Source of the DNA: Burkholderia sp. L27(2015)
Lineage (GTDB): Bacteria; Pseudomonadota; Gammaproteobacteria; Burkholderiales; Burkholderiaceae
Reading direction: 5' to 3'
Assembly (NCBI RefSeq): GCF_009765705.1
Contig: NZ_LMUX01000021.1
Coordinates: 27,607-91,606, forward strand
DNA length: 64,000 nucleotides
In this document: in pieces, positions 1 through 64,000 of the stretch
Numbering within the stretch: the stretch's first letter is position 1
Layout: each line of letters begins with the position of its first letter
Translations under genes and position numbers: made by a program
The notes under the pieces: model-generated
What the model saw: the letters and a program-made list of their open reading frames with translations, nothing else
What the model was told of the DNA's origin: nothing
Database searches by the model: none

Positions 1-474
1 ATGGAAGGGCTGTTCTTCTACGTCGGTTTCACCCAGATTTTGGCGTTGGGTCGCCAGAACAAGATGACCGGCGCCGCGGAACAATACCAATACATCCTGC
101 GCGACGAATCGATGCACTGCAATTTCGGCATCGACCTGATCAACCAGATCAAGTTGGAGAATCCGCATTTGTGGACCTCGGAGTTCCGTGCCGAAATCCG
201 CGAAATTTTCCAGCAAGCTGTAGAACTCGAATATCGTTACGCCGAAGATACAATGCCGCGCGGCGTGTTGGGTCTTAACGCTTCGATGTTCAAATCGTAT
301 TTGCGCTTCATCTGTAATCGGCGCTGCCAGCAGATCGGTCTCGATCCGCTGTACCCGAATGAGGAAAATCCATTTCCATGGATGAGCGAGATGATCGACT
401 TGAAGAAAGAACGTAATTTCTTCGAGACGCGAGTGATCGAATATCAGACAGGCGGCGCGCTCAGTTGGGAATAA
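1..474 (+). CDS. nrdB: Ribonucleoside-diphosphate reductase, beta subunit (3' part, truncated by window start)
   Basis: This is the C-terminal 157 residues of the class I ribonucleotide reductase small subunit, which carries the di-metal/tyrosyl radical cofactor used to make dNTPs with NrdA. The reading frame is open from base 1, so the true start lies upstream. Visible hallmarks are EGLFFYVGF and [10 protein letters not shown], which supply the late glutamate and histidine metal ligands, and the acidic C-terminal tail GGALSWE that docks into the large subunit. The stop is TAA at 472-474. In Burkholderiaceae nrdB is followed by the H1-like histone gene, as here. The identification is secure; only the N-terminal half is missing. 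Confidence 0.96.
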
Positions 475-1042
475 CGTGCGTCGTTAATGCATGCAGTGGT
501 GATGATGCATTTGACAAGTAGAGGAGTCTGACAGGTCGGATGGCCGGCATCGAAATGATGCCGCACATATAGAGTGGGAGAGCGGGTCGCCTGATGCACA
601 GCACGCTGATGAATTGCGAGCCCAAAACGAAAAGCACTTTGCGAGCCCTGTTGCAGGGCTGGGTAACTACTCTTCCAAAAAAACCGACACACCTTATCGA
701 CGTATGCCTCCCTGCCGTTATCGGCAGGCTGGCGCGTAACCCGGGCAGAGCGCGCAAGGCGTGCTCTGCCGCGCAGGGAAACGTCGATGTTTCGACCAAA
801 CGACTACCGGTTCGATTGCCTGAGCGGTTGCAATCGCCGGCGAATTTTTTCGGCGCGTGCGCTCCATTTAGAGGGGTGCGCGCGCCTTGCCGTATTCATT
901 AGCGTAAGCAAGCAGGAACCGCGTACGCCGATGAATGGCCCGCTTTGTACCGGATTGCTGGCAACAGCTTCCGGGGAAAGCGGGTTTTGACGAAAAGGTG
1001 TTGTTCGGTTCGACTCTCATCTGAAACCTGAAGGAGAATATG
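475..1042. other. Hairpin-rich spacer between nrdB and the histone gene
   Basis: I see no convincing gene in this 568-nt gap. It holds four perfect 7-bp stem-loops: 545-551/557-563, 644-650/654-660, 711-717/722-728 and 745-751/763-769. A long 14-bp stem with three G-U pairs follows, 852-865/873-886, loop ATTTAGA. None has a strong U tract, so they are not classical terminators. The last one sits about 155 nt before the histone start. The segment could be a long structured 5' leader of the histone mRNA, a small RNA gene, or remnants of spacer repeats. Confidence 0.5.
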
Positions 1043-1756
1043 ATGGCAACTGCCACGAAGAAACCCGTAGCAAAAAAAGCAGCCGCTAAACCGGCAGCAA
1101 AAAAGGCCGCTCCGGCCAAGAAAGTCGTAGCTAAGAAAGTCGTAGCGAAGAAAGCTCCGGCCAAGAAAGCGGCTCCGGCAAAGAAAGTTGCTGCCAAGAA
1201 AGTTGTAGCCAAGAAAGTCGTAGCGAAGAAAGCTCCGGCCAAGAAAGCGGCTCCGGCAAAGAAAGTAGCAGCGAAGAAAGTCGCCGCGAAGAAAGTGGTA
1301 GCCAAGAAGGCAGTCGCCAAGAAGGCTCCGGCAAAAAAGGCAGCACCGGCTAAGAAAGCGGCAGCCAAGAAAGCCGTAGCAAAAAAGGCCCCGGCCAAGA
1401 AAGCAGCCCCTGCTAAGAAAGCGGCCGCCAAGAAAGCTGCGCCTGCAAAGAAAGCCGCCCCGGCTAAGAAAGCAGCGCCTGCGAAGAAAGCCGTAGCTAA
1501 GAAGGCTGCACCGGCCAAGAAGGCCGCTGCACCTGCGAAAAAGGCTGTCCAAAAAAAAGTGGTAGCACCGGCACCTAAAGCTGCGCCGCAAGCTGCTCCG
1601 AAGAAAGCTGCGCCGAAGAAGGCTGCACCGAAGAAAGCTGCAGCACCCGCTGCAGCACCTGCGACGACCGCCGCTTCGGTAGCCCCGGCCGCTGGCGTCA
1701 AGACGGCGCTGAACCCGGCAGCTGCATGGCCGTTCCCGACCGGCAGCCGCCCGTAA
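1043..1756 (+). CDS. Histone H1-like lysine/alanine-rich DNA-binding protein
   Basis: This 237-residue protein is almost entirely built from Lys, Ala, Pro and Val. It resembles the C-terminal tail of eukaryotic H1 and the bacterial HctB/AlgP-like histones, and probably coats or condenses DNA non-specifically. Units such as [12 protein letters not shown] and KKAPA recur from residue 7 to about residue 210, followed by an Ala/Pro tail. ATG occurs at 1040 and 1043; AAGGAG at 1031-1036 gives a 6-nt spacer to 1043, so that start is preferred. The repetitive DNA makes length variation between strains likely. A Rho-independent terminator follows at 1903-1941. The family is clear; its target and regulation are not. 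Confidence 0.9.
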
Positions 1757-1902
1757 TCGTCGAGCCGCCAGTACTGCAGCCAGACGTACGGCCGCAGGGC
1801 GAGCAGGCGCTTTTGCGCGTTGCTTTGCCGGCAGCATCTTGACGGGCTTTAGCCGGCATCCGCCGGGCTGTCGCAGCTAGCAGTACTCGAAGCAGTAGTT
1901 GG

Positions 1903-1941
1903 AAATCCCGCCACCGGACCTTCGCTGGCGGGATTTTTTTT
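1903..1941 (+). terminator. Rho-independent terminator of the histone gene
   Basis: An 11-bp stem (1903-1913 with 1926-1936), including ATCCCGCCA/TGGCGGGAT, with a 12-nt loop, runs into a run of eight T residues ending at 1941. It lies about 150 nt downstream of the histone stop and points the same way. Confidence 0.85.
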
Positions 1942-1963
1942 GAGCTTTTTTTTGCGAAGGGAC

Positions 1964-1991
1964 AAAAAAACGGCCACTGAAGGGCCGTTCA
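1964..1991 (-). terminator. Rho-independent terminator for the minus-strand lipoprotein gene
   Basis: On the minus strand AACGGCC (1983-1989) pairs with GGCCGTT (1969-1975) across a 7-nt loop, followed by a run of T (A run 1964-1970 on the plus strand). It lies about 60 nt beyond the stop of the gene ending at 2048 and forms a back-to-back pair with the plus-strand terminator just before it. Confidence 0.8.
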
Positions 1992-2047
1992 TTTCCTACA
2001 CTCGGATGGGCATGATCGCAAAACGATCAGCGGTGTTTCTCGTCGAG

Positions 2048-2638
2048 CTAGTGAGTCACGCGGGTGCTGCCATCGCCAGACAACACACGTACCCGGTCGC
2101 CGGCTTGAAACGTTTCGCCGTTGGCGAGCTGGTCGATAGCGCTCAACTCGCCGCTGTCGAGGCGCACCGTAATTTCCAGACCGTCTCGGATGGCGACGCC
2201 GTTTTCGACCGCGTTGCCGGCGACGGCGCCAGCGATGTTACCGACCTCTCCGGTTACGAGCGCAGTCCGCCCCGCACTGATCGGACCGCCTGCGAGCCCG
2301 TTTTCGGAGCCTGTGGCGCTCGAACCGAAGCCGCTGGACTGCGTGCCGTTCGCACTGATCTGCGTGGGCCTGGCGTTTTGCACGACGCCCAGGCGCACGA
2401 TCACCTGCTGCTGCGGCTGGGCAGGCGTGCTGCCGCTGGACGCCTGCGACGGCGAACTGCTCGTGCTCATGTTGCTACTCATGCTGCTACCTACACAGCC
2501 TTGCAAACCCAGTGCGAGAAGTAACGTTGCCGCCGCAACCGGTAACGTTGCCGCCGCGACTGGCAAACGCACCGCCGCTGTCCTAGCCGCTGCGTTAGCC
2601 ACCGCATTAGCCGAACCCTCAGCCGATCTCTTAGCCAT
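2048..2638 (-). CDS. Outer-membrane lipoprotein with glycine-zipper-like segment (SlyB/PcP-like)
   Basis: This 196-residue precursor has an unusually long hydrophilic N-terminus, a hydrophobic segment and a lipobox LGLQGC near residue 53, so it should be lipidated and anchored in the outer membrane. The mature part has a Ser/Gln/Pro-rich linker, then a region resembling the glycine-zipper 2TM family (GEVGNIAGAVAGNAVENG), and a C-terminal part with VRLDSGE and a final beta-like segment. Such proteins are thought to stabilise the envelope. The first ~35 residues come from two tandem DNA repeats (2577-2636 and 2521-2562), so the signal peptide looks artificially extended; starts nearer the hydrophobic segment are possible. 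The function is inferred from family only. Confidence 0.82.
   Translation of the reverse strand: MAKRSAEGSANAVANAAARTAAVRLPVAAATLPVAAATLLLALGLQGCVGSSMSSNMSTSSSPSQASSGSTPAQPQQQVIVRLGVVQNARPTQISANGTQSSGFGSSATGSENGLAGGPISAGRTALVTGEVGNIAGAVAGNAVENGVAIRDGLEITVRLDSGELSAIDQLANGETFQAGDRVRVLSGDGSTRVTH
2521..2562. repeat. 21-bp tandem duplication inside the lipoprotein signal peptide
   Basis: Two near-identical 21-bp units, 2521-2541 and 2542-2562, both begin GTAACGTTGCCGCCGC. Read on the minus strand they encode the doubled PVAAATL of the hydrophobic signal segment. The copies differ at two positions, so the event looks recent. Confidence 0.9.
2577..2636. repeat. 12-bp tandem array coding for the lipoprotein N-terminus
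   Basis: Five degenerate 12-bp units, each ending TAGCC or CAGCC (2577-2588, 2589-2600, 2601-2612, 2613-2624, 2625-2636), keep the reading frame. On the minus strand they encode four-residue blocks rich in Ala/Asn/Ser (SAEG, SANA, VANA) directly after the initiator codon. Confidence 0.8.
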
Positions 2639-2649
2639 GACCGCTCCCG

Positions 2650-3588
2650 TTACTGGAGTTTAAAACCGAACGCCTGACTAAACTTCTCGTCGATTTGCGC
2701 ACGCGTGAGCACGTAGTTTTGGGGACCCTGTTCCGCTATTTTCAGCGAACCGAGCAGGCTGGCAAGACGCCCGGTAGTTGCCCAGTCGAGCCCGTTTTCG
2801 AGGCCGTACAGCAGGCCTGCACGGAATGCATCGCCGCAGCCGGTGGGGTCCATGATGCGTTGCGGGGGTACTGCCGGAATCTCCTCCACACCGGTGCGCG
2901 TGTGGATCTCGGCACCGTGCTCGCCGCGTGTGACGATCACGGCTTGCACTCGCTCAAGCATCTGAGCAAGCGACCAGCCCGTTTTGTTCTCAAGCAATTT
3001 CGCTTCGTAATCGTTGACCGCGACGTACTGGGAGAGTTCTATCATGCGCTGCAGTGCCGGACCGTCGAACAGCGGCAGGCCCTGGCCCGGATCGAACACG
3101 AACGGGATATCCGCCTGCGCGAACTGCTCGCAGTGTTCGCGCATGCCGACCGGACCATCGGGTGCCACGATGCCCAAGGTGATTCCGGAGGCGTCCGCTA
3201 CGCGGTTCTGATGCGATTCCGACATGGCGCCCGGATGAAACGCCGTGATCTGGTTATTGTCGAGATCGGTCGTGATCATCGCCTGCGCCGTATAGGTGTC
3301 GGGCAGCACGCGCACGTTCGCATTCGAAATACCCAGCGCCGCCAGCCGGTCCAGATAGACCTGGGCATCGACCGCACCCAGTGTCGCCATGATGCGCGGA
3401 TCGCCGCCGAGTAGTTTCAGACCGTAGGCGATGTTACCCGCGCAGCCACCGAATTCCCGGCGCATGGTCGGCACCAGAAAACTCACGTTCAGGATATGAA
3501 CCTGGTCCGCAAGGATGTGCTCGCGAAACCGCCCTTCGAACGTCATGATGTTGTCGTATGCAAGTGAACCGCAAATCAGCGTAGCCAA
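2650..3588 (-). CDS. PfkB-family carbohydrate/nucleoside kinase (adenosine kinase-like)
   Basis: This 312-residue cytoplasmic kinase of the ribokinase/PfkB fold is commonly annotated as adenosine kinase in Burkholderia and Cupriavidus. It shows the substrate-side glycine motif GGCAGNIAYGLKLLGG (residues ~47-62) and the C-terminal catalytic/anion-hole motif DPTGCGDAFRAG (~250-261) with the conserved Asp base. It would phosphorylate a ribosyl substrate with ATP. The start appears to be TTG at 3588, since the sequence matching the family N-terminus (MATLICGS) begins there and an AGGA lies 7 nt upstream. Substrate specificity cannot be settled from sequence. It lies 12 nt upstream of the lipoprotein gene on the same strand. 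Confidence 0.88.
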   Translation of the reverse strand: MATLICGSLAYDNIMTFEGRFREHILADQVHILNVSFLVPTMRREFGGCAGNIAYGLKLLGGDPRIMATLGAVDAQVYLDRLAALGISNANVRVLPDTYTAQAMITTDLDNNQITAFHPGAMSESHQNRVADASGITLGIVAPDGPVGMREHCEQFAQADIPFVFDPGQGLPLFDGPALQRMIELSQYVAVNDYEAKLLENKTGWSLAQMLERVQAVIVTRGEHGAEIHTRTGVEEIPAVPPQRIMDPTGCGDAFRAGLLYGLENGLDWATTGRLASLLGSLKIAEQGPQNYVLTRAQIDEKFSQAFGFKLQ

Positions 3589-3795
3589 AAGAATGTTCCT
3601 CGTTCAAAAGTGAAATCCGGACCTACAAATAGAATGGGACCGAAGCATACGGTTTCAACCAGGTCCTGAGCTCCATGAGCATGGACTGCATGAGGCCTGC
3701 ATTGCAATCGTATGAGCCGGTAGTGTGGCAAAACGCCGTGCCACTCCTGTACCGAACGCATCCTGCTGCGGCCTATGCGACGGTCGCGACAGGAT

Positions 3796-3841
3796 CGCTT
3801 GGGACTCACCTTGGGACTCGCATACTCGCAAGTCCCAAGCG
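3796..3841. repeat. Perfect 11-bp inverted repeat with an internal 12-bp direct repeat
   Basis: CGCTTGGGACT (3796-3806) and AGTCCCAAGCG (3831-3841) are perfect inverted copies around a 24-nt loop. Inside, CTTGGGACTCAC (3798-3809) is followed by CTTGGGACTCGC (3810-3821). The structure starts 7 nt beyond the tpx stop and could end or stabilise its mRNA, but there is no U tract. Confidence 0.7.
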
Positions 3842-3848
3842 CGCCAAC

Positions 3849-4349
3849 TTACTTGACTGCAGCCAACGCCGCGTCGTAATTCGGTTCGTTTTTGATTTCC
3901 GTCACCAGCTCCGCATGTACCACCTTGTTGTCGGCATCCAGAACCACCACGGCGCGGGCGGTCAGGCCGGCCAACGGGCCACTGGTGATATCCACGCCAT
4001 AGCTGCGCGCGAACTCGCGACCGCGGAACGTCGACAACGACACCACGTTCTCCAGCCCTTCCGTCGTGCAGAAACGCGACGCCGCGAACGGCAGATCGCC
4101 TGAGATCACCAGCACAACCGTATCTTTCAGCGCGCTGGCAGCTTGGTTGAATTTGCGTGTCGACGTCGCGCAAGTCGGCGTATCGAGGCTAGGAACGATG
4201 TTGAGCACTTTGCGTTTGCCGGCGAAATCGGCGAGCGACACCTCCGCCAGCTTGCTATTGACCAACTTGAAATCGCTGCCCGGCTGACCGACGGCCGGGA
4301 ACGAACCTTCTACATTGATCGGATTTCCACCCAGGGTAACTTGAGTCAT
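3849..4349 (-). CDS. tpx: Thiol peroxidase (atypical 2-Cys peroxiredoxin)
   Basis: Tpx reduces hydrogen and lipid peroxides using thioredoxin. The protein is 166 residues, normal for the family. The peroxidatic site is in [13 protein letters not shown] (~residue 60) and the resolving cysteine in LPFAASRFC (~residue 95). These form the intramolecular disulfide typical of Tpx. The start is ATG at 4349, with GGAG on the minus strand 6-7 nt upstream and the family N-terminus MTQVTLGGN; an upstream in-frame ATG at 4373 is less likely. It stands alone, separated by repeat-rich spacers from the neighbouring same-strand genes. A stress regulator may control it but no site is evident. Confidence 0.96.
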
Positions 4350-4420
4350 ATCATCTCCAGACAGGCGTCGCATTGCGACAGGTGAGTGAGGGGTAGCGGA
4401 TGCGGGCTACCCGGTGAGCT

Positions 4421-4531
4421 GTGTCAAATGCGTGTTGCAACGAAGACTGCAAAGCGAAGGCTGTAAAACGCAGGGATCAAAATGAAGCCTGCCAGATGCA
4501 GATTGCCAAATGAAGGCGGTGAATCGAAAAG
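4421..4531. repeat. Degenerate 14-bp tandem array, about eight units
   Basis: Units of 14 bp with approximate consensus TGCCAAATGAAGGC run in register at 4448-4461, 4462-4475, 4476-4489, 4490-4503, 4504-4517 and 4518-4531. Weaker or shortened copies occupy 4421-4447. The array fills most of the gap between tpx and the zinc-ribbon protein and stops about 5 nt before that gene's 3' end. Copies diverge at several positions, implying age. Confidence 0.8.
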
Positions 4532-4535
4532 GCCG

Positions 4536-5501
4536 TCACGGATAGAAGATTTTGACACGGTAATTGCTGGCGGGTACGGTCGTGGTGTCAACGCGAATAC
4601 CGACTAACACCTGCGCACGTGGGCCGATGCCATTGTCCTGCAGCGACGGATCGCTTAGATATTGGGCGGGCGCTATCACTTTGCGGATTGCCGCCTGGTT
4701 GTGATTGTCCGTCAAGGTCAGCTCGACAGACGGGTAGGCGAGCGTGAGGCCGACACGGTTGCGTATCGTCAGCGCCAACGCAAGGTGGTGCGGGTCGTCG
4801 ATTTCGCGCAGCGACATGTCGGCGATTTGCAGCAGGTCGATATCGTGCACCGGCGTGAGCTTGCAACCGCTTATCCGGCAGACCGCCTCATAGGCCACCT
4901 GGCTGGGTGGCCAGACCACGCGAAAATACTCGCGTTGCCACCAGGCATACTGAAGCGCCGCGCCCAGCAGCAAAATAATAAGCAGCAGGCCAAGTAGCGA
5001 GCTGCGCACTGCGCGCCCGCGCGAGGCCGGTTTGCGATCGGATGCTGCAACCGGGGTGTGCGACGGAGGTATTGCTGCAGATCGCGCAGCCGTGCCCTCC
5101 CGAAGGGCGGATTGGGGGTTGGACAACGGGTCGGACAACTTCCGCAATGGCGGTTCAGCGGGGCTCAGCGCTGGATTAAGCGCCGGCTCGCGAGCGTTGC
5201 GCCTGGCCAGCAACGAGCGACGGGCGTCGGCCGCGTCATCCGCGGTTGAAACACTCGCCGGCGCTTTACCGGCGCTCGGCTCAACGGGGAGATCAATCTG
5301 GTTGCGGTTGCCGTCGAACACGGCGTTGCAGTGCCCGCAGCGCACCTGACCGCCGCTGACGGCGAGCTGATCGGGCGCGAGGCGAAACACAGTCAGACAA
5401 TTCGGACAACGGGTAGCGAGCACGATAGCAGGGCAGAGTCGAGCGAATAAGGTGAAAGTACGGTTAAGCACGCCGCCTGTGCGCAACGCTGATTGCGTCA
5501 A
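4536..5501 (-). CDS. MJ0042-type zinc-ribbon, single-pass membrane protein with DUF3426 domain
   Basis: The protein begins with a CPNC...CGHC zinc ribbon (MJ0042 family). A Pro/Ala/Ser-rich linker follows, then one transmembrane helix around residues 170-190 (LLGLLLIILLLGAALQYAWW) and a C-terminal ~130-residue DUF3426 domain expected in the periplasm. The function is unknown; the gene sits just downstream of prmA in many Burkholderiaceae. The start is uncertain. ATG at 5501 gives 321 residues, whereas family members usually begin two residues before the first ATRCPNC, which here would be GTG at 5423 (295 residues). I lean to the shorter form for the protein but give the maximal frame. Confidence 0.82.
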   Translation of the reverse strand: MTQSALRTGGVLNRTFTLFARLCPAIVLATRCPNCLTVFRLAPDQLAVSGGQVRCGHCNAVFDGNRNQIDLPVEPSAGKAPASVSTADDAADARRSLLARRNAREPALNPALSPAEPPLRKLSDPLSNPQSALREGTAARSAAIPPSHTPVAASDRKPASRGRAVRSSLLGLLLIILLLGAALQYAWWQREYFRVVWPPSQVAYEAVCRISGCKLTPVHDIDLLQIADMSLREIDDPHHLALALTIRNRVGLTLAYPSVELTLTDNHNQAAIRKVIAPAQYLSDPSLQDNGIGPRAQVLVGIRVDTTTVPASNYRVKIFYP

Positions 5502-5648
5502 GCATGACCTGGCACTGGCGCGCCATTCGGTTGACCCCGGCTAGACTCGGGGCAGACCCTGTTGACCGCGCTCGACCTGGGCTGTCCTGCGTTGCCAGCA
5601 TCATCCCAGGTTGGCCGGGGTTGAGCTCCCATCAGTTCCCATAGGCTC

Positions 5649-6548
5649 TCAGCCGCCCGAACGAGTCCCGGACAGGCAGACCCAGCCATCGTGCTCGCGC
5701 CAGACCGACATCGGGATCCAGGGTTGATACGCGCGTGCGACTTCTTCCGCTTGCCGTGCAAGGATACCCGATAAAGCCAGTTTCCCACCGGGCCGTACCC
5801 GTGCGCACAGCATCGCGGCCATCAGTTTAAGCGGATTCGACAGAATATTGGCGACCACGATATCAAATTCGCCCGCCGGACAAGCATCGGGCAAACCATA
5901 ACTCACGTCCGCCTGGTTGCGCAGGCTGTTCTGGCGCGCCGATTCGACCGCTTGCGGATCGATATCGATGCCTATCACGGGCTGCGCGCCGCATTTGTGC
6001 GCGAGTATGGCCAGGATGCCCGAGCCGCAACCGTAATCGAGTACGGACGCATGGGGCCAAACATTCTGTTCGAGCCATTCCATGCAAAGACGTGTGGTCG
6101 GATGGCTACCCGTGCCAAACGCGAGGCCCGGGTCGAGCTCCAGAATCAGGGCATCCGGGTCCGGCGCGTCGTGCCAGGAGGGCACCACCCAGATACGCTC
6201 GCCGACCTGGATCGGATCGAATTGCGATTGCGTCAGGCGTACCCAATCCTGATCCTCGACTTCGCGAGTCCGGCTGCTCGGCACCTCGGGCAACGCCAAT
6301 TGGTTGGTCGCCGCCGCCAGCAACAATGCCGGATCATGCTCGGCCCCGAGCAGCGCGATCACTCGCGAGCGTTGCCAAGCGGAGCGTTCCGGCGTCAGCC
6401 CCGGCTCGCCGAACAAAGGCTGTTCATCCGGCGTGTCGGCATCGGCATCTTCCACCGAAACCGACAGCGCGCCGAGATCCATCAAGGCGTCGGAAAGCGG
6501 CTCCGCGTACTCGCGGTCGATTTCAACGATCAGTTCGCGAAAGCTCAT
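5649..6548 (-). CDS. prmA: Ribosomal protein L11 methyltransferase
   Basis: PrmA trimethylates ribosomal protein L11 using S-adenosylmethionine. The 299-residue protein has an N-terminal L11-recognition domain (start [14 protein letters not shown]) and a C-terminal Rossmann methyltransferase with the SAM motif [13 protein letters not shown] (~residues 165-177) and the [10 protein letters not shown] substrate-site motif. The chosen ATG at 6548 matches the family N-terminus and lies just 19 nt after the accC stop, suggesting co-transcription accB-accC-prmA. In-frame ATG 6656 would overlap accC and is rejected. The prmA-DUF3426 gap contains decayed direct repeats around GTTGACC (5530-5620). Confidence 0.95.
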
Positions 6549-6567
6549 GGTGACGGTGTCGATGCGC

Positions 6568-7938
6568 TCAAGCCTTGCTCGGAGCCGATTGCTGCTTGGC
6601 TGCCAGTCGGTTCTCGAGATAGTGAATACTGGTGCCGCCCTCGACGAATTTCGCATCCAGCATCAATTCGCGGTGCAGCGGGATATTGGTCAGAATGCCC
6701 TCGACCACCATTTCCGACAGCGCAATGCGCATGCGCTTGATAGCCTGCTCACGGGTTGCGCCATAAGCAATCAATTTGCCGATCATCGAATCGTACGTAG
6801 GCGGGACGAAATAACCATTATAGGCGTGTGAATCGACGCGAATTCCCGGGCCGCCCGGCGCATGCCACGACGTAATCCGGCCTGGCGAGGGCGTGAATTT
6901 GAACGGATCTTCGGCATTGATTCGACATTCGATCGCATGACCGCGGAATTCGACGTCGCGCTGGCGCAGCAGCAATTTTTCGCCGGCGGCGATCTTGATC
7001 TGTTCCTGCACGATATCGACACCGGTAATGAGCTCGGTGACCGGATGCTCGACCTGCACCCGCGTATTCATCTCGATAAAGTAGAACTCGCCATTTTCGT
7101 ACAGGAATTCAAACGTACCTGCGCCGTGATAGCCCATTTTTTTGCAGGCGTCAGCGCAGCGATCGCCGATCCGATCGATCAGGCGGCGCGCAATATGCGG
7201 TGCCGGCGCTTCCTCTATGACTTTCTGATGGCGGCGTTGCATCGAGCAATCGCGCTCGCCCAACCAGATCGCGTTCTTATAGTGATCGGCCAGGATCTGA
7301 ATTTCGATGTGCCGCGGGTTCTCAAGGAATTTCTCCATGTAAACCTGCGAGTTGCCGAATGCCCGGCCGGCTTCTTCGCGCGTCATATTGACGGCGTTGA
7401 CCAGGGCGGCCTCGGTATGTACCACCCGCATGCCGCGCCCACCACCGCCGCCAGCCGCCTTGATGATGACCGGATACCCGATCTGGCGTGCAATCCGCAC
7501 GATCTCCTTGGGATCGTCCTCGGGCAGCGCGCCTTCCGAGCCGGGTACGCACGGCACGTTCGCCTTGATCATGGTCTGTTTGGCAGAAACCTTATCGCCC
7601 ATCAGGCGTATGGTATCGGGCCGCGGGCCGATGAAGGTGAAGCCGGATTGCTCGACGCGCTCCGCGAAATCGGCGTTTTCGGACAGGAAGCCGTAGCCGG
7701 GGTGGATCGCCTCGGCGTCGGTGACTTCCGCGGCGCTGATAATCGCCGGCATATTCAAATAACTCAGATTCGAAGGTGCCGGGCCGATACAGACCGCTTC
7801 GTCCGCCAGCCTCACGTATTTGGCTTCCTTGTCGGCTTCGGAATAAATGACGACAGTTTTAACGCCGAGCTCACGGCAGGCGCGCTGAATCCGCAGGGCG
7901 ATTTCACCGCGGTTGGCAATCAGGATTTTTTCAAACAT
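6568..7938 (-). CDS. accC: Acetyl-CoA carboxylase, biotin carboxylase subunit
   Basis: AccC carboxylates the biotin carried by AccB using ATP and bicarbonate, the first step of fatty acid synthesis. At 456 residues it has normal length. It contains the N-terminal biotin-carboxylase domain starting [13 protein letters not shown], the ATP-grasp glycine loop [10 protein letters not shown] (~162-171), and the catalytic segment [15 protein letters not shown] (~288-302). It lies downstream of accB on the same strand with a 207-nt gap containing a short 12-bp duplication (8028-8051). AccA and AccD are not in this window, as is usual. Confidence 0.97.
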
Positions 7939-8145
7939 ATTGAATTCGAACCATCGAGAGTGCGCGCCCGTGCGTTAATACATTGCGTGGCGCGATCTGA
8001 ATCACTGTGGCAGGAGCGCCGGTTCATTGCACAAAACAGTGCACAGAACCGACAGCCAGTTTGGGCCGCAAGCCGAACCTCGGGGTGCGCTGCGGCCATA
8101 CCTTCGCTGAGTTTGGGCGTGCGGCGCACTCAGCATCGCGCTAGA

Positions 8146-8613
8146 TCAGCCGACGATGAACAGGGGCTGGCCGTATTCGACCGCCTGGCCGTTTTCAACC
8201 AAGATTTCTTTGACCATGCCGTCCATATCGCATTCGATTTCGTTGAGCAATTTCATCGCTTCGATAATGCAAATGGTCTGGCCTTCCTTGACGGAGTCGC
8301 CGACTTGCACGAATGCCTCGGCGCCCGGGGACGGTGCGCGATAGAACGTACCGACCATCGGCGATTTGACGACGTGGCCGGCGACGACTGCCGGGGCCAG
8401 TGCCGCGGCGGGCACGTCTGCGCCGGCGAGGGGTGCCGCCGCCGGAGCCATTCCCATGGGCGGCTGCGCGTATTGCGTCGGAGCCTGCTGCACATAAACT
8501 GGCGGCGCGTTTTTGACGATCCGAACCTTCCCTTCACCCTCGGTCACTTCAAGTTCGGAGATGCCCGACTCGGAAACGAGGTCGATCAAGGTTTTCAGCT
8601 TACGTAGATCCAT
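8146..8613 (-). CDS. accB: Acetyl-CoA carboxylase, biotin carboxyl carrier protein
   Basis: This 155-residue carrier protein swings biotin between AccC and the AccAD carboxyltransferase. The N-terminal part ([13 protein letters not shown]) is followed by an Ala/Pro-rich flexible linker (residues ~45-75) and a C-terminal biotinyl domain. The biotinylated lysine is in the motif [10 protein letters not shown] (about residue 121). Order and strand (aroQ, accB, accC, prmA) match the conserved Burkholderiaceae cluster. A GGGAG ribosome-binding site precedes the ATG at 8613. Confidence 0.97.
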
Positions 8614-8729
8614 CGGAAACTCCCTTTAATTCGGAAAACAGCGGGCTCTGGCTTCAGCACTGGCTTTAAAGCGCATCGCCCGCGGAGAAAAGTCAATAAA
8701 TGGGGTACTGCGGCCGTCGTGCTCGGTTG

Positions 8730-9176
8730 TTATGCTCGGGCGGTGGTGCCCAGCACGTAGTCCACGGCGTACAAATAACCTTGCGCGCCGAATCCGCACA
8801 CGACTGCCTGCGCGAGATCTGAAAAATACGAGGTATGACGAAACGCCTCGCGACGGTGGACATTGGACAAATGTACCTCGATGAACGGGATATCCACACC
8901 CGCCAATGCGTCCCGTAATGCCACGCTGGTATGGGTAAACGCGGCGGGATTGATGACGATGAAATCCGTTTGTTCATCGCGCGCCGCGTGTATCCGGTCA
9001 ATCAACGCGCCTTCATGGTTGCTTTGGAACGTCGCCAGCACAGCACCTGCTGCGGTGGCTCGCTCGATCAGCATTTGGTCGATTTCCGCCAATGTCGTGT
9101 GTCCGTACACAGCCGGTTCCCGCGTGCCGAGCAGGTTCAGGTTGGGTCCGTGCAGCACTAGCAGTCTTTGAGTCAT
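8730..9176 (-). CDS. aroQ: 3-dehydroquinate dehydratase, type II
   Basis: AroQ catalyses the third step of the shikimate pathway, dehydrating 3-dehydroquinate to 3-dehydroshikimate. At 148 residues it has the typical type II length. Signature elements are [17 protein letters not shown] at residues 7-23 (with the catalytic Tyr), [14 protein letters not shown] (51-64), and [18 protein letters not shown] (residues ~98-115) with the catalytic histidine. It stands upstream of accB on the same strand. A second shikimate gene, aroE, lies at 15494. Confidence 0.96.
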
Positions 9177-9463
9177 GAGAGCGTGATTTCCGCGAATTTG
9201 AGCGAACTTTAACGCTGATTACGCGCATGTGTCCAGTTGGACAATAGTTTTAGCGTGGTACCACCATCGCAGCGAACCTTATTTTTCGTCTATTTTACGG
9301 ATACTTCGCTGAATCCCGCGCGAATTTATCTCGAATGTCGGGTAATTGGCTTTCTTCGAAAAGCCCGGGATCGGCTCTTTACGCCATATTTACGAGTTTT
9401 GCCCCTGATTTTTTTATCGTCATTTCGGCGGCTGTGGTGGCCTCTCGCGGCGGCGTCGGCGGT

Positions 9464-10033
9464 CTATAAGCGCGCTAGAACTTGCTTTAATTCGGCTTCA
9501 TCAACCTTACCCAACTTGCTGTAACGGACAACCCCGGCGCGGTCTATCACAACCGTATACGGCAGACCGCCCGCGGCGTCACCCAGATTGCGGCTGATGT
9601 CGGCACCGCCGAAGCCGGCCACGTAGACCGGGTATTTGACAGGAACCTTACTCAAGAACGTAGCAATGTTGCCCGCCGTATCTACGCCGATACCGATAAA
9701 TTGGATGTTTTTGGGAGCATATTGTTGACTCATCGCCGAGAGCGCCGGCATCTCCTGTACGCAGGGCGCGCACCAGGAGGCCCAAAAATTCACGACGACG
9801 GGCTTGCCTCGATAGCGGGCCAGTGCCTGATTGGTGCCGGTCGCGTCCGGTAGCGAGCTGGCCCATAGCCTCTGCACAGCGGCAATCGGATCGGTACTTT
9901 GCGCAAAGGCGCTTGGTGCCGGCCCCGCCAGCAAAAAGGTGGTCAGTAGCAGCCTTGATAACGGCGAGCGGCAAAGCTCAAGAGCTAAGCGGCGGCTCAA
10001 CGGCGCCCACGCGGCACAACGGAGAAGCGACAT
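9464..10033 (-). CDS. TlpA-family periplasmic thioredoxin
   Basis: This exported thiol-disulfide reductase of the TlpA/ResA type has a CxxC active site (WASWCAPC) around residue 100 and a thioredoxin fold (residues ~60-185). An N-terminal signal peptide ends near PSAFAQ. Members typically keep periplasmic cysteines reduced, for example in cytochrome c maturation. The preferred start is ATG at 10033, since AGGA lies five nt upstream; ATG 10045 (four residues longer) is the alternative. Two perfect-looking 11-bp direct repeats CATACCCGTT(A/T) at 10070-10091 lie just upstream. The specific partner is unknown. Confidence 0.9.
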   Translation of the reverse strand: MSLLRCAAWAPLSRRLALELCRSPLSRLLLTTFLLAGPAPSAFAQSTDPIAAVQRLWASSLPDATGTNQALARYRGKPVVVNFWASWCAPCVQEMPALSAMSQQYAPKNIQFIGIGVDTAGNIATFLSKVPVKYPVYVAGFGGADISRNLGDAAGGLPYTVVIDRAGVVRYSKLGKVDEAELKQVLARL

Positions 10034-10069
10034 GAATATCCTCATGATGAAAACGGCCCGTTAATTTTG

Positions 10070-10091
10070 CATACCCGTTACATACCCGTTT
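10070..10091. repeat. 11-bp tandem duplication upstream of the TlpA gene
   Basis: CATACCCGTTA (10070-10080) is followed directly by CATACCCGTTT (10081-10091), a single-base difference. It lies in the short gap between two minus-strand genes. Confidence 0.8.
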
Positions 10092-10139
10092 GCAGATCCG
10101 CGCGGGCTGCCCCGCTTGGCCTGTTCCGCTGGTCTGCGT

Positions 10140-10778
10140 TTACACGCCCGAAGGCGCCGCCTCGGCAAGCAAAACTTGCAACGCCGCCACGTTTGCCCGC
10201 GGCGTGCGGCCGCGCAAGTCAGTGCGCAAAGCGCCACGCAAATCGTTAGCGTCATAAAGCGCCAGATGTATGCCCACGCGCATGGACAGCCGATCATCGC
10301 GCGTCAGAAAGCTCAACGTTTCGACCGGCCCGCGCCCCGCAAAGTGCCGGGTCTCGTGAACTTCATACTGGATACCGGTATTTAGCAGGAAAATGGCGAC
10401 ATCTTTCGAATTATCGTTGAATAATTGCAGGTGAATGTCCGAGTGCTCTCCTGCCGTCCCGTTCAATACCGCGCCCGTGAGAAACGGCTGAAAATCGGCC
10501 AGTTTCTGCATCCAGTCGAGGGCGATGGTCCGCAAGGTGTGCAATAACGCCGGCTGAGTATCGCTTTGGAAGATCGCCTGGTATTGGCGTATTTCCTCTT
10601 CGAGCTGATCGTTGTCGGGCAGCCACTCGCCGGCAATGCGCACATCGCCGACCACCTGTTTGGCGGCCTTGCGTTTCGCATTGGCATAGTCGAGGCCATC
10701 TTCGGCGATCAGCCGGGCCGCCGCGATCGCGATTTCTTCGCGAATCCGCTGGGGATCTAAAGATAGTTTTCGAGACAT
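10140..10778 (-). CDS. Conserved nucleotidyltransferase-like protein
   Basis: This 212-residue soluble protein is conserved next to mpl in Burkholderiaceae and is sometimes labelled as a muramate-ligase neighbour, a name not supported by its sequence. No P-loop or ligase motif is visible. The segment GAVLNGTAGEHSDIHLQLF (~100-118) resembles the core of a minimal nucleotidyltransferase fold, with a probable helical N-terminus (PQRIREEIAIAAARLI). The start is ATG at 10778, because upstream residues of the longer frame are not family-like. Its activity is unknown. It is divergent from mpl, with a 271-nt spacer between them. Confidence 0.75.
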   Translation of the reverse strand: MSRKLSLDPQRIREEIAIAAARLIAEDGLDYANAKRKAAKQVVGDVRIAGEWLPDNDQLEEEIRQYQAIFQSDTQPALLHTLRTIALDWMQKLADFQPFLTGAVLNGTAGEHSDIHLQLFNDNSKDVAIFLLNTGIQYEVHETRHFAGRGPVETLSFLTRDDRLSMRVGIHLALYDANDLRGALRTDLRGRTPRANVAALQVLLAEAAPSGV

Positions 10779-11049
10779 GATGGAATGATACCTGAACCGA
10801 TCAGCCGACCCCGACGCCCGGGCGTCGTCGCCGACCTCGAACGGGCGTCGCCACCGACCTGGCACGGGCGTCGCCGCCGACGTGATCGATTACGAGGCCG
10901 GCCGACGCGCGACGTCCTTCACAGCACCGGATGCGGCACGGTGCTCGGGTACAATGTGACAATTCTACGATGCGGTTTTATCACGTACGGTCCGGCTCTC
11001 CAGCACGACACAACGGCGGGCGAGTCGCGCAGTGATACGTTAGGCGCTT

Positions 11050-12519
11050 ATGCATATTCACATACTTGGTATCTGCGGTACTTTCATGGGCGGTCTGGCG
11101 GTGCTGGCGCGCGAAAGCGGTCATCGGGTAACCGGCTGCGACGCGGGCGTCTATCCCCCGATGAGCACGCAGCTCCAGGCCCAGGGTATCGAGTTGATCG
11201 AGGGCTATGATGTCGACCAACTCGATTTGAAGCCTGACCTGTTCGTGATCGGCAACGTGATCAGCCGCGGCAATCCGCTGATGGAAGCGATTCTCGATCG
11301 GGGCCAGCCTTACACCTCCGGGCCTCAGTGGCTGGGGGAGCACGTGCTGGCGGGGAAATGGGTGCTGGCCGTGGCCGGAACCCATGGCAAAACCACCACT
11401 TCGGCCATGCTCGCGTGGCTGCTGGAAGATGCGGGTCTCAATCCCGGCTTCTTGATCGGCGGCGTACCGCTGAACTTCGGCGTGTCGGCGCGTCTGACCG
11501 ATTCCAGTTTTTTTGTAATCGAAGCGGATGAGTACGACACCGCTTTCTTCGACAAACGCTCGAAATTCGTTCATTACCGACCGCGCACGGCCGTGCTGAA
11601 TAATCTCGAGTTCGATCACGCGGACATCTTTCCGGATTTAGCCGCGATCGAAACCCAGTTTCACCACTTGGTGCGTACGGTGCCGCATGTGGGGCGTTTG
11701 CTGGTCAACGGCCGCGAAACGGCGCTGGAACGTGTGTTGGCGCGGGGCTGCTGGAGCGAGGTGGAACACTTCGGTGTGGCGACCGGCTGGCATGCGAGCG
11801 CACAAGGCGAGCAGTCGTTGGAAGGGCGTTTTGATGTAGCTTGGCAGAACCAAGTTGTCGGCTGCGTGGATTGGGACGTACAGGGCGAGCATAACCGGCT
11901 CAATGCGCTGGCCGCGTTGGCTGCCGCCCGCCATGTCGGCGTGCCGCCCGAGCAGGCCGCCGCCGCGTTGGGCCGTTTTCGCAACGTCAAACGCCGCATG
12001 GAAGTGCGCGGGCGGGTCAACGACATCACGGTCTACGACGATTTCGCGCATCATCCGACCGCCATCAAAACCACGCTCGATGGCCTACGCGCGCGATTGC
12101 GCGACGCGGCCGATGCGCCGTCCACGGCGTCCAAGGTTGACGCGCAGCAGTCGAATGCTCGAGCGCCACGCATTCTAGCGGTACTCGAGCCACGCTCGAA
12201 CACCATGAAGCTGGGGGTCATGAAGGCGGCCCTTTCGGACAGCCTGAGCGGCGCGGACCTGATTTTCGGTTACGGTGCGGCGAGCGGGCGCGACGCGCTG
12301 GGCTGGAACCTGAGCGAAACCCTGTCGCCGCTGGGTCAGCGCGCAGCAGCATTCGACGATCTCGATACCTTGGTTAGCGCGGTATGCGCCGCGGCGCGTC
12401 CGGGCGATCAGATTCTAGTCATGAGCAACGGTGGTTTCGGCGGCGTCCATCAGAAGTTGCTCGACGCGCTCGCCGGGTCGGCTGCCGTATCGGCTGCAGT
12501 TCGGGCGCATCCCGCATGA
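11050..12519 (+). CDS. mpl: UDP-N-acetylmuramate:L-alanyl-gamma-D-glutamyl-meso-diaminopimelate ligase
   Basis: Mpl reattaches recycled tripeptide from peptidoglycan turnover to UDP-MurNAc, sparing de novo Mur steps. The 489-residue protein begins MHIHILGICGTFMGG, the N-terminal nucleotide-binding loop that distinguishes Mpl from MurC. It has the ATP P-loop AVAGTHGKTTTSAM (~110-123), the central ligase motif EADEYDTAFFDKRSKF (~158-173), and the C-terminal domain with YDDFAHHPTAIKTT (~331-344). A short extra Ala/Ser-rich loop occurs near residues 355-375. Its stop overlaps the start of the esterase gene by 4 nt, so the two are translationally coupled. Confidence 0.95.
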   Translation: MHIHILGICGTFMGGLAVLARESGHRVTGCDAGVYPPMSTQLQAQGIELIEGYDVDQLDLKPDLFVIGNVISRGNPLMEAILDRGQPYTSGPQWLGEHVLAGKWVLAVAGTHGKTTTSAMLAWLLEDAGLNPGFLIGGVPLNFGVSARLTDSSFFVIEADEYDTAFFDKRSKFVHYRPRTAVLNNLEFDHADIFPDLAAIETQFHHLVRTVPHVGRLLVNGRETALERVLARGCWSEVEHFGVATGWHASAQGEQSLEGRFDVAWQNQVVGCVDWDVQGEHNRLNALAALAAARHVGVPPEQAAAALGRFRNVKRRMEVRGRVNDITVYDDFAHHPTAIKTTLDGLRARLRDAADAPSTASKVDAQQSNARAPRILAVLEPRSNTMKLGVMKAALSDSLSGADLIFGYGAASGRDALGWNLSETLSPLGQRAAAFDDLDTLVSAVCAAARPGDQILVMSNGGFGGVHQKLLDALAGSAAVSAAVRAHPA

Positions 12520-13154
12520 TTCTCTATTTGCACGGGTTTCGTTCGTCGCCGCAGTCGTTTAAATCGCGTCTGCTGGCGGCCAAGCTTGAGGCGCTCGGGC
12601 TGGCCCGCGATTGGTGCTGCCCGGCGTTGCCCGTGGCGCCCCTCGCGGCCATCGCGCTTGCCGAACAAACGGTCGCAGAGGCGCTCGCGCGATCGGGGCC
12701 GCAGCCCGTCACCGTGATCGGTAGTTCGCTGGGCGGCTATTACGCCACGTGGCTTGCGCAGCGGCATGGCTGGCGTGCGGTGCTGCTGAACCCGGCGACC
12801 ATGCCGCAAGACGATTTGCATCAATATCTGGGCGAGCAACCGCTATGGCATGGCGGAGGGTCTATCGTGGTCGAGCAGGTGCATCTGGATCAGTTGCGTA
12901 CGCTGGCGGTACCGACGATCACGCAGCCGCAACGCTATTACCTGATCGCCGCGACCGGTGACGAGGTGCTCGACTATCGCGATATGCTGGCGAAGTACGC
13001 GGGTGCGCAAACCGTCCTGATCGACGGCGGCGACCATGGCTTGAGCGACTTTGCACGATATATGGACGGGGTGCTGGAATTTTGCGGCGTGAGCGACGAA
13101 ACTGTGGCCACGACCGATCAGAGACCAAGTAGGGGCATGGCCCACGACACGTAA
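12516..13154 (+). CDS. YqiA-like alpha/beta-hydrolase (putative esterase)
   Basis: This 212-residue cytoplasmic alpha/beta-hydrolase of the YqiA/UPF0227 type begins MILYLHGFRSSPQSFKS, where HGF forms the oxyanion hole. The nucleophile elbow is GSSLGGYY (~residue 68), and the likely catalytic His is in DGGDHGLSDF near the C-terminus. Family members hydrolyse short-chain acyl esters in vitro; the natural substrate is unknown. The ATG overlaps the mpl stop (ATGA at 12516-12519). An in-frame ATG at 12384 inside mpl is rejected because the family N-terminus begins at MILYLHG. Confidence 0.88.
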   Translation: MILYLHGFRSSPQSFKSRLLAAKLEALGLARDWCCPALPVAPLAAIALAEQTVAEALARSGPQPVTVIGSSLGGYYATWLAQRHGWRAVLLNPATMPQDDLHQYLGEQPLWHGGGSIVVEQVHLDQLRTLAVPTITQPQRYYLIAATGDEVLDYRDMLAKYAGAQTVLIDGGDHGLSDFARYMDGVLEFCGVSDETVATTDQRPSRGMAHDT

Positions 13155-13313
13155 TTGAAACCTGCGCCGATTTCCGTTGCGCGGCCCGGTGGGTGATCCG
13201 GGTAAGCGTGCAGGCGGAGGGGCAGGCAAGACGAGACCGGCGGTAACGGAAACCTTTCGATGCGCCGGGCTTCAAATCATTAACACCAAGCAGCATTTTG
13301 AGTCGAGTGACGC

Positions 13314-15497
13314 GTGAACGTTTTTTTTGAGGAATCGGGTAGTTTCAAGGCGGGGACCGTACTGTCCCGCCAGACTGACGCTTTGCAGGTCGAGTTGCCG
13401 GGCGGGCGGCGCGTGAAAGTAAAGGGCCGCGATGTCCTGATTGAATTTGAGAAACCGTTGCCTGCAGAACTCATGCAGCAGGCCGACGCGCAAGGTCAGG
13501 AAATCGACCTCGGTTTTCTGTGGGAGTGCGCCTCCGATGAGGAGTTTGCGTTCGCCACGTTAGCGACCGAATATTTCGGTGCGAACCCGGGCGCCGTCGA
13601 GCGTGCTGCGCTGGTGTTACGCATGCATGGGTCGCCGGTCTACTTCCGGCGCAAGGGGCGCGGTCAGTATCAGCGCGCGCCAGCCGAACAGTTGCAGGCC
13701 GCGCTGGCCGGGCTCGAACGCCGTCGCCAGCAGGCGCTGGTGCAAAGCACGTACGAAGAAGAACTGAAACAGAAAAAACTGCCGGCGGCGCTTGCCGGGC
13801 GCGCGCTCGCGTTGCTGACCAAACCGGATAAAAATTCGATCGAATACAAGGCGCTGGAAGCTGCGGCTGCCGCACTCGGCATTTCGATGCAGCAATTGAT
13901 GCTCGATTGCGGCGGGATCGAATCCGCGCGGGCGCTGCACGAAGCCCGCTTCCTGTCCGAACATTTTCCGCATGGGACCGGTTTCCCGCCCGTGAGCCTG
14001 CAAGTCGCATTCGACGATTTGCCGCAAGCCGAGGGCGAAGCGTTCTCGATCGATGACATTACCACTACGGAAATCGACGACGCCATTTCGGTGCAATGGC
14101 TCGATGACAATCGCTTGCGAGTCGGTATCCACATCGCGGCGCCGGCACTGGGCATCAAGCCGGGCGACGCGGTCGATACGATCGCGCGCGACCGCCTGTC
14201 GACCGTGTACATGCCTGGCGACAAGATCACCATGCTGCCCGGCGAGGTCGTCGATATCTTTACGCTGCAAGAGGGCAGCTTGCGCCCGGCGCTATCGCTC
14301 TACATCATCGTCGACGCCACTACGTACGAGATCGTAGCCACTGAAACGCGGGTTGAGCGGGTTTTTATCAAAAGCAATCTGCGCAACAATCTGCTCGACG
14401 CGGTCGTCACCGAAGAGGCGCTGGCCGAAGGCAGCGGCGAATATGCGCACAAGGCCGAAATTGCAGCGCTCTGGCCGTTGGCCCAGGCGCTCTTCGAAAA
14501 GCGCCAGCAAACGCGACAGAGCTACGGCTTGAAGCGCGAAGTGCAGCGCAACCTCGACTACAACTTTTATCTCGACGGCGATCACATCACGATCCAGCCA
14601 CGCCGACGCGGCTCGCCGCTCGATCTGATCGTGGCGGAACTCGCGATTCTCGCCAACAGCAGTTGGGGCGGCCTGCTCGCCGAATATGGCGTGCCCGGCA
14701 TTTATCGCGCGCAGCGGGCGTTCGGACCGGTGGCCGGCCCCAAACGGACTCGCATGCAAACCACGCCGGCCCCGCACGAAGGGCTGGGTGTCGCTCAATA
14801 CGCGTGGAGCACTTCGCCGTTGCGCCGCTACGTCGATCTGGTGAACCAATGGCAGTTGCTCGCCTGTTGCCAACACGGTGTGGCCGCCAAACTGGTTGCG
14901 CCATTCAAGCCCAAGGACGCCGACCTGTATGCCGTGGTGCAGGGCTTCGACGATACCTATTCCGCCTACGCCGATCATCAAAATCGGATGGAGCGTTTTT
15001 GGTGTCTGCGCTGGCTGCAACAGGAGAAGCGCGAACGCGCCGTGGCTTCGGTGATCAAGGGAGATCTGGTACGGCTCGACGAAATTCCGCTGATGATGCA
15101 TGTGCCGGGGCTGGGCGTGCACGCGCGCGGCACCAAGCTGCTGCTGGCCATCGCCGACTTCGACGAGCTGATGATCGAAGCGTCCTGCCGCGTGGTGCAA
15201 GTGCTCGATGCGCCGGCTGCGACGAACGAGGCGCTTGAGGAGGCAGCTGAAGAAGCACTTGAGGAGGAGGCGCAAGAAGAAGCACAAGAGGGCGATCGCG
15301 ATGGGGCAGACGCCGAAGGCGATATCGCCACCGATGCCGATGCAACAGCGCTGGAGCCCCTGGAAGGCGGGCACGGCGCCGATGCTCCGCAGGCCTGTAG
15401 CGGTGACGGCATTAACGCCGCAGACGGTGCTCAGGGCGCGTCCGGTGCGTCGGGCGCGTCGGATTCCTCGGCAGACGAGCCAGTGGCACAAGCGTGA
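13314..15497 (+). CDS. RNase II/R-family exoribonuclease (RNB domain) with acidic C-terminal tail
   Basis: This 727-residue 3'-5' exoribonuclease hydrolyses single-stranded RNA. The RNB catalytic core spans about residues 245-560, with the metal-binding aspartates in SIDDITTTEIDDAISV (~243-258), GSPLDLIVAELAI (~427-439) and the RNA-clamping motif TSPLRRYVDLVNQ. An S1/OB-like region follows to about residue 640. The last ~80 residues are extremely rich in Glu/Ala/Asp/Gly and look disordered; part consists of short direct repeats (GASGASGAS). The start is GTG at 13314. It overlaps aroE by 4 nt (GTGA). It belongs to the Burkholderia ribonuclease II-like group; whether it is the main Rnb or Rnr cannot be told. 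Confidence 0.9.
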   Translation: MNVFFEESGSFKAGTVLSRQTDALQVELPGGRRVKVKGRDVLIEFEKPLPAELMQQADAQGQEIDLGFLWECASDEEFAFATLATEYFGANPGAVERAALVLRMHGSPVYFRRKGRGQYQRAPAEQLQAALAGLERRRQQALVQSTYEEELKQKKLPAALAGRALALLTKPDKNSIEYKALEAAAAALGISMQQLMLDCGGIESARALHEARFLSEHFPHGTGFPPVSLQVAFDDLPQAEGEAFSIDDITTTEIDDAISVQWLDDNRLRVGIHIAAPALGIKPGDAVDTIARDRLSTVYMPGDKITMLPGEVVDIFTLQEGSLRPALSLYIIVDATTYEIVATETRVERVFIKSNLRNNLLDAVVTEEALAEGSGEYAHKAEIAALWPLAQALFEKRQQTRQSYGLKREVQRNLDYNFYLDGDHITIQPRRRGSPLDLIVAELAILANSSWGGLLAEYGVPGIYRAQRAFGPVAGPKRTRMQTTPAPHEGLGVAQYAWSTSPLRRYVDLVNQWQLLACCQHGVAAKLVAPFKPKDADLYAVVQGFDDTYSAYADHQNRMERFWCLRWLQQEKRERAVASVIKGDLVRLDEIPLMMHVPGLGVHARGTKLLLAIADFDELMIEASCRVVQVLDAPAATNEALEEAAEEALEEEAQEEAQEGDRDGADAEGDIATDADATALEPLEGGHGADAPQACSGDGINAADGAQGASGASGASDSSADEPVAQA

Positions 15498-16330
15498 AGC
15501 CCGCTGCGGATCGTTACGCCGTCATCGGCAACCCGGTTGCGCACAGCAAATCGCCGGGCATCCACGCCCGCTTCGCGGCGCAGACCGGCGAGCGGCTCAC
15601 CTATGACAGGCTGCTGGCACCGATCGAAGGCTTCGAAGCGACGGTGCGCGCATTTATCGCCGCAGGCGGCCGCGGCTTGAACGTGACGGTTCCGTTCAAG
15701 CTCGAAGCCTTCAGGCTGGCGGACACGCTGTCTCCCCGAGCCCAGGCCGCGGGTGCAGTCAATACGCTGGTGTTCAGCGAATCGGGTATTCATGGCGATA
15801 ACACCGACGGCTATGGCCTGGTGCGCGATCTCGAACATAATCTGGCGACTGCGTTGGCCGGTCGCCGTATCTTGCTCTTGGGCGCGGGGGGAGCCGCCCG
15901 AGGCGTGATGCTGCCCTTGCTTGAGCGCAAGCCGACCGAGCTTGCGATCGTCAACCGCAGCGCTGCCCGAGCCACCGAATTGGCTGCGGGATTTGCCGCG
16001 GCGGCGCAGATCGCCGGATGCGCGCTGTCGGGAGGGGCGAGCGATATCGCGCATGGCAGGTACGACGTGGTGATCAACGCCACAGCGGGCAGCCTCGACG
16101 AGCAACTGCCGCAATTCGATGCAAGCGCACTGGGTCAGTCCACGCTTGCTTATGACATGATGTATGCCGCGCAGCCGACGATCTTCATGCGGCATGCCGC
16201 GCAACACGGTGCGCGCTGCGCGGATGGCCTGGGCATGCTCGTCGAGCAGGCCGCGGAATCGTTCTACGTATGGCGTGGCGTACGCCCGGACAGTGCGAGC
16301 GTGCTAGCCGAGTTGCGTGCGCAGTTGTGA
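15494..16330 (+). CDS. aroE: Shikimate 5-dehydrogenase
   Basis: AroE reduces 3-dehydroshikimate to shikimate with NADPH. The 278-residue protein shows the substrate loop NPVAHSKSPGIHARF (13-27), the catalytic lysine in NVTVPFK (~63-69), the conserved GDNTDGYG (~100-107), and the Rossmann loop LLGAGGAARG (~128-137) followed by NRS for NADP(H). The start is GTG at 15494, overlapping the previous stop, which suggests tight coupling with the ribonuclease gene. It is followed 45 nt later by mtgA. Confidence 0.96.
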   Translation: MKPAADRYAVIGNPVAHSKSPGIHARFAAQTGERLTYDRLLAPIEGFEATVRAFIAAGGRGLNVTVPFKLEAFRLADTLSPRAQAAGAVNTLVFSESGIHGDNTDGYGLVRDLEHNLATALAGRRILLLGAGGAARGVMLPLLERKPTELAIVNRSAARATELAAGFAAAAQIAGCALSGGASDIAHGRYDVVINATAGSLDEQLPQFDASALGQSTLAYDMMYAAQPTIFMRHAAQHGARCADGLGMLVEQAAESFYVWRGVRPDSASVLAELRAQL

Positions 16331-16375
16331 CAAAAAACACGATGTTCCCGATGCCGACGTGAACAAGGTCAGAGC

Positions 16376-17086
16376 ATGATCAAATGGATTAAATCGAGTC
16401 GGCTAGCCTATTTCGTGGCGCTGCTGATCATCGCGTGGCTTGCGACACAGCTGTTTTATTTGCTGCAAATTGGCGTGTGGACCTTTGTCAATCCGTCCGA
16501 CACTGCGTATATGCGCACCACCGAGTGGCGGCTGCGCGGCGAGCAACCCACGATCGCACTACAGCACATCTGGGTGCCTTACGACCAAATTTCGCGCAAC
16601 CTGAAGCGCGCGATTATCGCCTCGGAAGACGCCGACTTCGCCAATAATAATGGCGTTGAGGTCGACGCCATTTTGCAGGCTTGGGAAAAAGACAAGCGTC
16701 GCGGACGTCCCGTGGCAGGGGGCTCGACCATTTCTCAGCAACTGGCGCGCAATCTGTTTCTATCGACGGAAAAATCGTATATCCGCAAAGGGCAAGAGCT
16801 GATCATCACGCTCATGCTCGAAATGGTGATGAGTAAGGAACGCATCTTCGAGATTTACCTCAATTCCGTCGAATGGGGCAACGGCATTTACGGCGCGCAG
16901 GCGGCAGCGCAACACTACTATCGAACCAACGCGAACAACCTCAGTGTGGGGCAGGCGGCGCGCTTGGCGGTCATGTTGCCGCGGCCGCGCTACTACGATC
17001 AGAATCGCAATTCAGCTTATCTGGCGCAGCGCTCGAGCGTGATCGCCGGGCGCATGGGTGGCGCCGAATTGCCCAAGGCCAAATAA
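16376..17086 (+). CDS. mtgA: Monofunctional biosynthetic peptidoglycan transglycosylase
   Basis: MtgA polymerises lipid II into glycan strands at the cytoplasmic membrane. It is 236 residues with one N-terminal membrane anchor (residues ~9-32) and a GT51 domain. Hallmarks are [14 protein letters not shown] (~83-96) with the catalytic glutamate, [15 protein letters not shown] (~119-133) and [20 protein letters not shown] (~154-173), including the second active-site glutamate. No transpeptidase domain follows, as expected for the monofunctional class. It sits between aroE and pyrF on the same strand. Confidence 0.96.
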
Positions 17087-17110
17087 GATCATCATCCTCT
17101 TCAGGAAATC

Positions 17111-17923
17111 ATGTCCTTTATCCAGACTCTCAACGCCGCATGGCAGAAAAGCAATTCCCTGTTATGCGTCGGCCTCGACCCCGAGCCCGCGCGTTTTCCC
17201 GCCGGGCTGGCCAATCGCGCCGACGCGATTTTCGATTTCTGTCGTGCCATTGTCGATGCGACCGCGCCTTACGCATGCGCCTTCAAACCGCAGATCGCTT
17301 ACTTCGCCGCGCACCGAGCCGAGGCGCAGCTCGAGCAATTGATTGCTCACATACACGATGCCCACCCGGGTATTCCCGTGGTGCTGGACGCCAAGCGCGG
17401 CGATATCGGCAGCACCGCGGAGCAATATGCGCGGGAGGCTTTCGAACGCTATAACGCCGATGCTGTCACGGTAAATCCGTATATGGGCTTCGATTCAATC
17501 GAACCCTATCTCGAGCATGCAGGTCGCGGCGTTATCGTGCTGTGCCGCACTTCGAATCCGGGTGGCTCCGACCTGCAGTTTTTGCAGACCGGCGATCGGC
17601 CGCTCTATCAGGTCGTGGCGCAATTGGCCGCCGAGAAATGGAATGCCAGCGGGCAGTTGTCGCTCGTGGTCGGCGCTACTTTCCCGAATGAAATCGCGCA
17701 AGTGCGCGCTATCGTGGGCGACATGCCGCTGCTGATTCCCGGCGTGGGCGCGCAAGGCGGGGATATCGAAGCCACCGTAAGGGCCGGACGCACCGATAGC
17801 GGCGCCGGCATGATGATCAATTCGTCGCGCGCGATTATTTTTGCCGGCAAGGGCGACGACTTCGCTGAAGCCGCGGCCCAGGCAGCGCGGCAAACGCGCG
17901 ATGCGATTAATGCGTTCAGATGA
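17111..17923 (+). CDS. pyrF: Orotidine 5'-phosphate decarboxylase (type 2)
   Basis: PyrF performs the last step of de novo UMP synthesis. At 270 residues it belongs to the longer group of OMP decarboxylases. Visible motifs are CVGLDPEP (~19-26), the catalytic Lys/Asp pair in [12 protein letters not shown] (~92-103), and the phosphate-binding end GVGAQGGD (~215-222) plus a late conserved Arg/Ser region (NSSRAI). AGGA lies 8 nt before the ATG. Its stop is followed by a repeat-rich spacer that separates it from the convergent cinA gene. Confidence 0.96.
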
Positions 17924-17956
17924 TGCGTGCATGAGCTTCGTATTGAGCTCTTGTTT

Positions 17957-18074
17957 GTAGCTGATGTACTTGGCTCATGTGTGTAGCAGATGCACCTGCA
18001 CCTGGCTCATGTGTGTCGCTGATGCACATAGCTCATGCCGCTACCTCATGCAACCTGATGCAACCGCCTGATGC
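17957..18074. repeat. Imperfect tandem repeats of 26-32 bp, decaying to 10-bp units
   Basis: Three related blocks at 17957-17982, 17983-18014 and 18015-18039 each contain GTAGC/GTCGC, a GATG(T/C)AC core and GCTCATG. They are followed by short copies of CTGATGCAACC-like sequence to about 18074. The array occupies nearly all of the convergent pyrF-cinA spacer, leaving no recognisable terminator. Confidence 0.65.
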
Positions 18075-18089
18075 AGCCAACTCACGCTT

Positions 18090-18596
18090 TCAGTTTTCGT
18101 TTTCGTTTTCTTCCAGCATGGTCAGCACGCCGCGTAACGCGTGGGCACTGGCCTGCAACCGGATTTGGCGGCGATCGCCCTTGAATACGCGGGTTTGACA
18201 CAGCGTATGCACCCGATTCGACCACGCAAAACACACGGTGCCGACTGGTTTTTGCGGGGTGCCACCGCCCGGTCCGGCGATGCCTGTAATGCTCAGCGAC
18301 AACTGCGCACGGCTGTTGCGCAGCGCGCCTTCGGCCATTTCGCGGGCGATCGACTCGCTGACCGCGCCATGCTTTTCAAGCATATCCGCCGGTACACCGA
18401 TCATCTCGGTCTTGGCCTGATTCGAATATGTCACGAAGCCGCGCTCGAACCAGCCGCTACTGCCTGATATATCGGTGATCGCGCTGGCGACCATGCCGCC
18501 CGTGCATGACTCGGCCGTGGTGATCAGCAGCCGTTGTTCGCGTAGCCGGTTGCCGAGCCGGATCGCCAACTGCTGCAGTGTATTTTCTGAATCCAT
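18090..18596 (-). CDS. pncC: CinA C-terminal domain protein, nicotinamide-nucleotide amidase
   Basis: This 168-residue stand-alone CinA C-terminal domain deamidates nicotinamide mononucleotide in NAD recycling. The family motif ITTAESCTGGMVASAIT lies at residues ~25-41, and SITGIAGPGGGTPQKPVG near 105-122. The C-terminus ends with EENENEN, encoded by a TTTTCG-type hexamer run. The chosen start, ATG at 18596 (MDSENTLQ), fits the family; the in-frame upstream codon at 18659 would overlap no gene but lacks similarity. It lies downstream of pgpA on the same strand. Confidence 0.92.
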   Translation of the reverse strand: MDSENTLQQLAIRLGNRLREQRLLITTAESCTGGMVASAITDISGSSGWFERGFVTYSNQAKTEMIGVPADMLEKHGAVSESIAREMAEGALRNSRAQLSLSITGIAGPGGGTPQKPVGTVCFAWSNRVHTLCQTRVFKGDRRQIRLQASAHALRGVLTMLEENENEN

Positions 18597-18671
18597 GACA
18601 AGAACGTAACGATGATGAAAAGCGATTGATGAAAAGGATGAGTGGGTTCGACCGCGCACACGCGCACAGGT

Positions 18672-19232
18672 TCAGGCATTGCGCCAAAGCGCGATCACAA
18701 TCAGCGTAAAAAATGCCGCGATCATGTCGTCGACCATGATACCCATGCCGCCCTTGAGTGGACGATCGTAAAAGTCTAGCGGTGGCGGCGTCACCATGTC
18801 GAAGAAGCGGAACAATGCGAACGCCGCGAATTGCGCCGAAAACGAAGCCGGGGTCACCATCAGCAATACCACCCAGAATGCGACGATCTTGTCCCAGACG
18901 ACGAGGCGTGTATCGGCAAGCCTGAGCGTGCGTGCGGTGAAATCGGTCGCCACGAGGCCCACGAAAAAACCGATCGCGATGAGCAGGCCCCATGCCACCG
19001 GATTCAGATAACGGTCCAGCAACGTGAACGCCAGCCATGCGAACAGCGTGCCCATCGTGCCGGGCATCATGGGCGACAGTCCGCAGCCCGCGCCTAGCGA
19101 TATCGCATGCAGAGGATGCGACCACATGAAGCGCGCATCGAGCCGAGTTGGGGCCGCAGCGATAGCGAAAAAGGACGGGGAGCGCTGCTGGCTCGGTTGC
19201 GATGTCTGGCTCAGATCAGGGTCGGTCTGCAT
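18672..19232 (-). CDS. pgpA: Phosphatidylglycerophosphatase A
   Basis: PgpA dephosphorylates phosphatidylglycerophosphate to phosphatidylglycerol in the inner membrane. It has an N-terminal hydrophilic Ser/Gln stretch, then the family block LGAGCGLSPMMPGTMGTL, several transmembrane helices, and the conserved acidic motif DFYDRPLKGGMGIMVDDMIA near residue 165. The start is ambiguous. ATG at 19232 gives 186 residues and overlaps the end of thiL by 17 nt; TTG at 19265 would add 11 residues. The thiL-pgpA-pncC order on one strand suggests an operon. Confidence 0.93.
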   Translation of the reverse strand: MQTDPDLSQTSQPSQQRSPSFFAIAAAPTRLDARFMWSHPLHAISLGAGCGLSPMMPGTMGTLFAWLAFTLLDRYLNPVAWGLLIAIGFFVGLVATDFTARTLRLADTRLVVWDKIVAFWVVLLMVTPASFSAQFAAFALFRFFDMVTPPPLDFYDRPLKGGMGIMVDDMIAAFFTLIVIALWRNA

Positions 19233-20199
19233 TGAAATGATCGAATCCGTGGAAGGTGCCGGCAAGGGGCCGACCGTCTGCGTCGGTCCAATGTTGCTGG
19301 GGTTGCGGGGCGGTGAGGGCTACTATTGTACCGATATGCGTCAAAGGAAGCGCTAACTGTTCGGCGATTGTGGCGATGCGTTGGCGCATGGCCGGGGCCG
19401 CGGTAAAACATAGCTCGTAGTCGTCGCCGCCGGCAATCGTGCACTGGCGTTGAATGGCGAGCGGCTGCTCGCGCAGCGTCGCCGACCTGGGCAATGCGTC
19501 GGCATCCAGTCGTGCGCTGCAGCCCGAACGTTGCAGGATATGCATCAGGTCGCCGGCCAATCCATCGGAAAGATCGAGCGCTGCGCGGGCTACGCCGAGT
19601 AACGCCTGGCCAAGTGCGATGCGCGGCTCGGGGCGTTCGAGTGCTGATCGCAGCTCGGGCAGCGCCGCAGCGCTCACCGTCCACTCGCCGCGCAGCGCGC
19701 CTAACGCGAGACGCGCGTCACCTAGCACGCCCGAAACCCAGATGTCGTCGCCCGGTTGTGCACTCGCTCGGGTCAGTGCCTGGCCCGGAGCGATCTCGCC
19801 GAGCACGGTAATGCTGATGTTCAACGGGCCGCCGGTTGTGTCGCCGCCGATCAGCTCGCATCCGTAGCGGTCGGCGAGCGCGAACAGGCCGCCGCTGAAT
19901 TGCTCTAGCCAGTCGGGATCAGCTTGCGGCAGCGCCAGCGAGAGCGTGAAGGCACGTGGCGTGGCGCCCATCGCTGCGAGGTCCGAGAGGTTGACCGCGA
20001 GCGCTTTATGGCCGAGTGCGTCGGCTGCGACATCGTCGAAAAAATGGCGCCCTGCAACCAGCATGTCAGTCGAGATCGCCAACTGCATGCCGGGTGCGGG
20101 CGCAATCAGCGCGCAATCGTCGCCGATGCCGAGCACGGCGCGCGAGGGCGCGTGGGGACGTGTAAAGTACTGGGTGATCAGGCTAAATTCGGTCAACAT
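19216..20199 (-). CDS. thiL: Thiamine-monophosphate kinase
   Basis: ThiL phosphorylates thiamine monophosphate to the active cofactor thiamine diphosphate. The 327-residue protein has the PurM-like AIRS fold. Its signature elements are VLGIGDDCALIAP (~24-36) with metal-binding aspartates, KALAVNLSDLAAMGA (~65-79), LIGGDTTGGPLNISIT (~115-130) and LDLSDGLAGDL (~206-216). The stop overlaps the start of pgpA. The nearest likely user of thiamine diphosphate in this window is transketolase (26596). Confidence 0.95.
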   Translation of the reverse strand: MLTEFSLITQYFTRPHAPSRAVLGIGDDCALIAPAPGMQLAISTDMLVAGRHFFDDVAADALGHKALAVNLSDLAAMGATPRAFTLSLALPQADPDWLEQFSGGLFALADRYGCELIGGDTTGGPLNISITVLGEIAPGQALTRASAQPGDDIWVSGVLGDARLALGALRGEWTVSAAALPELRSALERPEPRIALGQALLGVARAALDLSDGLAGDLMHILQRSGCSARLDADALPRSATLREQPLAIQRQCTIAGGDDYELCFTAAPAMRQRIATIAEQLALPLTHIGTIVALTAPQPQQHWTDADGRPLAGTFHGFDHFNADRP

Positions 20200-20356
20200 G
20201 CTGCAAACCCAAAAATCCCATTGTAGCTGCGGGACCGACTCGGGATGATCTCGACGTAATCGGCCAAACGATTAGCGCTACAATATACGAATAGGCTTTT
20301 TCTTAAAACGTGTCTCGATAGTGCCCAACCAGGGTGCCTAGCCAGCACGACGAGCC

Positions 20357-20426
20357 GCGCGTTACCTTGCGCGCGTTTCCTTGCACGCATTTCTTTGTGC
20401 GCATTTCCTTGCGCTCATTTCCTTGT
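20357..20426. repeat. 14-bp tandem array, five units, in the maeB leader
   Basis: Five in-register 14-bp units with consensus GCGCATTTCCTTGC occupy 20357-20370, 20371-20384, 20385-20398, 20399-20412 and 20413-20426. A partial sixth follows. The array ends about 40 nt before the maeB start codon. Adjacent copies differ at one to four positions. Confidence 0.9.
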
Positions 20427-20467
20427 ATTTTCGCAACCACCGCCAATCACCCGCAGACAAGACAAAT

Positions 20468-22762
20468 ATGTCCACTCCAGTCAACACCAAACTACGCGAA
20501 GCCGCTCTCGATTATCACGAGTTCCCCGTACCGGGAAAAATTTCGATTGCTGCGACCAAACAAATGATCAACCAGCGCGATCTCGCGCTCGCGTATTCAC
20601 CCGGTGTTGCGTTTGCTTGCGAGGCCATCGTTGAAGACCCGCTCAACGCCGCTCGTTTCACCGCGCGCAGCAACCTGGTCGGCGTCGTGACCAATGGCAC
20701 GGCGGTACTCGGGCTGGGCAATATCGGGCCGCTCGCTTCCAAACCTGTGATGGAAGGCAAGGCCGTTCTATTCAAGAAATTCGCCGGCATCGATGTGTTC
20801 GATATCGAACTCAACGAAAGCGATCCCATGAAGCTGGTCGATGTGATCGCGGCGCTCGAGCCGACCTTCGGTGGCATCAACCTCGAAGACATCAAGGCGC
20901 CCGACTGCTTCGTGGTGGAACGCGAATGTCGCAAGCGCATGAAGATTCCCGTGTTTCACGACGATCAACACGGTACCGCGATCGTGGTGGCCGCGGCGAT
21001 CACCAATGGATTGAAAGTTGTTGGTAAGGATATCGGCAAGGTCAAGCTGGTGGCGTCCGGTGCGGGTGCGGCGTCGCTGGCGTGCCTGGATCTATTGGTC
21101 GATCTGGGCCTGAAGCTGGAAAATATTTTCGTCACCGACTTGGCTGGCGTGGTCTATAAAGGCCGCGTCGAATTGATGGACCCGGATAAAGAACGCTTCG
21201 CGCAAGAAACCCCTGCGCGCAAGCTGGCCGACGTGATGCCGGGCACCGATATTTTCCTCGGCCTGTCTGCTGGCGGCGTGCTCAAGCAAGAGATGCTGGC
21301 GCAAATGGCCGAGCGCCCGTTGATTATGGCGCTGGCCAACCCCACGCCTGAAATCCTGCCGGAGTTGGCACTCTCGGTGCGTCCCGACGCGATTATCGCG
21401 ACCGGCCGTACCGACTATCCCAACCAGGTCAACAACGTTCTGGTGTTCCCGTTTATTTTCCGCGGTGCGCTCGATGCGGGCGCGAGCACCATTACGCGCG
21501 AGATGGAAATTGCCGCAGTGCACGCCATCGCCGATCTGGCGCGTCAGGAACAAAGCGATGTGGTGGCGACAGCCTACGGCATCCAGGATTTGTCGTTCGG
21601 CCCGGAGTATTTGATTCCCAAGCCTTTCGATCCGCGCCTCATCGTCCAGGTCGCGCCGGCCGTTGCACAGGCCGCGATGGATTCCGGCGTCGCCACGCGC
21701 CCGATCGAAGACATGGAAGCGTATCGCCAGCACCTGCAACAATTTGTCTATCGCAGCGGCACCATCATGAAGCCGATCTTCACGGCTGCACGTGCGTGCG
21801 ATGCATCGCGCAAGCGCATCGTGTTCGCCGAGGGCGAGGAAGAACGCATCTTGCGTGCGGTTCAGATCATCGTTGACGAAAAACTGGCGCGACCGATCCT
21901 GATCGGGCGCCCTGAAGTGATCCAGGCGCGTATCGCCAAATTCGGCCTGCGTCTGACGGCCGAAGTCGATTTCACGATGGTCAATACCGAACATGATCCG
22001 CGCTATCGCGATTACTGGCAGACCTACCACACGATGATGTCGCGCAAGGGCATCACCGAGCAACTGGCCAAACTGGAAATGCGCCGCCGCTCGACGCTGA
22101 TCGCGGCGATGCTGCTGGAAAAGGGCGAAGCGGACGGGATGATCTGCGGCACGATCAGCACCACGCACCGTCACCTGCATTTCCTCGATCAGGTGATCGG
22201 CAAGCGCGAAGGGCGCTGCGTTTATGCCGCGATGAACGGCCTGATTTTGCCGGGCCGACAGATTTTCCTGGTCGACACGCACGTCAATTCGGATCCGAAT
22301 CCCAATGAGCTCGCCGAAATTACGATCATGGCGGCTGAGGAAATGCGGCGTTTCGGGATCGAACCCAAGATTGCGCTGCTGTCGCATTCGAACTTCGGTT
22401 CGAGCAACGTCGCGTCAGCGCAGAAGATGCGCGATACGCTCGCCCTGCTGCGCGAACGCGCTCCTGAGCTGGAAGTCGACGGCGAAATGCACGGCGATCT
22501 TGCGCTCGATGCGAAGTTGCGCGCGGAAATCCTGCCCGATTCGACGCTCACGGGCGAGGCCAACCTGCTGGTACTACCCAATATCGACGCCGCCAACATT
22601 GCGTACAACCTGCTGAAGGTCGCGGCTGGCGATGGTGTCGCGATCGGGCCGATCCTGCTGGGCGCGGCCAAGCCGGTGCACATTCTGACCCCATCTGCGA
22701 CCGTGCGTCGCATTGTCAATATGACGGCATTGACCGTAGCGGATGTCTGCGCGACGCGCTAA
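20468..22762 (+). CDS. maeB: NADP-dependent malic enzyme with C-terminal phosphotransacetylase-like domain
   Basis: MaeB oxidatively decarboxylates malate to pyruvate, producing NADPH. The 764-residue protein has the malic-enzyme N-domain ([12 protein letters not shown], ~44-55), a metal/substrate site in [20 protein letters not shown] (~163-182), and the NADP Rossmann domain around residues 195-235. From about residue 430 a phosphotransacetylase-like domain begins ([20 protein letters not shown]); in this family it is regulatory rather than catalytic. The start is ATG at 20468 ([13 protein letters not shown]). The in-frame upstream extension to 20381 is encoded by the 14-bp repeat array and is not family-like. 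Confidence 0.95.
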
Positions 22763-22766
22763 GGTG

Positions 22767-22870
22767 TGCGCTTGAGAATGACCGCTTGAGCGCCTACGGT
22801 CGGGCCTCGCAGGCCGATCGAGACAACTGAAAAGCACCCCACCATGGTTGGAAAGCTAGCCATTGTGGGG
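22767..22870 (+). other. maeB 3' region: 14-bp duplication and hairpin
   Basis: Five nt after the maeB stop a 14-bp period duplication is visible (GCGCTTGAG at 22768 and CCGCTTGAG at 22782). Further down, 22837-22847 pairs with 22860-22870 (CCCCAC, one mismatch, ATGG against CCAT/GTGGGG) around a 12-nt loop. There is no U run, so intrinsic termination is possible but weakly supported. Confidence 0.45.
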
Positions 22871-22988
22871 TCGCACCCATTTCATATACCGAAACGAGGA
22901 TTGATTCGTGGGCGGTATAGCGATAACCTTACATCTTTGGTGATTCCGGGAAAACCGGGGACCGACGTATCGAATCAAGGCTGTAACC

Positions 22989-23474
22989 ATGGCTTTTGGC
23001 GTGATGCGTAAGCCGCCGCAATGCGGTGCCACCGTGTTTTGGCTCGCTGCACTGGTCGTCGCGGCGGCCAGCGGCTTTTCGGCGCCGGCACAGCCTGCGC
23101 AAGCCGAGGAGCGTACCGGCGGTGCAGAAATTCCGGTGGTTTTGGCGGCGACGTTGCCGTTGGAGGCGAGTCGTACCTTGGCGCTGATTCGTCGGGGCGG
23201 CCCCTTTCCTTACGACAAAGATGGGATAGTGTTCCGTAACCGCGAGCGCCTTCTGCCTTTGGCGCCTAACGGTTTTTACCACGAATATACGGTGCCCCCG
23301 TCCTATGGCGCCGGCGAAGAACCCGAGCGCGATCGCGAGTCATTGCGCTCACGTGACCGGGACTCGGGACACGACCGTGGGGCGCGCCGCATCGTCTGCG
23401 GCAGTAATTCGGCTGGCGGGGTGTGCTATTACACGCCCGACCATTACTCCAGTTTTCAACGCATTGTGGGATGA
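22989..23474 (+). CDS. Secreted guanyl-specific ribonuclease, barnase (N1/T1/Ba) family
   Basis: This 161-residue precursor has a signal peptide (hydrophobic residues ~14-32, cleavage near AQAEE). The mature ribonuclease carries the barnase-type catalytic set: Glu99 in FYHEYTVP, Arg133/134 in GARRIVCG and His152 in TPDHYSSFQRIVG. The segment LPLEASRTLALIRRGGPFPY and PYDKDGIVFRNRE are typical of the family. It should cleave RNA after guanosine outside the cytoplasm. Between the catalytic Glu and Arg lies an extra Arg/Asp/Glu/Ser-rich stretch (residues ~105-129) that looks like an expanded loop. The next gene encodes the matching inhibitor barstar, 7 nt downstream. Confidence 0.92.
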   Translation: MAFGVMRKPPQCGATVFWLAALVVAAASGFSAPAQPAQAEERTGGAEIPVVLAATLPLEASRTLALIRRGGPFPYDKDGIVFRNRERLLPLAPNGFYHEYTVPPSYGAGEEPERDRESLRSRDRDSGHDRGARRIVCGSNSAGGVCYYTPDHYSSFQRIVG

Positions 23475-23481
23475 CTACGGT

Positions 23482-24300
23482 ATGAGCGGTAATGTTTACG
23501 CACAAGACGCCGGGGTCGCAGGTGATCCGTTCGCAAGCGGCGAAGGTAACGTATTTCAAAGAGTGGTGCTGATGCAGAGCGAATCTCGCAAGGCGGCACA
23601 GGCACGCGCATCGGCCAAGAGCGCGGGCGAATCTCAGGCTGCGCCGGCGAGTGGGCCAACTGACGGGCCACCGCATGCGGCACCTCATGGGCCAACTACC
23701 GCGCCAACTGATGAGCTATTGAGTGGCCCAGTCGCGGGTGCGCTCGCCGGCTCAGTTGCCAGTGCCACTGCTGGTGCGGCCGATGAGCCCGGAGCCGCGA
23801 CGACTGGGAGCGCAGCCGACCCCGGACAACAAGACCGACCGGCCGCTGCCGTAGAACCTGCGCTTCAACCGACGGGTCTGTCGGCCAAACACGAGGCGAA
23901 CATGAATCTGTTCAAGACGGTACGACCGAACATCGTGCAGTCGATTCGTGCTTTTCGAGTGGTCGATCTCGCTGACGAGGCGGCTCGCCTCGGGCAGCAT
24001 TTCCTGTACGCAAGTTGCGGCCACGCCCAGACCAAGGGCGAGGTGCTGGAAATTATTGCGAACTCGTTCTTATTTCCGCGCCACTTCGGCAAGAATTTCG
24101 ACGCCTTGTTCGACTGCCTGACCGATCTGGTGGCCAAGGCCGGACCTCAGCCTGGTTTCGTGGTGGTGCTGGAAGCGCTGCCTGTGGTGACGAAATTCGA
24201 CAAGGATGCGCGCGAAACCCTGCTCGACGTGTTTCGTGAAGCGGCGGAGTTCTGGGCTGAGCGTAAGGTGACATTCCGCGTTTTCTATTCGTTCGCCTGA
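23482..24300 (+). CDS. Barstar-family ribonuclease inhibitor with expanded N-terminal extension
   Basis: The C-terminal part (residues ~141-272, beginning MNLFKTVRPNIVQS) is a barstar domain, with HFGKNFDALFDCLTDLV and the C-terminal AEFWAERKVTFRVFYSFA. It should bind and block the upstream barnase-type RNase inside the cytoplasm. Residues 1-30 (MSGNVYAQDA...EGNVFQRVVL) resemble the usual Burkholderia N-terminus. Residues ~55-100 are encoded by an in-frame 12-bp tandem array (SGPT, DGPP, HAAP, HGPT, TAPT blocks), and the rest to 135 is Ala/Gly/Pro-rich and probably disordered. ATG 23902, with GAGG five nt upstream, could give a short core-only form. Confidence 0.88.
   Translation: MSGNVYAQDAGVAGDPFASGEGNVFQRVVLMQSESRKAAQARASAKSAGESQAAPASGPTDGPPHAAPHGPTTAPTDELLSGPVAGALAGSVASATAGAADEPGAATTGSAADPGQQDRPAAAVEPALQPTGLSAKHEANMNLFKTVRPNIVQSIRAFRVVDLADEAARLGQHFLYASCGHAQTKGEVLEIIANSFLFPRHFGKNFDALFDCLTDLVAKAGPQPGFVVVLEALPVVTKFDKDARETLLDVFREAAEFWAERKVTFRVFYSFA
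23650..23733. repeat. 12-bp in-frame tandem array in the barstar gene
   Basis: Seven 12-bp units, several ending GGGCCAACT or a variant, occupy 23650-23661, 23662-23673, 23674-23685, 23686-23697, 23698-23709, 23710-23721 and 23722-23733. They encode tetrapeptide blocks of the form xGPT and preserve the frame. Copies have diverged, most in the last two units. Confidence 0.8.
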
Positions 24301-24348
24301 TTCGATTGCCTGAGCCGTCTGGCTGAATCGATCGGGCCGTGCTCGTTC

Positions 24349-24389
24349 GTGGCTTATCGGTCGCTTATCCGTCGCTTCGTCGCTTATTT
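24349..24389. repeat. 11-bp tandem repeats between barstar and rsmE
   Basis: GTGGCTTATCG (24349-24359), GTCGCTTATCC (24360-24370), a shortened GTCGCTTC (24371-24378) and GTCGCTTATTT (24379-24389) lie head to tail in the convergent spacer. Confidence 0.8.
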
Positions 24390-24414
24390 GTTTTTGCCCG
24401 TCTTCCCCCATCGC

Positions 24415-25146
24415 TTACCAGCCCCCCCAGCGCGCGGCCAGCGCTGCCAGCAAAGCGATTCCCGCCGTTTCAGTTCTCAGAATGCGCGCGCCCAGTCCGA
24501 GCGGCGTAAAGCCGTAAGTTGTGGCGAGCGCTTCCTCGCTGTCCGACAGGCCGCCCTCCGGTCCTATCAATATCGTTATCGGCGCTTCGGGAGCGGTCAG
24601 CGGCAGTGTATCGAAGCGCTGCCCACCTCGCGGCGACAACATCAGACGCAAGCCGTGCTGCTCTTCCAACCCCGACAACCAGCCTGCAAGATCCGAGACC
24701 GGATCGACCGGCGGTACGCGGTTGCGTCCGCACTGTTCGCACGCAGCCTCAGTCAGCGCTTGCCAGTGGTCGCGACGCTTTTGAGCGCGTTCACCTTGAA
24801 GCCGCACCACGCTTTTTAGCGCGGTGAGCGGCGCGATTCGGGTCACGCCGAGTTCAACGGCTTTCTCGATCAGCCAGTCCATTTTGTCGCCACCGGCAAT
24901 GCCCTGCGCAAGCGTCAAGCGATAGGGCGTCTCGAGTTCACGAGCGACGAAAGTGTCGAGTTGAGCGAACGCGTGTTTTTTACCTAGCTCCAGGAGCGTC
25001 GCGTTGTATTCGCCGCCTTCGCCGTTAAACAGTGTGATGGGGTCGCCGCTTTGCAGGCGCAGCACTTGAATATGGCGCGCGACCGGCTCGGGAAGCGAGC
25101 AAGAGGTGCCGGCGATTAGCGGCATCGAAACGAAAAAACGCGGCAT
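24415..25146 (-). CDS. rsmE: 16S rRNA (uracil-1498-N3)-methyltransferase
   Basis: RsmE methylates U1498 of 16S rRNA using SAM. The 243-residue protein has the N-terminal PUA-like domain (MPRFFVSMPL) and a SPOUT-knot methyltransferase. The motif ITILIGPEGGLSDSEE (~190-205) and the late LGARILRTETAGIALLAAL (~215-233) form the trefoil-knot SAM pocket. The start is ATG at 25146 because MPRFF matches the family. The frame is open far upstream to 25929, but that part lies across speE and has no similarity. It is downstream of speE on the same strand. Confidence 0.94.
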   Translation of the reverse strand: MPRFFVSMPLIAGTSCSLPEPVARHIQVLRLQSGDPITLFNGEGGEYNATLLELGKKHAFAQLDTFVARELETPYRLTLAQGIAGGDKMDWLIEKAVELGVTRIAPLTALKSVVRLQGERAQKRRDHWQALTEAACEQCGRNRVPPVDPVSDLAGWLSGLEEQHGLRLMLSPRGGQRFDTLPLTAPEAPITILIGPEGGLSDSEEALATTYGFTPLGLGARILRTETAGIALLAALAARWGGW

Positions 25147-25217
25147 CGGAGTCGTCAAAGAGATCTGGTGAGCAGGTGCAGCAGTGTCAGGAGCCGGCGA
25201 CCTTATACACGCACTGA

Positions 25218-25237
25218 TGCACGCAGCTTCGCGTGCA
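25218..25237. repeat. 7-bp perfect hairpin between speE and rsmE
   Basis: TGCACGC (25218-25224) and GCGTGCA (25231-25237) pair around a 6-nt loop, 14 nt beyond the speE stop on the minus strand. No U run follows. It may protect the speE mRNA end. Confidence 0.5.
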
Positions 25238-25250
25238 CCTTCGTATGCAG

Positions 25251-26120
25251 CTAGACATTGAGCAGATCCTGAATATACTGCGGCAGCGAAAAAAGCGCGG
25301 CGTGCAGTGCGGGGTGATAGTAACGCAGGTCGTGCAGGCGACGTTCGGCAAACCGACCGGCGAGCAAGCACAACGGCAATGCTCTGGGGTCGCACGCATC
25401 GCTGGCCACGGCCATCGCCCATAGACCGCCGTACAACGGTATGGCGGCAGTCGATATGGCGACGTGTCGAAATGCGAGACGCAAAACGTCGACGAGTTGG
25501 CGGACCCGTGCCTGTTGAAAAAACGGCGCGCCCAAGTGCAGAGAAATCAACGCCTGCGGTGTAAGGATCTGCTTGAGCTGGGCAAAAAACGCGGGTGTGA
25601 ACAGTCCGCGCGCCGGCGAATCGGGCGGTGTCAAATCGAATATCACGAGATCGAAGCGCGCAGGTTCGCGCAGTGCCAGTTGTTCGGCGACGAAATCGGC
25701 CGCGTCGCCGATGACAAGGCTCACACGCGGATCGTCGAGCGCGCCGCGATGCACTTGCGGCAGGCATTGGCGCGCCAGCGCAACCACCGCCGCATCCAGT
25801 TCGGCGACGACGACTTCCTCGATACCCGGATGCTTGAGCAATTCGCGTGCGGCGGCGCCATCGCCGCCGCCCAAGACGAGCGCACGGCGTGGTGCCGGAT
25901 GAGTCAGCGCGCACGGATGAACCATGCACTCGTGATAGATAAACTCGTCGCCGGTTGCCGTCATCGGACGGCCGTCGAGCAGCAGGACGCGTCCCAGTGC
26001 GGGCGTGTCCACGATTTCGATGCGTTGATGGCGGGATTGGATTTGAATAACCCTGCGGCTGATCGATAGACCGTAGGCTGCGGTCTCGTTAAGCCAGTGC
26101 TGCAGGGCGAGGTCTTTCAT
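25251..26120 (-). CDS. speE: Polyamine aminopropyltransferase (spermidine synthase-like)
   Basis: SpeE transfers aminopropyl from decarboxylated SAM to putrescine. The 289-residue protein has an N-terminal beta domain (RHQRIEIVDTPALGRVLLLD, ~29-48), the nucleotide loop ALVLGGGDGAAAREL (~80-94), the acidic residues in VVVAELDAAVV, and the active-site region VIFDLTPPDSPARGLFT. The usual DxTDP sequence appears here as DLTPPDSPA, so the substrate could differ slightly from classical spermidine synthase. The start is ATG at 26120 (MKDLALQHW); 12 extra residues are possible from 26156. No speD is present nearby. Confidence 0.9.
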   Translation of the reverse strand: MKDLALQHWLNETAAYGLSISRRVIQIQSRHQRIEIVDTPALGRVLLLDGRPMTATGDEFIYHECMVHPCALTHPAPRRALVLGGGDGAAARELLKHPGIEEVVVAELDAAVVALARQCLPQVHRGALDDPRVSLVIGDAADFVAEQLALREPARFDLVIFDLTPPDSPARGLFTPAFFAQLKQILTPQALISLHLGAPFFQQARVRQLVDVLRLAFRHVAISTAAIPLYGGLWAMAVASDACDPRALPLCLLAGRFAERRLHDLRYYHPALHAALFSLPQYIQDLLNV

Positions 26121-26595
26121 AGGCGCTCCGGGGCGTGTCGACGATGGCAAGTCCAAGGCCCGGGTCTAAGGCCCGAATCTAAGGCCCGGGTGATCGGCCG
26201 CGGTCATAGACCCATTGCGCAAGCCCCATCTCCCGTGGCGCGGCACCGTCGCTGCGTTTTGCTCAAGGCCATTATGCCACTCGGGACGAGGCCCGCAGCG
26301 CGTCGCGCGTCTCATAGTGCCGAGCTTGGCGAGAGGCTATGACAGAGGCAATCGTCCTATTCTGTTAGAATATCGACCTTCGCCGCCCTGGCGTCGCGGG
26401 ATCAAAACCGGCTTCCTCAGTCAGGGTTTCGGGTTCGAGGCGCCGGCTGAGCTGGTGCCGAGCGAGCCCGGTCGATACTCATTCGTTGCTGCTTCGGGGG
26501 CCGCTTTGGTGGCTAGCGGGGCGGCTTCCATGACGGTTAATGCAGCCGCTGTATTGTTAAGCGCTGCTACACAGAACGCATGCCTTCGGATTCAT
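26121..26595. other. speE-tkt divergent spacer
   Basis: This 475-nt spacer contains a 13-bp tandem triplet (26155-26193) and a promoter-like TGTTAGAAT (extended -10 form, TAGAAT at 26366-26371) pointing toward tkt. No -35 element of good quality is seen 17 nt upstream. The tkt reading frame stays open back to 26215, but the sequence is not transketolase-like. Otherwise I see nothing gene-like. Confidence 0.4.
26155..26193. repeat. 13-bp tandem array, three units
   Basis: AAGGCCCGGGTCT (26155-26167), AAGGCCCGAATCT (26168-26180) and AAGGCCCGGGTGA (26181-26193) lie in direct tandem, about 35 nt upstream of speE. Confidence 0.92.
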
Positions 26596-28665
26596 ATGAC
26601 GACCCCGCCTATCAGTCAAACTGCGAATGAAACTGTGACCCAAACTGTGACCCAACCCGCGAGTCAAACCGCGCTCATGGCCAATGCAATCCGCGCGCTC
26701 GCGATGGATGCGGTCCAGCAAGCCAATTCCGGCCACCCCGGTATGCCCATGGGCATGGCTGAAATTGCTGTTGCGCTTTGGCACCGCCATCTCAAGCATA
26801 ATCCGGTCGATCCGCACTGGCCCGATCGCGATCGGTTCGTTTTGTCCAATGGTCACGGTTCGATGCTGTTGTACTCGTTGCTGCACCTGACGGGCTACGA
26901 TCTGCCGCTCGACGAGTTGAAGAATTTCCGCCAGATGCATTCCAAAACGCCGGGGCATCCGGAGTTTGGCATGACGCCGGGCGTGGAAACCACCACCGGG
27001 CCGCTGGGCCAGGGGCTGGCGAACGCGGTCGGGATGGCGCTTGCGGAGGCGCTGCTGGCCAAGGAGTTCAATACCGAGCGCCTGAAGATCGTCGACCACC
27101 ACACCTATGTCTTTCTCGGCGATGGTTGCCTGATGGAAGGCATTTCGCACGAAGCGTGTTCGCTGGCCGGCACGCTCAAGCTCGACAAACTCATCGCGCT
27201 GTACGACGACAACGGCATTTCGATCGACGGCCACGTCGAGCACTGGTTTGCCGACAACACCCCCCAGCGGTTCGAAGCCTATGGCTGGCATGTCATCGCG
27301 AACGTCGATGGCCACGATGTCGAGGCGCTGGACGCCGCGATTGCCGCCGCGAAATGCGCGGGCAAGCCGACGCTGATTTGTTGCAAGACGGTTATCGGTA
27401 AAGGTTCGCCCAATAAGGCCGGCACTCACGATGTGCACGGTGCTGCGCTGGGCGCCGCGGAAATTGCCGCAACGCGCGCGGCACTGGGCTGGAGCGCCGA
27501 GCCGTTCGTGATCCCGGCCGAAGTCTATCAAGCATGGGATGCCAAAGCCGCAGGGGCCACGGCCCAGGCGAGCTGGCAAAAAACGTTCGACCAGTACCGC
27601 GAAGCGCACGCCGAGAAGGCCGCGGAATTCGAACGCAGGATCGCCGGAAAGCTGCCGCAGCGCTGGTCGCAGGCCGCGGCCGAGATCATTGAAAGCGTCA
27701 ACCTGAAGGCCGAGACGGTCGCTACACGCAAGGCCTCGCAACAAGCGATCGAAGCGATTGCCGCGGTGCTGCCCGAGTTGCTCGGCGGCTCGGCCGATCT
27801 GACCGGCTCGAACCTGACCAACTGGAAAGCATCCAAGCCCGTGCGCGCAGGCCAGGACAGCCTCGAGTGGGGCAATCACATCAACTTCGGCGTGCGTGAG
27901 TTCGGCATGAGTGCGGCGCTGAACGGAATCGCACTGCATGGCGGCTACATCCCGTTTGGCGGCACGTTTTTGACCTTCTCCGATTACAGTCGCAATGCGT
28001 TGCGCATGGCCGCGCTGATGAAAATCCGCTCGCTGTTCGTGTTCACGCACGACTCGATCGGACTGGGCGAAGACGGCCCGACGCACCAGTCGGTAGAGCA
28101 TGTTTCCAGCTTGCGCCTGATTCCGCATCTCGACGTCTGGCGTCCGGCCGACACGGTCGAGTCGGCGGTGGCCTGGACCGAAGCCGTGGGGCGTCAAGGT
28201 CCGAGCTGCCTGATCTTCAGTCGCCAGAATTTGCCGTTCGTGCCGCGTAGCGACGCGCAGATTGCGGGTATCAAGCGTGGCGGCTACGTGGTGCGCGACT
28301 GGAATGACGACATCCCGGCTCGCAAGATCATCCTGATCGCCACCGGTTCCGAATTGGAGTTGGCGATGGCCTCGATCGAGCCGCTGGCTCGCGTGGGAAT
28401 CGGCGCACGCGTCGTGTCGATGCCGGCCACCACCGTATTCGATCGGCAGGACGCGGATTGGCGCGAACGGGTATTGCCGCGCGGCGTGGCTCGCGTCGCG
28501 ATCGAAGCGGGTGTAAGCAGCTTCTGGCACAAATATGTAGGTCTGGACGGTGGCCTGGTTTGCCTCGATACATTTGGCGAATCGGCGCCGGCTGGCACCC
28601 TGTTCAAGCATTTCGGCTTCACCGTCGAACACGTGGTAGCGACGGCCAAGAAGACGCTCGGCTAA
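26596..28665 (+). CDS. tkt: Transketolase
   Basis: Transketolase moves two-carbon units between sugar phosphates in the pentose phosphate pathway, using thiamine diphosphate. It is 689 residues, about 20 longer than typical because the N-terminus (residues ~8-27: tetrads [12 protein letters not shown]) is built from a 12-bp repeat. Core motifs are [34 protein letters not shown], the ThDP-binding [13 protein letters not shown] (~175-187) and [16 protein letters not shown] in the pyrimidine domain. The start is ATG at 26596; a non-family extension is open to 26215. The gapA gene follows 42 nt downstream. Confidence 0.96.
26618..26677. repeat. 12-bp in-frame tandem array at the tkt N-terminus
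   Basis: Five 12-bp units occupy 26618-26629 to 26666-26677. The second and third are identical (AAACTGTGACCC); the flanking ones have diverged. They add about 20 residues of four-residue periodicity ahead of the conserved transketolase domain. Confidence 0.9.
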
Positions 28666-28707
28666 TTTAGGTAACGGTTCTACTGAGTTAATACTGGAGA
28701 TGACATC

Positions 28708-29718
28708 ATGACGGTACGCATTGCAATCAACGGCTATGGCCGGATCGGACGTAACACGCTGCGCGCGCTTTACGAAGGCGGCAAAAAGCACGATATCGAA
28801 ATCGTCGCAATCAACGATCTGGGCGATGCGTCAACCAATGCTCATCTGACGCAATACGACACGGCGCATGGCCGTTTCCCCGGCACGGTGACCGTCGACG
28901 GCGATTATATGGTGGTCAACGGCGACAAGATCCGCGTGCTGGCCAACCGCAACCCGGCCGAACTGCCGTGGGGTGAACTCAAGGTCGACGTGGTGCTTGA
29001 GTGCACCGGCTTTTTCACCACCAAGGAAAAGGCCAGCGCCCATTTGAAAGGCGGCGCAAAGAAAGTACTGATTTCGGCCCCCGGCGGCAAGGATGTCGAC
29101 GCGACCATCGTGTACGGTGTCAATCACCACATCCTGAAAGCCAGCGATACGGTGGTTTCGAACGCATCGTGCACCACCAACTGTCTGGCGCCGCTGGTCA
29201 AGCCGCTGAGTGACAAACTGGGCATCGTCAACGGGCTGATGACCACCATCCATTCCTATACCAACGACCAGGTTTTGACCGACGTTTATCATGAAGACTT
29301 GCGCCGCGCTCGCTCGGCCACGCACAACATGATCCCGGCCAAAACCGGTGCCGCGGCGGCGATTGGCCTGGTGTTGCCGGAACTGAACGGCAAGCTCGAC
29401 GGTTTTGCGATTCGCGTGCCGACGATCAATGTGTCGTTGGTCGACCTGTCGTTTATCGCTGAACGCGACACCACGGTCGACGAAGTGAACGCCATCATGA
29501 AAGAAGCCGCGGACGGCTCGCTCAAAGGCATCCTCGCTTACAATACCGCGCCGCTGGTTTCGGTCGACTTCAACCACAATCCGGCTTCGTCGAGCTTTGA
29601 CGCGACCCTGACCAAAGTGTCGGGCCGCCTGGTCAAGGTGTCGAGCTGGTACGACAATGAGTGGGGCTTCTCGAACCGGATGCTCGATACGGCGGTGGCG
29701 CTGGCGACAGCCAAGTAA
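28708..29718 (+). CDS. gapA: Glyceraldehyde-3-phosphate dehydrogenase
   Basis: This 336-residue type I GAPDH interconverts glyceraldehyde-3-phosphate and 1,3-bisphosphoglycerate. It has the Rossmann start [17 protein letters not shown], the catalytic cysteine in [13 protein letters not shown] (~150-162), and the terminal [22 protein letters not shown] lies 8 nt before the ATG. The last codons (AKstop) are the first unit of a 14-bp tandem array that continues past the stop. Position after tkt and, further on, edd-eda groups several central-carbon genes but not in one operon. Confidence 0.97.
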
Positions 29719-29778
29719 GCTCGGCCAAGTAGAGGGGGCAAGGTAAAGCTGGCGAAGTAACGCCGGCCAAGTAGAGCG
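29709..29778. repeat. 14-bp tandem array starting in the last codons of gapA
   Basis: Five 14-bp units in register (29709-29722, 29723-29736, 29737-29750, 29751-29764, 29765-29778) follow the pattern GGCCAAGTAnnnnn. The first contains the native gapA stop codon TAA, and the stop-like TAG/TAA is reproduced in every copy. A 10-bp duplication (AAACGCAGC) follows near 29788-29807. Confidence 0.92.
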
Positions 29779-29812
29779 CGGTCAGCGAAACGCAGCAAAA
29801 CGCAGCAGGCGC

Positions 29813-29855
29813 AAAAAAGCCGCGAGCGGGGGCCATCCCCACTCGCGGCTTTTTA
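29813..29855. terminator. Bidirectional terminator between gapA and fur
   Basis: AAAAAAGCCGCGAG (29813-29826) and CTCGCGGCTTTTTAA-type sequence (29842-29854) form a stem of over 15 bp, extended by CGGGG/CCCC, with a small loop. A runs on the left and T runs on the right let it serve both convergent genes. Confidence 0.92.
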
Positions 29856-29879
29856 ATGATCTCGATTCTGCTTGGCCGC

Positions 29880-30308
29880 TTAGTGCTTGCGATTGGGACA
29901 GTTTTCCCGGCGGCATGAGCCATACAGTGCGAGCGCGTGCTCATGCAGTTCGAACCCGCGTTCTTTCGCGATCGACTGCTGGCGTCGTTCGATTTCGGCG
30001 TCGTAAAATTCTTCGACCACACCACAATCCAGGCACACCAAGTGATCGTGGTGGGTTCCTTCGTTGAGTTCGAACACGGCCTTGCCCGATTCGAAGTTGC
30101 TGCGGCTGAGCAGGCCCGCTTGCTCGAACTGAGTCAGAACCCGGTAAACGGTGGCGAGCCCGATGTCGAGTTCCTCCTGCAGCAAGTGACGATAGACGTC
30201 TTCGGCTGTCAGATGCCGGACACTGCTGTTCTGGAAAATCTCGAGGATTTTCAGTCTGGGCAAGGTCGCCTTTAGACCAATATTTTTCAGATCCGAGGGA
30301 TTAGTCAT
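29880..30308 (-). CDS. fur: Ferric uptake regulator
   Basis: Fur is the iron-responsive repressor. The 142-residue protein has the N-terminal winged helix ([40 protein letters not shown]) and C-terminal metal sites [11 protein letters not shown] (~86-96) and [12 protein letters not shown] second Cys pair (SCRRENC) lies at the C-terminus. The gene is divergent from bamE, as in many beta- and gamma-proteobacteria. The 104-nt shared spacer is A/T-richer (CAATAATAATGGG) but I cannot call a certain Fur box. Confidence 0.97.
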
Positions 30309-30412
30309 CGTGGGGCAAGCCTAGAGTACAATACGAAGCCCCAATAATAATGGGTTTTAGGCTTTTACTGTCAGAATCAAATCAGCGCATCTAAACGCGG
30401 CAAGTGGGTGAA

Positions 30413-31141
30413 ATGACATCAAAATTCTTGTTCGACTTGACTGGACGCCTGGCTGCGCGGCGCACCGGCCATCGCATTGCTGTACTGGCCCTGGCCGGCG
30501 CGGTCGGTACGCTCAGCCTCGGGGCGTGCTCTACGTATAACAGTTTGACGCAGAGCATTGCACAACGCATAACCCCGTATCGCATTACGATCGTGCAAGG
30601 CAATTTTGTCTCAGCCGAAGCGGCCGCCAAGCTCCAGGCGGGCATGTCGCGCAACGACGTGCGTCTGGTGTTGGGTACGCCGTTGCTCACTGACATGTTC
30701 CACAGCGATCGCTGGGATTACATCTTCTATTTTAAACGGGGCTCGACCGACGTGGTCCAGCAGCGCGTACTGACGGTCTATTTTGACAGTGACCGGCTCA
30801 TGCGTTGGACCGGGGCCGAAGATCTGCCGTCCGAGCAGGAACTGTTGGCGCAAATCGACGGCGATCGCAAGAGCGCCAGGTCGCTGGAGACGGAGCGCAA
30901 GGCTGCGGCGGCTGCTGCTGCCAGTGCAGCGGTGGCTGCCAGTGCCGCGGCCGCAGCTGCGCCAGTGACGGCGCCAGCGCCGAGCGCTGCAGCCAACGTG
31001 CCCGCAGCACCGGTGGGCGACACCTCCGGTGGCAGCTACGGGCTACGGGCGCCGGCTGCGCGCAACACCTCGCAGCAGTTCACGCTGCCCACGCCGACCT
31101 CGGTGGCGACGCCGCTGGACGCCGCGTCGGCCGCGAAGTAA
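30413..31141 (+). CDS. bamE: Outer membrane assembly lipoprotein BamE (SmpA/OmlA)
   Basis: BamE is a lipoprotein of the BAM complex, which inserts beta-barrel proteins. A signal peptide ends in the lipobox LSLGAC (~residue 40). The SmpA/OmlA domain follows, with ITIVQGNFVSAEAAAKLQ and MSRNDVRLVLGTPLLTDMF, and ends near residue 145. The last ~95 residues are Ala/Ser/Pro-rich and low complexity, much longer than in enteric BamE (~113 residues). ATG 30413 is chosen; GTG 30404 would add three residues. It is divergent from fur and upstream of dapB. Confidence 0.93.
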   Translation: MTSKFLFDLTGRLAARRTGHRIAVLALAGAVGTLSLGACSTYNSLTQSIAQRITPYRITIVQGNFVSAEAAAKLQAGMSRNDVRLVLGTPLLTDMFHSDRWDYIFYFKRGSTDVVQQRVLTVYFDSDRLMRWTGAEDLPSEQELLAQIDGDRKSARSLETERKAAAAAAASAAVAASAAAAAAPVTAPAPSAAANVPAAPVGDTSGGSYGLRAPAARNTSQQFTLPTPTSVATPLDAASAAK

Positions 31142-31174
31142 CAGGCTTGCCCTCTACGCCGTTGTGGTGACGTT

Positions 31175-31972
31175 ATGAAAATTGCTATCGCAGGGGCATC
31201 CGGCCGCATGGGCCGGATGCTGATCGAAACCGTGTTGGACGACCCCGATGCGCAGCTCACGGGGGTGCTCGACCGGCCCGGCAGCCCTTTGCTTGGGCAG
31301 GACGCCGGCGCGCCGCTGGGCCGACAAACCGGCGTGTTGATCACCGATGACACCGAACAGGCACTCGTCAACTCCGAGTTCTTGATCGATTTCACCCGTC
31401 CGGAAGCGACGCTCGCGTATCTGAAGGCGGCGCGTCGTCACGGGGTCAAATTGATCGTCGGCACCACCGGCTTTAGCGACGCGCAGAAGGACGAGTTACA
31501 GCAGGCCAGCCAGACGGTGGCGATGGTGGTCGCGCCCAACATGAGCGTGGGCGTCAACGTTACCTTCAAGCTGCTCGAAATCGCCGCGCGTTATTTAGCG
31601 ACCGGCTATGACATCGAGGTCATCGAAGCCCATCACCGGCATAAGGTCGATGCGCCGTCAGGCACGGCCTTGAAAATGGGCGAAGTGCTGGCGCAAGCGT
31701 TGGGACGTGACTTGGCGCAGTGCGCCGTCTATGGGCGCGAAGGCGTTACCGGCGAGCGCGATCCGTCGACCATCGGGTTCTCGACGATACGCGGCGGCGA
31801 CATCGTAGGTGATCACACAGTGCTGTTCGCCGGCATCGGCGAGCGCATCGAGATCACCCACAAATCGGCCAGCCGCCTCAGTTATGCACAGGGCGCGCTG
31901 CGCGCAGCCCGCTTTCTCGCGACCCGCACGAGCGGCTGCTTCGATATGCAGGACGTGCTCGGGCTGCGTTGA
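31175..31972 (+). CDS. dapB: 4-hydroxy-tetrahydrodipicolinate reductase
   Basis: DapB reduces the DapA product with NAD(P)H on the route to diaminopimelate and lysine. The 265-residue protein has the N-terminal nucleotide motif [14 protein letters not shown] (~4-17), the conserved VGTTGFSD (~97-104), and the catalytic segment [20 protein letters not shown] (~152-171). The product feeds peptidoglycan, linking it with mpl and mtgA in this window. It lies 33 nt after bamE and is probably co-transcribed. Confidence 0.97.
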
Positions 31973-32062
31973 ACGCAGGGTTGGCGTCGAGATTGGGCGT
32001 ATGGCTGCATGGCGTTGCACGTCGCTGCATGCGGCATCCCTCGGCTAAATCAAAGGTCCTGA

Positions 32063-32734
32063 ATGGCAACCACTGGCGTACTCCATTATCTAGAAGCCGG
32101 CGACACGGTGACTCACGGCGTCGCATGGCTTTTGGCTATCATGTCCGTGGCCAGTTGGTGTTTCCTGTTGGCTAAGAGCTGGATGCTCAGCCGTACCCGT
32201 CGGCAGGCGCCGCGCGCTCTGGGCGTGTTCTGGCAGGCGCCTTCGCTGTCCGAGGGGGTGCTGGCGATGCGCGGCGTCGAACGCGAACGGGTTTTCACGC
32301 CGTTGGCCGAGGCGGCCTTGCAGTCGGCCGAGGCCGACATGCCTGCGGCGATGCTGGCGCGCGTCGAACTCGATGAACGGGTGCTACGCAGTCTGAGATT
32401 TGCCTTGCACGCATCGCAACGCCGACTCGAATTCGGCCAGGTGCTGCTCGCCTCGATCGGCAGCACGGCGCCTTTCGTCGGTTTGCTGGGGACGGTGTGG
32501 GGCATTTATCACGCGTTGGGAAACATCGCCGTAAGCGGCCAGACTGCGCTCGAGAATGTCGCCGGCCCGGTCGGTGAAGCGCTGATCATGACGGCGTTCG
32601 GCCTGGTCGTGGCAATTCCGGCTGTGCTGGCCTACAACGTGCTGGGCCGCATGATACGGCAGCTGGGCGAAGACCTCGACGGGTTTGCGCACGACCTGCA
32701 TGTGTACGTATGCGCGACGCGCACCGACGTGTAA
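32063..32734 (+). CDS. exbB: MotA/TolQ/ExbB proton channel family protein
   Basis: This 223-residue inner membrane protein has three predicted helices. The first is at residues ~15-37; the other two lie in LLASIGSTAPFVGLLGTVWG (~130-149) and AFGLVVAIPAVLAYNVLG (~177-194), the regions that form the proton channel with ExbD. It energises an outer-membrane partner through the proton motive force. No tonB gene is adjacent, so assignment to ExbB rather than TolQ rests on the pairing with the next gene and absence of tolA/tolB. AAAGG precedes the ATG. Confidence 0.9.
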   Translation: MATTGVLHYLEAGDTVTHGVAWLLAIMSVASWCFLLAKSWMLSRTRRQAPRALGVFWQAPSLSEGVLAMRGVERERVFTPLAEAALQSAEADMPAAMLARVELDERVLRSLRFALHASQRRLEFGQVLLASIGSTAPFVGLLGTVWGIYHALGNIAVSGQTALENVAGPVGEALIMTAFGLVVAIPAVLAYNVLGRMIRQLGEDLDGFAHDLHVYVCATRTDV

Positions 32735-32756
32735 ATGGCGCGGAGCACGGTACAAA

Positions 32757-32798
32757 GCGGGCGTAACCCGGCGGGCGTAACCCAGCGGACGTAAGCCG
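32757..32798. repeat. 14-bp tandem array between exbB and exbD
   Basis: GCGGGCGTAACCCG (32757-32770), GCGGGCGTAACCCA (32771-32784) and GCGGACGTAAGCCG (32785-32798) form a head-to-tail triplet inside an otherwise ordinary operon spacer. Confidence 0.92.
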
Positions 32799-32869
32799 CC
32801 AAAGCCGACCTGGGCGCCCAAAGCACGGACCTAGGGACCGAAGCGGATCAACCCGACAGGAGCACTCTC

Positions 32870-33334
32870 ATGGCGTTCGGTGGATTTGACCCACATGGCG
32901 CAGGCCGATCCAAAGCGGCGCCGATGTCCGATATCAACATGACGCCGCTGATCGACGTGATGCTGGTGCTGTTGGTGATTTTCATCATCACCGCGCCGTT
33001 GCTGACGCACGCGATCCGACTCGATTTGCCGCGCGTGGCGGCGGCCAGCGCGCCTGAAACGCGTCGCACCGTTACCGTTACCGTCGACGCCGCGGGTAAG
33101 CTGTACTGGAACGATAAAGCGATTTCGCTGACCGACCTGCGCACGCGTATGACTGATGAAGGGCGTAGTCCAGAGCCGGCCGAACTGCATCTGCGCGCCG
33201 ATCAGGCCTCGCGCTATCAGGTGATCGCCGCGGTTATGTCCGCCGCTCAGCAGGCCGGATTGTCGCGGATCGGCTTCGTTACCGAACCGCCGAGCGCGAA
33301 CGTGACGCCCCAAAATGTAACTCCGCCTAATTGA
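32870..33334 (+). CDS. exbD: ExbD/TolR family biopolymer transport protein
   Basis: This 154-residue single-pass protein has one N-terminal transmembrane helix (VMLVLLVIFIITAPLL, ~residues 26-41). The essential Asp lies in DINMTPLIDVMLVLLV, the proton-conducting residue that works with ExbB. A periplasmic domain follows with a C-terminal VMSAAQQAGLSRIGFVTEP typical of ExbD/TolR. It sits 135 nt downstream of exbB on the same strand, with the tandem triplet in between, and has AGGAG before the ATG. Confidence 0.93.
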   Translation: MAFGGFDPHGAGRSKAAPMSDINMTPLIDVMLVLLVIFIITAPLLTHAIRLDLPRVAAASAPETRRTVTVTVDAAGKLYWNDKAISLTDLRTRMTDEGRSPEPAELHLRADQASRYQVIAAVMSAAQQAGLSRIGFVTEPPSANVTPQNVTPPN

Positions 33335-33421
33335 GCCAATAGCGTGACCGCTTAGCGCTCCGTTGCGGCTCGTCCAGCCGGTATAATCAAGGACTTTGGT
33401 TGCAGGCAAGTGCCACACTAA

Positions 33422-36076
<2,655 letters not shown>

Positions 36077-36110
36077 AGATTCATAGATTTCGTCGATAGG
36101 AAGCACAGTG

Positions 36111-36644
36111 ATGCGCAGACTCTGGTTAATCCTCGCAAGCAGCATGTTGCTGCTGTCCGCTTGCGGCTTTCATTTGAAAGGGGAGCAGGATTACGCGTTC
36201 AAGCGGCTATACATCGTCGCCCCGGCTGACATGCAGGCGCGCATGCGCCGCTTGATCGAGGGGGGCAGTGATACCGTCGTGGTCGAGGACAAAAAGGACG
36301 CGGATGCGATTCTTACCGTGACGGAATCGAGTAACCAGAGAACGCTGACCTTGAATCTGCTGGGGGTCGCGCAGGAGTATGAATTGGTCTCCTACTTCTC
36401 TTATCAAGTCAGTGCGAAAGACGGTCACGTACTGATTGCTCCGAGCACGATCCGGCTGAACCGTTCGCTCACGTATAGCGATCAGTTTTATCTGGCGAAA
36501 TCGACCGAGGCCGATTTGCTTTACGCGGATATGCGCAGCGACGCCGCCGATCAACTGGTGCGGCGCCTGTCGGTGGTGCGCAGCTTCAACTCCACGGTGC
36601 CGGGCATCAATCCGCACGGCCCGTTACCCACGCCGCCGCTGTAA
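36111..36644 (+). CDS. lptE: LPS-assembly lipoprotein LptE
   Basis: LptE plugs and assembles the LptD barrel that places LPS in the outer leaflet. The ~177-residue precursor has a signal peptide and lipobox LLLSACGFHLKG (Cys near residue 19), and the C-terminal family segment LVRRLSVV. The start is ATG at 36111 (AGGAAG 7 nt upstream); GTG 36108 would add one residue. It lies 34 nt after leuS and is followed by holA, the conserved order. Confidence 0.94.
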   Translation: MRRLWLILASSMLLLSACGFHLKGEQDYAFKRLYIVAPADMQARMRRLIEGGSDTVVVEDKKDADAILTVTESSNQRTLTLNLLGVAQEYELVSYFSYQVSAKDGHVLIAPSTIRLNRSLTYSDQFYLAKSTEADLLYADMRSDAADQLVRRLSVVRSFNSTVPGINPHGPLPTPPL

Positions 36645-36715
36645 GTGGGCGACGCGAGTGTCTTCGAGGGTGCATTGCGAGGTGGGATTAAATACGCACA
36701 GTTTCCGGAGCTGCG

Positions 36716-37777
36716 ATGCAACTGCGTGCTGATGGGCTAGAACCCCACCTGGCCAAAGGGTTGGGGCGCTGCTACACCGTTTTTGGGGACGAGCCGCTGC
36801 TGGTTCAAGAGGCGGTCGACCGGATTCGGGTGGCCGCGCGTGCCGCGGGCTTTACCGAGCGTTCGGTCTTTTCGGTCGAGCGTGGTTTCGACTGGAGCGT
36901 GCTGCTGGGCGCCAATCAGTCGATGTCTTTGTTCGGCGATCGGCAACTGATTGAATTGCGCATCCCCACCGGCAAGCCGGGCAAGGAGGGTGGCGAGGCA
37001 CTGCGTACGCTGGTGGCCACGGACAATCCTGACAGCATGCTGCTGATCACCTTGCCACGGCTGGACGCCGCCACGCAGAAGGCCGCCTGGTTTTCGGCGC
37101 TGGCGGAGCGTGGCGTGAGCGTGCGCATCGATGCGGTCGAGCGGGCGCACCTGCCGAACTGGATTGCACAGCGCTTGGCCACGCAAGGGCAAAAGTTCGC
37201 TGCCGGCGAAGAAGGTCGCCGAGCGCTGCAATTTATCGCAGAAAAAATCGAAGGCAATTTGTTGGCGGCACATCAGGAAATCCAGAAACTGGGTTTGCTG
37301 TATCCGAGCGGCGTGCTGAGTTTCGAGCAGGTGCAGGATGCGGTTTTGAACGTGGCCCGTTACGACGTCTTCAAGCTCAACGAGGCCATGCTCGCCGGCG
37401 ACGTGTCGCGTCTTGCCCGCATGATAGACGGCTTGCGCGGGGAGGGCGAAGCCGCCGTGCTGGTGCTGTGGGCGGTCGTCGAAGAGATACGCATGCTGTT
37501 GCGCGTGAAGCGCGGCGTGGCAGCGGGCAAGCCGGTCGCTACGCTGTTACGGGAAAACCGCGTGTGGGGGCCGCGTGAGCGGCTCGTCGGTCCCGCGGTG
37601 GCGCGACTGAGCGAAGCGGTGCTCGAGCGCGGCCTGTCACTGGCTGCGCGGCTGGATCGCCAGGTCAAAGGACTCAGCGGCGCGGTGCCCGGCAACAAGC
37701 TCAGCGAGCCGCCGGCCAATCCCTGGGATGGCCTATTCGAATTGGCGATGACGGTAGCGTTGGACGGCCGCCGCTAA
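36716..37777 (+). CDS. holA: DNA polymerase III delta subunit
   Basis: HolA is the clamp-loader subunit that opens the beta sliding clamp. The 353-residue protein has the family N-terminus with LGRCYTVFGDEPLLVQEAVDR, the LLGANQSMSLFGDRQLIELR region (beta-binding side), and the C-terminal collar domain with VKGLSGAVPGNKLSEPP. Length and order (leuS-lptE-holA) match proteobacterial homologs. GGAG lies 5 nt before the ATG. Confidence 0.95.
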   Translation: MQLRADGLEPHLAKGLGRCYTVFGDEPLLVQEAVDRIRVAARAAGFTERSVFSVERGFDWSVLLGANQSMSLFGDRQLIELRIPTGKPGKEGGEALRTLVATDNPDSMLLITLPRLDAATQKAAWFSALAERGVSVRIDAVERAHLPNWIAQRLATQGQKFAAGEEGRRALQFIAEKIEGNLLAAHQEIQKLGLLYPSGVLSFEQVQDAVLNVARYDVFKLNEAMLAGDVSRLARMIDGLRGEGEAAVLVLWAVVEEIRMLLRVKRGVAAGKPVATLLRENRVWGPRERLVGPAVARLSEAVLERGLSLAARLDRQVKGLSGAVPGNKLSEPPANPWDGLFELAMTVALDGRR

Positions 37778-37905
37778 CTTTCACACGAACGTTTTACAAT
37801 GGAAGCTCAGCCGACTGACCGCGCGGGTTGCGCAGCGGGGCGATTGAGCGAATTGGCCAACCGGATTGGCTGAACGCGTGGCTAAAGAACTCGATAAAGA
37901 ACACG

Positions 37906-39195
37906 ATGGATATCGAACAAAGCATGAATCAGTTGGGCCAGCGTGCGCGTGCCGCATCGCGGGCGATGGCACGCGCTTCGAGCGCCGCAAAAAACCAGGC
38001 GTTGGATGCGATCGCGCATGCGCTTGAACGCGATGCGGCGCGTCTGAAGGCGGCCAATGCGCGTGACGTCGCGCGCGCTACTGAAAACGGCATGGACGCA
38101 GCGTTCATCGACCGCTTGACACTGTCCGACAAGGCGCTCCACAGGATGATCGTCGGGCTGCAGCAGGTGGCCGCGCTCGCCGATCCGATCGGCGAGATCA
38201 GCAACCTCAAGTTTCGTCCGAGCGGGATCCAGGTCGGGCAGATGCGCGTGCCGCTGGGCGTGGTCGGCATCATCTACGAATCGCGTCCCAACGTCACGAT
38301 CGATGCTGCCGCGCTATGCCTGAAATCGGGCAATGCGACCATCTTGCGCGGCGGCTCCGAAGCGATTGAAAGCAACACCGCGCTTGCGCTCCTGATCGGC
38401 GAGGGGCTGGTGGCTGCCGGCTTGCCGGCCGACGCCGTGCAAGTGGTGGCTACTACCGATCGCGCGGCGGTAGGCAAGCTCGTCACAATGACCGACTATG
38501 TCGATGTGATCGTGCCACGCGGTGGCAAAGGGCTGATCGAACTACTGATGCGCGAAGCGCGGGTGCCGATGATCAAGCATCTGGACGGCATCTGTCATGT
38601 GTATATCGACGACTCCGCCGACCTGAACAAGGCAGTAACCGTAAGCGACAACGCCAAGACGCACCGCTACGGCACCTGCAATACGATGGAAACGTTATTG
38701 GTGGCGCGCGGTATAGCGCCGCGCATCCTGCCGCAATTGGCGATGATCTACCACGGCAAGCACGTCGAACTGCGGGTCTGCGCCGAAACGCGCGTGCTGT
38801 TGCAAAACGCTGCCGCAGAACACGGTGCGGTATTCGGTTCCTTGGTCGACGCGACCGAGGCTGACTGGAGCACCGAATATCTGGCGCCGGTACTCGCCAT
38901 CAAGATCGTCGACGATCTTGATGCGGCGATCGAGCACATCAACCACTATGGCTCGGCGCACACCGACGCGATCGTCACCGAGAACTACGACCATGCGATG
39001 CGCTTCTTGCGCGAGGTCGACTCGGCAAGCGTGATGGTCAATGCCTCCACACGTTTTGCCGATGGCTTCGAATTCGGGCTGGGCGCCGAGATCGGCATCT
39101 CCAACGACAAGCTGCATGCGCGCGGCCCGGTCGGGCTGGAGGGGCTGACTTCGCTGAAATATATCGTGCTCGGGCATGGCGAGGCGCGCCAATAG
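37906..39195 (+). CDS. proA: Gamma-glutamyl phosphate reductase
   Basis: ProA makes glutamate-5-semialdehyde from gamma-glutamyl phosphate with NADPH, in proline synthesis. The 429-residue protein is an aldehyde-dehydrogenase-type enzyme. It has [20 protein letters not shown] and the catalytic cysteine in [10 protein letters not shown] near residue 257, and ends with [13 protein letters not shown]. The start is ATG at 37906 ([12 protein letters not shown]); upstream in-frame sequence from 37828 is spacer with decayed repeats. It lies 128 nt after holA. proB is not in the window. Confidence 0.96.
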
Positions 39196-39252
39196 TGCAT
39201 CCGGTCTGGCCGTTCGGCCAGCTATCCGCTCCTTCTCGTCACAGGTATCCTG

Positions 39253-39675
39253 ATGGCCTATTTGTGGGTTAAAGCAATACACATCGTGCTGGTGGCGTCG
39301 TGGTTCGCCGGGCTGTTTTACCTGCCGCGCATCTACGTCAATCTGGCGATGGAAACCAACACCGCGGCCGTGCAGCGCTTGCTGCTGATGGCGCGCAAAT
39401 TGTTTCGCTTCATGACGGTCATCGCTGTTGCGGCGATCGCCTGCGGCCTTTGGCTTTGGCTTGCGTTGGGCATCGGCCGTGGCCAGGCATGGATGCATGC
39501 CAAGCTCGGCGTCGTGATTTTGCTGCTGTTCTATCACGTGTATTGCGGCGTGCTGTTGCGTACGTTCGAGCGAGGCCGCAATACGCGTAGCGATCGCTGG
39601 TATCGCTGGTTCAACGAATTTCCGGTGTTGGGTATGCTGGCAGCAGTGGTGTTGGTCGTGGTCAAACCGTTCTAA
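39253..39675 (+). CDS. hemJ: HemJ-type protoporphyrinogen oxidase (CopD/UPF0093 family)
   Basis: This 140-residue inner membrane protein has four predicted helices. It belongs to the HemJ family, which oxidises protoporphyrinogen IX to protoporphyrin IX in haem synthesis. Conserved features visible are the histidine in KAIHIVLVASWFAGLFYLPR (first helix) and the MHAKLGVV lysine motif (third helix), both implicated in haem binding or catalysis in the family. It follows proA by 57 nt. No other haem genes are nearby. Confidence 0.9.
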   Translation: MAYLWVKAIHIVLVASWFAGLFYLPRIYVNLAMETNTAAVQRLLLMARKLFRFMTVIAVAAIACGLWLWLALGIGRGQAWMHAKLGVVILLLFYHVYCGVLLRTFERGRNTRSDRWYRWFNEFPVLGMLAAVVLVVVKPF

Positions 39676-39690
39676 TCGAAGGTGGGAAAG

Positions 39691-40302
39691 ATGGCGAAAG
39701 TTTGCGAGTATTATTTCTCACCGGTGTCGCCGTACACCTATTTGGGGCACGCGGCATTCGTCGCGTTGGCTAAGGCGCATCATGTCCAGATTGTGCTCAA
39801 GCCCTTCGATCTCGGGCGCGTGTTCTCGGTCTCGGGCGGTTTGCCGCTGGCGCAACGCCCGGTTCAGCGCCAGAACTATCGACTGGTCGAGTTGCAGCGC
39901 TGGAGCGAGTTCCGGCAGATCCCACTGAATGTGCATCCGAAGTTTTTTCCGGTCGCGGCCGATCCCGCGTGTCGCTTGCTGGTTGCCGCGCAGCTGGCGC
40001 ACGGCACCGAGCGTACGCAACCGCTGATCGCCGCGATCACCCGTGCGGTTTGGGCCGACGAATTGAATATCGCCGATGAGGCCACGCTGATCGGGCTTGC
40101 CCAAGCGCTGGGCCTGGACGGCACGTCGCTGATGAAGGCCGCCGATGGCGCAGGCGCCCAGACGACGGTCGCGCAGCACACCGATGACGCGATCGCAGCC
40201 GGCGTATTTGGTTCGCCGTGGTTCGTTTATGACGGTGTGTCGTACTGGGGGCAGGACCGCCTCGATTTTCTCGAGCGCGCGTTCACCGCGCCTACGAAGT
40301 AA
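39691..40302 (+). CDS. DsbA-fold 2-hydroxychromene-2-carboxylate isomerase-like protein
   Basis: This 203-residue cytoplasmic protein belongs to the kappa-GST/DsbA-like family used in aromatic degradation as HCCA isomerase. The N-terminal motif YYFSPVSPYTYLG carries the catalytic-type Ser, and the C-terminal GVFGSPWFVYDG is the cis-Pro/substrate region. No aromatic catabolic genes lie nearby, so the true substrate is uncertain; a general glutathione role is possible. ATG 39691 is chosen (GGTGGGA upstream). Its last 11 nt overlap the 3' end of hexR on the other strand. Confidence 0.85.
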   Translation: MAKVCEYYFSPVSPYTYLGHAAFVALAKAHHVQIVLKPFDLGRVFSVSGGLPLAQRPVQRQNYRLVELQRWSEFRQIPLNVHPKFFPVAADPACRLLVAAQLAHGTERTQPLIAAITRAVWADELNIADEATLIGLAQALGLDGTSLMKAADGAGAQTTVAQHTDDAIAAGVFGSPWFVYDGVSYWGQDRLDFLERAFTAPTK

Positions 40303-41128
40303 GCCGGCGCCGGTTCAATACCTCCTTGGCGCGTGCCAGCTTGCCCGCAAGCTCCGGGCCGCGCTGCAAGGCCACGCCAACCGCCAATATGTCGCCGATC
40401 GCCAGATGCGAAATGCGCGACGTCATCGGCGCATAAATATCGCTGTCCTCGTCGAGATTGGCCATTAGCGCAACGCTGGCCAACCGCGCGAGCGGCGAGT
40501 GCCCATGCGTGATCGCAATCACGCTGGCGCCGCAGGCGAGCGCCGATCGGGTTGCATCGATGACGTCGCGTGTGCGGCCCGTGTTCGATACCGCCACCAT
40601 CACGTCGCCGGCATCGAGCAAGGCGGCCGACATCGAGAAGGTGTGCGGGTCGCTATAGGCGACGCTCGGTACGCCGAGTCTGAAAAACTTATGCTGGATA
40701 TCGAGCGCCGCAACACCCGAGCCACCAGCGCCATAGAACTCTATCCGGCGCGCATGCACGAGTAGTTCGATCGCGTGGGCCACGCTGTCAGTCGACAAGT
40801 TGTTGCGTACGTCCATCAAGGCCATGATGGTACGGTCGAACACTTTGGCCGCTATCCCCGCCGCCCCTTCATCGGGCAACACATCGCGATACACCACGGG
40901 CAAGGTCGACGCGATGCTTTGCGCCAGTCTGATCTTGAACTCACGAAAACCGCTGCACCCGAGCGCATGGCAAAAGCGCGCGATGGTCGGCTGACTGATG
41001 CCGGCACGGGCCGCCAATTCGATCATCGACAGGTCGACCACTTCGCGCGGCGCAGCGCTGATGTAGTCGGCAAGCTGGCGTTCCGAGGGGCGCAACTGAG
41101 GGCGGATCTCATCGATACGATTCAACAT
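40292..41128 (-). CDS. hexR: HexR/RpiR-family transcriptional regulator of the Entner-Doudoroff pathway
   Basis: This 278-residue regulator has an N-terminal RpiR-type helix-turn-helix (LAARAGISQPTIARFCHALG, ~35-54) and a C-terminal sugar isomerase (SIS) domain (~115-250; RIEFYGAGGSGVAALD, MVAVSNTGRTRDVIDATR). In HexR the SIS domain senses KDPG and releases the operator. It is divergent from edd, the classic HexR target, and a 15-bp operator-like sequence occurs once before each gene. The start is ATG at 41128 (MLNRIDEIRPQLRPSERQ). An upstream in-frame extension to 41257 would cross the operator and is rejected. Confidence 0.92.
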   Translation of the reverse strand: MLNRIDEIRPQLRPSERQLADYISAAPREVVDLSMIELAARAGISQPTIARFCHALGCSGFREFKIRLAQSIASTLPVVYRDVLPDEGAAGIAAKVFDRTIMALMDVRNNLSTDSVAHAIELLVHARRIEFYGAGGSGVAALDIQHKFFRLGVPSVAYSDPHTFSMSAALLDAGDVMVAVSNTGRTRDVIDATRSALACGASVIAITHGHSPLARLASVALMANLDEDSDIYAPMTSRISHLAIGDILAVGVALQRGPELAGKLARAKEVLNRRRLTS

Positions 41129-41193
41129 AGGCGTGGGCTTGTAGAGGAATGGGTGCGCATGACGCGGTGTGAGTGCGGGGACGTAGAGAATTC

Positions 41194-41208
41194 TAGTAGA
41201 AAAACTAC
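41194..41208. promoter_or_regulatory. HexR operator-like site on the hexR side
   Basis: TAGTAGAAAAACTAC is the exact reverse complement of the site at 41372-41386. Each contains the palindrome GTAG-TTTTT-CTAC. It lies about 65 nt upstream of the hexR start, overlapping a possible minus-strand -10 element TAGAAT (41191-41196), as expected for autoregulation. Confidence 0.8.
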
Positions 41209-41212
41209 GGAT

Positions 41213-41248
41213 TATGTGAAGAACTATGTGAGGAATAATGTTGATGAG
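41213..41248. repeat. 12-bp tandem repeat in the hexR-edd spacer
   Basis: TATGTGAAGAAC (41213-41224), TATGTGAGGAAT (41225-41236) and a weaker AATGTTGATGAG (41237-41248) lie in tandem between the two operator-like sites. Confidence 0.65.
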
Positions 41249-41371
41249 TTTCCGCAACTGTCGGTAATTCAGTCTGCTAGGGAGGAGTTATAAGCAAACT
41301 AAGGCATGCGTGATGATCCCTGTGGATTGGGCGAGGATGCGACAATACGACAACAAGAGATTTGCCAGCGT

Positions 41372-41386
41372 GTAGTTTTTCTACTA
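41372..41386. promoter_or_regulatory. HexR operator-like site on the edd side
   Basis: GTAGTTTTTCTACTA, preceded by T, matches 13 of 15 positions of the TGTARTWWWAYTACA type of HexR motif when read from 41371. It is the exact inverse of the site at 41194-41208 and sits about 108 nt upstream of edd. A -10-like TACTAA (41382-41387) overlaps it. Confidence 0.82.
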
Positions 41387-41493
41387 AACTGGCTTGACTC
41401 AGCTTCCTTCATCGCGTCGTACAGATCGGTCCGCGGGCTCGGGGCTATCGATTTGTCCGCGCGTAGTCCCTAGCGTCCGCACGAGGTCTTTTG

Positions 41494-43329
41494 ATGGTTT
41501 CTCTACACCCCCAACTCGAAACAGTGACCGCCCGTGTGGTGGCGCGCAGCGGCAAGAGCCGAGCTGCCTATCTGGCGGGTATCGCGCGCGCGCAAGGGCA
41601 ATTTCCGTCGCGTACCGCGCTGTCGTGTGCCAATCTGGCGCACGGTTTCGCCGGCGTCGAAGGCCACGACAAGATCGCGATCAAAGCGCTCAAGCAACCC
41701 AACATCGGCATCGTGTCGTCCTATAACGACATGCTGTCGGCACACGCGCCGTACGCCGGCTATCCCGAGGTGATCAAGCGCGCAGCGCGTGAAGCGGGGG
41801 GCGTGGCGCAGGTCGCCGGGGGCGTGCCGGCCATGTGCGACGGCATCACCCAGGGCAATCCCGGCATGGAGCTCTCGCTGTTCTCGCGCGAGGTGATCGC
41901 CATGAGTACCGCGGTCGCACTGACGCACAATATGTTCGATGCAGCGCTATGCCTGGGCGTTTGCGACAAGATCGTGCCGGGCCTGTTGATCGGCGCTTTA
42001 CAGTTCGGCCATCTGCCGACCATTTTCGTGCCGGCCGGCCCGATGACCAGTGGGCTGTCCAACGGCGACAAAGCCAAAGTCCGCCAGCAGTACGCAACCG
42101 GCCAACTCGACCGGGAAGCCTTGCTGGAAGCCGAGTCGGGCGCCTATCACGCACAGGGCACCTGCACGTTTTACGGCACGGCCAACAGCAATCAACTGCT
42201 CATGGAGGTGATGGGGCTGCATCTGCCTGGCTCGGCGTTCATCCATCCCTACACACCGTTGCGCGAAGCGCTGACCGCTCAGGCCGCACGGCGCGTGCTT
42301 GAGCTGACCGTCGATCGAGGCGAGTACACACCGATCGGCCAGGTCGTCGATGAGCGCGCGATCGTCAATGGCATCGTCGGCTTGCTGGCAACCGGTGGGT
42401 CGACCAATCACACGCTGCATCTGGTCGCGATTGCGCGGGCCGCGGGGATCCTGATCGACTGGGACGATTTCGACCAGCTTTCGCAAGCCGTGCCTTTGCT
42501 GGCACGCATCTATCCGAACGGCAGCGCCGATATCAACCACTACCATGCGGCCGGTGGCATGGCGTTTCTGATTCGCGAACTGCTCGACGCCGGTTTGCTG
42601 CATGAAGAGGTGAATACGGTGGCCGGCCGCGGTCTGCGCCGCTACACCGAGGAGCCGAAATTGCTCGACGGCAAGTTGAGCTGGGTGGCCGGTACGCCCC
42701 ACAGCCTGGACACGACGGTATTGCGGGGCGCGGCCGATCCGTTTGCTGCAGATGGCGGTCTACGGTTGATGCAGGGTAAGCTGGGGCGTGGTGTCATCAA
42801 GATTTCGGCGGTTGCGCCGCAACATCGCAGAATCCAGGCGCCCGCGCTCGTGTTCGATTCGCAGGAGGCCGTGCAACGCGCGTTCGACGCCGGCGAACTG
42901 AAACGCGATTTCGTCGCCGTGGTGCGGTTCCAGGGCGCACGCGCCAATGGCATGCCGGAACTTCATCGGCTTACGCCGCTGCTGGGGGTGTTGCAGGATC
43001 AGGGCTTCCAGGTCGCGCTGGTGACCGACGGCCGTATGTCGGGGGCATCAGGCAAGGTTCCGGCAGTCATCCACGTTTCGCCGGAAGCGCTGTTGAATGG
43101 TCCCTTGGGCAAGCTGCGTAGCGGCGACACGGTGGTAATCGACGCCGAACGAGGCATACTGGATGTCCAGATCGACCCGCAACTTTGGGCGCAACGCAGC
43201 GTCGAACAGCCTGATGATGCCGTTGACCACGCAGTCGGCTTTGGCCGCGAGTTATTCGGTGTGTTTCGGCGCTCGGCCGCCCCTGCCGAGGCTGGCGCGT
43301 CGATATTCGGTCCGTTAATCGGCGAATGA
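41494..43329 (+). CDS. edd: 6-phosphogluconate dehydratase
   Basis: Edd dehydrates 6-phosphogluconate to KDPG, the first committed Entner-Doudoroff step. The 611-residue protein is of the IlvD/Edd [4Fe-4S] dehydratase family. It shows [21 protein letters not shown] (~73-92) and [19 protein letters not shown], with Cys ligands in [14 protein letters not shown] and [13 protein letters not shown]. The start is ATG at 41494, since GAGG lies 7 nt upstream. The stop codon lies in the first unit of an 11-bp tandem array. Expression is probably repressed by HexR through the upstream operator. Confidence 0.96.
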
Positions 43330-43353
43330 GCGGCGAATGAGCGGCGAATGAGG
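43321..43353. repeat. 11-bp tandem array containing the edd stop codon
   Basis: GGCGAATGAGC (43321-43331), GGCGAATGAGC (43332-43342) and GGCGAATGAGG (43343-43353) are tandem copies; the first two are identical. The first carries the edd stop TGA (43327-43329). Confidence 0.95.
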
Positions 43354-43403
43354 TGTCGGAGTGATGTGTTGACCCGGTCGCCAAGCCAGCCCTCACGCCA
43401 GTG

Positions 43404-43451
43404 GCCAAACAACTCGGCAAGCAGATCGCCAAACAGATCGGCAAAGCAAGG
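43404..43451. repeat. 12-bp tandem array just upstream of eda
   Basis: Four 12-bp units (43404-43415, 43416-43427, 43428-43439, 43440-43451) share the pattern GsCAAACAGATC. The last unit runs into the eda Shine-Dalgarno sequence AAGGAG (43448-43453), so the array abuts and partly forms the ribosome-binding site. Confidence 0.85.
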
Positions 43452-43459
43452 AGTATGAA

Positions 43460-44104
43460 ATGACTGCAAATGAAACGATTGCCCATGTGGTGAATATCGG
43501 ACCGGTCATTCCGGTGCTGCAATTCGACGATGTGGCGCAGGGCGATGCGGTGTGTCGCGCGCTGTATGCGGGTGGCGTCAAGGTGATGGAAATCACGTTG
43601 CGAACCGATGCTGGTTTGCAGGTCATCGAGCGCGCGAGCAAGATTGCCGACGACATCGTCGTGGGTGTGGGCACCTTGACTCAGCCGGGCCAGTGCGCGG
43701 CGGCTGTCAAAGCGGGGGCGACGTTCGGCGTTTCGCCGGGGCTTACCCGGGGACTCGATCAGGCTGCCAAGGATGCAGGTTTGCCTTTGCTGCCCGGTGT
43801 CATGACGCCCAGCGAAATCATCGCCGCGCTCGAGGCCGGGTACGAAATCGTCAAGTTCTTTCCGGCTCAACAAGCGGGCGGTCTTGCCATGTTGCAGGCG
43901 TTCCAGGGGCCGTTTCCCGGGCTCAAATTCTGTCCCACCGGCGGCATCACTTACGAGAACGCACCGAACTACCTGGCGTTGCCCAATGTCGTTTGCGTTG
44001 GCGGTTCATGGCTGACACCGAAGACGTTGATGCAGGCGCAAAACTGGCAGGAAATTACGCACTTGGCGCATGTTTCAAGCGAACTGGCGCGTCATGCTCG
44101 GTGA
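43460..44104 (+). CDS. eda: KDPG aldolase (2-dehydro-3-deoxy-phosphogluconate aldolase)
   Basis: Eda cleaves KDPG to pyruvate and glyceraldehyde-3-phosphate. The 214-residue protein has the Schiff-base lysine Lys132 in EIVKFFPAQQAGG, Glu44 in KVMEITLRTDAG, and GVGTLTQPGQC and FCPTGGIT phosphate-binding segments. It is a typical class I KDPG/KHG aldolase. It is 130 nt downstream of edd and likely in the same HexR-controlled transcript. A strong terminator follows at 44205. Confidence 0.96.
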   Translation: MTANETIAHVVNIGPVIPVLQFDDVAQGDAVCRALYAGGVKVMEITLRTDAGLQVIERASKIADDIVVGVGTLTQPGQCAAAVKAGATFGVSPGLTRGLDQAAKDAGLPLLPGVMTPSEIIAALEAGYEIVKFFPAQQAGGLAMLQAFQGPFPGLKFCPTGGITYENAPNYLALPNVVCVGGSWLTPKTLMQAQNWQEITHLAHVSSELARHAR

Positions 44105-44141
44105 GCTTGAGTCGGCTTCTTTTGAAGCGACAACACTGAGT

Positions 44142-44167
44142 GACAGTCGCGAATGACAGCCGCGAGT
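44142..44167. repeat. 13-bp tandem duplication after eda
   Basis: GACAGTCGCGAAT (44142-44154) is followed by GACAGCCGCGAGT (44155-44167), differing at two positions. It lies between the eda stop and the terminator. Confidence 0.75.
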
Positions 44168-44204
44168 GACAAAAAGAAGTCGCCAAAATAAAAGGAAAAA
44201 TAAA

Positions 44205-44241
44205 AAAGCGCCGCTCGGAATTTCCGGCGGCGCTTTCTTTT
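44205..44241. terminator. Bidirectional terminator between eda and purB
   Basis: AAAGCGCCGC (44205-44214) pairs with GCGGCGCTTT (44227-44236). The A tract on the left and T tract on the right allow termination of both eda (plus) and purB (minus, stop at 44362). Confidence 0.9.
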
Positions 44242-44361
44242 GCGGGTCACGCGATTTTTCGAGACTCAATACTCAACCGCGGCTCGACCCTTCGAACGCG
44301 CGCAACGCAGCGGATGATCATGGCGTCATCGATGCGCCTGGTCGACGTTCATTGACTCCGC

Positions 44362-46189
<1,828 letters not shown>

Positions 46190-46801
46190 ATGAAATTGAT
46201 CGGATCGCTCGCAAGTCCTTACGTGCGCAAAGTGCGGATCGTGATGGCCGAAAAAAAGGTCGAGTATCACCTGCAGCTGGAAGACGTCTGGGCCGATGAC
46301 ACGACGATTAGGGATTTCAACCCGCTGGGTAAGATACCCTGCTTGTTGCTTGAAGACGGCGAGGCCGTATTTGATTCGCGCGTGATCAGCGAATATCTCG
46401 ACACGCTCACGCCGGTGGGTAAGCTGATACCCCCGTCGGGCCGCGAACGTGTGGAAGTGCGTTGCTGGGAAGCGCTTTGCGACGGCGTGATCGACGCCGG
46501 CATGCTGATCCAGCAGGAAAATAGCATGCGCGCGAGCGCGGAACGCAGCGCGGCATGGGTCGCGCGGCAGCGTCGCAAGGTCGTGGACGGGTTAGCCGCA
46601 ATCGCTCATGGTCTTGCTGAAAAGCCGTGGTGTGCGAGTAATCACCTCACACTGGCCGACATTTCGGTGTGTTGCGCGCTGGGTTGGCTCGCGCTTAATC
46701 TGCCCGAGATCGATTGGCGAACCGATTACCCCAACCTCGATCGCCACTACGAAAAACTGATGCAACGTCAGTCGTTTGCCGATACCGCGCCGCAACTGTA
46801 G
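46190..46801 (+). CDS. Glutathione S-transferase (YibF-like)
   Basis: This 203-residue cytoplasmic GST has an N-terminal thioredoxin-fold domain (MKLIGSLASPYVRKVRIVMA; the SPYVRK region binds glutathione), NPLGKIPCLLLEDGEAVFDS (~45-64) with cis-Pro and Glu/Ser G-site residues, and a helical C-terminal domain with LTLADISVCCALGWL. It resembles the YibF group. Double ATG at 46187 and 46190; the latter fits the family. Substrate unknown. It is convergent with the GltB-like gene. Confidence 0.9.
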   Translation: MKLIGSLASPYVRKVRIVMAEKKVEYHLQLEDVWADDTTIRDFNPLGKIPCLLLEDGEAVFDSRVISEYLDTLTPVGKLIPPSGRERVEVRCWEALCDGVIDAGMLIQQENSMRASAERSAAWVARQRRKVVDGLAAIAHGLAEKPWCASNHLTLADISVCCALGWLALNLPEIDWRTDYPNLDRHYEKLMQRQSFADTAPQL

Positions 46802-46844
46802 GCGGGTTGCATTCGAACAGCACTACGAACCCGTAGAGGTGTAA

Positions 46845-46879
46845 GGGCGCCTGACGCAATCGCAATCATCAGGGCGCCC
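46845..46879. terminator. Hairpin between convergent GST and GltB-like genes
   Basis: GGGCGCCTGA (46845-46854) pairs with TCAGGGCGCCC (46869-46879), leaving a one-base bulge. It lies about 44 nt past the GST stop, and 29 nt past the GltB-like stop on the other strand. No U tract is present, so termination is inferred only. Confidence 0.5.
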
Positions 46880-46907
46880 GCAATCCGCTTCGTGCTCGCT
46901 TCGTACG

Positions 46908-48497
46908 TTAGACGGCGAAACTATCGGCACGCGCGAGCGGCCACCATTTCTCGTAGAGCTGGAAACGATAATTGCCGGTGAGCAGGTCGCCGGGTTCGAG
47001 GTATTTCAGCAGGTCCGACATCAGCCGTACTTCATACGACGAAATCCGTCGCACGATGTGATGCGCGCGCAGCTCCGAAGGGCTGTGCAGGCCGGCGGCT
47101 TGCACGAGCTCTTGCAACGCGTGCAACGTATTGCGGTGGAAGCTCGCGACGCGCTCGGATTTATCGGGCACCACGAGCGCGCGCTGGCGCACCGGATCCT
47201 GAGTGGTGACACCGGTCGGGCAGCGTCCCGAGTGGCAGGTCTGTGCCTGGATGCAGCCCAGTGCAAACATGAAGCCGCGCGCGGCATTGACCCAGTCGGC
47301 GCCGATCGCCAGCGTGCGTGCGATATCGAACGCCGTGATGATCTTGCCGCTCGCGCCCAGGCGTATCTTGTCCCGCAGATTCAAGCCGACCAGCGTGTTG
47401 TGGACCAGCAGCAGGCCTTCCTGCAACGGCACGCCTACATGGTCGGTGAATTCGAGTGGGGCTGCGCCCGTGCCGCCTTCGGCGCCATCGACCACGATGA
47501 AGTCGGGCAGGATGCCAGTCTCCAGCATGGCCTTGGCGATGCCGAAAAATTCCCAGGGATGACCGATGCACAGCTTGAATCCGGTCGGCTTGCCCCCGGA
47601 CAGCGTGCGCAAGCGTTCGACAAATTCGAGCAGTCCGCGCGGTGTTGAAAATTCGGAATGGGTGGCCGGAGAGATGCAATCCTGACCCATGGGCACGCCA
47701 CGCGTTTGCGCAATCTCGGCGGTGATCTTGGCCGATGGCAACACGCCGCCATGGCCGGGCTTGGCGCCCTGCGACAGCTTGATCTCGATCATCTTGATCT
47801 GTGGCGACTTGGCTTGGCTTGCAAATTTCTCCGGATCGAAACGGCCATCGTCGCGCCGGCAACCAAAATAACCGGACGCCACTTCCCAGATGATGTCGCC
47901 GCCATGTTCGCGGTGATACTGCGAGATCGATCCTTCGCCCGTGTCGTGGGCAAAATTCCCTTTCTTGGCACCGAGGTTGAGCGCGCGGATTGCATTGGCC
48001 GACATCGAGCCGAAGCTCATCGCGGAGATGTTGAAGATCGATAACGAATAGGGCTGAGCGCGCTGCGCACCCACGACGATGCGGAAATCGTGGTGCTGCA
48101 GGTGAGTGGGCGCTAGCGAGTGGCTGATCCACTCATGGTCGATCGCCTTGACATCCACTTCGGTGCCGAACGGACGGCTGTCGACATCGTTCTTGGAGCG
48201 CTGATAAACGATACTGCGCTGCGCACGCGAAAACGGCTTTTCGTCGGTATCGCCTTCGACAAAATACTGACGGATTTCCGGGCGGATAAACTCGAAAATA
48301 AAGCGCATATGCCCCCACAGCGGGTAATTGCGCAAAATCGAATGACCGCTCTGACGCAGATCGTAGGCGCCCAGCAGGACGAGCAACAGCGGCGGCAAGA
48401 GCCACGGCCAACTGAGTTGATGGCGGCCGTCGAGGACGGCCACGACAGCGAGCAAGACAAGGCTAAACCAGACCGCTATAAAGCGTCGCGAGAACAT
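46908..48497 (-). CDS. FMN-binding glutamate-synthase-family protein (GltB central-domain homolog)
   Basis: This 529-residue protein corresponds to the FMN/iron-sulfur half of glutamate synthase without an amidotransferase domain. An N-terminal membrane segment (residues ~5-40, with WPWLLPPLLLVLLGAYDL) precedes the TIM-barrel domain (NISAMSFGSMSANAI, KPGHGGVLP, VVDGAEGGTGAAPLEF). The cysteine cluster CIQAQTCHSGRCPTGV near residue 430 matches the 3Fe-4S motif. Stand-alone members have unknown activity. The start is ATG at 48497 with GGAG upstream; an open frame to 48896 overlaps mnmA and is rejected. It lies 40 nt after mnmA. Confidence 0.88.
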   Translation of the reverse strand: MFSRRFIAVWFSLVLLAVVAVLDGRHQLSWPWLLPPLLLVLLGAYDLRQSGHSILRNYPLWGHMRFIFEFIRPEIRQYFVEGDTDEKPFSRAQRSIVYQRSKNDVDSRPFGTEVDVKAIDHEWISHSLAPTHLQHHDFRIVVGAQRAQPYSLSIFNISAMSFGSMSANAIRALNLGAKKGNFAHDTGEGSISQYHREHGGDIIWEVASGYFGCRRDDGRFDPEKFASQAKSPQIKMIEIKLSQGAKPGHGGVLPSAKITAEIAQTRGVPMGQDCISPATHSEFSTPRGLLEFVERLRTLSGGKPTGFKLCIGHPWEFFGIAKAMLETGILPDFIVVDGAEGGTGAAPLEFTDHVGVPLQEGLLLVHNTLVGLNLRDKIRLGASGKIITAFDIARTLAIGADWVNAARGFMFALGCIQAQTCHSGRCPTGVTTQDPVRQRALVVPDKSERVASFHRNTLHALQELVQAAGLHSPSELRAHHIVRRISSYEVRLMSDLLKYLEPGDLLTGNYRFQLYEKWWPLARADSFAV

Positions 48498-48537
48498 CGG
48501 GGACTCCAATCGTGAGAGCAGCGCGTGGCGGTTTTTT

Positions 48538-49668
48538 TTAGACCGCCGCCATTGTAACTTCGTCATGCGACGCTTCTGTGCCAGTAATGATTCCGCCGCC
48601 CAGACAAACATCGCCATCGTAAAGCACGGCTGATTGACCGGGCGTAACGGCCCACTGCGCTGATTCGAACGCGAGTTCGAAGTGGCCGGGGCGTACGTCC
48701 TGCGCCATGGTGAAACGGCACGGTGCGTCGCTTTGCCGATAACGCGTCTTGGCGGCGCATTGCAATCCGTCCACTGGCGGCTCACCGGCAACCCAACTGG
48801 TGTTTTCGCTATCCAGCACATGGCTGAGCAACCACGGATGGTCATGCCCCTGCACGACATACAGCGTATTGGCAGCGATGTCCTTGGCCGCGGCAAACCA
48901 CGGTTCGCCGCTACTGTCGCGGCTACCCCCGAGGCCTATGCCCTTGCGTTGCCCGAGCGTATAAAACGCCAGCCCGATATGTTCGCCGACGATCCGGCCA
49001 TCCGGCGTTTTCATCGGCCCCGGTTGAGTGGGCAGATAGCGGTTTAGAAAATCGCGAAACGGCCGCTCGCCGATAAAGCAGATTCCGGTCGAATCCTTTT
49101 TCTTCGCGTTTGGCAAACCGATGCGCTCGGCAATCGCCCGCACTTCGGTTTTCGGCATGCCGCCCAACGGAAAAATCGTCCGCGACAATTGTTGCTGATT
49201 GAGCCGGTGCAGGAAGTAGCTCTGATCCTTGCTCAGATCGGCGGCCTTGAGCAACTGAAAGCGGCCGTCGGTATCCTGTTGCACGCGCGCGTAGTGCCCG
49301 GTTGCGATGGTCTGCGCGCCCAGTTCCACGGCGTGATCGAGGAAGGCCTTGAATTTGATTTCTGCATTGCACAGCACGTCGGGGTTCGGCGTGCGGCCGG
49401 CCGCATATTCCCGCAGGAATTCGGCAAACACGCGATCTTTATATTCGGCGGCAAAATTGACCGCTTCCACATCGATGCCGATCAGGTCGGCCACCGAGAC
49501 GACGTCGATCCAGTCCTGCCGCGTTGAGCAGTACTCGCTATCGTCATCGTCTTCCCAGTTCTTCATGAACAGACCGACCACATCGTAGCCCTGTTCCTTG
49601 AGCAGCCACGCGGTCACCGACGAATCGACGCCTCCGGACATGCCCACTACGACGCGTTGTTTTTTCAT
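48538..49668 (-). CDS. mnmA: tRNA-specific 2-thiouridylase
   Basis: MnmA thiolates U34 of tRNA-Lys, -Glu and -Gln. The 376-residue protein has the PP-loop [10 protein letters not shown] (9-18), the catalytic cysteines Cys100 ([12 protein letters not shown]) and Cys197 ([12 protein letters not shown]), and the C-terminal beta domain ending near [14 protein letters not shown]. Start ATG 49668. It lies between a Nudix hydrolase gene (18 nt upstream) and the GltB-like gene, all on the minus strand, so a short operon is likely. Confidence 0.97.
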
Positions 49669-49686
49669 AGTCTTAAAAGCTTTCCA

Positions 49687-50196
49687 CTATTGCCTGGGTG
49701 ATGACTTCGGGGCCGACGGGCGCGGGGCGCCGACTGACTCCGTATGTATCAGATCGAGCGCAAAGCGCCGTCCCGCCAGATAGTCTTCGACGCACTGCAT
49801 GACCAATGGCGTGCGATGACGCTGCGGGCATGCACGCAATTCGTCGGCGCTTAACCACAACGTGCGTACGATGTCCGCGTCCAGCGCACGCGCCGGGTGG
49901 CCTACGCCCACGTCGCCGCAAAAGGTGAAGCGCAGATACGTCACGTCGTCCTGGCCCGGTCGCGCAAAATGCGTCATATAGACGCCTACCAGCGCCGTCG
50001 GGGCAAAATCATGCGCCGTTTCCTCGAGCGTTTCGCGGCTCACGGCCTGCGCGAGCGTTTCGCCGGCCTCCAGATGGCCGGCTGGCTGGTTAAGGCGCAA
50101 GCCATCGACGGTCTGTTCCTCGACCAGCAGGAAGCGGCCGGATTTTTCGATCACGGCGGCGACCGTGACGTGAGGTGTCCAGATCTCTGATTTCAT
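49687..50196 (-). CDS. Nudix hydrolase (NudJ-like)
   Basis: This 169-residue Nudix hydrolase carries the Nudix box GHLEAGETLAQAVSRETLEE (residues ~40-59) with the metal-binding glutamates, and begins WTPHVTVAAVIEKSGRFLLVE. The NudJ type hydrolyses HMP-PP and nucleoside triphosphates; specificity here is inferred. It is immediately upstream of mnmA (18 nt), which is the typical nudJ-mnmA order in proteobacteria. The C-terminal ~20 residues are Ser/Pro/Arg-rich. Confidence 0.9.
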   Translation of the reverse strand: MKSEIWTPHVTVAAVIEKSGRFLLVEEQTVDGLRLNQPAGHLEAGETLAQAVSRETLEETAHDFAPTALVGVYMTHFARPGQDDVTYLRFTFCGDVGVGHPARALDADIVRTLWLSADELRACPQRHRTPLVMQCVEDYLAGRRFALDLIHTESVGAPRPSAPKSSPRQ

Positions 50197-50287
50197 TGCC
50201 TGCCCGTGTCAAAGCGCGTCAAATGACCGGGCGTATTGTACCGCTGACGCGGATCAGCCGCTTTTTAGCCGACGCCATGCGCGAAAA

Positions 50288-50300
50288 GGCGCTCAGCGCC
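50288..50300. repeat. 6-bp palindrome in the nudJ-pntAA divergent spacer
   Basis: GGCGCT-C-AGCGCC at 50288-50300 is a perfect dyad, about 140 nt upstream of pntAA. It could be an operator or a chance G+C palindrome. Confidence 0.3.
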
Positions 50301-50437
50301 TGAGCAGCTTAATGCGCAGGCCTCATGAGTACTGTTCTATCCCGTTTTTTCCAGTTAGGGTAAGCTCACACCTCGCCGGCAATTTGCTAAGCCCTGGCGG
50401 CCGGTTTCGATCTTAATCAGCGTATTGGGAGATTCAC

Positions 50438-51571
50438 ATGCATATCGGAGTACCTGCAGAGACGCGGCCCGGGGAGGCGCGGGTAGCCGCGACCCCGGAG
50501 ACCGTCAAGAAATTCGTCGCGCAGGGCCATCGCGTGACGGTGCAACAAGGCGCGGGAGCCGGCGCATACTTCACCGACGAAGCCTATGGTGCCGCGGGTG
50601 CCGAGCTGGTAACGGCCGAGGTGGCGCTGGGTGCGCAGATCGTGCTCAAGGTGCATGCACCGAGCCCGGCTGAGCTGCGCAGTTGCAAAGCCGACAGCGT
50701 GCTGATCGGCATGCTCAATCCGTTCGACCAGGAAAACATCGCGCGCATGGCGCAAGCCGGCCTGATCGCTTTCTCGCTAGAAGCCGCGCCGCGTACGACG
50801 CGCGCGCAAAGTCTCGATGTGCTGTCATCGCAGGCCAATATCGCTGGCTATCGCGCCGTGCTGATGGCAGCAGGCCTGTACCAACGCTTTATGCCCATGC
50901 TCATGACCGCCGCGGGTACCGTCAAGGCGGCACGCGTGCTGGTACTGGGCGCGGGGGTGGCTGGCCTGCAAGCGATTGCGACGGCCAAACGCCTGGGCGC
51001 GGTGGTCGAGGCGTCCGATGTGCGACCGGCCGTGAAAGAACAGATCGAATCGCTGGGCGCGAAGTTTGTCGACGTCCCGTTCGAAACCCAGGAAGAGCGC
51101 GACGCTGCCGAAGGCGTGGGCGGTTATGCCCGTCCCATGCCGCAGAGCTGGCTGACCCGCCAATCTGCATTGGTGCACGAACGTGCCAAACAGGCCGATA
51201 TCGTGATCGCCACCGCGCTGATTCCGGGGCGTCCCGCACCGATGCTGCTTAGCGAAGACGCCGTCAAGGCGATGAAGCCCGGTTCGGTGATCGTTGACCT
51301 GGCGGCTGGGCGCGGCGCCAACGGCGGCGGCAACTGCCCGCTGACCGAAGCCGACAAGACGGTGACCAAGTACGATGTGCAGATCGTCGGCCACACCAAT
51401 CTGCCCTCGACCGTGGCGACCGATGCGTCGGCGTTGTACGCACGCAACCTGCTCGACTTCATGAAGCTTATCGTGGACAAGGAAGGCCAGCGCGTCATCG
51501 ACATGCAGGACGACATTGTGGCGGCGACGTTGTTGTGCCGCGACGGCCAGGTGCTGCGCGCGGCAAGCTAG
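50438..51571 (+). CDS. pntAA: NAD(P) transhydrogenase subunit alpha, part 1
   Basis: This is the soluble dI (NAD-binding) domain of the proton-translocating transhydrogenase, which drives NADPH formation from NADH. The 377-residue protein has the N-terminal IGVPAETRPGEARVAATPE, the nucleotide loop VLVLGAGVAGLQAIATAKRLG (shown 1 short as VLVLGAGVAGLQAIATAKRL), and RGANGGGNCPLTEADKTV. In enterics the dI domain is fused to the alpha membrane part; here the alpha subunit is split into pntAA and pntAB. GGGAG lies 7 nt before the ATG. Confidence 0.96.
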   Translation: MHIGVPAETRPGEARVAATPETVKKFVAQGHRVTVQQGAGAGAYFTDEAYGAAGAELVTAEVALGAQIVLKVHAPSPAELRSCKADSVLIGMLNPFDQENIARMAQAGLIAFSLEAAPRTTRAQSLDVLSSQANIAGYRAVLMAAGLYQRFMPMLMTAAGTVKAARVLVLGAGVAGLQAIATAKRLGAVVEASDVRPAVKEQIESLGAKFVDVPFETQEERDAAEGVGGYARPMPQSWLTRQSALVHERAKQADIVIATALIPGRPAPMLLSEDAVKAMKPGSVIVDLAAGRGANGGGNCPLTEADKTVTKYDVQIVGHTNLPSTVATDASALYARNLLDFMKLIVDKEGQRVIDMQDDIVAATLLCRDGQVLRAAS

Positions 51572-51589
51572 GGCGCTCAAGACGAGGCC

Positions 51590-51625
51590 AATGCATCGAC
51601 TAATGCGTCGACTAATGCATCGTTA
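51590..51625. repeat. 12-bp tandem array between pntAA and pntAB
   Basis: AATGCATCGACT (51590-51601), AATGCGTCGACT (51602-51613) and AATGCATCGTTA (51614-51625) lie in tandem in the gap, starting 18 nt after the pntAA stop. Confidence 0.92.
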
Positions 51626-51724
51626 GAGCGGGAGGGGGGCGCAGATAAGGCCTAGCCAAAGCGCACTCACCCCGGCGCATTCGAACCTATTTTTTTGCTT
51701 AATTCCGGATTCAAGGAGACTGCG

Positions 51725-52054
51725 ATGGATATCATCAGTCATACCACGATCAATCTGATCATCTTTGTGCTGGCGATCTACGTCGGCTACCACGTTGTAT
51801 GGACCGTCACCCCGGCCCTGCATACCCCGCTGATGGCGGTTACCAATGCGATCTCGGCAATCGTGATCGTGGGCGCGATGCTTGCGGCCGCGCTGACCGT
51901 GGGCGATACCGGCAAGGTGTTCGGCACGCTGGCGGTGGGGCTGGCTGCGGTGAACGTGTTCGGCGGCTTTTTAGTGACTAGGCGAATGCTGGAAATGTTC
52001 AAGAAGAAAGAGCCCAAGGCCAAGGTGGCCCAAGCGGCGGCGGGGGAGGCATAA
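51725..52054 (+). CDS. pntAB: NAD(P) transhydrogenase subunit alpha, part 2
   Basis: This 109-residue membrane part of the alpha subunit has three predicted helices (residues ~8-28, ~37-60 and ~63-80: [17 protein letters not shown]) and a lysine-rich C-terminal tail. It builds the proton channel with PntB. The start is ATG at 51725, with AAGGAG 6 nt upstream; ten extra residues are possible from 51695. Its stop (52052-52054) is directly followed by the pntB start, an operon arrangement. Confidence 0.95.
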
Positions 52055-53485
52055 ATGAGTCTTAACCTCGTCACGCTGTTATACCTGGTCGCGTCGGTGT
52101 GTTTCATCCAGGCGCTCAAAGGCCTGTCGCATCCCAAGACCGCTCGTCGGGGCAACGTGTTCGGCATGGCCGGGATGGCCTTGGCGATCCTCACTACGCT
52201 CGCGCTGATCTATAAACAGGCGCAAGGCGACATTGGCCTGGGCTTGGGCCTCCTGCTGGCCGCGCTGGTGGTGGGCGGCTCGATCGGCGCGGTGGTGGCG
52301 CGTCGGGTTGAAATGACCAAGATGCCCGAGCTGGTGGCGGCGATGCACTCGCTGATCGGTCTGGCCGCGGTGTGTATCGCCTATGCGGTGGTGTCGGAGC
52401 CGTCGGCGTTCGGCCTGGCTGCGGTAGGCGAAGCGCTGCCGTACGGCAACCGCATCGAGCTGTTCATCGGCACCTTCGTGGGCGCGATCACATTCTCGGG
52501 CTCGATCATTGCGTTCGGCAAGCTCTCGGGCAAATACAAGTTCCGCTTGTTCCAGGGCGCGCCCGTGACCTATCCGGGTCAGCATTGGTTCAACCTGGCG
52601 TTGGCGCTGGCGATGGTCGGTTTCGGCATCGGCTTCTACCTCACGCAAAGCTGGACACCGTTTATTGTGATGACGGCGATCGCCTTTGTGCTTGGCGTGC
52701 TGATCATCATCCCGATCGGTGGCGCGGACATGCCGGTGGTGGTGTCGATGCTGAACTCGTACTCGGGATGGGCGGCGGCCGGCATCGGCTTCTCGCTGAA
52801 CAACCCGATGCTGATCATCTCGGGTTCGCTGGTGGGCTCGTCGGGTGCGATCCTGTCGTACATCATGTGCACGGCGATGAACCGCTCGTTCATCAACGTG
52901 CTGTTGGGCGGTTTCGGCAACGACCCGAGCGCGGCGTCGGGACCGGCCAAGGAGCAGCGGCCGGTGAAATCGGGCTCGCCCGATGACGCGGCGTTCATGC
53001 TCTCCAATGCCGAGTCGGTGGTGATCATTCCGGGCTACGGGTTGGCGGTGGCACGCGCGCAGCACGCACTCAAGGAACTGGCCGAGAAGCTCACCGAGAA
53101 GGGCATCCAGGTGCGCTACGGGATCCACCCGGTGGCGGGACGCATGCCAGGGCACATGAACGTGCTGTTGGCGGAAGCCGAAGTGCCATACGACCAGGTG
53201 TTCGAGATGGATGACATCAACTCGGAGTTTGGCCAGGTCGATGTGGTGCTGGTGCTGGGCGCCAACGACGTGGTGAACCCGGCGGCCAAGACCGATCCGA
53301 AATCGATCATTGCGGGTATGCCGATTCTGGAAGCGTACAAGGCGCGCACGATCATCGTGAACAAGCGTTCGATGGCGGCCGGTTATGCCGGGCTCGATAA
53401 CGAACTGTTCTACATGGACAAGACGATGATGGTGTTTGGCGATGCCAAGAAGGTCATCGAAGATATGGGCAAGGCGATCGAGTAG
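52055..53485 (+). CDS. pntB: NAD(P) transhydrogenase subunit beta
   Basis: PntB contains the remaining transmembrane helices and the NADP-binding dIII domain. The 476-residue protein shows multiple helices to about residue 280, then the dIII motif VVIIPGYGLAVARAQHAL (~325-342), a loop YGIHPVAGRMPGHMN (~365-379), and VLVLGANDVVNPAA near 410. It starts directly at the end of pntAB with a strong GGGGGAGG upstream. It supplies NADPH together with maeB. A terminator follows at 53581. Confidence 0.97.
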   Translation: MSLNLVTLLYLVASVCFIQALKGLSHPKTARRGNVFGMAGMALAILTTLALIYKQAQGDIGLGLGLLLAALVVGGSIGAVVARRVEMTKMPELVAAMHSLIGLAAVCIAYAVVSEPSAFGLAAVGEALPYGNRIELFIGTFVGAITFSGSIIAFGKLSGKYKFRLFQGAPVTYPGQHWFNLALALAMVGFGIGFYLTQSWTPFIVMTAIAFVLGVLIIIPIGGADMPVVVSMLNSYSGWAAAGIGFSLNNPMLIISGSLVGSSGAILSYIMCTAMNRSFINVLLGGFGNDPSAASGPAKEQRPVKSGSPDDAAFMLSNAESVVIIPGYGLAVARAQHALKELAEKLTEKGIQVRYGIHPVAGRMPGHMNVLLAEAEVPYDQVFEMDDINSEFGQVDVVLVLGANDVVNPAAKTDPKSIIAGMPILEAYKARTIIVNKRSMAAGYAGLDNELFYMDKTMMVFGDAKKVIEDMGKAIE

Positions 53486-53580
53486 CGGTGGCGTTACGGT
53501 GTAACGATAAAGCGAGGCGAGGCAAGGGGATTGCGCCTCGCGATAGCAGAATCGGCCACTGAGTCTGAGCTATGAGTCCG

Positions 53581-53614
53581 ATGCCGTTCAGTCAAGAGCT
53601 GAACGGCATTTTTT
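53581..53614 (+). terminator. Rho-independent terminator after pntB
   Basis: ATGCCGTTCAG (53581-53591) pairs with CTGAACGGCAT (53599-53609) around a 7-nt loop, followed by a run of T to 53614. It lies about 95 nt past the pntB stop. Confidence 0.9.
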
Positions 53615-53713
53615 CGTCCGTGAAAATTAATTAGTATGGCTAAATTCATAAGAATCCGTATCGGTGCAAGAGTGCCGCATAGTCCGTGGCCGCCGCCGTT
53701 CCGGGCCTCAGTC

Positions 53714-53730
53714 GAAAATGTCTGATTTTC
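53714..53730. promoter_or_regulatory. Dyad upstream of the histidine decarboxylase gene
   Basis: GAAAAT (53714-53719) and ATTTTC (53725-53730) form a perfect 6-bp dyad with a 5-nt centre, 73 nt upstream of the start. It is a candidate operator, with no recognised family. Confidence 0.35.
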
Positions 53731-53802
53731 ACAGTTCCACAACGGCGACGGCGATTTCACGCCTATAAAGGTGCGTGAATATCCACCGCGAGAAAGGACG
53801 TC

Positions 53803-54975
53803 ATGGACCACCACACCGAACAACGCCCGTGGCGAGGTAAGGCCGCTCAGCGAAGCAGCATGAATCGCTTGATAGAAGAGCGCTTCAAAAACTACCTCGA
53901 TGAATTGAATACCCGAAACGGATACTCCCTCGGGTATCCCATGGCCAAAGATTTCAGCTATGACTTCCTCGTGGATTTCCTCGGCCTTCCGCTCAATAAC
54001 CTCGGCGATCCCTATATTGCAGGGCACTACGGCATTAACACCAAAACATTCGAACGTGAGGTCATCGAGTTCTTCGCTGCGCATTTTCGCGCTCCGCCCG
54101 ATGATTATTGGGGATATGTCACGACGGGCGGTACCGAAGGCAATTTCTTCAGTCTTGCGATCGCACGTGAACTCTACCCGGACGCCGTCGTTTTATTCTC
54201 AACGGCAACGCACTACAGCGTGCCGAAAAGCTGCCACTTGCTGCGCATGGAATTCCAGACGGTCGCGGTGCAGTCGAACGATGAAATCGACTACGCCGAT
54301 CTGAGGGCACGCATCGGCACGCTAGGTACGCGCGCTATCATCGTAGTAGCGAATATCGGCACCACGATGGCCGAGGCTAAAGACGACGTGAAGCGGATTC
54401 GGACACTGTTGCATGAAGCCGGGGTCGAACGGCATTTTATTCACTCGGATGCGGCCTTATGCGGCGCTTTCCTGCACCTCAGTGAGTATCAAGGCGGTTT
54501 CGATCTGGCAGATGGCGCGGACAGTGTCGCGATCAGCGGTCACAAGTTCATCGGGGCGCCCATGCCTTGTGGTGTCGTGATCACCCGCAGGAGTTTGAGC
54601 GAAAAAGCGCGTCGCGAAGTGTCCTACATCGGCGGCACGGATTCGACCTTGGGGGGATCGCGTAACGCGTTGACGGTGCTATGCCTTTGGTATGCGATCC
54701 ATCAACTGGGCGTAGTGGGCCTGGCGAGCCGCTTTAGGGATGCAGAAGCCAAAGCACGCATGTTGCAAGTCGCCTTACGCGACGCGGGAATCCCTGCTTG
54801 GCGCAATCCCCACGCATTGACTGTTGTGTTCCCGCCGGCGCCCCCCGAAGTCCAGAAAAAATGGCAACTCGCCACCGACGAACGCTATTCGCATCTGATC
54901 GTGATGCCCAATACCCCGGCGCCCGCGCTGGACGAATTCGTCGCCGATATGCGCCGCTGTGCAAAGTGCGAGTAG
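53803..54975 (+). CDS. PLP-dependent histidine decarboxylase family protein
   Basis: This 390-residue group II decarboxylase would convert L-histidine to histamine and CO2. It has the enteric/pseudomonad HDC pattern: WGYVTTGGTEGNFFSLAIAR (~103-122), THYSVPKSCHLLR, ANIGTTMAEAKDD, the PLP-contacting aspartate in HSDAALCG (~214-221) and the PLP lysine Lys248 in SGHKFIGAPMPCGVV. A terminal WRNPHALTVVFP motif is also shared. A related serine or other amino-acid decarboxylase is possible. It is monocistronic, in a gap between housekeeping genes, and its 5' half looks more A/T-rich than neighbours, suggesting transfer. ATG 53803 follows AAAGGA. Confidence 0.85.
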   Translation: MDHHTEQRPWRGKAAQRSSMNRLIEERFKNYLDELNTRNGYSLGYPMAKDFSYDFLVDFLGLPLNNLGDPYIAGHYGINTKTFEREVIEFFAAHFRAPPDDYWGYVTTGGTEGNFFSLAIARELYPDAVVLFSTATHYSVPKSCHLLRMEFQTVAVQSNDEIDYADLRARIGTLGTRAIIVVANIGTTMAEAKDDVKRIRTLLHEAGVERHFIHSDAALCGAFLHLSEYQGGFDLADGADSVAISGHKFIGAPMPCGVVITRRSLSEKARREVSYIGGTDSTLGGSRNALTVLCLWYAIHQLGVVGLASRFRDAEAKARMLQVALRDAGIPAWRNPHALTVVFPPAPPEVQKKWQLATDERYSHLIVMPNTPAPALDEFVADMRRCAKCE

Positions 54976-54990
54976 CCGGCGCGTGACTGG

Positions 54991-55042
54991 GTTGGCCAAC
55001 CCCGTTGGTTGACCCTGTTACCCAACCGAGTTGCCCACCCTG
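54991..55042. repeat. 13-bp tandem array after the histidine decarboxylase gene
   Basis: GTTGGCCAACCCC (54991-55003), GTTGGTTGACCCT (55004-55016), GTTACCCAACCGA (55017-55029) and GTTGCCCACCCTG (55030-55042) are four units in the short spacer before the rlmL-like gene. Confidence 0.8.
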
Positions 55043-55066
55043 CGCCCGTAAGGGCTCCGCTCAAAC

Positions 55067-56353
55067 TCAGGCCGGCGTATCGCCGCTCACTGCCGGGCGC
55101 TGCCGCACCGAACCGGCGATCAGATCGAACTTGAACAATCGGCATTCCAACGCACCGTTGAAGAGCGGTGTTTTGAGCGCCTCGCGCAAACGCAACTGGC
55201 CCGGCAGCGTACGATCTGTGGTCAGAATAAACGCCTGCCATCCGGTGAAACGCTGCTTGAGCGCGTCGCCGAAGGCCTTGAAAAACGCCGCGTCGGTCTG
55301 ATCCGTCTGAGTCCGGTGAAAGCCCTGGTCGTCGTCGCCCGGCAGTTCGTCGCGGTGAATTTCCTGACGCAACTCGCCGCGCGGCCCACGGATCTCGATA
55401 CGCTCGCCATACGGCGGATTCGCAATCAGGATGCCGGGCGTGCTCGACGGCGCCACCATGTCGCGCGCATCAAGTTGCTTGAGCGCGAAGGCGGGCACGC
55501 CGGCGCGTTCGAGATTGCTGCGCGCCTTGATCAGCATGTCGCCGGAGATATCACTGCCGTAAATGCCGAGATCGGTGCTCGCGCCCTGAGCCGCACGGTG
55601 GGCTTCAAGCGCGGCCGCCTTGAGCGGCTTCCATGCATCGCGGTCATAGCGCTTGAATTTCTCGAAGCCAAATTGGCGGTGCGTACCCGGCGCGATGCCT
55701 AGCGCCATCTGCGCCGCTTCGGCGATGAACGTGCCGCTACCGCACATCGGATCGTATAGCGCCGTGCCTGGTTTCCAGCCGGTGAGGCGCAAGATCCCTG
55801 CGGCGAGATTTTCCCGCAGCGGGGCGGCGCCCTTGTCCAGACGCCAGCCGCGCTTGAACAGCGGATCCCCGGAGGTATCGAGGTACAGCGTGCAGTCGGT
55901 GGCCGTCAGAAACGCATAAACGCGCACGTCCGGGTTTGCCGTGTCGATGTCGGGGCGGTCGCCGCTTTTCTCGCGCAGGCGGTCGCAAATCGCGTCCTTG
56001 ACCCGCAGCGTGACGAATTCGAGGCTGCGTAGCGGCGATTTGATCGCCGTCACATCGACCCGCAGCGTTTTGCTATGGTCGAACCAATGTTCCCACGGCT
56101 GTTCCAGCGCGAGCGCGAAAATATCGTCTTCCGAGCGGTAGCCGCGCTTGCCGATTTTCATCATCACCCGGCTGGCAACGCGCGAATGCAAGTTGGCCGC
56201 CATGATGGCCGGCCAACCGCCGCTGAAATGGACGCCGCCGGGCACGCTGGCGCCGACCTTCAGCGGCACTTGGGCGGCGAGTTCACGGAGTTCGTCGGAG
56301 AGCGGCGCTTCGAGGCCGCGCGGGCAAGGCGCAAATAATTCAAATGAGGACAT
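55067..56353 (-). CDS. THUMP-domain 23S rRNA guanine-N2 methyltransferase (RlmL/YcbY N-half type)
   Basis: This 428-residue SAM-dependent RNA methyltransferase has an N-terminal THUMP domain (residues ~50-165) and a Rossmann domain. The motif YDPMCGSGTFIAEAAQMALG (~198-217) binds SAM, and LIANPPYGERIE (~290) is the N-methylation catalytic motif. It matches the RlmL part of enteric YcbY, which makes m2G2445 in 23S rRNA; the RlmK half is absent. The start is ATG at 56353 (MSSFELFAPCPRGLE). The frame open to 56416 includes an inverted-repeat region and is rejected. Confidence 0.93.
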   Translation of the reverse strand: MSSFELFAPCPRGLEAPLSDELRELAAQVPLKVGASVPGGVHFSGGWPAIMAANLHSRVASRVMMKIGKRGYRSEDDIFALALEQPWEHWFDHSKTLRVDVTAIKSPLRSLEFVTLRVKDAICDRLREKSGDRPDIDTANPDVRVYAFLTATDCTLYLDTSGDPLFKRGWRLDKGAAPLRENLAAGILRLTGWKPGTALYDPMCGSGTFIAEAAQMALGIAPGTHRQFGFEKFKRYDRDAWKPLKAAALEAHRAAQGASTDLGIYGSDISGDMLIKARSNLERAGVPAFALKQLDARDMVAPSSTPGILIANPPYGERIEIRGPRGELRQEIHRDELPGDDDQGFHRTQTDQTDAAFFKAFGDALKQRFTGWQAFILTTDRTLPGQLRLREALKTPLFNGALECRLFKFDLIAGSVRQRPAVSGDTPA

Positions 56354-56372
56354 GGGCGGGCGCAGAGAGGCT

Positions 56373-56414
56373 GCAGCGTATCGCAGCGTATCGATGCGGA
56401 TGCCATCGATACGC
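56373..56414. repeat. 10-bp duplication and perfect 11-bp inverted repeat
   Basis: GCAGCGTATC occurs at 56373-56382 and 56383-56392. Overlapping this, GCGTATCGATG (56386-56396) and CATCGATACGC (56404-56414) are perfect inverted copies with a 7-nt centre. The element lies 20-60 nt upstream of the rlmL-like gene and about 100 nt after pqiC. Confidence 0.8.
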
Positions 56415-56514
56415 AAACGAGCTTACGCAGATTAGGGATTACGAACCGCTGAACACGCGCGCAGGGCGCAGCACGCTCAGCCGGCGCCAAACCCGTATTG
56501 TACGCGGCCCGCGC

Positions 56515-57261
56515 TCAGTGATCGGCCGGGCACGCCGGCAGATTCACGGTTTTACTGTCCGCCGGCAATCGTTGGAGGCTACGCACTGCCATGCCGATCT
56601 GTAGTGCGAGGCCGGCCAGCACCTGCCGGTGGCTGGCGACGAGCGCGTCGTAGCCGTCGCCTGCCGGCGCGCTTAGTGCGCTACGGCAGGTCAGCGTCAG
56701 CGATTGCGGCAGGCGCGTGACGCTCCACACCGCCTCGAGCGAGGCGTGGTTGCCCAGCACCGACTCGAAGCGCTGCACATTGACCGCCACGCGATATACC
56801 GTCTGCGTCGGCTCGTGCGTCGAGCGGTACACGTCCACCGCGGGCAAGGCGTGCGTCAGATCCCCGGAGAGTGCCTGTCCGATCTCGTCGCCCAGCGGTT
56901 GCGACCAGCGGCGCTGCTCCAGCACGTCGACCTGACCCGGTCCGGTGCCGAGCACCATTTGCGGCCGCTGGAGTTGCGGCGGGATGCTGGCTGGCAAGAC
57001 TTCGATAAGCAGCGGGCTTGCATACGTCTGCGAACCGGCGTTCACCACCGGGGAAACCGTCGCCGTCGCGGAGCCGCTCGCATTGCCGCCACCGGTCAGC
57101 GTATAAAAATAGGTGGGCTGCGAGCTGGCGCACGCGGCCAGCGTCAGCAGCGCGCCAGCGCTAACCAGACGCCTGCACGGCGTAGGCCAGCCGATCACGC
57201 TTGATTTGCGTGGTTTCATGGGTTTTTGTGAGGCGCAGCCGCCGCCGTCGCGATAACTCAT
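56515..57261 (-). CDS. pqiC: PqiC-type ABC transport auxiliary lipoprotein
   Basis: This 248-residue lipoprotein has a signal peptide and lipobox LTLAACASSQP near residue 44. It belongs to the PqiC/auxiliary-component family that anchors the Pqi system in the outer membrane. A conserved segment YFYTLTGGG and LIEVLPASIPPQLQRPQMVL (~85-104) is typical. It overlaps the pqiB stop by 4 nt (ATGA), so translation is coupled. The N-terminal ~25 residues before the hydrophobic part are unusually long; an internal start at MKPRKSS is possible. Confidence 0.9.
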   Translation of the reverse strand: MSYRDGGGCASQKPMKPRKSSVIGWPTPCRRLVSAGALLTLAACASSQPTYFYTLTGGGNASGSATATVSPVVNAGSQTYASPLLIEVLPASIPPQLQRPQMVLGTGPGQVDVLEQRRWSQPLGDEIGQALSGDLTHALPAVDVYRSTHEPTQTVYRVAVNVQRFESVLGNHASLEAVWSVTRLPQSLTLTCRSALSAPAGDGYDALVASHRQVLAGLALQIGMAVRSLQRLPADSKTVNLPACPADH

Positions 57262-58910
57262 TGTTTGTCTCCCTGATTACCGCGCAGTAACGATTCCGGA
57301 TGGCGTTCAAGATAGTCCGCCAACGAGTTGAGCGATTGCAAGGTGCGGTTAAGCTGCTCCAGCGCCTGCTGCAGATTGTTCTGCAGCGGCGAATCCTGGC
57401 TCAATGCCTGTTGGGCCGCGCCGAACGTCTTCTTGGCTTGCTCAAGCGTGTCTTTGGCCTCCGGCGCCACCTGCGTATCGAGTTGACTGAACAAACTGTT
57501 CGCGCTCTTCAACGCGGTGTTCAGGTTGTTGCCGATCTGGTCGAACGGCACCTTGTCGAGTTTCTTCGCAATATCTTCGACCTGGTTTTGCAACTGATCG
57601 AGCGTATTGGCTTCGGTCGGCAGCTCAATGGGCAGCTTGTTCAGGTCGAGCTTGGCCGGTGCCGCTTTCGGGAAATAGTCGAGCGCGATATAAAGCTGTC
57701 CGGTCAACAGATTGCCGGTGCGCAACTGGGCGCGCAGACCATGTTGAACCAGCGAAGCCAGCAGCGCACCGTTCTGGGTCGGCGAGGCGTCACGTATGCG
57801 CGCGGCGAAGTGCGCGCCAAGCCGATTCGGATAGAGCAGCACCGTGACCGGCATCTTGAAACGCTGCGTCGGCTCGTCGTAATCGAGTCCGATGGACTGC
57901 ACTTCACCGACTTCCACGCCGCGGAAATCGAGCGATGCACCCGGCGACAGCCCGCGCAGCGATTGGTTGAAGTTGAATACGATCGTGACCGGTTGACCGT
58001 CCGGCACGCGCATTGCATCGCTGCGGCTGGTAGCCAGACCAAACGAGTAATCGTCCGGCGCCGGGGCCCCCAGCGTTTCGGCGGGTGCGGTCTGGAACGC
58101 GATACCGCCGATCAGCACTGCCGCGAGCGACTGGGTGTTGAGCTTGATGCCGTTGGAATCGATCTGTAAATCGACGCCGCTGGCATGCCAGAAGCGCGTG
58201 TTGACCCCCACATAGTGATCGTAGGGCGCATCGACAAACACGCGCAGGGTCACCCCGTTGCCGTCTTTATCGAGATTGAACGCGACCACCTGCCCGACCT
58301 GAATGCGGCGGAAAAACACCGGCGAGCCGATATCGAGCGAGCCCAGGTTGTCGGTATGCAGCACATATTGATGGCCCTTCTGGTCGCCGGTGACGGCCGG
58401 CGGCGTTTCGAGCCCGTTGAAATCCTGGCGCTCGTCGTGGGACTTGCCCGCGTCAGCGCCGATGTAGGTGCCGGACAACAAGGTATTCAGGCCCGACACG
58501 CCGCTCAATGCCACACGCGGGCGCACCACCCAGAAGCGGGTGTCGGTGACGGCAAAGCCTTCGGCCGCCTTGGTCAACTCGACTTTGACCACCACGTGCG
58601 AAAGATCGTGGCTCAGCGTTACGCCCTTGACGTCGCCAATGTCGACGTTCTTGTATTTGACCTTGGTTTTACCGGGCTCGATGCCTTCCGCGCTACCGAA
58701 CGTGATGCTGATGGTCGGGCCGGTCTTCAATATCTCCTGCGCCACGAGCGACAGCCCGATCAGCGCAGCGATGATCGGGATAAGCCATACCAGCGACGGC
58801 AGCCAGCGCCGCATCGGGCGCACCACCGGTTCGGAAACATCGCCGTCGATCGGCGGCGAACCGTCGGGTTTAGTATTCTCGCCCGGTGAGTTCGGGTCTT
58901 TTTCAGTCAT
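57258..58910 (-). CDS. pqiB: Intermembrane lipid transport protein PqiB (MCE domains)
   Basis: PqiB forms the periplasmic MCE tube that links inner and outer membranes. The 550-residue protein has an N-terminal transmembrane helix (LPSLVWLIPIIAALIGLSLV, ~34-53) and three MCE domains (~55-145, ~165-270, ~295-400; e.g. IEPGKTKVKYKNVDIGDVKG). A C-terminal helical, coiled-coil-like region rich in Gln/Leu/Asn (~430-540) follows. It lies between pqiA2 and pqiC with 4-8-nt overlaps, forming one operon. Confidence 0.94.
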   Translation of the reverse strand: MTEKDPNSPGENTKPDGSPPIDGDVSEPVVRPMRRWLPSLVWLIPIIAALIGLSLVAQEILKTGPTISITFGSAEGIEPGKTKVKYKNVDIGDVKGVTLSHDLSHVVVKVELTKAAEGFAVTDTRFWVVRPRVALSGVSGLNTLLSGTYIGADAGKSHDERQDFNGLETPPAVTGDQKGHQYVLHTDNLGSLDIGSPVFFRRIQVGQVVAFNLDKDGNGVTLRVFVDAPYDHYVGVNTRFWHASGVDLQIDSNGIKLNTQSLAAVLIGGIAFQTAPAETLGAPAPDDYSFGLATSRSDAMRVPDGQPVTIVFNFNQSLRGLSPGASLDFRGVEVGEVQSIGLDYDEPTQRFKMPVTVLLYPNRLGAHFAARIRDASPTQNGALLASLVQHGLRAQLRTGNLLTGQLYIALDYFPKAAPAKLDLNKLPIELPTEANTLDQLQNQVEDIAKKLDKVPFDQIGNNLNTALKSANSLFSQLDTQVAPEAKDTLEQAKKTFGAAQQALSQDSPLQNNLQQALEQLNRTLQSLNSLADYLERHPESLLRGNQGDKQ

Positions 58911-59559
58911 AGTGAGATCCAGTGTGTTTGATCGGGTCCCAGATCAGACGAGGGTCGAAGGTCATCGAAGCCATCATGGTGAGCACCACCACGCAGGCAA
59001 AAGCCACGGCACCGCTGCCAGGGGTGATCACGGCAAGGGATTGGAAATTGACTAGCGTCACGGTGAGCGTGATCACAAATATGTCCAGCATCGACCAGCG
59101 GCCGATTTTCTCAACCAGCCGGTAGAGCCGCGTGCGTTGCCGCGGGCGCCATTGCGAGCGCAACTGCGAGCTGACCACCAGCAAGACCAGCACCACGAGT
59201 TTGAGCATGGGCACCAGGATACTGGCAACGAACACGATGCAGGCGAGCGGCCATTCGCCATCCTGCCAGAAATAAATGATGCCGCTCATGATCGTGTTGT
59301 CCTGCGAGCCGAGAATCGAGCTCGTATGCATGATAGGCAGCAGGTTGGCCGGGATATAGAGCAGCGCCGCCGCGATCAGCAGCGCCCAGGTGCGCGTCAC
59401 GCTGTCGGGGTGCCGCACATGCAAGGGGGCGCCGCAGCGCCTGCAGCGTGGAGGGGTCGCGGATGCGCCCGACGTGCCCCCCGATGCGCGCGGCGGATTC
59501 ACCAGCCCGCAGGTATGGCACGCCTGCAGGCCCGCTTTGCGTGCCGTGACGTATTTCAT
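58903..59559 (-). CDS. pqiA: Paraquat-inducible protein A, second half (PqiA2)
   Basis: This 218-residue inner membrane protein corresponds to the C-terminal half of enteric PqiA. It has an N-terminal zinc-ribbon-like pair CHTCG (~15-19) and CRRCG, and four helices (e.g. WALLIAAALLYIPANLLPIM). It overlaps the upstream half by 4 nt and pqiB by 8 nt. In enterics the two halves are fused in one ~417-residue protein; here they are separate genes, as in Burkholderia. It presumably helps pass substrate into PqiB. Confidence 0.9.
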   Translation of the reverse strand: MKYVTARKAGLQACHTCGLVNPPRASGGTSGASATPPRCRRCGAPLHVRHPDSVTRTWALLIAAALLYIPANLLPIMHTSSILGSQDNTIMSGIIYFWQDGEWPLACIVFVASILVPMLKLVVLVLLVVSSQLRSQWRPRQRTRLYRLVEKIGRWSMLDIFVITLTVTLVNFQSLAVITPGSGAVAFACVVVLTMMASMTFDPRLIWDPIKHTGSHYD

Positions 59560-60251
59560 GGGCGTGCCGTCCGCTTGCGGGCAGCATGCGCCGGCCGGCT
59601 AGCGGTGGGCTTACGGCGTGCGGGCTTACGGCGAGCAGGCGCGGCCTCAGGCAGCGCTTGCGCGATTTCCCACAATTGCCGCAAGTCGAACGCCATGATC
59701 AGTGCAAGCAAAAAGGTCACGGTTCCGAAGGCGAACAAGGCAGCCTCCGGAATCACGCGCGCCAAGTCGGATAGCTTGACCAGCGTGACCAGCACGCCCA
59801 GCATGAATACTTCGATCATGCACCATGGCCGGATCGCCTGGATCGTGCGCAGTACGGGCGCGTAGTACTGCGGTCGACGCCCGCGACACATCGGAACGAT
59901 CAGCCACAGCATCGCCAGTACTTCGAACAGCGGCAGCACGACGGTCGACGCCAGCACGATCGCGGCGACCAGCGGTTCGCCGTCGCTCCACAAATGCCCT
60001 ACCGCGCCGATGAGCGTGGTGCGCGTGGAAAAGCCACTGGTCTGGAGTTCGACGATCGGAAAGCCGTTGGCGATGCCCAATGTGATCAGTGTCGTCAACA
60101 GCAATGCGAGGATGCGCTCCAGTTTGCCGGAGGACTGGCTGTAGAGCACAGCATCGCAGCGCGAGCAGCGCGCGCTCGACAAGCGTGAAAGCGCCACCTT
60201 GCTATGCAGGGCGTCGCATTCCGGGCAGGCGATCAGCGTGTCTGTATCCAT
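59556..60251 (-). CDS. pqiA: Paraquat-inducible protein A, first half (PqiA1)
   Basis: This 231-residue inner membrane protein corresponds to the N-terminal half of PqiA: zinc ribbon CPECD...CSRCD (residues ~9-34), then four helices (ILALLLTTLITLGIANGFPI; LVAAIVLASTVVLPLFEVLA). The last ~35 residues are a basic Arg/Lys/Pro tail (ARRKPARRKP) encoded in part by a 15-bp tandem duplication. It is the first gene of the pqi operon. Its 5' neighbour is the divergent yceI-like gene. Confidence 0.9.
   Translation of the reverse strand: MDTDTLIACPECDALHSKVALSRLSSARCSRCDAVLYSQSSGKLERILALLLTTLITLGIANGFPIVELQTSGFSTRTTLIGAVGHLWSDGEPLVAAIVLASTVVLPLFEVLAMLWLIVPMCRGRRPQYYAPVLRTIQAIRPWCMIEVFMLGVLVTLVKLSDLARVIPEAALFAFGTVTFLLALIMAFDLRQLWEIAQALPEAAPARRKPARRKPTASRPAHAARKRTARP
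59607..59636. repeat. 15-bp tandem duplication in the pqiA1 basic tail
   Basis: GGGCTTACGGCGTGC (59607-59621) and GGGCTTACGGCGAGC (59622-59636) are adjacent copies differing at one base. They encode the repeated ARRKP of the C-terminal tail. Confidence 0.9.
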
Positions 60252-60532
60252 CGAGTCATTTCAGCAAAAAGAGGGCATTGCCAGTCGGCGGTACTGGGCG
60301 CGAGCGGGGCACGAGCGAGCGATCCGCGCAGCGCACTCGCATGGTATCAAAGCGTCGCAATCCTGTACGGATCGATCGACTCGGGGCAGCGCGTTCTTGT
60401 CGTCGATTGCGCCAATAGCATAGAAGCGGCGACAGAGATTGGCACAGACATTGGAAGCAGCGCGAGCTTCGGGTACGATCACACCCGTCGACATTCGGGC
60501 GGTGACCCGAAACGTCCTACTGAGGCTTGCGC

Positions 60533-61192
60533 ATGCATCTGCTGTCCGTTCTACCCCGACATCTGGCTCGGTTTCTGTTAATAAGTTCACTACTGGCTGG
60601 CGGATGGGCGCACGCGGCGTCCGACGTACAAGCCACGCCGGGGCTCGACGCAGAAGCGCTCGATTTCGCCAAAAGTTCGATCCGCGCCACGTTTTCGCGC
60701 GGTAAACCGCGTTGCACCGGGGTTTTCAGGCATTTTTCAGGCGATGTCCGCTTCGATCCGAGTCGTCTCGGTGCGGCGCATGCCACGTTCACCATCGAGG
60801 TTGCCAGTATCGACTTGGGGCAATCTGCGTTGAATCAGGCCGCACGCAGCCGCGACTGGCTGGACGTAGAGCAGTTTCCAGACGCGACCTTCGTTTCCGA
60901 CGCCATCGTTTCGGCCGGTGGCGGCAAATATAGCGTGCTGGGCAAACTGACTTTACGCGGTAAAACCCGCAATGTCGTGCTGCCGATCAGCTACACGCAG
61001 ACGGCGACGGGCAGCGTGTTCGATGGCGTGTTACCGATACGCCGTTTGCAGTTCGGCGTGGGGCAGGGCGCCGACGCCGAGCCGCTGGGGATCGCGGACG
61101 GGGTGATCATCCGTTTTCATATCGTGACGCGCCTGCCGCCCTCAAATACCGACAGCACCGATAATGCCGGCCCCGAGCGCGACACGCATTAA
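60533..61192 (+). CDS. YceI family periplasmic protein
   Basis: This 219-residue precursor has a signal peptide (hydrophobic residues ~14-25, cleavage near AHAASD) and one YceI lipocalin-like domain that binds a polyisoprenoid or other amphipathic ligand. The family segment FSGDVRFDPSRLGAAHATFT and the end of the domain LTLRGKTRNVVLPI are visible. The start is ATG at 60533, with TGAGG 7 nt upstream; TTG 60527 would add two residues. Its role is unknown. It is divergent from pqi. Confidence 0.9.
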   Translation: MHLLSVLPRHLARFLLISSLLAGGWAHAASDVQATPGLDAEALDFAKSSIRATFSRGKPRCTGVFRHFSGDVRFDPSRLGAAHATFTIEVASIDLGQSALNQAARSRDWLDVEQFPDATFVSDAIVSAGGGKYSVLGKLTLRGKTRNVVLPISYTQTATGSVFDGVLPIRRLQFGVGQGADAEPLGIADGVIIRFHIVTRLPPSNTDSTDNAGPERDTH

Positions 61193-61326
61193 TCATGCGC
61201 TTGCCATGTGGAATCGTCGACCTCACCGGATAGCAAATTTCGATATCGCAACATCGTATAAACTCGTGCGCAGTGGCGCTTCGGCATCCGGCCTTTTTTC
61301 GATCCCGTACTTTCCAGAATCGATGC

Positions 61327-62082
61327 ATGCTCGCAGAACAACGGCAACACTACATTCTTGAAAAAATAAGCCACGATGGCGCGCTATCGATCAGCGAGCT
61401 GGTCGAGCAACTGGCCGTGTCGCGCGAGACCATACGCCGCGATCTCAACCTGCTCGCCACACGCGGGCTGTTGCTGATGACGCACGGCGGCGCATTGGCC
61501 GCCAGCCATCGCGAACCCGATGTCGATGTTCGCGAAACCTCGAATGCGGAGGCCAAACACCAGATCGGCCTGCGCGCGGCGCAACTGGTGCCGGACGGCG
61601 CCTCGCTGATCATCGATTCCGGCAGCACCACGCTGGCGCTGGCGCGCTCTCTACTGGAGCGGCGCCGCTTGACGATTTATACCAACGACCTGCGCATCAG
61701 CCTGCTGTTGGGGCGCCGTAACGAGAACCAGGTGACCTTGCTGGGCGGCGAGCTGTCCGATAACGAGGATGCCACCTTCGGGCTCGATACCCTGCATCAG
61801 CTCACGCAGTATCACGCCGACATCGCGTTCATCGGTGCCGGCGGCATCACCGCCGACGCTTACCTGACCGACTACACCAGACCGGCCGCCGAGCTGCGCG
61901 GCAGCATGATCCGCGCAGCCAGCGTGGCTGTGGTGCTTGCCGACTGTTCGAAGTTCGGACGCACCGCGCCGGTGCGGATTTCACATTTTTCTCAAGTGCG
62001 CTATGTCATCAGCGAGCGCAAACCCGATGCGAAATTTCGCAAAAGTCTACTCGCGCGCGGGCCTGAGCTGATCATCGCTTGA
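61327..62082 (+). CDS. DeoR/GlpR-family transcriptional regulator
   Basis: This 251-residue regulator has an N-terminal DeoR-type helix-turn-helix ([29 protein letters not shown], ~35-46) and the C-terminal sensor domain ([18 protein letters not shown], ~90-107; FIGAGGIT). It probably senses a phosphorylated metabolite. The gene is convergent with phnW, whose 3' end overlaps by 11 nt. In other Burkholderia the AEP genes are often next to GntR-type regulators, so its link to phosphonate use is inferred from location. ATG 61327 is chosen; upstream ATG 61323 is out of frame. Confidence 0.9.
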
Positions 62083-63208
62083 TCTCGGCGGACGCGGCCG
62101 GCATTGAAATGCCCATGCGCGTGAGCGCGATACCGATGGCATCGACCGCTTGCCGCATCTCGCGGTGATCGATTGCGCCTATGCAGCCCACCCGGAACGT
62201 CTCGACCTGGGTCAGCTTGCCCGGATACAGGATATAGCCGGCCTCGCGCACCAGATCGTAAAACAGCTTGAACTGATAGGCCCGGTCGGCCGGCGCATGA
62301 AACGTGACGATCACCGGTGCTTGGTGCGCCGCCGTCAGGTAGGGTTTGAAGCCCAAAGCGCGCATGGCGCCGGTCAGCGTGTCGCAATTGCGCTGGTAGC
62401 GCGCGCCGCGCGCGGCCTGACCGCCTTCGGCCAGAAATTGGTCGAGCGCCGCACGCAACGCGGCGACCACATGCGTGGGCGGCGTGTAACGCCACTGCGT
62501 GGTTTTTTGCATGTAGACATATTGATCGTGCAGGTCGAGTGCCAATGAGTGGCAGCGTCCCGTCGCCGCTTCCAGCACGCGCTTGCGCACCAGAACAAAG
62601 CCCATGCCGGGCACCCCTTCAAGACATTTGCCGCTCGCCGAGATAAGCGCATCGAACGGGGTGGTGCGCGTATCGATCGGCAACGCGCCCAATGAGCTCA
62701 TTGCATCGACAATCAAGCCCACGCCACGTCGTGCGCACACGGTGGCAATCTCGTCGAGCGGATTGAGCAGACCCGTACTGGTCTCCAAATGAACCTGCGC
62801 CACATGGGTGATGGCCGGGTCGCGTTCGAGCTGGGCTTCCAGCGCACTCGCACTGACCGGTTCATTGTCGGCCAGCGGCAACTCACAATAGTCGCGACCG
62901 AGAATCTGCAAGATCTTGACGATGCGCGTGCAGTAGGCGCCGTTGTTCGGCACCAGGACTTTCCCCTCGCGCGGCACCAGTGTGCCCAGCGCCGCCTCGA
63001 CGGCAAACGTGCCGCTACCTTGCAAGGGCACGCAGACGTAGTCGTCACCGCCGTTCACCAGATTGACCAAATCGTGGCATACGCTGGCAGTGAGCTGGTT
63101 GAACCGGGCGTCCCATGACCCCCAGTCGCGCAACATCGCCTGGCGCGTTGCGGGCGAGGTCGTCAAAGGCCCCGGTGTGAGCAGGATGGGTTCATTCCTC
63201 AATATCAC
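62072..63208 (-). CDS. phnW: 2-aminoethylphosphonate:pyruvate aminotransferase
   Basis: PhnW converts 2-aminoethylphosphonate and pyruvate to phosphonoacetaldehyde and alanine, the first step of AEP breakdown. The 378-residue protein is a class V PLP aminotransferase. It begins [13 protein letters not shown], has the PLP-side [15 protein letters not shown], Asp168 in IVDAMSSLG and the PLP lysine Lys194 in [13 protein letters not shown]. The start is GTG at 63208, with AGGAG 6 nt upstream on the minus strand. It is divergent from the AEP transporter binding protein. A phnX gene is not in the window. Confidence 0.93.
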
Positions 63209-63310
63209 CGTCTTCTCCTCTTCGGCTTGGCCACAGGCTGCGCGGATGGACTGTCGTCGTCCGCCGTGCGCCGCGGTAAATCAAAGTATAGAAGCGCAGT
63301 GTAGTTGCGA

Positions 63311-63369
63311 TTTGTGTCAAAAATTGTCATTAGTTGGCGTTTATTGGCGTTTCACGGATTTGACACAAA
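63311..63369. promoter_or_regulatory. Perfect 11-bp inverted repeat plus direct repeats between phnW and the AEP transporter gene
   Basis: TTTGTGTCAAA (63311-63321) and TTTGACACAAA (63359-63369) are exact inverse copies 48 nt apart (centre to centre). Between them, TTGGCGTTT occurs twice (63334-63342 and 63345-63353). The pair lies 103-161 nt from the phnW start, and the right copy 115 nt from the transporter start. This is a credible double operator for a looping repressor; the nearby DeoR-type protein is a candidate. Confidence 0.75.
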
Positions 63370-63483
63370 AGTCTGCGATTCTGCGCAGGTTCGCCGTCGG
63401 CCGAATTTGCCGTGCGTTCGCCGTGTCCCCGCCATCGAGCAGTTCGGGGACCCGCCTGACACCTACCGGATGTGGAGATCATG

Positions 63484-64000
63484 ATGAAAGGTTTGAATCG
63501 AGTCTTGAAAGCAGCCGTCACGCTTGCCGTGCTGCAATGTTTTGCATCCGCCGCACACGCTGCCGACGCCGTGGTGCTGTACACCGCCGACGGCCTGGAA
63601 GGTCTTTACAAGGACGTGCTGCCGGCGTTCGAGAAGAAAGAAGGCATCAAGGTCAATATCGTTACCGCCGGTAGCGGCGAAGTGGTGAACCGCGCCACCA
63701 TCGAAAAAGATTCGCCCAAGGCCGACGTGATCGTCACGCTGCCGCCGTTTATCCAGCAGGCTGCGCAAGGCGGCGTGTTGCAGAACTATCAGAGCGTCGA
63801 GTACAAGAATGTGCCGGCGATCGCCAAATCCGCTGACGGGAGCTGGGCGACGTTCGTGAACAATTATTTCTCGTTCGCGGTCAATCCGGACGTGGTTAAG
63901 ACCCGTCCGAAAACCTTCGCCGATTTGCTGAGCCCGCAATTTAGCGGCAAGGTGGCTTACTCGAATCCGGCGACCGCTGGCGACGGCATGGCTGTGATTA
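63484..64000 (+). CDS. 2-aminoethylphosphonate ABC transporter, substrate-binding protein (3' truncated)
   Basis: The frame is open from 63484 to the window end (172 codons). The precursor has a signal peptide (MKGLNRVLKAAVTLAVL, cleavage after SAAHA). The mature part resembles the extracellular solute-binding protein 1 fold of the AEP transporter group, with VVLYTADGLEGLYKDVLPAF, VTAGSGEVVNR and KADVIVTLPPFIQQAAQGG. It should capture AEP in the periplasm. GGAG (63474-63477) favours ATG 63484 over 63481. Divergence from phnW supports the role; the permease and ATPase genes must lie beyond the window. Confidence 0.88.
   Translation, partial: MKGLNRVLKAAVTLAVLQCFASAAHAADAVVLYTADGLEGLYKDVLPAFEKKEGIKVNIVTAGSGEVVNRATIEKDSPKADVIVTLPPFIQQAAQGGVLQNYQSVEYKNVPAIAKSADGSWATFVNNYFSFAVNPDVVKTRPKTFADLLSPQFSGKVAYSNPATAGDGMAVI

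Follow-up and report, generated by a model that had tools for sequence, protein, structure and literature searches.

Small tandem arrays of narrow unit size and unrelated sequence in the spacers of a Burkholderiaceae genome

The window considered here, a stretch of 64,000 nucleotides (C14:27607-91606) of a 6.42-Mb draft genome of the family Burkholderiaceae, assembled in 73 contigs, is dotted with short tandem repeats, some of them at gene ends. A sequence-only reading listed 20 such sites and proposed that recurrent local duplication, with selection keeping in-frame copies, is shaping this genome. The question is whether the arrays exceed chance, whether they are peculiar to this genome, and whether they represent a mutational product, a dispersed element or a set of selected sites. 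The sequence analysed comprises 850 kb of contig C14, 400 kb of contig C9, and stretches of relatives, the latter sampled at approximately 100 kb each and therefore small. Genes were called by a home-made fifth-order Markov gene finder, trained separately for each sample, in which stops are exact and starts approximate. It overlooked one low-complexity gene in the window, at 1040-1756, encoding an HC2/histone-H1-like protein built of AAKKA/PAKK tandem repeats, with higher-order periods of 15, 33, 63 and 78 bp.

The arrays of the window

Each listed site was scored by ungapped matching at lags of 9-32 and compared with 500 dinucleotide shuffles of the local 80 bp. Nineteen of the 20 sites are real tandem arrays by this score (P <= 0.01), while the one at 54991 finds no support (P = 0.19). 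As the sites had been chosen by eye, these P values are post hoc, and the unbiased test is that of the whole-sample counts. Tandem Repeats Finder (TRF) by itself confirmed approximately 14 of the sites and overlooked the clean two-copy arrays at 2521, 3798 and 59607. Some of the original descriptions need amending: the array noted at 17957 exists, with its best score at a period of 26-32 bp, and the one at 26618 belongs to the first part of the transketolase gene and not to a spacer (Table 1). The array at 2574 possibly falls in the coding end of a minus-strand open reading frame (2048-2638). Those at 20357, 26155 and 41213 sit in divergent spacers and thus, by our gene calls, follow no gene end. 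In the array at 43320, the stop codon is repeated in every copy.

Table 1. Tandem arrays of the window (positions are those of the whole stretch; gapA is by our reading)
Position	Strand	Array and setting	Evidence
2521..2566		21-bp unit, 2 copies, 19/21 identical	lag 21, P<0.002; not in TRF output
2574..2636		degenerate 12-bp array, ~5 copies	TRF + lag score
3798..3819		12-bp unit, 2 copies	lag score, P=0.004; not in TRF output
4441..4474		degenerate 14-bp array	lag score, P=0.010
10070..10090		11-bp unit, 2 copies, codirectional spacer	TRF + lag score
17965..18027		26-32-bp repeat, convergent spacer	lag 32, P<0.002; TRF period 26
20356..20425		14-bp unit, 5 copies, divergent spacer	TRF + lag score; corresponding G001 spacer without array
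23653..23709	+	degenerate 12-bp periodicity within predicted gene 23353-24300	lag score, P=0.002
24348..24377		11-bp unit, 2.7 copies, convergent spacer	TRF + lag score
26151..26191		13-bp unit, 3.2 copies, divergent spacer	TRF + lag score
26616..26677	+	12-bp in-frame array near transketolase N-terminus (gene 26596-28665)	TRF + lag score
29710..29773	+	14-bp array, ~5 copies, across stop codon of gene 28708-29718 (gapA)	TRF + lag score; orthologous array in G001
29783..29807	+	10-bp unit, 2 copies here, 1 in G001	TRF + spacer alignment
32757..32798	+	14-bp unit, 3 copies, ~22 nt past a stop codon	TRF + lag score
41213..41241		12-bp unit, 2 copies, divergent spacer	TRF + lag score
43320..43352	+	11-bp unit, 3 perfect copies, across stop of ilvD/edd-family dehydratase gene (41494-43329)	TRF + lag score
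43404..43445	+	12-bp unit, 3.5 copies, same spacer as 43320, before KDPG-aldolase gene	TRF + lag score
44138..44171		13-bp unit, 2.4 copies, convergent spacer	TRF + lag score
51590..51622	+	12-bp unit, 2.8 copies, 18 nt past a stop codon	TRF + lag score
59607..59640	-	15-bp unit, 2 copies, within gene 59556-60251	lag score, P<0.002; not in TRF output

Two neighbors of the arrays deserve mention. The 14-bp array at 20356 lies just upstream of a gene (20381-22762) whose malic enzyme carries a fused phosphate acetyl/butyryltransferase domain, an arrangement already known. The convergent spacer 29719-29879 contains, after both of its arrays, an intrinsic-terminator-like stem (GCCGCGAGCGGGG..CCCCACTCGCGGC, then a T run) that is present in G001, a congener, as well.

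Abundance, unit size and placement

The whole-sample counts leave little doubt as to the enrichment. In the 440 spacers of C14 (86 kb, from 850 kb with a GC content of 60%), TRF returns 135 arrays at scores of at least 36, versus 5.4 +/- 2.4 in dinucleotide shuffles, 80 versus 0.8 at scores of at least 46, and 37 versus 0.1 at scores of at least 60, while C9 (400 kb), an independent replicate, has 47 arrays of period 10-15 at scores of at least 40, versus 0.4 in shuffled spacers. The run beyond the window and the shuffled comparison, by which the original proposal could be checked, thus give strong enrichment on both contigs, and the window is typical of its genome. Pooled, C14 and C9 hold 137 arrays at scores of at least 40 in 134 kb of spacer, from which approximately 700 would be expected in the whole genome.

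The periods of spacer arrays are concentrated at 10-14 bp by TRF, with a mean of 12.6 bp among arrays of period 10-15. As a pair of units shorter than approximately 9 bp escapes TRF scoring, such a peak might come from the ordinary replication slippage that every genome undergoes, viewed through a method that favors units of 10-15 bp, an explanation that we find quite unlikely. Exact 8-mer repeats in the spacers, a count free of the TRF bias against short units, yet under-detecting units shorter than 8, number 11, 19, 24, 27, 22 and 12 at lags 10 through 15, versus 1.2-2.7 expected, and are near background (1-6 events per lag) at lags 4-9 and 16-20. With 6-mers, the excess is small at lags 6-9 (27-33 vs. 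20-24) and large at lags 11-13 (70-81 vs. 18-20). The low counts at lags 6-9 and 16-20, independent of TRF, speak against the slippage explanation, and the peak at 10-15 is not an artefact of TRF scoring. The periods of mostly 11-14 bp noticed by eye thus correspond to a sharp genome-wide peak. Lags 21-28 are also raised, in part by harmonics of three-copy arrays and in part by true units of 22-27 bp; units of 21-27 bp make up a minority of the arrays. Copy number is low, usually 2-3 (56 of 108 arrays have fewer than 2.6 copies), and copy identity spreads continuously from approximately 70 to 100%, as steady birth and decay would produce.

What the arrays share is size and not sequence. The longest cores common to the units of the 137 arrays come close to those of shuffled units, cores of 9-10 bp being slightly in excess, the commonest 6-mer occurs in at most 8 of the 137, and array GC is 56.5%, versus 55.5% for the remaining spacers. 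The units are mutually unrelated, as originally claimed, and a dispersed family of the REP type was rejected, no sequence being common to the loci in the core comparison. The window also gave no match to known RNA families in Rfam.

Placement is far from uniform. Per 10 kb of C14 spacer, convergent, codirectional and divergent spacers hold 21.6, 12.5 and 8.8 arrays, and the corresponding densities on C9 are 19.2, 12.1 and 12.4, so that the divergent deficit is not robust on C9, where divergent and codirectional spacers have nearly the same density. On C14, arrays are scarcest in the 25 nt upstream of starts. Around 509 stop codons, arrays whose period is not a multiple of three are nearly absent within genes; their coverage jumps abruptly at the stop and amounts to 5-7% of bases over the 0-90 nt past it. 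Arrays are concentrated 25-75 nt past stops, and the stop codon itself is spanned by an array in 26 of the 509 cases (43320 and 29710 are examples from the window). The observation that arrays start in the last codons or just past stops therefore extends to the genome, through both the density step and the spanned stops.

The peak in position, 30-75 nt past stops, could be due to selection for some feature of that interval, and a reading in which a protein or RNA process (a nucleoid protein, or Rho loading at gene ends) needs sites every 12-13 bases whatever their sequence would account for a narrow size without sequence conservation; the HC2/histone-H1-like protein encoded in the window also fits it. 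We nevertheless consider this reading improbable, as divergent spacers and coding DNA also carry arrays. Rho rut sites are C-rich, G-poor stretches of RNA with regularly spaced YC dinucleotides. Contrary to this, arrays past stops show no bias of C over G on the sense strand (C 0.282, G 0.284; 43 arrays with C>G and 40 with G>C), and Rho loading at gene ends was rejected on this base composition, YC spacing being left uncounted.

In coding DNA of C14, at TRF scores of at least 46, there are 24 arrays of period 12, versus 1.6 expected, and 7 of period 15, versus 2.8; periods 10, 11, 13 and 14 are absent, and non-multiples of three are at chance. C9 agrees on period 12 (25 vs. 5 at scores of at least 40). 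The in-frame periods read from the window are thus borne out, the excess among 10-15 bp on C14 falling on 12. Residues A, H, S, E, P and D are enriched in the coding arrays and W, C, M and Y are depleted, as expected for flexible segments. Some of the in-frame arrays, those in DnaK- and DnaJ-like genes, are conserved motifs of the protein and not new duplications, so that recent birth cannot be assumed for all coding arrays.

Distribution among relatives and turnover

By arrays of period 10-15 at scores of at least 40, per 10 kb of spacer, the present genome stands at 9.9 and 10.9. G017 has 6.1, G030 4.9 (3 arrays), G001 approximately 4.8 and G007 approximately 4.6; G025, G012, G003, G014 (Trinickia) and G016 have approximately 1-2; and G010 (Caballeronia), G005, G022 and Escherichia coli have none. 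At lags 10-15, loci from Burkholderia, Caballeronia and Trinickia stay close to background, and Paraburkholderia is moderately raised. The trait is graded across Burkholderiaceae and strongest in the present genome: the proposed duplication process is supported here by enrichment, and it is not confined to this genome. Ordinary slippage would sit well with the smaller enrichments at mixed periods in some relatives, but not with the absence of arrays from E. coli spacers, nor with densities of 0-1.6 in G010, G014, G012, G005 and G022 against 9.9-10.9 here.

G001, 70% complete, is the single other species of the genus compared; its IlvD/Edd-family protein is 85% identical to that of the window in the matched part, and named Paraburkholderia, Burkholderia, Caballeronia and Trinickia proteins are at most 80% identical. 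In G016 (C1:3084486-3086387), the match to this family is split into two pieces that lie in a single open frame and between them span the query, save for a short gap. Among 34 spacers orthologous between the present genome and G001, 14 are occupied by an array here and 12 in G001. Eight are occupied in both, and in these the two genomes have arrays of different sequence, size and place, with one exception, a 14-bp array in the spacer past gene 28708-29718 (gapA-fur by our reading). Arrays thus turn over rapidly between the two congeners. Divergence defeats alignment in most spacers and so hides the births themselves from direct view; one clear copy-number difference emerged, that of the 10-bp unit at 29783. 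The transketolase array adds 16 residues (48 nt) relative to the G001 orthologue, and the orthologues of G012 and G014 also lack the insert. Across 56 orthologue pairs, a small sample, no clear excess of four-residue tandem insertions was found by a detector that failed to flag the transketolase case. The replacement of arrays and the two between-species differences in copy number fit local duplication. For sites under selection, the retention of the gapA-fur array in both congeners is what one would hope to see; the quick replacement elsewhere, and copies usually numbering only 2-3, are not.

Proposed origin and significance

We propose, at roughly two chances in three, that the arrays result from tandem duplication raised in this lineage, with a preferred size of approximately 12 bp and fast turnover, harmful copies being removed by selection. 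Enrichment, narrow period, position past stops, coding period 12 and unrelated units all agree with recurrent local duplication under selection for in-frame copies, as originally suggested, and the arrays are best read as a mutational signature rather than an element. The lineage would produce head-to-tail duplications of approximately 10-15 bp at a raised rate; two-copy arrays would grow or shrink through further misalignment and decay through substitution. Selection would purge arrays within genes except where the unit length is divisible by three, which would explain the coding period of 12, and would thin them at promoters and ribosome sites, leaving the untranslated stretch past stops occupied. 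A duplication spanning a stop should be harmless, because the first stop still terminates the protein. The size peak was probably made by a raised birth rate and not by size-selective retention.

As to mechanism, our guess is misalignment in replication or repair, in which the nascent 3' end may re-pair approximately one helical turn back, shorter loops perhaps being rejected within the polymerase grip. This size constraint is invoked because slippage alone should give falling lengths, yet units of 4-9 bp are scarce. Clean two-copy cases, on which junction microhomology would have to be judged, number only 6. A lineage-specific enzyme or replication intermediate may instead act as a ruler, copying approximately 12.5 bp, perhaps two such lengths (approximately 24 bp), in tandem, which we regard as unlikely; if true, small duplications would be a major, predictable source of new DNA in spacers and of four-residue insertions in proteins. 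Very unlikely, in our view, are staggered single-strand cuts approximately 12 nt apart, converted into exact tandem duplications by fill-in and Ku/LigD end joining. The narrow unit size would fall out of such a mechanism and the present genome has a Ku gene (G000 C14:1178556), but Ku is equally present in array-poor G010, G012 and G005, was not found in G001 (70% complete), and no cutting enzyme was identified; Ku end joining was rejected as the lineage-specific cause, as Ku does not track array abundance among relatives. A defective PolA 5' nuclease (flap) was also rejected. The polA gene (G000 C9:~142100-146800; L229:2100-6800) contains a poly-T run followed by an N run and looks truncated in family searches; its 181-aa frame is uninformative on mechanism, because the truncation is an assembly gap.

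Bacterial minisatellites, or VNTR loci, are local repeats of variable copy number found in spacers and in the disordered regions of proteins, and VNTR surveys describe scattered loci of many unit sizes. The present genome, in contrast, has hundreds of small arrays of one narrow size. The closest parallel is with the bacterial tandem repeats of constant size and variable sequence of Subirana and Messeguer (PMC8161180), uneven across species, for which these authors note a helical-turn size, suspect a function and suggest a nucleoid protein. One preferred unit size and unrelated sequences are common to both, but their units are of 20-21 or 52 nt, in at least 4 copies, and form sequence families, whereas ours are of 10-15 nt (mean 12.6), mostly in 2-3 copies, without families (shared cores being near the shuffled level), and concentrated past stop codons. 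With size, copy number and families all different, the present arrays are not members of that class, and the search of these authors, which required at least 4 copies of at least 10 nt, would miss most of them. REP, ERIC, BOX and the TAACTGA repeats of Beggiatoaceae (PMC4679880 for the last) are likewise intergenic and near gene ends, but they have a common sequence, which the present arrays do not. A literature search, with subscription literature mostly outside its reach, found no description of a 10-15-bp version of such arrays.

In conclusion, the arrays supply many typing loci. If the preferred size originates at birth, it represents a mutational ruler, one that would caution against a regulatory reading of such arrays and that would explain the growth of spacer DNA and of disordered protein ends in these bacteria.
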